IMG/VR virus record: IMGVR_UViG_3300042324_000380
Span: 1-30,309 of that record
DNA: 30,309 nt
Strand: one strand, 5' to 3'
From: a virus
Both the position numbers and the translations under genes were made by a program. A model generated the notes under the pieces. It saw only the letters and a list, made by a program, of their open reading frames with translations, ran no database searches and was not told where the DNA came from. Of this stretch, positions 1 to 30,309 are shown piece after piece. Numbering within the stretch: position 1 is the first letter of the stretch; each line of letters opens with the position of its first letter.

Positions 1-123
1 ATATCTTTATAACCCACGCGATGTATAACTATTATGGCATTTATTACACAATGCTTTTAAGTTGCTTTCGATATATTTTAAATCGGCGCGAGTAGAGAGT
101 TTTGTTATATGGTGAATTTCTGT
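1..123 (-). repeat. Left arm of 123-bp exact inverted repeat
   Basis: These 123 bases are the exact reverse complement of 29567-29689, the 3' end of the HNH gene near the right end of the window. Identity stops abruptly at 123/124, where the T-run of the late terminator begins. It may be a genuine inverted duplication or a fold-back/assembly artefact at a contig end; the sequence alone cannot decide. Confidence 0.9.
7..123 (-). pseudogene. HNH endonuclease C-terminal fragment (duplicate copy)
   Basis: Reading the minus strand from 123, the frame encodes 38 residues ending in a stop. They are identical to the C-terminus of the HNH protein at 29393-29683, including the HH pair, the Asn and the final CNKCH zinc/active-site motif. 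The N-terminal half with the first CxxC is missing. Upstream the frame runs through the terminator hairpin to a stop with no start codon, so this is not an independent gene. It lies in the same sense as the late operon and directly after its terminator. If the inverted repeat is an artefact, this fragment does not exist. Confidence 0.6.
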
Positions 124-157
124 ACAAAAAAATGCACACCGATTAAAGTGTGCATTT
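124..157 (-). terminator. Intrinsic terminator of the late operon
   Basis: The arms 130-139 and 148-157 form a perfect 10-bp stem with an 8-nt loop. On the minus strand the stem is followed by seven T residues (positions 132-126, the first few within the stem). It lies about 40 bp after the last small gene and ends the minus-strand late module. Confidence 0.85.
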
Positions 158-196
158 CTCTATATGACTAAACTCACCCATCCCTAGGTGAAAATA

Positions 197-376
197 TTAA
201 TTCATGACACTGCGTTTCTTTTTCTTTAAATGCAAGTAATCATCAATCTGTGTCTGTGACATGGATTCTGCCATATCGGCCACTTGCTTGGAAACTTTTG
301 ATTTACTAAGCGCACCGGCCTTAACGGCATTAACCATCTGAAATAAATGAAGTTGTTGTTTATTTACTGATGGCAT
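197..376 (-). CDS. Small DUF3008-like phage protein
   Basis: This 59-residue frame starts with MPSVNKQQLHLFQMV and ends in a lysine-rich KKKKRSVMN tail. The pattern of an MPxxxxxQ start, LFxMVxAxKxG, a middle helix and an AxSMS-x-x-x-x-DY motif resembles the short DUF3008 family found in phages and bacteria, whose function is unknown. The ATG lies 3 bp after the stop of the upstream gene (380), with no clear ribosome binding site, so translation is probably coupled. It is the last gene before the late terminator. Family assignment is by motif pattern only; an unrelated small basic protein is possible. Confidence 0.65.
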   Translation of the reverse strand: MPSVNKQQLHLFQMVNAVKAGALSKSKVSKQVADMAESMSQTQIDDYLHLKKKKRSVMN

Positions 377-379
377 AAA

Positions 380-751
380 TTAATCGCCGGGGTCAAATAT
401 ACTTCCGGTCCAACCAAAGTTATTTGACGTGCCACCCGCGTTTGTAATGGCTACATCAATGAATACATCGCCCACGTCATTAAAAGTGCCAAAGTCGTAT
501 GTGTTGGTTGTTACTGTATCAACTTCAACTCCATCGAGATAATAGGTATAACTTGCAACTGGTGGAGTATATGGGCCACCAGCAGTTACGGTTAAAGTAA
601 TATTGCTGCCGGTAGGAAACAAATCACCAGATGCAGTATCAAAGGTACACTCTGTTACTTTGTATGGTCCCGGTCCTTGTCCTGCAACAGATAAATCGAT
701 TGTAAAAACTCCGCGCTTGGCTTTTCTTTTCTTTGATAATTGAATAGGCAT
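380..751 (-). CDS. Ig-like tail/adhesion protein
   Basis: This 123-residue protein has a very basic N-terminus (KKRKAKR, residues 7-13) followed by beta-rich Thr/Gly/Val sequence typical of an Ig-like or PKD-like sandwich. The stretch YDFGTF...VFIDVAITNAGG near residues 85-107 resembles NFGTIV...VEVAVEVRCQG near the C-terminus of the adhesin at 1310-2518, so the two probably share an Ig-like module. A GAGGAAG Shine-Dalgarno sequence lies 6 nt before the ATG, and the TATACTTATA motif lies 21 nt upstream. A minor tail or host-surface-binding role is inferred from its place at the end of the tail genes. Confidence 0.7.
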   Translation of the reverse strand: MPIQLSKKRKAKRGVFTIDLSVAGQGPGPYKVTECTFDTASGDLFPTGSNITLTVTAGGPYTPPVASYTYYLDGVEVDTVTTNTYDFGTFNDVGDVFIDVAITNAGGTSNNFGWTGSIFDPGD

Positions 752-772
752 AAATTCTTCCTCGTTATATTC

Positions 773-782
773 TATAAGTATA
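773..782 (-). promoter_or_regulatory. TATACTTATA promoter-like motif
   Basis: Exact copy on the coding strand, 21 nt before the ATG at 751. A GAGGAAG ribosome binding site lies between motif and start. Confidence 0.6.
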
Positions 783-799
783 CACCAGTTATAAAATCA

Positions 800-1267
800 T
801 CACGGAAATATCTCACTGCCGCCCGGTGCTTTTATATAACGTGTTTGTATTTTATCATTCTGCTCGCTGTAGTTTAATAACAATTGCTGGCCCGCTTCCA
901 TACATGCCTTGTTGCTTTTGCGTAAGTCGTTCTGTTGCTTGGTTATAACATCGTGGCACTTTGTACAAATGGCACGCAAACCATCCTTCTCGACAAACAA
1001 TCTTTCAATAAAAGTATTCCAATCCACGAAGCCATTTGTTCCAACAACTGGGTCAACATGATCTACGCGAATATCTTTATTACCTACTTTCTTTTTACAC
1101 AGAGCACATACATAAGTATTGCGTGCGGTCTTTGCTTCTTTCTTGGTCGTGTTCTTTGGACTCCACCTGCACGAAGCCCGACGAAGTGCTGATGATATAA
1201 AACTATTTTTGCGAGCAGTAGTCCACATACCATCTGCATGTTCTTTTTTAGATTTTGATTTTGCCAT
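800..1267 (-). CDS. HNH endonuclease
   Basis: This 155-residue protein has the zinc-stabilised HNH nuclease fold: CxxC at C54/C57, the catalytic DH pair at D69-H70 (VDHVDPVVG), and CTKCH at C101/C104/H105. The basic N-terminus (residues 1-50, rich in K/R/T) may bind DNA. Stand-alone HNH proteins of this size are common in phages as homing-type or packaging-associated nucleases. Its position between two Ig-like tail-protein genes, far from the terminase, favours a mobile, homing-type gene. A variant of the promoter-like motif (1272-1281) lies 4 nt before the ATG, leaving no room for a ribosome binding site. Confidence 0.85.
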   Translation of the reverse strand: MAKSKSKKEHADGMWTTARKNSFISSALRRASCRWSPKNTTKKEAKTARNTYVCALCKKKVGNKDIRVDHVDPVVGTNGFVDWNTFIERLFVEKDGLRAICTKCHDVITKQQNDLRKSNKACMEAGQQLLLNYSEQNDKIQTRYIKAPGGSEIFP

Positions 1268-1271
1268 ATAA

Positions 1272-1281
1272 TCTAACTATA
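1272..1281 (-). promoter_or_regulatory. Variant promoter-like motif (TATAGTTAGA)
   Basis: One mismatch to TATANTTATA on the coding strand, 4 nt before the ATG of the HNH gene at 1267. Confidence 0.4.
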
Positions 1282-1309
1282 AGCAATTGTATTCAAACCG
1301 CAATTTATT

Positions 1310-2518
1310 TTAAACAACATTTCCAATCCAATTATTTCCTTCTGTATCACTGTCATATACAGCGGCCTCGTATCCTTGGCATCTTACTTCAACCGCTACT
1401 TCCACAGTAGTGGTGGAAACTATAGTGCCAAAATTATGTGAGCTACCATCTCTTGTAGGCCCAGTCCAGCCAGCACCGTCCACGTTAATCCACCAGTCAT
1501 AAACAAACGGCGACGTTCCACCGGAAGGAGTCACGCCAATATTGATTACCTGTGACGCAGCTATATTGGATGGATTTGCTTCGGACCAAGTTATACCAGT
1601 AGCCGCTTGATATGGAGCAAAACTGGATGTTACATAAGCATCTCCGGTTACTATAATATAACTTGATGATGCATTTACATTTCCAATTCCGCCAGTATCT
1701 CCAAGCCAATTCACAAAGTAATAACCCGCAGAAGGATTGGCCAATAAAGTATATTGTTGATTGTCATTGTTACTAAGCTGCAACACACCTCCGTCACCGT
1801 CACCATCCAACACTGTGCTATCTCCTCCACTACCATTGTTTGCTTGAACATTATATAATATCCAGTTATATACAGCTTCTGCTGTAGCATCTCCATCTGC
1901 TGTAAAGTTGGCAATAGTTTGAGACAATGCGCTATTAACAAAAGAAAGATCGCCTACTGGATTGCTCCAATTATTAAATATTTGATATGATGGTGCAGAA
2001 CTTGCAGTTATTGGCATATTATCAAAATATCCAAACGTTCCATCTCCAGTCCCATTTGTAACAGTTAGCGTCCATTGGTTGACGGCGTAAGAAGCTGATA
2101 CAGTTTTAGCTGCTGACATTAGTATAGTCGTCTGTGCAGAAGTGGGCGACACCACCGTATCTCCCAACCACTGGTCAAATGAATAGTGTGTCGGTGCGGC
2201 TGATGCAGTTATTGGGGCATAAGTACCAGAGTTCTTCATTCCTCCGCCACTGCCACTATAAACAGAAAGTAAATATTGGATGATTGGGGCATAGTTATAA
2301 TTTTGAAACAAAGTGCTTAGGTCAGCACTTCCACTTTTGAAGAAAGTAGAAAATCCTATTGTGTCTCCACCAATTGATACTTCGTATCGTTGCGCCAAAT
2401 CCGTTCCACCCACCTTGAAACCGGTGTTTTGGCGTGCGGTGCCTGTTCGGGCCTTGAATATCAAGTCGAGGTCGGCGCGGGCCGCGGAAGCTGAGACACA
2501 GGTAAATCCGCTACTCAT
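1310..2518 (-). CDS. Modular tail-tip adhesin with InlB-like repeats
   Basis: This 402-residue protein is made of modules. Residues 1-72 form a compact N-terminal unit (LDLIFKARTGTARQNTGFKV ... KSGSADLSTLFQ), probably the attachment module. Three repeats follow at about 80-145, 148-218 and 219-305, each with a TV-x-G-x-G start, an ITASxxPxxxxFxxW core and an aromatic end. This is the pattern of the divergent InlB B-repeat/Flg_new_2 family seen in surface adhesins. Residues 306-402 form an Ig-like domain related to the protein at 380-751. The start overlaps the stop of the J-like gene (TAATG) and is preceded by GGAG. It is a likely receptor-binding or baseplate-decorating protein. Domain names are by pattern recognition. 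Confidence 0.7.
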   Translation of the reverse strand: MSSGFTCVSASAARADLDLIFKARTGTARQNTGFKVGGTDLAQRYEVSIGGDTIGFSTFFKSGSADLSTLFQNYNYAPIIQYLLSVYSGSGGGMKNSGTYAPITASAAPTHYSFDQWLGDTVVSPTSAQTTILMSAAKTVSASYAVNQWTLTVTNGTGDGTFGYFDNMPITASSAPSYQIFNNWSNPVGDLSFVNSALSQTIANFTADGDATAEAVYNWILYNVQANNGSGGDSTVLDGDGDGGVLQLSNNDNQQYTLLANPSAGYYFVNWLGDTGGIGNVNASSSYIIVTGDAYVTSSFAPYQAATGITWSEANPSNIAASQVINIGVTPSGGTSPFVYDWWINVDGAGWTGPTRDGSSHNFGTIVSTTTVEVAVEVRCQGYEAAVYDSDTEGNNWIGNVV

Positions 2519-5500
2519 TATCGTTTCTCCAATACTCCGATGCGCTGACGCATATTTTCTATAAGTTTGTTCTGATCTTGGATGGCTCCAATAAGGAACG
2601 GCACAATCTTGCTGTAATCCAAACCATTCACTTCGCCATCTTTGTAACTGACGATGTTAGGGATTAGTTCAGCCACTTGTTCAGCAATCAACCCCGCATC
2701 CTGCTTCTTGCTACCATCTTTCCAGTCGAAGGTCTTCGGCTGTAACTTATTTACAATGTCCATAGAACCTTGTAACGGATGAACGTTGTCCTTGTATTTT
2801 ATAGAACTTGGACTGTTGAACGCATCGGCATAAACATCAGTTTGAACATATAATGTTCCGCCCGTGGTTATAGCCATCAATTCATTACTGTTGCCACTGT
2901 CTACCCAACGGTGTGCTTCGTTGGTCGTTAATGTTCCAGTAACACCAGTTCCACCAGCATAAGTTAAAACATTACCATTGGCAAAGTTTGCCGATATTGC
3001 TCTGTCTGTATTCGCCGTGCTGTTGCCAAATCGAATATGTTCACCCTTGAATCCATTGTTTGTACTGGAATGATTTATTTCAAGTGTGCCGTCTCGGTGC
3101 CAAATACCTTGTTCAGTTTGTGCAGTACGAAAGCGTAAAGTACCATCGCCAGCAGTTGTAGCAACATCGCCAGCCGACAATACAAGCGTACCACGAATTC
3201 CTGCGCCACCCCCGCCCACACCAACCAAGTCGATTTGTGCGCCGTTTGTTTCACCGTTGGCACTACCACCCGTTATAATAAAATTACCATTGTTGTCTTG
3301 ATAACGCATACCGTTACCACTATTAATCATAATACCGCTACCAGTGATTTCAGGAGACTCTAAACGAGCGGCAGTTAATAATACAGTAGCATTGATTGTT
3401 CCAGCAGTTATTTTACCAGCATCAAGTTCTCTGATGAAAGCCTGTGGCATATATACACCAGATGCATCAGCAACAAACGATTGCGATACAGTGCCATTGG
3501 TTGTATTGTATATTTTAAATGTATCTGCTTGAACAGTGAAAGTACTTTCAGCACCACTTTGATTTATAATTCTAAATCCAGCAATGCGTGGTGTTCCAGA
3601 TGATGTAACAGTCAAAGCATATTCTTCACCAAAATTCACCAATGATTGACTGATCGGATTGATACGACCATCATCTACTGCTTGCCAAGTTGTGCCATTC
3701 CAACGATATGGCTTATATGCATCATCGGTGTCCCACCACAAATCGCCTTGCACAATACTTCCAGTAGTTGCTCCAGTTGGTGCAGAAGTTTGATACCACG
3801 ACACTTTACCATTTAGTCTTTCTGGTGTGCTCCAAGATCCAATCAGTGTAATTCCATCTGCTCCACTGATAAGTCCATTAGACACCCACAAAGCATTGCC
3901 ATCATCTGCTGGGATAGTGATGCTCCAAAATGCCGGTGTAAGATTGCCAGTTGGCGTAGCTGGTATTGTGGCACTTCTACGATATATGTTATATTGTGTA
4001 TTGCCAATGCTACCAGTTGGACCTGCTTCTCCAGTACCTATACTTGCTACAACGGCAGTTGCAGCACTGGATGTAGCAGACGTGTTTCCACTTGTATCAA
4101 CATTCTGTAGCCATACATAATATGAACTGCCAGATGCTATTGTCTTGTTCCAAGTTGTACCACTTATACTACCTTGATATGTCCAACTTGATGTATTATT
4201 TACATTGTTGAACCAGATTTTAGTAAATTTATAATCTGTATCTACTGCTTCATTTGTCCAATTTGCTGTAAAACTACCGGTTCCACCAGTTGCGGTTATG
4301 CTGCTTGGCGTTTGTGGAGGCGTACCATCACCATTTATCTTTATGCTGCTGCTTACATAACTACTATATACACCCAGATAGTTGAAGTTGCGTGCTCTAA
4401 AATCATATGTTTTGCCAGCCTCAACGTCTATTGTTGTAAATTCACTGATGGTTCTTCCAAATGTGCCAATAGCACCATAATCAGCAGATGCTGTGTCCTT
4501 GAAATCTACTTCAATATCTGCAATACTTCCGCTATATGAAGCACTCCAATATAATGTTGCACTTGGAAATACAGTTCCATCTTTATCAATCACTGTGCTT
4601 TCAAGCAAACTGAAGCCAACTGGCGGTTGTACAATAAATGGATTTGGCAAATTGGTATTTGGACTCAAATCTCTATCTACATCTTCACCAACTGGAAAGT
4701 CATATATTGCACTGTCAGTTTCTTTCAATGAAAGGCTGGTGCTCAAATCTGGGTTTATAGTAAGTTCAATAACCTCAAATACTTTGTTGTTCCATCCATA
4801 ACGATCTACTGAAAGATATACATTGTCTCCAGCAATCAATTGTAATCCGCTGATTTTGGTTGTGATAGACACACTCAAATCTTGGCGACTATCAAGCAAT
4901 GTTAGCTTGGCAATGCGACGAGCAACTGTATGATTTGTTACAGCACTCAATTCAATATCAATAGGACTTTCTACACCATCATCCTCTGCCAAATAATAAC
5001 TGCTGGTTATTGGCACAAAGTCGGCTGCTTGAAAGCTGCTTGTATATGTCCTGCCATCAACATACAATCCACGCACACTATTGAAACTATTGGCAATGCT
5101 GCTCTTGGTTGTAACATTGATGCTTCCAAGCAAGTCATCTTCATTTAGATATATTGTTGGAGTGCTGTATACACCAACTTTTAGTGTAAATTTACCATTT
5201 GTATATACCAACTTACCATAGCAAGTTTTTAGTATATCTTCAATTACATCTGCTGGCTTTGTATTGAGAGTGAATGTATGATTACATGTATAACGTTTGC
5301 CTGTGCCTACTCCATATGGCTCATAGTTACATGCATCTTTTGCGACGCCAAAACTGCCACTATCAATTTCATCAGATGTTGCACCAAAATAGTTTAGCAA
5401 ATAATGTCTAAGAATGAGTGATGGATTATCATAATAATCAACATCGTCTCCATTTTCATCCTGCAATGCATGACCAACAACAGTGGCTGATATATTTGGA

Positions 5501-6078
5501 ATACCATTTGGATAAACACTTGGATCTGCTACAAGCTTCGCATAAATACTTGCAATGCCATTGAGCTTACAATCGCTATTCCATTCTGTGGATGGAGTCA
5601 TAACATATGCAGTTTGAGACGGTGCTCCAACTTTATATGTCATTGCCAATTTATCTGCTGGAAATACTGCTGATTGACCACTGCCACTTTCATATGCAAT
5701 TACATCATTGAAATAGATGTTTTTCAGGTCGCTGATTTGATGACCTGCAAGAGCAACAACCAGATGCAAAAATTCATTCTTGTTTGATGTTCCACTGCTA
5801 TTTGTGCTGGCAAATATTATAGGCCCAGATACTCTGCTAATTCCATATATAACACGCCTAGATGACACAGTTTCGCGTGTCATTGATATTTTACCAGAAG
5901 CCTCTGACTGCAAACTACCAAATGCAGGAGCTTTTATCATGCTTTGTGCTATGGCATATGTTGTGCCTGCTACAACAACATATGAGCCAACTATGATGGC
6001 AGTTTGTGTGGCTATGGAGATATTAACACCTGCCGAAGCAATTGCGTAAAGAATTTCTGCTGCTAATAGTTCTGCCAT
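2518..6078 (-). CDS. J-like tail tip/host specificity protein with C-terminal S74 chaperone
   Basis: This 1186-residue protein occupies the position of the lambda gpJ-type central tip protein. The N-terminus has hydrophobic helices (about 5-45), then a conserved-looking hub region (ETVSSRRVIYGISRVSGPI). A fibronectin-III-like domain lies at about 590-670, followed by beta-rich linker sequence. Residues 1091-1186 match the Peptidase_S74 intramolecular chaperone: SSIKYKDN with a Ser and a Lys five residues apart (the known catalytic dyad spacing), then GLIAEQVAELIP and LDYSKIVPFLIGAIQDQ. In known S74 proteins this domain drives trimer folding and cuts itself off, so the mature protein is likely to end near residue 1091. 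A GGAG site precedes the ATG. Confidence 0.85.
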   Translation of the reverse strand: MAELLAAEILYAIASAGVNISIATQTAIIVGSYVVVAGTTYAIAQSMIKAPAFGSLQSEASGKISMTRETVSSRRVIYGISRVSGPIIFASTNSSGTSNKNEFLHLVVALAGHQISDLKNIYFNDVIAYESGSGQSAVFPADKLAMTYKVGAPSQTAYVMTPSTEWNSDCKLNGIASIYAKLVADPSVYPNGIPNISATVVGHALQDENGDDVDYYDNPSLILRHYLLNYFGATSDEIDSGSFGVAKDACNYEPYGVGTGKRYTCNHTFTLNTKPADVIEDILKTCYGKLVYTNGKFTLKVGVYSTPTIYLNEDDLLGSINVTTKSSIANSFNSVRGLYVDGRTYTSSFQAADFVPITSSYYLAEDDGVESPIDIELSAVTNHTVARRIAKLTLLDSRQDLSVSITTKISGLQLIAGDNVYLSVDRYGWNNKVFEVIELTINPDLSTSLSLKETDSAIYDFPVGEDVDRDLSPNTNLPNPFIVQPPVGFSLLESTVIDKDGTVFPSATLYWSASYSGSIADIEVDFKDTASADYGAIGTFGRTISEFTTIDVEAGKTYDFRARNFNYLGVYSSYVSSSIKINGDGTPPQTPSSITATGGTGSFTANWTNEAVDTDYKFTKIWFNNVNNTSSWTYQGSISGTTWNKTIASGSSYYVWLQNVDTSGNTSATSSAATAVVASIGTGEAGPTGSIGNTQYNIYRRSATIPATPTGNLTPAFWSITIPADDGNALWVSNGLISGADGITLIGSWSTPERLNGKVSWYQTSAPTGATTGSIVQGDLWWDTDDAYKPYRWNGTTWQAVDDGRINPISQSLVNFGEEYALTVTSSGTPRIAGFRIINQSGAESTFTVQADTFKIYNTTNGTVSQSFVADASGVYMPQAFIRELDAGKITAGTINATVLLTAARLESPEITGSGIMINSGNGMRYQDNNGNFIITGGSANGETNGAQIDLVGVGGGGAGIRGTLVLSAGDVATTAGDGTLRFRTAQTEQGIWHRDGTLEINHSSTNNGFKGEHIRFGNSTANTDRAISANFANGNVLTYAGGTGVTGTLTTNEAHRWVDSGNSNELMAITTGGTLYVQTDVYADAFNSPSSIKYKDNVHPLQGSMDIVNKLQPKTFDWKDGSKKQDAGLIAEQVAELIPNIVSYKDGEVNGLDYSKIVPFLIGAIQDQNKLIENMRQRIGVLEKR

Positions 6079-6081
6079 AGT

Positions 6082-6459
6082 TTATTTCTCCGTATAATAA
6101 TACACATCTGTTATTTTATCTTTGCTACGAAATGCTCCACCCGCAAACAATGCTTTGGTACCATCATATATTCCAATTGCATTTTCACATAACACAACAT
6201 CACCGGCATATATTGCAGTGTCATTTCTCTTGGCAAATCCAGCAGTAGATAATACTGTATGCCATCCACCCTTTGATTTTATAAGATTGGCGTTTGTATC
6301 TTCATCTTTTACCTTGCCTTTAAATTCGGCCAAGAAATCTTTCTTGTACATATGCTCTAGCATTTTACCAACAAAAAATCCGCAGCAGTTAGTTCTCCAG
6401 TTGAATTTAACTCTGTGTAGTTCAGCCAATTTATTATAAAATGATGAATCTATATACAT
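6082..6459 (-). CDS. NlpC/P60-like tail protein (DUF6950-like)
   Basis: This 125-residue protein lies between the hub and J-like genes, where many siphophages encode a cell-wall peptidase. The NCC motif (residues 24-26) would supply the nucleophile Cys at the start of a helix (CGFFVGKMLEHMY). A later AGDVVLCENAIGIYDG segment resembles the GDvvl strand of NlpC/P60-like phage proteins such as DUF6950. The usual order Cys, then helix, then GDV holds, but the DC pair typical of the family is replaced by NC and the catalytic His is not certain, so activity is unproven. The start overlaps the previous stop as TAATG. Confidence 0.55.
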   Translation of the reverse strand: MYIDSSFYNKLAELHRVKFNWRTNCCGFFVGKMLEHMYKKDFLAEFKGKVKDEDTNANLIKSKGGWHTVLSTAGFAKRNDTAIYAGDVVLCENAIGIYDGTKALFAGGAFRSKDKITDVYYYTEK

Positions 6460-7079
6460 TATTCGCCGTCTCCAGTTCCTTCATCTGCTGTGTTGCCAAC
6501 GCTACTAGGTGCGCTTGTGCCCCAATATATACTTTTATCAGCCATACTTGCCACAAACTCCAATCCTTTATCTGTTGGATATAATTCTTTTTGTGCTTCA
6601 TCTGTATAACGCAAGTCGCTTGGTCTGTTCAAATCAATCAGTCTATTTTCACATTTTACAGTTATTGTAGATAATTCGCCAGATTCATTTATTACCAATT
6701 GATTCATTCTGCCACGAAACAATGTAATTTGTTCATATGTAGTCATGGCCGTGTTGAATAATATCAAATATATAGCAACTTGTCTTCCTCTATAATTATC
6801 ATTTAGTGCCAAAGATACATATTCAGTTGGTATGCCAGAAAGAGTCAAATCAACGCTCTTGGCACTAACTTCAGTTGTTTCTGTTACTGCTGACAGTGTT
6901 CCAAGTGTACCAATGCCTTGATAATTGCCTCCACCAAAATCGTCGCTGAAACTCTTGCTTGCATTTCCTGTCCAAAGTCTCACGGCACTGCCACTAAAAT
7001 CCATATATGCAGCAATATACGGCTGTATAAGTGATACACTGCTGCTTACATATGTTGCTGTTACACCATTTCTACTCAT
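6459..7079 (-). CDS. DUF2163-like tail hub protein
   Basis: I use the start at 7079 (MSRNGVTATYV), which has a GGAGG ribosome binding site 9 nt upstream, rather than a longer frame from 7109 that would overlap the previous gene. The 206-residue protein contains FRGRMNQLVIN, TITVKCENRLIDLNRPSDLRYTDEAQKELYPTDKGLEFV (read in two parts) and a C-terminal YWG, features of the DUF2163/phage BR0599-type tail protein. That family sits between the distal tail protein and the NlpC-like gene in many siphophages and acts as a hub adaptor. Position and motif agree. Confidence 0.7.
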   Translation of the reverse strand: MSRNGVTATYVSSSVSLIQPYIAAYMDFSGSAVRLWTGNASKSFSDDFGGGNYQGIGTLGTLSAVTETTEVSAKSVDLTLSGIPTEYVSLALNDNYRGRQVAIYLILFNTAMTTYEQITLFRGRMNQLVINESGELSTITVKCENRLIDLNRPSDLRYTDEAQKELYPTDKGLEFVASMADKSIYWGTSAPSSVGNTADEGTGDGE

Positions 7080-7080
7080 A

Positions 7081-7626
7081 TTATATAGCCTCCACGATTG
7101 GCACCACAATGCCTGTGAGCATCATTTCATCAACGCTAAATTGTATATCATTTGTTGCTAGACGCATCCTTGTGCCAGATGTTGTATTGATTGTATATGA
7201 TGTGCTTGGAGATAGTTTTGGAAACAAACTTGTGGCTGTAGTAAATTGAACAAGTCTATTGCTGCTATTATCATAACCATACTTGCCAATCTCCACAGTT
7301 CCACTACCTAAAGTAAAATCATTTCCCGTTGCTGTTGTCGTAATACCAACACTAGCACTTATCATAAATTTGTTTGGAAGTTTGTATGTAAATGTTCCAC
7401 TTGTTCCTGCAAGTGCATTCAAAAATCCCGTCAATTCTTCAGCATCAGTTTGAAACAATGGTGCATATATTAGATTTAGTTCCCACCATTGACCACCATA
7501 ACGATACGTTTGTGTCTTACCAGTATATGGTGATTGAAATTGTGTTGCTATTGTACGAGACCCAAAATCAATGCTCTTTGGAACAAGTCTGGCATTGGTT
7601 GGATATGTTAGTGGATATGAAGGCAT
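7081..7626 (-). CDS. Distal tail (Dit-like) protein
   Basis: This 181-residue, beta-rich protein lies directly after the tape measure gene and before the DUF2163-like hub, the usual place of the distal tail protein that caps the tube and carries the baseplate. It has a WWELNLIYAPL segment and a FLNALAGTSGTFTYKLP segment, typical of phage minor tail/DUF2460-type proteins in which a width-limiting residue stretch follows a tube-like fold. The stop (7081) is followed after one base by the next ATG. No enzymatic motif is seen. Confidence 0.65.
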   Translation of the reverse strand: MPSYPLTYPTNARLVPKSIDFGSRTIATQFQSPYTGKTQTYRYGGQWWELNLIYAPLFQTDAEELTGFLNALAGTSGTFTYKLPNKFMISASVGITTTATGNDFTLGSGTVEIGKYGYDNSSNRLVQFTTATSLFPKLSPSTSYTINTTSGTRMRLATNDIQFSVDEMMLTGIVVPIVEAI

Positions 7627-7638
7627 ATTATTATATTA

Positions 7639-10086
7639 TTAGACTGATAATCCTCTGGCATAACTACCACCGCGTTGTTTTGCGTCCAGCACTCCAGCCA
7701 TTGCTTCACTCTTGAAGCGCGGCAACAGTGATGCCATCTCGGCACGAACAGTTTGAGCAACACCAGTTTGCACATTGATTGTTTGATTTACAACTATAGT
7801 TTCACTTGGTGCCATGTCATTTGGAAGTATATATCCATTTGCCGCTGGAACAAATGTTTCTGGACCACGCTCTCCGACTCTATAGCCGCCGCCAGCCATC
7901 ACAGGACCACCATTTGCTCTGCCAGTAAGTCCTGTCATTTGTCCAAATGCAGCAGCGGCATTTGTTGTTGGAGATATAATACCTATTGCTGCCATAATAC
8001 CCTGTAGTATTGTTGTGCGAAGTATCATTGCTGCAATATCGCTCAGTATATTCTTAAACACCCCGCTCAATGCTTCTCCAAAATTTTCACCAGCAACTAT
8101 TGCTCTACTGAATTGATCTGCAAAGTCGGACATATAACCAAATGCTTGAATGATATATGGATTTGATCTTGCAAAAGCTTCTATATTTGCATCTCGCAGT
8201 TTGTTTGAAGATTCCAACAATGCTATTGTTTGCAATCTTAGTGCATCTTGTTCTCGTCCTTGTAGTTTATATGCTTCTACTGCTGCATTGATTGCTTGAA
8301 CTTCTGTATCATATACTTCTGTAGCAGTTCTACCATTTTCCAACAACGAAGTTCCTGTGCTCTTTAGTTGTTTCTGAAGTTCATCGTATGCACTTGTTAT
8401 TTGATCTATTCCCCTTGGAAGGTTTGCAGCAGTTCCACCGGCTTGTCCTAATGTCCCAGTTATTGTTCCTTGACCAAACATTGATGCAGCTTCTCCTCTT
8501 CCAGCAAATTGAACAGCTTGAGAGTTTGTCATTTTCATCTCTGCATTGAGACTTATTTGTGCTCTTGTAACTCCATCCAATGAAGATTTTAATTTATCTA
8601 TTGCTTTACTATAATCATCAATACCAATATATCCAAATAGAAATGCTTCATTAAGTTTATCTACTTCATCTTGTGCATTTTCTAATGGAGTTTTTATACT
8701 ATCTGTAATTTGTTTTCCAAATTGCATCATTGCCTTGGCATAATCTTCACCTTCTTTTACAATGATTTTTGCTCTCTCGGACAATGCTTGATTCTCTCTA
8801 TCAATACTGAGTGCAGCATCATTTGCGGTTATTGCTAATTTTTTAGTAGCAATTTCAGCATCTGCTGCATCTTTTTGTGCTTGAGTAAATCCAAATTTAT
8901 CTGGACTTGGAGCAATTCCAGAAAGTTGTGCTAAAAATTCATAAGTTGAATTATATAAATCATCAGCTTGCTTTGCAAGTGTATCCAATCCAACCAATTT
9001 AGCACCTTTTGATATTAAAAGTAATGTGCCAGTAAATGATAAAGCTAATGTTGATAATGCTGCTGTTGCTGTAGTTAGTACTGCTAAAACACTTCCACCC
9101 AATGCTTGCCATGCAACATTTATAGCAAATGCAGCATACGCAAATGCAACTCTTATTTTATCTGCTAATGATGCCAACAAACCTAACAGGCCACCTTGTG
9201 CTGCAACTTTAGCAATTGCTGCTGCCAACTCAAAGTTTAATATTCTTACAAATGCCACTGATGCAATGGACAAAGCAGCAAATCCAGCGGCCAGCACTGA
9301 AAACGCAGTGTCCAAATTTTTTACAATGAGTGTTGCTAATTTTGCTATTGCTTCTAATGCTGGTGCCAACTTTATCAATGCTGCTCTGAATTCATCATTT
9401 ACTGCATTACCAATACCTTCAAATGCTTTGGATATTTGGTCAATCTTTTTTACGTCCTGATCCGAGAATAGTATTCTTCCTTGCGTGGCCGATCTTAGTC
9501 CATTGATAGTAGAAGATATTTCAGTATATGCTTTCCCTAAAAGTTTAGTACCGATTTCTGCTTTTTTATTTTCATCAGTTACTCTTGTTAGTGAAGCCGC
9601 AACTAAGTCGAATCTTTCATCCGGCTTTAGACTTGCCAAATATGTAAATGAAAGTCCCAATTGATTAAATGACGCAATTGTATCTTTATTTCCATTGACT
9701 GCTTCATTTACCGATTTTTGCAGTTCTTTGTATGCTATTTTTATATCAGATACACTTGCTCCATTCCTTTTAGCAGCTATATCCAATGCATAGAACTTTG
9801 ATGCACTTGCGCCAACTTTTTCTGCTTCATCTGCAACCACAGATATGTCTTTAGCAACTTGAACAAACGCAGATCCAATCTTTTGTATTGCAACAATAGA
9901 AATAGCCTGAGTTGCGAATCTAGTGAGTGCCTTTGATACACCATCAAATGCATCTGTGGCACCTTGCGTATCTTTTTTTATACCAGCAGACCACGCCTTT
10001 GTCTGCTTCTGCATAGCAGTCAGCCCCTGCGTATATTTAGCTGTGGTTGCGACGAAATCTACGCTGACTGTACTTAGAGTTGCCAT
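7639..10086 (-). CDS. Tail tape measure protein
   Basis: This 815-residue protein is long, helical and Ala-rich. It starts with a coiled-coil region (AMQKQTKAWSAGIKKD) and a TMP-like core (VADEAEKVGASASKFYALD ... LGKAYTEI). It has a hydrophobic stretch at about 255-365 that could insert into the host membrane during DNA delivery. The C-terminal GGPVMAGGGYRVGERGPE motif is common in tape measure proteins. By the usual rule of about 0.15 nm per residue the tail would be near 120 nm; this is an estimate. The gene follows two chaperone-like genes and precedes the Dit-like gene, as expected. The promoter-like motif lies 19 nt before the ATG. Confidence 0.9.
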   Translation of the reverse strand: MATLSTVSVDFVATTAKYTQGLTAMQKQTKAWSAGIKKDTQGATDAFDGVSKALTRFATQAISIVAIQKIGSAFVQVAKDISVVADEAEKVGASASKFYALDIAAKRNGASVSDIKIAYKELQKSVNEAVNGNKDTIASFNQLGLSFTYLASLKPDERFDLVAASLTRVTDENKKAEIGTKLLGKAYTEISSTINGLRSATQGRILFSDQDVKKIDQISKAFEGIGNAVNDEFRAALIKLAPALEAIAKLATLIVKNLDTAFSVLAAGFAALSIASVAFVRILNFELAAAIAKVAAQGGLLGLLASLADKIRVAFAYAAFAINVAWQALGGSVLAVLTTATAALSTLALSFTGTLLLISKGAKLVGLDTLAKQADDLYNSTYEFLAQLSGIAPSPDKFGFTQAQKDAADAEIATKKLAITANDAALSIDRENQALSERAKIIVKEGEDYAKAMMQFGKQITDSIKTPLENAQDEVDKLNEAFLFGYIGIDDYSKAIDKLKSSLDGVTRAQISLNAEMKMTNSQAVQFAGRGEAASMFGQGTITGTLGQAGGTAANLPRGIDQITSAYDELQKQLKSTGTSLLENGRTATEVYDTEVQAINAAVEAYKLQGREQDALRLQTIALLESSNKLRDANIEAFARSNPYIIQAFGYMSDFADQFSRAIVAGENFGEALSGVFKNILSDIAAMILRTTILQGIMAAIGIISPTTNAAAAFGQMTGLTGRANGGPVMAGGGYRVGERGPETFVPAANGYILPNDMAPSETIVVNQTINVQTGVAQTVRAEMASLLPRFKSEAMAGVLDAKQRGGSYARGLSV

Positions 10087-10105
10087 AAATTATAATATGC
10101 TTTTA

Positions 10106-10115
10106 TATAAGTATA
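10106..10115 (-). promoter_or_regulatory. TATACTTATA promoter-like motif
   Basis: Exact copy on the coding strand, 19 nt before the ATG of the tape measure gene at 10086. Confidence 0.6.
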
Positions 10116-10127
10116 ATACAATAAATT

Positions 10128-10448
10128 TTATTTATCCTTCTTGCTTGCCATATATTGCATAAGTTGAGTCTTGATATCAGACTCTTGTTGTTTTATAGGC
10201 TTTGGTTCTTTTGGCATAAAATCACTTGTCTCATATTTCTTTTTACCGCCACCCATACAGTTTGCCATTACAGCGCACAGTAAAGCATTTCTGGCATCTG
10301 CTCTGCGCTCTCTGGCCTTCCAAGCATCCACCAATGCTATATACAGTGGATCGTTGGGACTCATAGCATACAACGTATCCAATGGTATTGGAACATTCAG
10401 TTCAACACATGCAAATGCAACTATGTCATGTGCTGAACTGTTTTTCAT
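10128..10448 (-). CDS. Tail assembly chaperone-like protein, second
   Basis: This 106-residue protein precedes the tape measure gene, the place of the lambda gpT-type chaperone. Its core WKARERRADARNALLCAVMANCMGG followed by a Lys-rich stretch and DFMP resembles the second tail-chaperone proteins of many siphophages, with a helical core and a flexible end. The start overlaps the previous stop as TAATG, suggesting re-initiation instead of the programmed frameshift often used to make a gpG-gpT fusion. The assignment depends on position and on this resemblance. Confidence 0.6.
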   Translation of the reverse strand: MKNSSAHDIVAFACVELNVPIPLDTLYAMSPNDPLYIALVDAWKARERRADARNALLCAVMANCMGGGKKKYETSDFMPKEPKPIKQQESDIKTQLMQYMASKKDK

Positions 10449-10675
10449 TACTTAGTATCTTCACTCATTGACTTTATAGCAGCCTGAAAGTCATCACCAG
10501 ATAGATTTTCAATAACATCAAATGTTACAGATTGATCTTTGGTATATTTTATCATATACACCAAATCACGCAAATCTGTTGCACTCTTATTTTCTTTACC
10601 GAAAAGTTCCATAGCATTTTTGCTGGTGAGCTTTTCATATGAACACATTGCTTTTAGACTAATTTTATCAAACAT
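10448..10675 (-). CDS. Tail assembly chaperone-like protein, first
   Basis: This 75-residue, acidic, mainly helical protein lies between the tail tube gene and the tape measure gene, in the gpG position. The C-terminal half (DLRDLVYMIKY ... SGDDFQAAIKSMSED) looks like the short helical chaperones that bind the tape measure during tail assembly. No enzyme or membrane motif is present. The call is mainly positional. Confidence 0.5.
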   Translation of the reverse strand: MFDKISLKAMCSYEKLTSKNAMELFGKENKSATDLRDLVYMIKYTKDQSVTFDVIENLSGDDFQAAIKSMSEDTK

Positions 10676-10680
10676 ATATT

Positions 10681-10911
10681 TTATTGTTTTACTGTATTAA
10701 ATTTGCGATATAGACCATCATACTTTATAAGAAACATCTTTATGTTCTTTTCTTCTTCACGACGCTGATGCATTGTAAGAACATACTTTGCTCGCTGATC
10801 ATCAGTCCACTCCGCACCATATCGTGGATGATTTTTGCCAATATACTTCTTGCGAGATTCACTAATCTTGCGTTTTGTTTCTTCGCTGTGCGTTTTTCCT
10901 GTGAAACTCAT
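10681..10911 (-). CDS. Stand-alone NUMOD3 DNA-binding protein
   Basis: The N-terminus of this 76-residue protein, FTGKTHSEETKRKISES then GKNHPRYG, is a clear NUMOD3 motif, the DNA-binding module in tandem at the C-terminus of GIY-YIG and HNH homing endonucleases. No nuclease domain is attached, and no GIY-YIG sequence is left upstream or downstream. It could be a remnant of a homing endonuclease or a separate DNA-binding protein. It sits within the tail module between the tail tube and chaperone genes. The motif TATAGTTATA lies 3 nt before its ATG. Confidence 0.8.
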   Translation of the reverse strand: MSFTGKTHSEETKRKISESRKKYIGKNHPRYGAEWTDDQRAKYVLTMHQRREEEKNIKMFLIKYDGLYRKFNTVKQ

Positions 10912-10914
10912 ACC

Positions 10915-10924
10915 TATAACTATA
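10915..10924 (-). promoter_or_regulatory. TATAGTTATA promoter-like motif
   Basis: Matches TATANTTATA on the coding strand, 3 nt before the ATG of the NUMOD3 gene at 10911. Confidence 0.5.
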
Positions 10925-10932
10925 TGCTAGCA

Positions 10933-10954
10933 GACTAAAAAGTTTGTTTTAGTC
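10933..10954. other. Stem-loop between NUMOD3 and tail tube genes
   Basis: The arms 10933-10940 and 10947-10954 form a perfect 8-bp AT-rich stem with a 6-nt loop. It lies just after the tail tube terminator and just before the NUMOD3 motif and start. It may be a secondary terminator or a structure limiting read-through; its role is unknown. Confidence 0.45.
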
Positions 10955-10970
10955 TTAAATATATGCATAA

Positions 10971-11003
10971 TAAAAAGCCGCTCCAAACGAGTCGAAGCGG
11001 CTT
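10971..11003 (-). terminator. Intrinsic terminator after tail tube gene
   Basis: The arms 10975-10982 and 10996-11003 form an 8-bp GC-rich stem (AAGCCGCT pairing with AGCGGCTT), followed on the minus strand by TTTTTA. It lies 24 bp after the tail tube stop and would isolate this highly expressed gene. Confidence 0.8.
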
Positions 11004-11026
11004 AGTTCAAATAATCTTAAAAATGA

Positions 11027-11452
11027 TTACGGATTGAAGTTAACGGCACCAGTCAGACGAACGCTGACGTTAGCAGTTAGCACGCCTTGCGACGGGTCAT
11101 CTGCTGTAATGGAGAATTCAGTGAAGGAACCGGTGAAGGCCCAGTCTGTATTGTCCGAGAAAGTGATCTTAAAGTTACTTGCACCGGCGTTTTGGTCGAC
11201 CGATTGAGAAACAATATAAAGATGTACAGCGTTGGCTGGATTATATTGCAACCCAAAGGTAAGCGTACCAGCGTCAGAAAGAGCAGAAGCTTTATATTCC
11301 TTAGCCACTGACGACATGTTAGTTACGTCAATTTCTGGACGGGTGAAGTTAGGGCCACCAATGTTGGTAACACCGTTGATTTCTTGAGGAGTGCCCGTAG
11401 AGCCGGTGGCTACTGCGAGAATTGTTTTTGAATAAATTGCTGGGCTTGCCAT
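11027..11452 (-). CDS. Major tail tube protein
   Basis: This 141-residue protein is beta-rich. The segments GVTNIGGPNFTRPEIDVTNM, GTLTFGLQYNP and the end VLTANVSVRLTGAVNF match the pattern of lambda gpV/HK97-type tail tube proteins, which stack as hexamers around the tape measure. It precedes the chaperone and tape measure genes, the standard order. It has its own strong Shine-Dalgarno sequence (AAGGAAA), an exact TATACTTATA motif 40 nt upstream and its own terminator, consistent with abundant expression. Confidence 0.85.
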   Translation of the reverse strand: MASPAIYSKTILAVATGSTGTPQEINGVTNIGGPNFTRPEIDVTNMSSVAKEYKASALSDAGTLTFGLQYNPANAVHLYIVSQSVDQNAGASNFKITFSDNTDWAFTGSFTEFSITADDPSQGVLTANVSVRLTGAVNFNP

Positions 11453-11486
11453 AAATTTCCTTATTTTAGATTATTTGATTATCTGT

Positions 11487-11551
11487 TCTTACTATAAGTA
11501 TAACAGAAATAAAAAAATGAACGGAGTTTTGGTAGTCTTCTTATAGTAAGA
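11487..11551. repeat. Divergent 12-bp inverted repeat around a bidirectional control region
   Basis: The arms 11487-11498 and 11540-11551 are perfect 12-bp inverted copies (TCTTACTATAAG and CTTATAGTAAGA) separated by 41 bp. The left arm overlaps the tail tube gene's TATACTTATA motif. The right arm extends to a degenerate version on the plus strand (11536-11545, 8 of 10 matches). The arrangement suggests divergent promoters or an operator pair. Confidence 0.6.
11493..11502 (-). promoter_or_regulatory. TATACTTATA promoter-like motif
   Basis: Exact copy on the coding strand, 40 nt before the tail tube ATG at 11452. AAGGAAA lies between motif and start. Confidence 0.65.
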
Positions 11552-11667
11552 TTTTTCTTGCTATTTTTCCTTTCCCGCGCAGTATATATAGATGTTCTGG
11601 TTGGGTAGTTTTAATCAAGGTTGTTGAAAAGGGGTGGACCTAAAAAGTTCACCCCTTTTTATTTTTA
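11552..11667 (+). ncRNA. Candidate small RNA or terminated leader
   Basis: On the plus strand, a degenerate promoter-like motif (11536-11545) is followed by about 110 bp without an open frame and then by a strong intrinsic terminator (11627-11667). No plus-strand gene lies upstream of that terminator. A short transcript, or a leader attenuating the downstream HNH gene, is the simplest reading. Ends are approximate and the RNA is inferred. Confidence 0.35.
11627..11667 (+). terminator. Intrinsic terminator upstream of the HNH gene
   Basis: The arms 11627-11639 and 11647-11659 form a 13-bp stem with one G-U pair and a 7-nt loop, followed on the plus strand by TTTTTATTTTT. It lies about 50 bp before the HNH start, with no coding gene before it on this strand. 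Confidence 0.8.
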
Positions 11668-11671
11668 CTTT

Positions 11672-11707
11672 TCGAAAGATTTTCGATGGTTTGGGATTTG
11701 ACCCAAA
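11672..11707 (+). promoter_or_regulatory. Two leader stem-loops before the HNH start
   Basis: A 6-bp stem with a 3-nt loop (11672-11686) is followed by a 6-bp perfect stem TTTGGG/CCCAAA with a 6-nt loop (11690-11707). The second lies 9 nt before the ATG at 11717 and could cover the ribosome-binding region, as hairpins do before some T4 homing endonuclease genes. Function is inferred. Confidence 0.4.
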
Positions 11708-11716
11708 TATATATTG

Positions 11717-12364
11717 ATGGAGATAAATAGTAAATATCTCCGTCAACAATCAAATACTAAAACTATGACAGATACAATTGAACGACCAGAAGGAACATAT
11801 TCACAAGAATATTTAAAACAGAAGACCAAGATTCTCAAATGGAGAGCGGATAACAAAGAGTGGGTAACTAATTATAACAGAGAGTATCAGCGCAAGCTGC
11901 GACAAGACCCGGTTAAATATCAGGAGATGCGCATGAGAGTAGAATTGCGTGCCTATCTAGTGGGGAAGTGGAAACAGAGTTATAAGATAGTTTCTGCACT
12001 TGGTCTAACCAGACTACAATTCGCTCAGAAGTATAACACCGACGAGGCAGGATTGAAGGAGTTACTTAAAACTTATGAAGTGGATCACATTTTACCAGCT
12101 ACTTGGTTCCACGACGTAAAGAATGCGCATTTGAAACCATACCAGTATAGACACGAGAATATACAACTAGTAAAGAAATTGGCAAATAGAAGCAAACATT
12201 CTTGGACAGACAGTGACGACCCACGAGTAAAATTAGTAAAAACTAAATTGGAATTATACCACGCCAATGCTTCAAATGATTATTCTAAAAATAAGATAGC
12301 AGAAGTAGAACGACTCTCTGCCGAAGCATATAAACTAGAACGCCTTTTAAAAAATAAAAAATAA
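11717..12364 (+). CDS. HNH homing-type endonuclease
   Basis: This 215-residue protein is on the plus strand, opposite to the surrounding late genes. Residues about 119-165 carry an HNH fold without zinc cysteines: VDHILPATWF (catalytic D-H), then HENIQLV and a final NRSKHSW with the Asn and Lys typical of this class. The N-terminal 115 residues are basic and helical (for example KWRADNKEWVTNYNREYQRK) and the C-terminus is a coiled coil (AEVERLSAEAYKLERLLKNKK). It is probably a free-standing homing endonuclease. An alternative ATG at 11765 (MTDTIERPEG) is equally plausible as start; neither has a clear ribosome binding site. The leader is highly structured. Confidence 0.8.
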   Translation: MEINSKYLRQQSNTKTMTDTIERPEGTYSQEYLKQKTKILKWRADNKEWVTNYNREYQRKLRQDPVKYQEMRMRVELRAYLVGKWKQSYKIVSALGLTRLQFAQKYNTDEAGLKELLKTYEVDHILPATWFHDVKNAHLKPYQYRHENIQLVKKLANRSKHSWTDSDDPRVKLVKTKLELYHANASNDYSKNKIAEVERLSAEAYKLERLLKNKK

Positions 12365-12365
12365 T

Positions 12366-12455
12366 ATGATTACACAATCTGAATTAAGAGATTTATTGGA
12401 TTACGACGAGAATACAATAGAGAGTTCGCATATTCCTAATAGTTATACTAAATGA
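12366..12455 (+). CDS. 29-residue ORF, possible homing-nuclease remnant
   Basis: The frame begins MITQSELRDLLDYDENT and ends after 29 residues. The start resembles the N-terminus common in phage HNH/AP2 nucleases, where an ELxxLLxYDxxTG pattern leads to a Trp. Here the frame continues differently and stops. Its stop overlaps the start of the next gene as ATGA, so it could also be a leader peptide for coupled translation. It lies 1 bp after the HNH stop. Confidence 0.35.
   Translation: MITQSELRDLLDYDENTIESSHIPNSYTK
12438..12447 (+). promoter_or_regulatory. Promoter-like motif on the plus strand (AATAGTTATA)
   Basis: One mismatch to TATANTTATA, here on the plus strand, 4 nt before the plus-strand ATG at 12452. 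It shows that the motif follows gene direction. Confidence 0.45.
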
Positions 12456-12682
12456 GCACAGAACAAGCAGACGAACAGAATAATTATAGTGTAACTGTAA
12501 CACACGCTGGCGTCAGCTTGGTAGAACGAACTCTGTCGTGTTTAGCTTTAGATTGCTTCTGTGAGCAAATAGAGCCTAAGTTTGATGGCACGACAGAGTT
12601 TTTCTTTAGTGATAAAGAATACGCAGCAGCGTTTTCTACCATAGTACAATTGCATCCAGTCAAGAAGGGTCGCAGTAAATAA
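12452..12682 (+). CDS. Hypothetical 76-residue protein
   Basis: I do not recognise this family. The protein has a beta-rich N-terminal half (YSVTVTHAGVSLVERTLSCL), two cysteines near LDCFCEQIEP and a basic end (KKGRSK). It belongs to a small plus-strand cassette with the HNH gene, is coupled by ATGA to the 29-residue frame and has its own promoter-like motif. Its 3' end overlaps the 3' end of the convergent gene at 12660 by 23 bp, with no terminator between them. Confidence 0.55.
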   Translation: MSTEQADEQNNYSVTVTHAGVSLVERTLSCLALDCFCEQIEPKFDGTTEFFFSDKEYAAAFSTIVQLHPVKKGRSK

Positions 12683-13442
12683 TTTTAAAATTACCGACCT
12701 CTGTTGCACCTGTATGTAGTAGTTGTCTTAGTGTTTCGTGACTGGTACCTATTTCATCAGCAGTGCGACGGAGACTGCTATAATGCACAGTCTTTAGTCC
12801 GTTTGTAAAAACCACGTTCTCAAAGTCATTGACCTGTTTGTAGTGCTTTTTAGCGCGCTTTTCAAAGTATTGCTCCCAAGTGTCGCCATCTAGTCTAGTG
12901 CCCTTATAAACCCAGTTAAGGCACTCGTAACCATGCAATACAATACAGTCTATTAAATGATAAGTGAGGCGGCTAGTCTTGGCACTTATCTCTGGTTTGG
13001 ATAAGCCCAAGTGAACCTCTTCACCAGTAACTACATTTATTATATAATGCCCGCGGCAGCGCACATGCCACGGAACAGTATAATCCAACCTTGGTGGTTC
13101 AACCGTTCTGTTCCACTTGCGAGCAGAAGTGTTATAAGAAAAGGCGGGGGCGTTTTTACTGGCAACAGTGAATGTTTTAACCAGTGCCTCCAACTCAGCA
13201 ATAGTCTTTGCTCTGAATCCCATCGGCATCATCGTGCGTTCCTCAACGCTGATACAGTCATCCTGCCTGAGACATAGGTAATAATTTCCGCCACCCATTA
13301 TAATATGACCACGACCACTACCAGCATCTATAGTTTTTATAAAAACGAAATGCTCTAGTTTCTTCTTTGGAATGTAAAGAAACTTTGGGATATACACCCG
13401 CTCATACTTTGTTGCTTCATCGCCTAAGTTTATCAATTGCAT
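12660..13442 (-). CDS. Putative DNA-binding protein with NUMOD-like helix-turn-helix
   Basis: This 260-residue protein has no nuclease motif that I can see. The C-terminus (KTVHYSSLRRTADEIG then TSHETLRQLLHTGATEVGNFKI) resembles the NUMOD1/intron-encoded nuclease repeat, a helix-turn-helix module followed by a beta strand. The stretch GHYIINVVTGEEVHLGLSKP followed by AKTSRLTYHLID has a similar layout, so two DNA-binding modules are possible. Residues 45-80 are beta-rich (GRGHIIMGGGNYYLCL). A 16-bp perfect palindrome lies immediately before its ATG and might be an operator. The function is unknown; a homing-nuclease relative or a regulator would fit. Confidence 0.55.
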   Translation of the reverse strand: MQLINLGDEATKYERVYIPKFLYIPKKKLEHFVFIKTIDAGSGRGHIIMGGGNYYLCLRQDDCISVEERTMMPMGFRAKTIAELEALVKTFTVASKNAPAFSYNTSARKWNRTVEPPRLDYTVPWHVRCRGHYIINVVTGEEVHLGLSKPEISAKTSRLTYHLIDCIVLHGYECLNWVYKGTRLDGDTWEQYFEKRAKKHYKQVNDFENVVFTNGLKTVHYSSLRRTADEIGTSHETLRQLLHTGATEVGNFKIIYCDPS

Positions 13443-13443
13443 A

Positions 13444-13459
13444 TTCCATATATATGGAA
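13444..13459. promoter_or_regulatory. 16-bp perfect palindrome, possible operator
   Basis: TTCCATATATATGGAA is a perfect palindrome that ends 2 bp before the ATG at 13442. It occupies the position of the ribosome binding site, so bound protein or RNA structure could block expression. Confidence 0.45.
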
Positions 13460-13482
13460 ATGAAATCTGTTAAGCGAGAATA

Positions 13483-13878
13483 TTATGGCACAATCTTTAT
13501 TTTATTTTCTGCCAGTATCAAACGAATCTGTGTTAGCAGTACGTTTGTTTCATCAATCTTTCTTGAGAGCACTTGAATATCCAGTTGCACTTTACCATCT
13601 GCTGCATAAGCTAATGCGGTTGCTTCTGATACTGCTTGTTGCTTTAATATTTGCGCATCGGAGGAAGTCCAACGTGGAGCTATACTCTTCCATTCTTCTA
13701 TTTTGGTGGTACGATTCTCGTTAGTTTTTATAATCTCCTGAGCCTCTTGTTTCCACTCCTTTAGATTTTTTATATCCGCGTGGTCAGTTAGTACGAAGGT
13801 GAATATCGAGCCGACTAAACTGGCTATTGTCAATATGTTGCCCAACGTAATTGTAGCTTGATATTCGGGCGTCTTCAT
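13483..13878 (-). CDS. Membrane-anchored coiled-coil protein (holin- or spanin-like)
   Basis: I use the ATG at 13878 (MKTPEYQATI); a GTG at 13884 would fall inside the promoter-like motif. The 131-residue protein has one membrane segment (about residues 10-30, TLGNILTIASLVGSIFTFVL), then a charged helical region (DIKNLKEWKQEAQEIIKTNE) and a second coiled-coil at the C-terminus. Small proteins with this plan in phages are holins, inner-membrane spanins or superinfection factors. No endolysin gene is next to it, so lysis is only one possibility. Confidence 0.5.
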   Translation of the reverse strand: MKTPEYQATITLGNILTIASLVGSIFTFVLTDHADIKNLKEWKQEAQEIIKTNENRTTKIEEWKSIAPRWTSSDAQILKQQAVSEATALAYAADGKVQLDIQVLSRKIDETNVLLTQIRLILAENKIKIVP

Positions 13879-13883
13879 GTACA

Positions 13884-13893
13884 CATAAGTATA
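13884..13893 (-). promoter_or_regulatory. Promoter-like motif (TATACTTATG)
   Basis: One mismatch to TATANTTATA on the coding strand, 5 nt before the ATG at 13878. Confidence 0.45.
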
Positions 13894-13905
13894 TACAAAA
13901 TAATA

Positions 13906-14532
13906 TTATAGATTATACTTTTTTGTCCACGAAGGATTGCAACTACCAAATCCGAACGTTACCCACATTTGCTGTCCAGTACCATGAACAACTGCTGCGT
14001 TTGTTAGATTGGTTGGAGAAGATGGGCCACCAACAGTTCCACTGTTAATTACAGTATAGCCGTTCGACGCAACCAATATCCACTGCAACTGCGAGCCATA
14101 TATATTGCCCGACCAAGTGAACGTAAACTTTTTATAATCTCCCGCCACTGGGTTTGTGATAGAAATAATTGGGCAGGATGGCAACGGTACAGCCACGACA
14201 CTGATTGTAACAACATCGCTGATTGCCGTGAATCCAAAAGAATCGGTTGCCACAGCATTGAGATAATAAGTTCCAGACGAACCAGTTGACCACGACGCAG
14301 TGAACGGCGAGTTATTATCACTAGCTATAGATGCACTATTGATAAAGAATTGAACATTGCTTATTGTGCCAAACTGCGTTGAAGCTACAGCAGTAATTGG
14401 TACAACTATACTTTGACTTACTGAGCATGGACTGGTTGGTTCAATAATAGAAACACTCACCGTATTAATCGGTGTAGGAAAGTGTTTCCAGTTGGTGTTA
14501 GTGAACATTGTTTTATTAGGTTGTTTTTTCAT
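13906..14532 (-). CDS. Ig-like virion/adhesion protein
   Basis: This 208-residue protein starts with MKKQPNKTMFT, nearly the same start as the LamG-like protein next to it (MKKQQPNKAMFT), which points to a shared targeting or docking peptide. Residues about 24-112 form a bacterial Ig-like domain of the Big_9 type (ISNVQFFINSASIASDNNSP then FTASWSTGSSGTYYLNAVAT). A second beta-rich domain (about 115-208) has a Trp-rich core and a CN-containing end. It is likely to be displayed on the virion. TATAGTTATA lies 7 nt before the ATG. Confidence 0.65.
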   Translation of the reverse strand: MKKQPNKTMFTNTNWKHFPTPINTVSVSIIEPTSPCSVSQSIVVPITAVASTQFGTISNVQFFINSASIASDNNSPFTASWSTGSSGTYYLNAVATDSFGFTAISDVVTISVVAVPLPSCPIISITNPVAGDYKKFTFTWSGNIYGSQLQWILVASNGYTVINSGTVGGPSSPTNLTNAAVVHGTGQQMWVTFGFGSCNPSWTKKYNL

Positions 14533-14539
14533 AGGTTTC

Positions 14540-14549
14540 TATAACTATA
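14540..14549 (-). promoter_or_regulatory. TATAGTTATA promoter-like motif
   Basis: Matches TATANTTATA on the coding strand, 7 nt before the ATG at 14532. Confidence 0.5.
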
Positions 14550-14577
14550 AGTTACGAAACCCAAGATAGAGTTTATT

Positions 14578-15360
14578 TTAATAAAGATTATATTTCCCGT
14601 TTAGATACGCCTCAATTCTATTTCGATCAGTATCTCCAACATATCCACCATAAACTATAAGTTCTGCAATGTCCCCCTTTAAATATGGAGCGCCGACATT
14701 TGGCTGCATTCTTGCGCCGATAGCACCCGCCGTTGGGTTTAGTGATGGTGCAATAGATACATTGGATAGGTTTATCAGCGAATCTCCATTTTTTCTAACG
14801 CTTTGATTTGTATTACTCCCCGTCGCTTCGTTGTATATTGTAACAAGGGTTGGACTCGTGAGTGATGTGGCCGGTGGATTTGTGTACTCACCACCATTCC
14901 AGAAGCACTCAATTACACCCACGCTCAGGTCTGTCGCCACGCCGTACAGCATTCCATTTCCTTGGTAGTCAGCCAATGAACCAGACTTCATAACTATTGG
15001 TGGCCAGCTAATACTAGACGCACTCCCACTTGGATTACCTACAACGAATATAGTTGAACCAGTAAACGATGCACTGGTTATATTTAAATAATCGTCGGTG
15101 CCATCAAATCTTACAACTGGTTTTCCGTTAATGATATTAGTTTTATATATCGGTTTACTACCGGCAATAGTCTGCGTCGCGTTAGCTCCACGGGTACCAC
15201 TGTCGGCCCATGTAGCAATAGAGTCTCCATCGTTCAAACCAAGGCTGTCCGCCTTATACCACATTAACAAACCAGATATTTGTAATGGTATTGGTAACGC
15301 ATTTATATGTCTGTACTTTACTGTGGTAAACATTGCTTTATTAGGTTGTTGTTTTTTCAT
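14578..15360 (-). CDS. LamG/concanavalin-like lectin-domain protein
   Basis: I use the ATG at 15360 (MKKQQPNKAMFTTVKYRH) because it aligns with the start of the neighbouring paralogous leader; a longer frame to 15384 would take in the promoter-like motif. In the 260 residues, LLMWYKADSLGLNDGDSIATW (read as adjacent parts), GKPVVRFDGTDDYLNI, STIFVVGNPSG and the final DIAELIVYGG followed by RNRIEAYLNGKY mark a LamG-type (Laminin_G_3) jelly-roll domain. Such domains bind sugars or surface polymers. It probably decorates the virion and helps adsorption. Confidence 0.75.
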   Translation of the reverse strand: MKKQQPNKAMFTTVKYRHINALPIPLQISGLLMWYKADSLGLNDGDSIATWADSGTRGANATQTIAGSKPIYKTNIINGKPVVRFDGTDDYLNITSASFTGSTIFVVGNPSGSASSISWPPIVMKSGSLADYQGNGMLYGVATDLSVGVIECFWNGGEYTNPPATSLTSPTLVTIYNEATGSNTNQSVRKNGDSLINLSNVSIAPSLNPTAGAIGARMQPNVGAPYLKGDIAELIVYGGYVGDTDRNRIEAYLNGKYNLY

Positions 15361-15366
15361 AGCCAG

Positions 15367-15376
15367 TATAACTATG
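15367..15376 (-). promoter_or_regulatory. Promoter-like motif (CATAGTTATA)
   Basis: One mismatch to TATANTTATA on the coding strand, 6 nt before the ATG at 15360. Confidence 0.45.
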
Positions 15377-15415
15377 AAACTCAAATCTGTTAATATAAAA
15401 AATCTTCATTTATTT

Positions 15416-18175
15416 TTACCACGTTGATAGTGCACTTCTGAGCCAATAGGAAGCAGAAGTACAAACATATATTGCGCTACCGTCCCATCTTAATTCACCA
15501 ACTACGCCAGAAGAAGATATACTAGTTGGAGCAGAACCAGTTGCTAATACCAATGCTCCACTCACATTCAATTTTCCATTAACCGTTAAAAATTGATTTA
15601 CTGGCGAAGCGTCGAACTTACCGTATATCAAGGCGTTTGTTTTAGTAAGTGCCTCTGTCGTTCTGTCTCTATTATCTATATATAGAACAGAGTTTTCAGT
15701 GCTTCTATAACCGGCATGTGATCCGAGACCAACACTACCAGATTGTGTAGTTAACACATACAACGCACGCGTTCCAACGGCTGTGTTTTGAGAGCCGCTA
15801 GTTAAAGTGAATAAAGCGGCGTATCCAAGTCCTGTGTTAAATTCTGCTAACGTGCCATTCCCAATTGTGTAATAACCCATACCAACATTTCCATTAGCAA
15901 CTGAAAGTGCCAGTGCATTAAAACCAACCGCAGTATTAAAGTCTGCGGTAGTCGCCTTTGATAAAGTGCTTGTGCCCAATGCCGTGTTATATTGTCCACC
16001 GGCTGCTATCAGAGCTAGAGAACCAGACCCAACGCCAATACTTGTAGTTGCCCCACCATCATATTTAATCCACCGGGTATTTAAACTATATGAAGCGGTT
16101 GTGCTATTTAAAGAATTATTTGCCCACGATGCCGTAGCATTTAAACTACCAGAAATATTTACACTTCCAGTAAATTCATGTACATCCGTGGCACTATCGC
16201 CAAATATATTTGTTCCCGGTGTATAGAAGTTACTTGCTGTCAGTGATGTTATATTACCATAGTCTGCAATAGCACTTGAGCCAGATAGATATGACGAAGA
16301 ATTTGTTCCCGCTGCATTTAAAGCATACGAGGATGTTAATGCATAGCTTGCCGTTTCCTGTGTTAATGCGCCACTCGCTGTAACAACATAGCCTGATACT
16401 GTTGGACTTATACCAGAGGTGCCGCTGCTGCCATTGGTTCCACTTGTTCCGTTAGTACCACTTGTTCCAGACGAACCGCTTGTACCACTTGTTCCAGACG
16501 AACCGCTTGTGCCACTCGTTCCACTTGTTCCAGACGAACCGCTTGTTCCACTAGTTCCACTGGTGCCCGAGGTGCCACTATAACTTAATGCGTAACTGGC
16601 CGTCGTTGCCCACGAAGATGTACCAACAAAACTACCGCTTGTTATATGTAAGCTGCCGGTAATTTCTACTTTACCAACAAACGCGTGATTGTCTATGCTA
16701 CTAGTTCCAAAAATATTGCTTCCGGCAGCAGATATATAACTGGCAGTTAACACTGTGATGTTGCCGTATGCAACAATGGCAGATGAACCGGATAAGTATG
16801 AAGCACTGTCGGCATTTCCACCAGTTCCACCATTTAATGCATAGCTTGCAGTGATAGCATATGATGACGTGCCAGTGAAGTTTCCACTAGAAATATGTAA
16901 GCTACCTGTAATATCTACAGTACCAATAAATGTATGTGTATCCGTGCCACTATCACCAAAGACGCTTACTCCCGGTGAATAGAAATTGCTGGCAGTAAAT
17001 TCGTTTACTATAGCCGTGCTGCCAGATAGATAAGATGCTGAGTTTGTGCCCGCCGCATTCAGTGCGTATGATGCAGTAATAGCATAACTTGCACTTTCAT
17101 TTGTTAGTGCACCACTAGCAGTTACTACAAAATTTGCTACACTTGGGCTGATACCAGACGTACCGGACGAGCCATTAGCGCCACTTGTTCCCGATGAACC
17201 GCTGCTTCCAGACGCACCGGCTGCACCGGAGGTTCCACTACTACCACTTGAACCAGATGCGCCCGCCGCACCGGAGCTTCCACTACTACCGGACGTTCCA
17301 TTAGTACCGCTTGTTCCCGATGAACCGCTGCTTCCAGAGGTACCGGCTGCACCATCAGCACCCGTAGCACCGGAGCTTCCACTACTGCCAGATGAACCGC
17401 TAGAGCCAGACGTACCATCAGAGCCGGTCGCGCCGCTAGTTCCACTTGAGCCACCGGTTCCAGAAGAGCCGCTTGTTCCGTTAGTTCCACTTGTTCCACT
17501 AGAGCCAGACAAACCGCTTGTTCCATTAGCTCCGCTGGTACCACTCGTGCCACTGTAACTTAAAGCATAACTTGCTGTAGTTGCGTATGATGCACTGGTT
17601 GCATTGTCGGCATGAACGGAATAGCTTGAAGACTCAATACTACCAGTAAGTCTATAATAAAGACTTCCACTTAAATAAAGATTACCCGTTATTATTACAT
17701 CGCTACCTGTGATATGCATGGTGTCGCTGCCAGTAAGTTGATATTTTTCATTCCATACTGCAATCTGCGGCTTTTCACCGTTACCTATAACAACATTCAT
17801 GTATTGAATGTCTGCGCCATAAACTACATCAAAGCTTATATCCCGTGAGTATATACCAGTGTCAATATCAAAATCGTCAATCTCGGAATTTATAACTATC
17901 TGTATTTCATTATTATATCCATTTAAAATCGATATAAGGAAATCCCGCATATCTTCGGCGGATTGTATAGTTCTGGCCTTACAACTGAATGTGACGGTCT
18001 CTGTGAGCACACTAGGGCCACTCATGGTTTGACTGCCCAACACACCTTCACGAGTAAATATAATGCACGGCAATTCTACATCCTGATTTTCGAATGTACT
18101 ATCGCTATAAACCGGAACCTGTAAGTTCAGATGTACAAGTTGTCTTAGGTTATTATAATATTCTGCGATGGCCAT
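15416..18175 (-). CDS. Tail-terminator-like/collagen-like fibre protein B with YadA-like head
   Basis: This 919-residue protein starts with a ~130-residue alpha/beta domain (EYYNNLRQLVHLNLQVPVYS, ELPCIIF, TIQSAEDMRDFLISILNGY) that resembles DUF3168-type tail terminator proteins. It is clearly paralogous to protein A (20369-22753). SGTSG collagen-like blocks lie at about 207-342 and 533-588, separated by beta modules repeated in the form TASYAL...VEITGSLHI. Residues about 705-850 carry NTALGTSTL and NTAVGFNALAL repeats like the head of YadA-type trimeric adhesins, and the C-terminus (VVGELRWDGSAIYVC) is a common fibre end. It is a probable trimeric fibre anchored by its N-terminus. Confidence 0.75.
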   Translation of the reverse strand: MAIAEYYNNLRQLVHLNLQVPVYSDSTFENQDVELPCIIFTREGVLGSQTMSGPSVLTETVTFSCKARTIQSAEDMRDFLISILNGYNNEIQIVINSEIDDFDIDTGIYSRDISFDVVYGADIQYMNVVIGNGEKPQIAVWNEKYQLTGSDTMHITGSDVIITGNLYLSGSLYYRLTGSIESSSYSVHADNATSASYATTASYALSYSGTSGTSGANGTSGLSGSSGTSGTNGTSGSSGTGGSSGTSGATGSDGTSGSSGSSGSSGSSGATGADGAAGTSGSSGSSGTSGTNGTSGSSGSSGAAGASGSSGSSGTSGAAGASGSSGSSGTSGANGSSGTSGISPSVANFVVTASGALTNESASYAITASYALNAAGTNSASYLSGSTAIVNEFTASNFYSPGVSVFGDSGTDTHTFIGTVDITGSLHISSGNFTGTSSYAITASYALNGGTGGNADSASYLSGSSAIVAYGNITVLTASYISAAGSNIFGTSSIDNHAFVGKVEITGSLHITSGSFVGTSSWATTASYALSYSGTSGTSGTSGTSGSSGTSGTSGTSGSSGTSGTSGSSGTSGTNGTSGTNGSSGTSGISPTVSGYVVTASGALTQETASYALTSSYALNAAGTNSSSYLSGSSAIADYGNITSLTASNFYTPGTNIFGDSATDVHEFTGSVNISGSLNATASWANNSLNSTTASYSLNTRWIKYDGGATTSIGVGSGSLALIAAGGQYNTALGTSTLSKATTADFNTAVGFNALALSVANGNVGMGYYTIGNGTLAEFNTGLGYAALFTLTSGSQNTAVGTRALYVLTTQSGSVGLGSHAGYRSTENSVLYIDNRDRTTEALTKTNALIYGKFDASPVNQFLTVNGKLNVSGALVLATGSAPTSISSSGVVGELRWDGSAIYVCTSASYWLRSALSTW

Positions 18176-18178
18176 ACA

Positions 18179-18188
18179 GATAAATATA
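18179..18188 (-). promoter_or_regulatory. Promoter-like motif (TATATTTATC)
   Basis: One mismatch to TATANTTATA on the coding strand, 3 nt before the ATG at 18175. It lies in AT-rich sequence, so this is a weaker case. Confidence 0.3.
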
Positions 18189-18192
18189 ACAA

Positions 18193-18399
18193 TTACAGAG
18201 AACCCGTTACTGGTATTATTATACTATTAAAAATTTCTTCTGTTATTTCTTCTGCCTGATAAGATATTAAAATGTCCAAGGATGGAATGTCCGCCTTACC
18301 ATATATCCAATCACCATTACTATATCCAGCTGCAGCATCAACAGGAAGTAAAATATCTGGCCCAGTGAAGTTATAAAGTTTATATCGAAAGTATTTCAT
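18193..18399 (-). CDS. Hypothetical 68-residue protein
   Basis: I do not recognise this family. The protein has an aromatic, basic start (MKYFRYKLYNF), a central DAAAGYSNGDWIYGK stretch that could form a small beta fold, and an acidic helix (AEEITEEIFNS). It has an AAGGAAC ribosome binding site and overlaps the upstream coiled-coil gene by 4 bp (ATGA), so the two are translated together. It lies directly before fibre gene B and could be a fibre-assembly partner; that is inference. Confidence 0.6.
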   Translation of the reverse strand: MKYFRYKLYNFTGPDILLPVDAAAGYSNGDWIYGKADIPSLDILISYQAEEITEEIFNSIIIPVTGSL

Positions 18400-18950
18400 G
18401 TTAGTTCCTTTTTAGATTCACTGGTTGATATAGCCATTTTATAGAATCTATCTGAAAAATCATTCTCAAATATACCAGCCATTCTAAGTGCTTCAAGATT
18501 TCCAACTCCAATTCTGCCGTGTGAATCTAAATCTAATTGAGCCTGCCGTGCTAATCTCTCCTGCCAATAACCAGCCTCGGCCTCTTGTATCTGTTCATAA
18601 GTAAATTTAGGAAGACTGCTATAAATAGAATACAACGTGCCCGCTTCTCTTTTCTGCGATAGCAATGATAACGTAGATTCTTCTATATCAAGTTGCAGTA
18701 ATTCTTTATCATCAAGGTCTTGTTCAGCTTCAAATTTCTTTACTAATTTACGCAAACGTATTTCGTCTCGTCTTATATTAAAAAGTTTTACTTGTAACTC
18801 CAATACACACTGACAGAACTGACGTTCTGGTGTGGTATATTCTCCTACAACAAAATTCTGTATAGCAAAGTTTGAACGATTCTGTGTAGTAGCCTCAATC
18901 GACGATGCTAATTCTTGCTTTACTTTTATTAAATCTAATTGTGTATCCAT
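18396..18950 (-). CDS. Coiled-coil protein of the fibre island
   Basis: This 184-residue protein is strongly helical and charged. Residues about 65-110 (ELQVKLFNIRRDEIRLRKLV, KKFEAEQDLDDKELLQLDIE) form a likely coiled coil, and a second helical region follows at 130-160 (YEQIQEAEAGYWQERLARQA). There is no signal peptide or membrane segment. Two cysteines lie near residue 45 (FCQCVLE). Placed between the kelch-like protein and fibre gene B, it could be a fibre chaperone or an attachment rod. I cannot assign a family. Confidence 0.6.
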   Translation of the reverse strand: MDTQLDLIKVKQELASSIEATTQNRSNFAIQNFVVGEYTTPERQFCQCVLELQVKLFNIRRDEIRLRKLVKKFEAEQDLDDKELLQLDIEESTLSLLSQKREAGTLYSIYSSLPKFTYEQIQEAEAGYWQERLARQAQLDLDSHGRIGVGNLEALRMAGIFENDFSDRFYKMAISTSESKKELT

Positions 18951-18953
18951 AAG

Positions 18954-19955
18954 TTATCCTATGCTAGAAGGATCAGCTACTCCGACCGCTAAGTTCATTC
19001 CTGTGACGGCTGCGCACGTCTCAACCGACACCACAACTTTATATGCTTTATTAGAGAAGTTGCTATCATATCCACCTATAGCATATAATGTAGTCGTAGA
19101 ACTACATGGACTTGATGCCGGGGTTGATACTGGTGTTGTGCATCCATTAATTAAAGAAGTGGTATCAGTTGTGAAAACAGTTTTTTGCCACTTTGTAGTT
19201 TTTGTGCTAGGGCCACCCACGATATAACCGGCAAGCTCGGAATTTACTCCCTGCTCAACAGAACCTGTCGCCGCATTTACGCTGGCCACCGCCGAGGTTG
19301 TTTCGGTTGATATTGGCATCTTATGACCAATAACAGTATATGTTCCCCAAGGTGAAAATCCACCAGCAGTATAAATTGTAAAGGCAGAAGACATGGCCGC
19401 TCCCAACCCACTTACCGCTGTTAGATTCGCACTCGAAACCAACGCGGAGGTAACGGTAGAGAATGGAACCTTTTCGGCCACCACTGTATTCGACAAATTG
19501 GCCGACCCAGTTCCACCACCATAAATATAACCAGTAAAAAACCCAGCGTTTCCTTTGATAGATGACTTAGCAACAGACAGATTTGCCGACGCTTGTGTTG
19601 CAGTTGTGCTGGTACCATATGTTGTTTTTTCTGCGGTACTTAATAGGGCATCTGCGGTTGTGCTTCCGCCCAGTATTAAACCAATTGTTGTATCACCAAC
19701 CGCTGCGGAACGAGTTCTTTTGGTTGTAAGTGCTGCCCCGGCAACCGTGGCCGTAGTCTCAGTTGCATATGTTCCCTTATTCGGAATAGAAGTTAAATTT
19801 CCAGAGAATGCTCCACCGTGAGTATAGCCAGCAACGTTGGTCTGTAACCACGACCACACCGGGATTGCTACAGCAGTATAATTAGGCGACGGACTTTCAA
19901 ATACTATTCCAAATTTGAATCTTCCAATTCTTGATAATTTATTGCTTCTGAACAT
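18954..19955 (-). CDS. Kelch-like beta-propeller virion protein
   Basis: This 333-residue protein has a basic N-terminus (MFRSNKLSRIGRFKF) and then repeats of about 50 residues, each with a GY-x-x-GG core: AGYTHGG, GLILGG, GYIYGGG, YTAGGF, GYIVGG and YAIGGY. Each is followed by a strand and a phrase like FSTVTSAL or STETTSAV. This is the layout of kelch-type beta-propeller blades, here about six. Similar propellers occur in tail-fibre and surface proteins and commonly bind ligands. Its place in the fibre island supports a receptor-binding or virion-decorating role. Confidence 0.65.
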   Translation of the reverse strand: MFRSNKLSRIGRFKFGIVFESPSPNYTAVAIPVWSWLQTNVAGYTHGGAFSGNLTSIPNKGTYATETTATVAGAALTTKRTRSAAVGDTTIGLILGGSTTADALLSTAEKTTYGTSTTATQASANLSVAKSSIKGNAGFFTGYIYGGGTGSANLSNTVVAEKVPFSTVTSALVSSANLTAVSGLGAAMSSAFTIYTAGGFSPWGTYTVIGHKMPISTETTSAVASVNAATGSVEQGVNSELAGYIVGGPSTKTTKWQKTVFTTDTTSLINGCTTPVSTPASSPCSSTTTLYAIGGYDSNFSNKAYKVVVSVETCAAVTGMNLAVGVADPSSIG

Positions 19956-19958
19956 ATA

Positions 19959-20339
19959 TTATATTTGTTCTCTGCCATATACAATTACATTAAGTGAAGA
20001 TGATTGACTTGCCTTCATTGTGATTTTGTCACTGTATGCCGAAGACCCACTACTATTTAATACGAATGGTACTTTTGGTGACATTTCCAAGGACAGTGAA
20101 GAAGTAAATGATTCATTCATTCTTTGTAAAGTAATAGAAGAAGTAGCCGAACCAGTTACTTGACCAGCACTAACTGGAAAAAATAGTTGTGCAGTTATTG
20201 TATTTGTAGTAGGATTGTGAAACCAAAAACTACTGACCTCCACCGACTTGCTCACCGGCGCAGTGTACACGATGCTCTCAGTTGCATGAAGCGTATAAGT
20301 GGCTAATTGTTTGATGGGAGTATAATTAAATGATGCCAT
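19959..20339 (-). CDS. Small beta-sandwich virion protein
   Basis: This 126-residue protein is beta-rich throughout, with Ser/Thr-rich strands (ESIVYTAPVSKSVEVSSFWF, ITAQLFFPVSAGQV, SLNVIVYGREQI) and no cysteine or membrane segment. The pattern fits a jelly-roll or Ig-like decoration protein, and similar short beta proteins are common near phage tail genes. It directly follows fibre gene A and precedes the kelch-like gene. An AAGGAAA ribosome binding site precedes the ATG. Family unknown. Confidence 0.6.
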   Translation of the reverse strand: MASFNYTPIKQLATYTLHATESIVYTAPVSKSVEVSSFWFHNPTTNTITAQLFFPVSAGQVTGSATSSITLQRMNESFTSSLSLEMSPKVPFVLNSSGSSAYSDKITMKASQSSSLNVIVYGREQI

Positions 20340-20357
20340 AAGTTTGATTTCCTTTTA

Positions 20358-20367
20358 TATAAGTATT
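20358..20367 (-). promoter_or_regulatory. Promoter-like motif (AATACTTATA)
   Basis: One mismatch to TATANTTATA on the coding strand, 18 nt before the ATG at 20339. AAGGAAA lies between motif and start. Confidence 0.5.
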
Positions 20368-20368
20368 A

Positions 20369-22753
20369 TTAGAACCCAGCATACGTCCATATATCGTCTA
20401 TAATATCTGAGCCAATTGACGTTGCCGTAGAAGTAGCATTTGAATTTTCTGCAAATAGTGCATATGAAGCATAACTTGCTGTGCCTGCCAATGAACCTGT
20501 GAATCCATATGCACGAACACTACCAGTTACAATTACTCCAGCGCCATCTAATGTCATTGTATCTGTATCATCATATCTAAATGCAAGTGGTATATTAGCA
20601 CTATGATTGGTATATTTTGAACAACTAATTGCGCCGGCTGCTTCGTTTCCTGCTCTTAGATATAAATTCGCAGCCAATTCAACCAAACCATAGGTCATTA
20701 CAATTTCATTGTCTGAGGTTGTCTCAGTAGTAATTTTTAGAGGTCTATTGGTAGTATAAATTATATTATCTGTGTCATTTGCTGTAATCTGCAACAGTGG
20801 GGAACCAGCACTTTTAAATGTTAATTGTGTTCCGCTGTTTTGCCCAATTGTTAAATTTGTAGATCCACCATCATCATTAAATGTTACAGCATCAGGAACA
20901 GTTGGATATGTAATAACGATAGGATCAGAAGATACCAATCCAGATGCTGTGAATGCATAACTTGCTGTGCCAGCAAATTGACTATCAACTGTAATATCAG
21001 TGATATTGGCGTATGGCATTGATGTTGGTGTTTCACCGGATGTTCCGCTTGTGCCACTGGTTCCAGACTCTCCACTTGTTCCAGATTCACCAGAGGTTCC
21101 AGACGAACCGCTTTCTCCAGACGAACCACTTGTGCCGCTTTCGCCAGATGTGCCACTGGTTCCAGATTCACCAGAGGTTCCGCTTGTGCCACTGGTTCCA
21201 GATTCACCGGAGCTTCCACTTGTGCCACTGGTTCCAGACTCTCCACTTGTTCCAGATTCACCAGATGTTCCACTACTTCCAGACGAACCGCTTTCTCCAG
21301 ACGAACCACTTGTTCCAGATTCACCGCTGCTGCCAGATGTTCCACTTGTTCCACTTGTTCCAGACGAGCCGCTTTCACCAGATGAACCACTGGTTCCACT
21401 TTCGCCGGACGTTCCAGACGAGCCGCTTGTGCCGCTTTCACCGGATGTTCCACTGCTGCCAGATTCTCCACTTGTTCCAGACGAGCCACTTTCTCCAGAC
21501 GAACCACTTGAACCCGATGCACCAGTGGCCCCACTAGAACCGGAACTTCCACTAGAACCAGATGTGCCAGCCTCGCCGCTTGTACCAGACGAACCACTTG
21601 AACCCGATGTACCAGTGGCCCCACTAGAACCGGAACTTCCACTAGAACCAGATGTGCCAGCCTCGCCGCTTGTACCAGACGAACCACTTGAACCCGATGC
21701 ACCAGTGGCCCCACTAGAACCAGATGTGCCAGCCTCGCCGCTTGTACCAGACGAACCACTTGAACCCGATGTACCAGTGGCCCCACTAGAACCAGAACTT
21801 CCACTGGAACCAGAAGTACCGGCTGCGCCAGATATTCCAGATGACCCGCTCGTGCCCGATGTTCCACCTGTTCCAGATGTTCCACTACTACCACTTGTAC
21901 CAGAATTACCACTTGTACCAGAATTACCACTAGTGCCAGACGAACCACTCGTGCCACTTGTTCCACTTGTACCAGAACTTCCGGCTGTTCCAGCCGTACC
22001 ATTGGTTCCACTCGTACCAGAACTTCCGCTATAACCGGCTGTTCCCGAAGTTCCACTGGTACCACTGTAACTTAAAGCATATGAGGCACTAACAGCATAT
22101 GAAGAAGATATAGCATTAGTTGCCCACGAAGAAGTTTCGGCTAACCCAATTAAATATGAAGCACTATATGCATAGCTGGCAGTCTCAATACCAATGCCAC
22201 CACTGACCTGTAATGTACCGTGTATGACCATGCTCCCGGTAACATCCACGTCGCCCATGAATTGCACATCTGTATCATTAATCAATAAAGCATTTTCACT
22301 GCCGGTGATTTCATATTTTGAAACAAAGTAAGCAAGTGAACCAGACTTTCCAGACAGACCAATGATTACATTTTTATATTCTATCTCAGCACCATAAGTT
22401 ACAGTGAATGAAATGCCGCGTGTATAAATACCCGTGCGAATATCAAAACTATCTGTGCTGCTTCCCAACACCATCTGAATTTCTACATCATATCCGTTTA
22501 AGATTGATATAATAAAGTCGCGCATTTCCTCCGCCTTTTCTATCGTGCCTGCTTTGCAATCCCACGTCACAGTTTCATAACGTACACTTGGACCGCTCAT
22601 CGTTTGAGTGCCCAAAGTACTGTCGCGCCTGAACACTATACAAGGAAGCTCAACGTCTTGGTTGGAAAAGGTCGATTCACTATATACTGGCACTTCCAGA
22701 TTTAAATGAATCATCTGGCGTAAGTTATAATAATATTCTGTTATTCCGGCCAT
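20369..22753 (-). CDS. Tail-terminator-like/collagen-like fibre protein A
   Basis: This 794-residue protein follows the HK97-gp10-like gene, exactly where a tail terminator gene is expected. Its N-terminal ~135 residues (VPVYSESTFSNQDVELPCIV then TIEKAEEMRDFIISILNGY and GIYTRGISFTVTYGAEI) resemble DUF3168-type terminators. No other terminator candidate is in the window. Residues about 230-573 are an uninterrupted SGTSG/SGSSG/SGESG collagen-like tract, and 574-794 form a beta-rich C-terminus (ASYAFTASGL, GSVRAYGFTGSLAGTASYA). Protein B shares the N-terminal domain and repeat type. The fibre would project from the neck if the N-terminus keeps its usual place. Confidence 0.75.
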   Translation of the reverse strand: MAGITEYYYNLRQMIHLNLEVPVYSESTFSNQDVELPCIVFRRDSTLGTQTMSGPSVRYETVTWDCKAGTIEKAEEMRDFIISILNGYDVEIQMVLGSSTDSFDIRTGIYTRGISFTVTYGAEIEYKNVIIGLSGKSGSLAYFVSKYEITGSENALLINDTDVQFMGDVDVTGSMVIHGTLQVSGGIGIETASYAYSASYLIGLAETSSWATNAISSSYAVSASYALSYSGTSGTSGTAGYSGSSGTSGTNGTAGTAGSSGTSGTSGTSGSSGTSGNSGTSGNSGTSGSSGTSGTGGTSGTSGSSGISGAAGTSGSSGSSGSSGATGTSGSSGSSGTSGEAGTSGSSGATGASGSSGSSGTSGEAGTSGSSGSSGSSGATGTSGSSGSSGTSGEAGTSGSSGSSGSSGATGASGSSGSSGESGSSGTSGESGSSGTSGESGTSGSSGTSGESGTSGSSGESGSSGTSGTSGTSGSSGESGTSGSSGESGSSGSSGTSGESGTSGESGTSGTSGSSGESGTSGTSGTSGESGTSGTSGESGTSGSSGESGSSGTSGESGTSGESGTSGTSGTSGETPTSMPYANITDITVDSQFAGTASYAFTASGLVSSDPIVITYPTVPDAVTFNDDGGSTNLTIGQNSGTQLTFKSAGSPLLQITANDTDNIIYTTNRPLKITTETTSDNEIVMTYGLVELAANLYLRAGNEAAGAISCSKYTNHSANIPLAFRYDDTDTMTLDGAGVIVTGSVRAYGFTGSLAGTASYASYALFAENSNATSTATSIGSDIIDDIWTYAGF
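21040..22064 (-). repeat. SGTSG-coding repeat tract
   Basis: About 1 kb of degenerate 9- to 18-bp units encodes Gly-Thr/Ser-Ser-Gly repeats in fibre protein A. A related shorter tract lies in protein B (about 17150-17555 and 16410-16575). The repeats create long spurious open frames on other frames and strands. Confidence 0.85.
21501..21820 (-). repeat. 90-bp tandem repeats inside the collagen-like tract
   Basis: A 90-bp unit occurs at 21501-21590 and 21591-21680 with one base difference, then as a 72-bp copy at 21681-21752 missing 18 bp, then as a diverged partial copy from 21753. It encodes a 30-residue unit. The near identity shows recent expansion or slippage. Confidence 0.85.
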
Positions 22754-22766
22754 ATGTTTTGTTTCC

Positions 22767-22776
22767 TATAATTATT
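22767..22776 (-). promoter_or_regulatory. Promoter-like motif (AATAATTATA)
   Basis: One mismatch to TATANTTATA on the coding strand, 13 nt before the ATG at 22753. AGGAAA lies between motif and start. Confidence 0.4.
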
Positions 22777-23227
22777 AACCCACAGGTGGATTAGGGTTGT
22801 TCTTCTCGTATTTCTTAATCTTTCGCTCTAACACTTTAACGAAGTCTTCCACCACTTTATCTTTAACAGCATTGAAAGCGTTCTGGGTAAAGTTATATTT
22901 TCCTTCTAAAATGTTGGCATATTTCCAAGGTATTCTGCGCTTTCCGTTTTTATCAAGCCCGCGCGTGTTCTTGCTCACCCCGGTTATAACAACTAGCTTA
23001 CCATTTTTGGCATAAATAATTCTTTTGCGAGTTATAGACTTATGTAATAATCCAGTATCTACCAATCCTTGTGCCTGAATCTGATTCTTTATAGCATCCT
23101 GAAATGTTTTATTTGCACTATATGCAGATGATGCCAACGCTTTTGCGCCAAACTCTTGGCCCATACTTAGAAGTTTTTTCTCAAGTTCCGCGAGTCCCGT
23201 AATTTTAACTTTAAGTTCATCAGCCAT
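22775..23227 (-). CDS. HK97-gp10-like neck/tail completion protein
   Basis: This 150-residue basic protein shows the HK97 gp10 family pattern: KVKITGLAELEKKLLSMG at the start, then DTGLLHKSITRKRI, a strand (KLVVITGVSKN), PWKYANILEGKY and an ending helix (FTQNAFNAVKDKVVEDFVKV). These proteins join head and tail at the neck. It follows the head-closure gene with a TAATG overlap and precedes fibre gene A, which carries the terminator-like domain. The end is a charged tail (KKYEKNNPNPPVG). Confidence 0.85.
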   Translation of the reverse strand: MADELKVKITGLAELEKKLLSMGQEFGAKALASSAYSANKTFQDAIKNQIQAQGLVDTGLLHKSITRKRIIYAKNGKLVVITGVSKNTRGLDKNGKRRIPWKYANILEGKYNFTQNAFNAVKDKVVEDFVKVLERKIKKYEKNNPNPPVG

Positions 23228-23544
23228 TAGGATTGTTTGCGTCTCTCGCCAGTAAGTTTTAGATAACCTTCAGACGGTTCATCAATAAAAACTATATTAT
23301 AATCTTTACCTTCAAATGTGATATATGCTTTTTCTGTCGCATTGGCCGTTTCGCGTATTGTAAAAATATAAGTGGCGTTGGTGAAAATGATACCATTAGT
23401 ATTGATTTCAGTACCAGACTGTGTTTTTACATTGCTCCACAAGCTGCTGCTCGCATATGCAAAAGTGGTTTGTCCGAACCGATCCAATGAAGAACTGGTT
23501 GGATATTTTAAAACTATACGATCAAAAAGTTTGCCGGGATTCAT
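23227..23544 (-). CDS. Head closure (head-tail joining) protein
   Basis: This 105-residue beta-barrel-like protein has the pattern of SPP1 gp16/phage head-tail joining proteins: FDRIVLKYPTSSSLDRFGQ, SLWSNVKTQSGTE, ATYIFTIRE and DYNIVFIDEP then GYLKLTGERRK. It caps the connector and opens for DNA release. It lies 1 bp after the connector gene and overlaps the gp10-like gene, in the standard HK97-like head-completion order. Confidence 0.8.
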   Translation of the reverse strand: MNPGKLFDRIVLKYPTSSSLDRFGQTTFAYASSSLWSNVKTQSGTEINTNGIIFTNATYIFTIRETANATEKAYITFEGKDYNIVFIDEPSEGYLKLTGERRKQS

Positions 23545-23545
23545 T

Positions 23546-24022
23546 TTATGGTTTTGTTAGTTTATATGGACTCAACAGCGCGCCCACCGAAAATGATAAA
23601 GGAGAAGTAATATTACCAATCGCTTCTGGTAATCTATTTTCATAAAAACTATTAACCAACATCATCTGTGCAACTTTAACATTACCCGGCACTTTTGATC
23701 CTGATTGGACCAATGTAAAAGAAATTGGTCCACTATAAGTTTGGTCAATATAAGTGTACCACGATCCATCAACTTCCTTTAATGAACCCGTTGATACAGT
23801 TAATACAGTCTGTGTAGATAAGAATAAGTCCCCGCTGCTTGAAAATACATTCATGCTGCACGTCGTTGGGGTAAAGTATCTATTGCATTCGGCCACTACT
23901 TGTTCATAACTCGCCGTGATTAGCACGTCTATCAGAGAGTCGTCGTCGTTTACTTCAAGTTTTAAGTAATTCTTTGATTCACTTACTGTAAGACCATAAT
24001 CAGATACGTTGTAAATTCTCAT
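23546..24022 (-). CDS. Head-tail connector (HK97 gp6-like adaptor)
   Basis: I use the ATG at 24022 (MRIYNVSDYGLTVSESKNYL); a longer frame to 24058 would span the promoter-like motif. The 158-residue protein begins with the typical gp6/gp15-type pattern: a SESKNYLKLEVNDDDSLIDV helix pair, then LITASYEQVVAECNRYF, and ends in VAQMMLVNSFYENR followed by SPLSFSVGALLSPYK. Such proteins form the ring below the portal. It follows the capsid gene and its terminator, and has its own TATACTTATA motif 7 nt upstream. Confidence 0.85.
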   Translation of the reverse strand: MRIYNVSDYGLTVSESKNYLKLEVNDDDSLIDVLITASYEQVVAECNRYFTPTTCSMNVFSSSGDLFLSTQTVLTVSTGSLKEVDGSWYTYIDQTYSGPISFTLVQSGSKVPGNVKVAQMMLVNSFYENRLPEAIGNITSPLSFSVGALLSPYKLTKP

Positions 24023-24029
24023 ATATGTG

Positions 24030-24039
24030 TATAAGTATA
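24030..24039 (-). promoter_or_regulatory. TATACTTATA promoter-like motif
   Basis: Exact copy on the coding strand, 7 nt before the ATG of the connector gene at 24022. It lies downstream of the capsid terminator, as expected for re-initiated transcription. Confidence 0.65.
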
Positions 24040-24084
24040 GACCAAACCAAGAAAGCAATGGGCATTTTTATATGTTTAGTGGGC

Positions 24085-24127
24085 ATATATAAAATAAAGA
24101 GGGCGGCTCTTTTTAGGAGCCGCCCTC
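24085..24127 (-). terminator. Intrinsic terminator after major capsid gene
   Basis: The arms 24099-24109 and 24117-24127 form a perfect 11-bp GC-rich stem (GAGGGCGGCTC) with a 7-nt loop, followed on the minus strand by TTTATTTTATAT. It lies 33 bp after the capsid stop. Confidence 0.9.
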
Positions 24128-24160
24128 AGAGTTTTATGAGAACTTTATATACTAACTAAA

Positions 24161-25339
24161 TTAGGCCGAAGCGGCAACGAACTTACAGATGGCTTTACCC
24201 TTTGTAAGAACGATGTCAGTGCGCTTAGAAGCGATGTAACCCGTGTTACCTTCTGCCGCATAAAGCTCCATCAGGCGACGGAGATTATATCCACCGCGAT
24301 CACCGATGGTGACGAACGAAGGATTTAGCAACATACCAAGAATACCCGTGGTCGAATCCCAAGTTGCTGGGCAACCATCGGACTCGAATACTGGCACACC
24401 ATTGAAGGTATTAGGAGCGCCAACAACAACGGACGTATCCCACAGGAATTCGCCAGTCGAAGAACGGCTCTTGCGCATGACCGAGGCCATAGCAGTACCG
24501 ACAACATACACCGCGCCCTGACGGACGGATGCTGGCATCTTGTAGTAACCGTCAATCAAGTCGGTCAAGATAGAACCAGAAGCACTGCCCAAGTTTTGGC
24601 TCAATACATTTTCTCCACCAGCAGCGGTTACACGTAGCAATCCGCGAGGTTGTAGAGTACCAGAACCAGACACGAAAGCGGTCTCTTCGGCATTACCGAA
24701 CGCAGTACCGATTTCTTGTGCAATCGTGGCTTCCAAATCGGTCGATGCATCTTGCACCAACTCGTCGGATAGCTTCACGAGAGCGGTCAGCTTATATGCA
24801 CCAAGCGTTGCGCTGGTGAAAGCAGGATTCGTCTCAGCATACGAAGCAGATGGATTTTGGTCCTTCCACAAAGCAGTGATACCAGTTCCAACGATTGGAA
24901 GCGTGGTCGTGGACGTGGTTGCAATAACTTTAATACCCGGAAGCTGACGCATTACGTTAGCATTGGCCAAGGTCTTCTGGATTGTGTTTAGCAATACAGT
25001 CGGCACATTCACGCCGCCTTCGGCAGCACTGAACGTATTAAGATTGCGAACTTCGGTCATATTGCCAGTGCGAACATAGTCCAAAAAGGCTTCACGAATT
25101 TCGTCTGTGTTTGCGGTCTTGGAATTGCCTACGTGGCGCGTATCAAGAACTTCGCCCATTTTAGCCTTAACGGCATCGAATCTAACTTCGGCTTCGATCT
25201 GCTTCGTTAGGTTTGTGTATTGACCTTCTAGGTCATTGTATTTGGCGTAGTCGCCTTCTGAACGCTTGGAGGCATCCAATTCCATGATGTTTTTCATCGC
25301 AGAATAGACCTCGTTGCGTGTTTGTAATAGATTACTCAT
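24161..25339 (-). CDS. Major capsid protein, HK97 fold
   Basis: This 392-residue protein has the HK97 gp5 layout. Residues 1 to about 75 form a charged coiled-coil delta domain (ASKRSEGDYAKYNDLEGQYT), which the prohead protease probably removes. The core has FSAAEGGVNVPTVLLNTIQK, LPGIKVIATTSTTTLPIVGT, LTALVKLSDELVQDASTDLE and SGSGTLQPRGLL, all typical of Phage_capsid proteins, ending with YIASKRTDIVLTKGKAICKF. It builds the icosahedral shell. Gene order (protease before, connector after) agrees. A strong terminator follows. No good promoter-like motif is seen directly before it. Confidence 0.95.
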   Translation of the reverse strand: MSNLLQTRNEVYSAMKNIMELDASKRSEGDYAKYNDLEGQYTNLTKQIEAEVRFDAVKAKMGEVLDTRHVGNSKTANTDEIREAFLDYVRTGNMTEVRNLNTFSAAEGGVNVPTVLLNTIQKTLANANVMRQLPGIKVIATTSTTTLPIVGTGITALWKDQNPSASYAETNPAFTSATLGAYKLTALVKLSDELVQDASTDLEATIAQEIGTAFGNAEETAFVSGSGTLQPRGLLRVTAAGGENVLSQNLGSASGSILTDLIDGYYKMPASVRQGAVYVVGTAMASVMRKSRSSTGEFLWDTSVVVGAPNTFNGVPVFESDGCPATWDSTTGILGMLLNPSFVTIGDRGGYNLRRLMELYAAEGNTGYIASKRTDIVLTKGKAICKFVAASA

Positions 25340-25359
25340 ATTATTGTATTATTTGTTTG

Positions 25360-26085
25360 TTATACTAAGCACGAGGTTGTGCCTCGTAAATTTTTATCTT
25401 GTTCTTTTAGAGTTAAGAATTTCCATCTCAGTTCTAAATCTTTCATTTTATTAGCGTCGACAACTGGCGCAACCGGTGCAGCAGGTTCAACTTTAATATT
25501 TTCAATCTTCTTGTCCTCAACTCTGACTTCTGTTCCCCTTTCAGTGTTGAGATCAACGACAGTTTCCTCTTCGATAAAATCTTCGTTTCGCAATGCGAGG
25601 GTTGTTTCTCCATAAGCTGGACTAGATACAACAGATACTTCGCGCAAATTTAATGAAGATATTTCACGAATCTTTACGCCGGAACGTGAATAGTTTTTAC
25701 TCTTTGGTTTATTAAATCCAAAACTAAATCCTTTCAAATCTCCGCGTTCTGCACTCACTAATGTATCTTTACCATAAGAAGTATCTGGTAAATCTATTTC
25801 AACATACAATCCATCTTCTTTATCCATCATGCGCAACGTTCCAGCAGAACTACGCCCAAGCAACATAGCGGGATCGTGTTCTTTAAAAGCCAGAATATCA
25901 TTATTTTTTAAACTCTCCACGAGTGCTCCCGGTAGAATAATTTCACGAAACGTATCACCAGAAACAGTGCGCAATTCACCGCTCATGCTATTATAAACTA
26001 CAGCACGTCCTACGATGGTTTTCTTTTCTTTATCAACCTTTACGTCTTCCATGCCGAAGGCGCGATATTCTAAAGTATTATTCAT
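25360..26085 (-). CDS. Prohead protease (S78/HK97 gp4-like)
   Basis: This 241-residue protein has the S78 prohead protease pattern: TIVGRAVVYNSMSG, ILPGALVESLKNNDILAFKE with H70 directly after, LLGRSSAGTLRM, then LKGFSFGFN with S121, and SLNLREVSVVSSPAYGETTL. H70 and S121 are the expected catalytic His and Ser. It would cut the delta domain of the capsid protein and itself. The C-terminal part (about 170-241) is charged and may bind the scaffold. TATAATTATA lies 4 nt before the ATG, overlapping the portal stop. Confidence 0.9.
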   Translation of the reverse strand: MNNTLEYRAFGMEDVKVDKEKKTIVGRAVVYNSMSGELRTVSGDTFREIILPGALVESLKNNDILAFKEHDPAMLLGRSSAGTLRMMDKEDGLYVEIDLPDTSYGKDTLVSAERGDLKGFSFGFNKPKSKNYSRSGVKIREISSLNLREVSVVSSPAYGETTLALRNEDFIEEETVVDLNTERGTEVRVEDKKIENIKVEPAAPVAPVVDANKMKDLELRWKFLTLKEQDKNLRGTTSCLV

Positions 26086-26089
26086 TATG

Positions 26090-26099
26090 TATAATTATA
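26090..26099 (-). promoter_or_regulatory. TATAATTATA promoter-like motif
   Basis: Matches TATANTTATA on the coding strand, 4 nt before the protease ATG at 26085, and overlaps the portal stop codon. Confidence 0.45.
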
Positions 26100-27363
26100 A
26101 CGCCGGTGGAGAAATTGAACCACTAACTTGCGTATTTGCCGCGGGTTTACCCACTGCCATATAGTTTACTGGACGTAGATAATCATCACCACCGTCTTTA
26201 GGATCAACATATACACCCGTATCTTCTGCCTCGTTCACCTGATTAGAAGTCATTACACCATTGGCCATAGCGAATCTATACCACTCAATTCTAGTCTTGA
26301 TGTCACCGCGCAACAGACCAGATACATTGAAGTTAATATAATATTCGTCGCTATCTTCTAGCAACGCCTTATTTAAAGTCTGTTCAATATTTGCTATAAT
26401 TGGAGCCAAGGTCCAGTTTACGAACTCCAAGCTGTTCAATTCAACGCTGGCATATGTCGGCGAACCAGTTAAACCAAAGCGATGTAGTGGGCATCCAAAA
26501 ATGTCTGCGACAATACGTTGTGCACTAAATTGTTTTTGGCTAACATACTCAGCTTCTTGGGCAGTTAGACCGCTGTTGATTGCCTCACTCTTTAAAGTGT
26601 TTGGTAAGAAGGCTGTGCGTCCGCTATTATTTCCACTGAAACCAGCGGCCCAACCAGATTTCAATTTATTCAACTCTTCTTCTTTAAGATTGCCGGGGTG
26701 ATATATAATACCACTTGGACGTGCCGCGTTCTTTGCAATAGCAGTACCGGCACTTTCTAATTCGGAGTAGCCATCAAATAAAGTGCGGAAGGTTTCTATA
26801 ACACTCATTCCGTAGATACCATTGCGCGTGTATCCTTTGATATGAATGATTTGGTCGTTGGTGAAATCCTTCATTACCGACGTACCATCATTCAGCGTCA
26901 GCAACATTTTGTATGTTGGCGAGCCATTGGCATCTATATTGATTTCTACAGAATACGGATTGAGCGGCACCAACTCGGCAGTTAGTCCATCATTGCGTCT
27001 AATGCGCTGTATATAAACATTTCCAAATAAATCTAACTGTGTCACAGCCCACGACCAAAATGTAAAATTGGTCATGAATGGATTTGGAGACTTGGTGATT
27101 ATATTATAGTATGGATGATCTACCGCTGGTTCATGTCCCTTATCCAGTTTTTTATTTAATGTAATTGGAAGACTTGCTATAGTATTTGAACGCAATGTAA
27201 CACATCCGTAAACTACAGAAATTTTATCTATATTCTTACCAACACTGAAAGCACTATCCCAATTGGAAACTGTTACACCACCAGTCGTAGTGCTGCGTGC
27301 TTCTTCTACTGGTTGTTCCGTAGCGGTCTTAACCTTGGGCTTTAAAAATGAAAAGAAGTCCAT
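26095..27363 (-). CDS. Portal protein, HK97 family
   Basis: This 422-residue protein matches the HK97-type portal family in length and sequence. It has VYGCVTLRSNTIASLPITL, NPFMTNFTFWSWAVTQLDLF, YIQRIRR, QIIHIKGYTRNGIYGMSVIE, AKNAARPSGIIYHP, QRIVADIFGCPLHRFG and NSLEFVNWTLAPIIANIEQ. It forms the dodecameric vertex through which DNA is packaged. It lies 43 bp after the large terminase gene and before the protease gene. The C-terminus (GKPAANTQVSGSISPPAL) is flexible. Confidence 0.95.
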   Translation of the reverse strand: MDFFSFLKPKVKTATEQPVEEARSTTTGGVTVSNWDSAFSVGKNIDKISVVYGCVTLRSNTIASLPITLNKKLDKGHEPAVDHPYYNIITKSPNPFMTNFTFWSWAVTQLDLFGNVYIQRIRRNDGLTAELVPLNPYSVEINIDANGSPTYKMLLTLNDGTSVMKDFTNDQIIHIKGYTRNGIYGMSVIETFRTLFDGYSELESAGTAIAKNAARPSGIIYHPGNLKEEELNKLKSGWAAGFSGNNSGRTAFLPNTLKSEAINSGLTAQEAEYVSQKQFSAQRIVADIFGCPLHRFGLTGSPTYASVELNSLEFVNWTLAPIIANIEQTLNKALLEDSDEYYINFNVSGLLRGDIKTRIEWYRFAMANGVMTSNQVNEAEDTGVYVDPKDGGDDYLRPVNYMAVGKPAANTQVSGSISPPAL

Positions 27364-27373
27364 ATTATATAGT

Positions 27374-27383
27374 AATAAGTATT
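27374..27383 (-). promoter_or_regulatory. Promoter-like motif (AATACTTATT)
   Basis: Two mismatches at the ends of TATANTTATA but the core ATACTTAT is intact on the coding strand, 10 nt before the portal ATG at 27363. Confidence 0.4.
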
Positions 27384-27405
27384 ATTGAAGTTGAAAAAAC
27401 GCTGG

Positions 27406-28935
27406 TCATACCCACGATATATTGGTAGCTCCAGCCTCAAATGCATTCTTCGACGCCTCTTCTAGTGCCATTAGTGAAGCAATTACAGGGTCAATACGTT
27501 CTCTACTCTTGGCTTTGTCTGCCTTGGCATTACCGGCGGCATCAATTTTCAATATAACATTGCTCATTGCCCAGCGCAATACTGGGTTCTTGTCGTGTAT
27601 AAACCCCTTAGCTAACACCAATCGCTCCATTGCACGTACTGGACTTGCCATGCTTGCAAATCCCTGCCCGAAATTTATAACCGCAAATCCTTGTTCTATT
27701 AATTTAGTACTGAGATAGCTTGAATTCCAGCGGTCGATTGCAACGGACGCTATATTATAATCTTTTGAAATATCGGTCAGATGCTTTAATACATAATCAT
27801 AATCTGTACAATTGCCCGGTGTAGCAGTTAGCCAGCCTTCCTTGGCCCACAACTCATAAGGCACTTTATCTTTTCTACTTCGTATCTTTATATTTTCCTC
27901 GGGGCAGAAGCAATGCACGAACACATAAAACTTTTCGTTCTTATAAAATACTAATGATAATGCAGTTAAGTCAACTGTACTGCTCAAATCTAAACCAGCA
28001 TAACAAGTATCTCCCTTGAAATCTTCTATCTTTATAACAGTGCCACACTCCATCCATTGCCCATCACCAATCCAACCTTTCTCACTGTCCAGCCACGCAT
28101 TTAGATATAATGTCTTGAATGCCATTTCAAACCGGGGAAACTCTTTGGCTCTATTAAATTCAGACTTAAAGAAATCCATGCTTACGGTGTGACCTAGTGA
28201 TGGATTACATTCTTTCCACGTCTCCTCACTGGTCCAGTCTTGTCCTTCTTTTAATCCATAAATCTTGGCATAGAAAGTATCGTCCTGTATAACACCAGAG
28301 TTGATACGCTCACCGTGTTCCACAAGCTGATAAAGAAATGACGCTTTGCTAAATCCGGCTGTACTTATACTTAACATTAGTGGTTGCTTGCGTGCACCCA
28401 ACGATGTTACCATTGAATTGTACAGCCCATCGTCCGGTGCCGCTAACAATTCATCAAATATAACAAAGCTTGCATTAAGTCCCAACGCTGTATTGGCATC
28501 TCTACTCAGTACACGAAACGTACTTTTTGTTTTTGGATTGTATAAAGCATTCTTGTATATCTTTATTCTCTTACTTAAAATCTTTGACGTAGAAACAAAG
28601 TCCATTGCCGCCTGAAATATAATACGTGCTTGGTCTCTGCTATTGGCACACGCATAAATTTCTCCATTGAACTCGCCAAACATAAGTTCATAAATGCACA
28701 GTGCAGCACACAATGTAGTCTTACCATTTTTTCTGGGAATTAGTATAAGTCCGTTTCTATACCTCCGCAACCCATCTGATTTATATTGACCATACAGCGA
28801 CTCAATAATTTCTCGCTGCCAATCCAGTAATACGAATGGAGTACCAGCATGAGTGCCTTTACTATGTCTGAGAAATTCTTTAAAGAATCGCTCGATCTTT
28901 TTCGGCACTGTCAAATCTGTCGTATATTGAACCAT
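27406..28935 (-). CDS. terL: Terminase large subunit
   Basis: This 509-residue protein is a complete DNA-packaging motor and nuclease. The ATPase has Walker A PRKNGKTT (67-74), Walker B SFVIFDE (156-162) and coupling motif STAGF (191-195). The RNase H-like nuclease has GLDLSST with D316, AIDRWNSS with D401 and RIDPVIASLMAL with D482. The length and LDWQREIIESLYG start match the Terminase_1/HK97-type family. Its ATG directly follows the small-terminase stop. All key residues are present. Confidence 0.97.
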   Translation of the reverse strand: MVQYTTDLTVPKKIERFFKEFLRHSKGTHAGTPFVLLDWQREIIESLYGQYKSDGLRRYRNGLILIPRKNGKTTLCAALCIYELMFGEFNGEIYACANSRDQARIIFQAAMDFVSTSKILSKRIKIYKNALYNPKTKSTFRVLSRDANTALGLNASFVIFDELLAAPDDGLYNSMVTSLGARKQPLMLSISTAGFSKASFLYQLVEHGERINSGVIQDDTFYAKIYGLKEGQDWTSEETWKECNPSLGHTVSMDFFKSEFNRAKEFPRFEMAFKTLYLNAWLDSEKGWIGDGQWMECGTVIKIEDFKGDTCYAGLDLSSTVDLTALSLVFYKNEKFYVFVHCFCPEENIKIRSRKDKVPYELWAKEGWLTATPGNCTDYDYVLKHLTDISKDYNIASVAIDRWNSSYLSTKLIEQGFAVINFGQGFASMASPVRAMERLVLAKGFIHDKNPVLRWAMSNVILKIDAAGNAKADKAKSRERIDPVIASLMALEEASKNAFEAGATNISWV

Positions 28936-29331
28936 TTACTTATCATCCATAAAGTCCGTCAGTGCGTCACTATCATCTACTTTAGCAATACGCAACTTGG
29001 CACGGGCACTTGGAGATATACCTAATTCTTTTATAAGGCTCAATGTGCTAGCAGTTAAATCATTCAGTGCTCTATTTTCAGATGGGTCTTTGTTTTCTTT
29101 TTGCGAAAGTGCTTGTAGTCTATCTAGTTGCATCGCGTATATAGACAATACATTCACATCACACTTTCCTGCTATACCTAAATTTACAATCTCTTTGGAT
29201 GCGGCCTTGTAAATCTTTTTGGCATTATCATTCAGCCATGTAGGAGGTCTTGGTATAATGCCGTCACTTACAGTCTTTGGACGTTTATCAGTAGAATTTA
29301 TAGAATCTGGCGAGGGTGTTCTTCCGGGCAT
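28936..29331 (-). CDS. terS: Terminase small subunit, P27-like
   Basis: This 131-residue protein begins with a basic, Pro-rich start (PGRTPSPDSINSTDKRPKT), then PRPPTWLNDNAKKIYKAASK and LGIAGKCDVNVLSIYAMQLD. This is the pattern of the P27-type small terminases (Terminase_4) that recognise the packaging site. The C-terminal half has a helix (TLSLIKELGISPSARAKLRI) that probably forms the ring. It is directly upstream of the large subunit. TATACTTATA lies 19 nt before the ATG, so this marks the start of the late module. Confidence 0.9.
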   Translation of the reverse strand: MPGRTPSPDSINSTDKRPKTVSDGIIPRPPTWLNDNAKKIYKAASKEIVNLGIAGKCDVNVLSIYAMQLDRLQALSQKENKDPSENRALNDLTASTLSLIKELGISPSARAKLRIAKVDDSDALTDFMDDK

Positions 29332-29350
29332 TTTATAATTGTTATTTACC

Positions 29351-29360
29351 TATAAGTATA
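29351..29360 (-). promoter_or_regulatory. TATACTTATA promoter-like motif at the head of the late module
   Basis: Exact copy on the minus (terminase) strand, 19 nt before the small-terminase ATG at 29331. The divergent HNH gene starts 33 bp to its right. Confidence 0.65.
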
Positions 29361-29392
29361 GCAATAAAGATCAAAACATCATATATATTAGT

Positions 29393-29683
29393 ATGCCACA
29401 GATGCCTCCAAATAATAACGCCAAGAAAAAACCACGCTATGAAAGTGAGCGCGGCAGCAGTACAGAGCGTGGTTATGATAGACAGTGGAGAAACTTTCGT
29501 GTACATTATTTAACCGAGCATCCGTTGTGTGTAGATTGCTTACATAATTTTTTATTCATTCCATCCACAGAAATTCACCATATAACAAAACTCTCTACTC
29601 GCGCCGATTTAAAATATATCGAAAGCAACTTAAAAGCATTGTGTAATAAATGCCATAATAGTTATACATCGCGTGGGTTATAA
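29393..29683 (+). CDS. HNH endonuclease near the terminase genes
   Basis: I use the ATG at 29393 (MPQMPPNNNAKKKPRY); a longer frame from 29339 would run across the late promoter-like motif. The 96-residue protein has RQWRNFRVHYL, CxxC at C46/C49, the HH pair at H62-H63, N79 and CNKCH at C84/C87/H88: a complete small HNH nuclease. HNH proteins beside the terminase often assist in cutting at the packaging site (HK97 gp74 type). Here the gene is divergent from the terminase, unlike the usual order, which leaves a homing role open. The last 123 bp (29567-29689) are repeated inverted at positions 1-123. Confidence 0.85.
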   Translation: MPQMPPNNNAKKKPRYESERGSSTERGYDRQWRNFRVHYLTEHPLCVDCLHNFLFIPSTEIHHITKLSTRADLKYIESNLKALCNKCHNSYTSRGL

Positions 29684-29689
29684 AGATAT
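29567..29689 (+). repeat. Right arm of 123-bp exact inverted repeat
   Basis: This is the exact reverse complement of 1-123. It covers the final 117 bp of the HNH gene and 6 bp beyond its stop codon. Confidence 0.9.
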
Positions 29690-29750
29690 ACGTGCGCTGG
29701 GAAAAGGCGAAGCGAGCGAAGCGAGCAATATATAACTAACCGAACTAACC

Positions 29751-29810
29751 GGTTTATTATTATATTAAATAGTTTGTTATTATAATAAACAGTTTGTTAT
29801 TATAATAAGT
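29751..29810 (+). repeat. Three tandem 20-bp iteron-like repeats
   Basis: Units at 29751-29770, 29771-29790 and 29791-29810 share the core GTTTNTTATTATA. The second and third are identical over 18 bp; the first matches the second at 16 of 20 positions. Each of the last two contains the palindrome TTATTATAATAA. The pattern is like initiator-binding iterons. Confidence 0.75.
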
Positions 29811-29940
29811 TCGAGTTATGGATATGGTGGGTATAAAAAGGAGGGAGACACGCGGTCTACGTCCACTTTGCCTATGTTTTTACATTCCCCTATCCCATCT
29901 GGGTGCTATTACCCACAATCACACACAATCACACGATGTT

Positions 29941-29974
29941 CTGAATAACTTAATTGTTTATACTGAATAACTTA
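29941..29974 (+). repeat. 12-bp direct repeat pair
   Basis: CTGAATAACTTA occurs at 29941-29952 and 29963-29974, spaced by one 22-bp period (two helical turns). It lies about 35 bp before the plus-strand gene at 30010 and could be an operator or an initiator site. Confidence 0.65.
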
Positions 29975-30009
29975 TTGTAACGGCGCGGAATTTTGTATAT
30001 ATATAACTA

Positions 30010-30264
30010 ATGAAATCTTTATATTTAAAATGTCAGTGTAGTGGTGAATTATTATATATTGAACACGACGATGAGATAGATTGTTATGTTATGTCTATAT
30101 GGTTACGGGGATACAAGCACACGCATCCTTGGAGTTATAGGCTACGATGCATATGGCACATTATAATTCACGGAGTTCCTTATGGTGATGCTGTAATATT
30201 GAGCAAAGAGGATGTAACAAGGCTTGTAGCTTATCTAGACACACAAAGAACCCACACTGTTTAA
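30010..30264 (+). CDS. Hypothetical early-region phage protein
   Basis: This 84-residue protein begins MKSLYLKCQCSGELLYIEHD with a CxC pair, has a central aromatic segment (YVMSIWLRGYKH ... RLRCIWHIIIHGVPYGDAVI) and ends in a helix (SKEDVTRLVAYLDTQ). Proteins of this general plan are common in phage early regions, but I know of no function. It is the first plus-strand gene after the repeat-rich region and is followed by its own terminator, whose hairpin includes the stop codon. Confidence 0.65.
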   Translation: MKSLYLKCQCSGELLYIEHDDEIDCYVMSIWLRGYKHTHPWSYRLRCIWHIIIHGVPYGDAVILSKEDVTRLVAYLDTQRTHTV

Positions 30265-30275
30265 TGGTGTGGGTT
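30249..30275 (+). terminator. Intrinsic terminator at the stop codon of the last gene
   Basis: The arms 30249-30257 and 30267-30275 form a perfect 9-bp stem (AACCCACAC/GTGTGGGTT). The stop codon at 30262-30264 is in the loop. The following TTGTGTT is only weakly T-rich, so efficiency is uncertain. Confidence 0.65.
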
Positions 30276-30309
30276 TGTGTTAGTGAACAGATACTTCTCG
30301 TAGTAGAAT

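Follow-up and report, generated by a model that had tools for sequence, protein, structure and literature searches.

Late promoters of phage T4 consist of the box TATAAATA at −13 to −6, which is recognised by the sigma factor gp55 acting with gp33 and the gp45 clamp (PMC1524935). Sigma-A promoters of Bacteroidota carry a −7 box, TAnnTTTG, at −12 to −5, and leaderless mRNAs make up only 5.5% in Flavobacterium psychrophilum (PMC9723704). ORF-adjacent −10 promoters (TANNNT) that yield leaderless mRNAs occur in Deinococcus-Thermus (PMC12340547), and the early promoters read by a phage polymerase in AR9 have the form AAATATATATTAT-6N-G, with AR9 leaders of 26–491 nt (PMC5312081).

The motif TTATAnTTATA, which precedes many virion genes in a 30,309-bp fragment of an uncultured virus in IMG/VR (hereinafter the window) and in its relatives, resembles each of these systems in part. 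Like the T4 late promoter, it is a short AT-rich −10-like box before virion genes, with no recognisable −35 hexamer, present in many copies per genome and conserved between related phages; unlike it, it reads TTATAnTTATA instead of TATAAATA, has an upstream TT and belongs to a siphovirus rather than a T4-like phage. The analogy with T4 drawn in the preliminary description would hold for the manner of working, and the sequence is different, as was claimed there. Membership in the T4 type itself was rejected because the de novo consensus is TTATA(C/T/G)TTATA in both the relatives and the window. No homologues of gp55, gp33 or gp45 were recognised among the proteins scanned in these incomplete genomes. 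With the Bacteroidota promoter the motif shares an 8-bp box starting with TA and SD-poor genes, and a box at −12 to −5 would place the RNA start on the ATG of genes with a 4-nt gap, but TAnTTATA is not TAnnTTTG. The likeness to Deinococcus-Thermus, with starts predicted from sequence, lies in a −10-like box a few nucleotides from the ATG, a predicted leaderless mRNA and the lack of a ribosome site in this class; the differences are that the genes belong to a phage and not to a host, that the core is longer and more constrained, and that half of the sites have leaders. As in the AR9 early promoter, a conserved AT-rich box lies close to the start, at a fixed spacing; however, the motif is shorter and less conserved than the AR9 box, and no phage RNA polymerase of the jumbo, crAss-like or T7 type was recognised in the fragments of these incomplete genomes.

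The source stretch and its relatives

The window carries on its minus strand an HK97-type siphovirus structural module with genes for TerS, TerL, portal, protease, MCP, connector, neck proteins, collagen-like fibres, tail tube, tape measure and tail protein J. No named phage matched its first 25 kb at the DNA level. Four IMG/VR contigs (L008, L009, L012 and L020) are 99.9–100% identical to it across the shared stretches, and L009 extends 3.4 kb past its right end, into non-structural genes. The family further includes contigs with 69–79% identity in TerL and additional ones with 55–68% identity in MCP; below these there is a gap, the next TerL being at most 42% identical. Judged from IMG sample numbers, these phages probably live in freshwater.

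The best matches among named phages, mostly gut Firmicutes phages, are at ~42% for TerL and ~34% for MCP, and a comparison of TerL with genome contigs gave a single match (37%, in a Reyranella MAG). Tail protein J, the tape measure and a small DUF-type protein resemble those of Roseobacter phages CRP-406, 811, 821 and 831 at roughly 29–44%; the relationship to these small phages covers window positions 2518–10086, with the tape measure C-terminus and tail protein J. Judged by these identities, the structural module is a mosaic, with Roseobacter-phage-like tail genes and with TerL and MCP closest to Firmicutes phages. For a replication-type protein encoded in L009, neither named phages nor plasmids gave a match, and IMG/VR contains no relative.

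Several other features of the module were observed. A 123-nt perfect inverted repeat occupies positions 1–123 and 29567–29689, both arms corresponding to the C-terminal end of an HNH gene that is divergent from TerS; L009 supports only the right-hand copy, and the left arm may represent either another HNH fragment or a join made in assembly. The two collagen-like (GSSGTSG) fibre genes, 15416–18175 and 20369–22753, have common repeats and a common N-terminal domain, and the repeat array is partly missing in the near-identical L020, so that its length differs among close relatives. DNA methyltransferase-type genes lie upstream of TerS in three relatives (L059:114–674, an MT-A70 protein, and L028:205–1368 and L023:1–214, both judged by eye).

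A directional motif before virion genes

The preliminary description had placed the exact motif before five genes of the window and close variants before 11 others. This is borne out in full: exact TATACTTATA precedes genes 751, 10086, 11452, 24022 and 29331 and is found nowhere else in the window, and all 11 variants are real, at the coordinates given, with matrix scores of 9.2–14.2. The variant at gene 27363 reads TAATACTTATT and lies 10 nt away from the ATG, and the motif of the plus-strand gene 12452 does lie on the plus strand. The sites and two associated hairpins are as follows.

773–782, minus strand: exact TATACTTATA, 21 nt before gene 380–751 (matrix score 10.4)
1272–1281, minus strand: TATAGTTAGA, 4 nt before gene 800–1267 (score 9.2)
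10106–10115, minus strand: TATACTTATA, 19 nt before the tape measure gene, 7639–10086
10915–10924, minus strand: TATAGTTATA, 3 nt before gene 10681–10911; conserved in L031, L033 and L154
10975–11003, minus strand: strong terminator-like hairpin directly upstream of the 10915 site
11493–11502, minus strand: TATACTTATA, 40 nt before the tail tube gene, 11027–11452; conserved in L031, L033, L154 and L155
12438–12447, plus strand: AATAGTTATA, 4 nt before plus-strand gene 12452–12682
13884–13893, minus strand: TATACTTATG, 5 nt before gene 13483–13878
14540–14549, minus strand: TATAGTTATA, 7 nt before gene 13906–14532
15367–15376, minus strand: CATAGTTATA, 6 nt before gene 14578–15360
18179–18188, minus strand: TATATTTATC, 3 nt before the fibre gene 15416–18175
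20358–20367, minus strand: AATACTTATA, 18 nt before gene 19959–20339
22767–22776, minus strand: AATAATTATA, 13 nt before the fibre gene 20369–22753
24030–24039, minus strand: TATACTTATA, 7 nt before the connector gene, 23546–24022
24099–24127, minus strand: strong terminator-like hairpin between MCP and the 24030 site
26090–26099, minus strand: TATAATTATA (palindromic), 4 nt before the protease gene, 25360–26085
27374–27383, minus strand: AATACTTATT, 10 nt before the portal gene, 26095–27363
29351–29360, minus strand: TATACTTATA, 19 nt before the TerS gene, 28936–29331

Sites that score 9.2 or higher with the family matrix precede 16 of the 33 window genes, and these cover all 16 genes listed. 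The exact form TATANTTATA occurs at eight sites, all on the sense strand and 3–40 nt upstream of a start codon; a ninth strand-match is the palindromic site at 26090–26099 read in reverse. Both terminator-like hairpins are located 50–60 nt upstream of motifs. When one mismatch is allowed, 67 matches are found on both strands compared to 20.7 expected, and nine of the 58 one-mismatch matches lie upstream of a start in the sense orientation, although the share of such positions in the sequence is 2.5% (P about 1e-5). The earlier observation that genes contain no exact internal copies holds (8 of 8 exact matches are sense-upstream), but one-mismatch copies are present inside genes; hence only the exact or high-scoring form discriminates, and the loose form alone is misleading. 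The suggestion that the motif serves almost every gene was too strong, given that it is present at 14 of the 17 genes preceded by a spacer of 17 nt or more versus two of the 16 that are packed more tightly (Fisher P 9e-5, with spacers entered by hand). The motif serves transcription units, not nearly each gene.

Expectation maximisation on upstream regions, seeded with common 6-mers only, produced TTATACTTATA de novo. A matrix trained on the relatives alone, with the window excluded, detected the motif in 13 of the 33 window upstreams (1.9 expected) and none in antisense, as well as in 9 of 304 intragenic tiles; in the reverse test, the window-trained matrix detected it in 50 of 255 upstreams of the relatives, against 9.2 expected and 25 in antisense. 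The expected counts were obtained with a Markov model of matching composition, for which the upstream regions themselves supplied the sequence, and start codons are computational, the gene caller having accepted ATG only. An artefact of base composition could be invoked since intergenic DNA is AT-rich and one-mismatch copies are found throughout; this explanation has a negligible chance of being correct considering the excess over the upstream-based controls, the retention of positions in held-out relatives and the absence of the motif from AT-rich outgroups (see below).

Conservation and anatomy of the motif

The motif is conserved gene by gene despite diverging flanks. Across the family, it is present in 12 of 13 distinct connector upstreams, 11 of 16 portal upstreams (some of the misses being truncated genes with a false start) and seven of nine TerS upstreams, and is missing from all 11 TerL upstreams. 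It is also missing from all 14 MCP upstreams examined, which counts as evidence against a late promoter because MCP is probably the most expressed late gene. The tape measure site stands 19 nt from its gene in L031 and L033, as in the window, and 18 nt in L154, whereas gene 12452 has a 4-nt gap in the window and in five of the five relatives examined (L031, L033, L035, L154 and L155). In most relatives the protease gene is preceded by the variant (A)ACTATTTATA with a gap of 3–4 nt. In two held-out contigs, L154 and L155, the pattern is that of the window: the motif stands ahead of the tape measure, the tail tube, gene 10681 and the opposite-strand gene 12452, and dit, 6459, 6082, J, 10128 and 10448 lack it.

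Outside the family, the motif matches 2 of 174 upstreams in AT-rich loci with TerL identity of at most 42%, precedes none of the 176 genes of Roseobacter phages CRP-406, 811, 821 and 831, and precedes two of the 63 genes of Pelagibacter phage HTVC026P, whose tail genes are likewise related. A literature search for TATACTTATA returned unrelated papers only, and an Rfam search gave no match.

The MCP leader (window 25340–25395, minus strand, and orthologues) is itself conserved, although it has no promoter motif. In it, an A-rich stretch comes after a short inverted repeat of GC-rich sequence (CGAGG-CACAA-CCTCG and variants). The hairpin was seen by eye alone, RNAalifold on a MAFFT alignment of the MCP leaders predicting no pairs.

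The 94 non-redundant family sites yield the consensus (T/A)(T/A)ATA(C/T/G)TTATA, within which TA-n-TTAT hardly varies; selecting the sites by score accounts for some of this sharpness. Outside the scored columns, T is found at −13 in 68% and at −14 in 55% of the sites, and G is almost missing at −13. The preference for T at −13 is seen in short-gap and long-gap sites alike and accordingly is a feature of the motif, not of the start codon. Regulation of late units by a phage DNA-binding protein, with the motif as operator, would be in line with its nearly palindromic form (TATAAnTATA on the opposite strand); this seems highly improbable, because the orientation tracks the gene (13 sense versus 0 antisense in the window) and the centre is asymmetric, with T in column 6 in 84% of the family sites.

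The gap to the ATG is 2–8 nt in 47 of the 94 sites (mode 3–4 nt), which is the ORF-adjacent arrangement with a −10-like box a few nucleotides from the ATG, and 10–44 nt in the other 47. Long-gap leaders are A-rich, and about one quarter of them contain an SD-like sequence; none of 49 short-gap cases has one, but there the motif itself fills that space. The start-codon-adjacent class and the upstream TT are features that go beyond the preliminary description. The proximity of half of the sites to the ATG and the scarcity of SD-like sequences are compatible with a signal acting at the RNA level to initiate translation of SD-poor mRNAs rather than a promoter. We consider such a signal very unlikely, given that the other half of the sites are 10–44 nt away and have the same upstream TT, and that packed genes and MCP also need translation, yet lack the motif.

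A candidate family-specific promoter

The most plausible reading, to which we assign a probability of about 0.7, is that a family-specific promoter located before most structural (late) transcription units has TTATAnTTATA as its −10-like core, that the short-gap messages have no leader or almost none, and that a factor encoded or modified by the phage is involved. The promoter reading of the preliminary description is correct in outline, and the motif is real and well conserved. An assignment to promoters is indicated by the strand bias, the position, the conservation across a diverged family, the terminators upstream of two sites and the absence within packed operons, and phage specificity by the restriction of the motif to the family. 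A directional, family-restricted promoter fits all this evidence, whereas the late-type designation is suggested by the structural genes downstream; given the few motif copies before non-structural genes in L009 and L023, use may not be exclusively late.

Under the proposed mechanism, a polymerase with a suitable specificity factor would bind the core and the TT 13–14 nt upstream, and the promoter would open before each spaced structural unit, with terminators insulating some of the units. RNA would start roughly 3–6 nt beyond the motif. If the core is placed like the T4 late box or the flavobacterial −7 box, the start would fall about 4–5 nt after the motif, that is, at or next to the start codon in the short class, and the observed gap mode of 3–4 nt agrees with this geometry. 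Sites with the 2–8-nt gap would produce leaderless or near-leaderless mRNAs translated by direct recognition of the start codon, and those with the 10–44-nt gap would give messages with a short leader rich in A, some of them containing a ribosome site of the AGGA type. Position and conservation are the basis on which promoter activity, the start point and leaderless translation are predicted here. The specificity factor would be phage-encoded or phage-modified; no sigma factor or RNA polymerase gene was recognised among the proteins scanned in the incomplete contigs, which include ~8 kb of non-structural DNA.

The main rival is an unusual host sigma factor, that is, an ordinary host promoter read as TATAnTTATA by a housekeeping or alternative sigma, with the phages copying host signals. 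The motif opens with TATA(C/G)T, which agrees with a TANNNT −10 box, host-type ORF-adjacent −10 promoters are known in Deinococcus-Thermus (PMC12340547), and the fragments contain no recognised phage sigma or polymerase. Known host layouts, however, show no clear enrichment. Pairs of the sigma70 type (TTGACA-like −35, 16–18-nt spacer, TATAAT), rejected as a candidate, number 75 versus 52.8 and 42 versus 38.5 in shuffles and are not concentrated at motif sites, and TTGA-TATAAT is found upstream twice in sense and twice in antisense. The Bacteroidota sigma-A form (TTG at −33, TAnnTTTG at −7) was rejected as well: TAnnTTTG occurs 19 times in sense and 24 in antisense (15.8 expected), and the paired form three times in sense and once in antisense (1.4 expected). 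Furthermore, the invariant second half TTATA and the spacing of the TT amount to a non-standard sigma70 layout, and relatives in the tail module that infect marine alphaproteobacteria lack the motif. Recognition by a host sigma thus appears possible but rather doubtful.

Returning to the family-specific promoter, the motif represents a testable transcription signal for an uncultured phage family that can be used for linking fragments of these phages and correcting start-codon calls, and could help to find, in complete genomes, a new factor of a sigma-like or polymerase-binding kind. The start-codon-adjacent class, from which leaderless messages are predicted for many virion genes, is the most interesting unreported part. 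Only tentatively do we suggest that TT-N12-TTATAnTTATA defines a new class of late promoters, read by an unrecognised phage-encoded factor, with many blocks of virion genes on separate leaderless mRNAs.

A palindromic CATATATATG-type element is located at window positions 13446–13457, 4 nt before gene 12660–13442; such elements lie 3–4 nt before the ATG in the window and five homologues, and the element before this gene may represent the same promoter in a weaker form.
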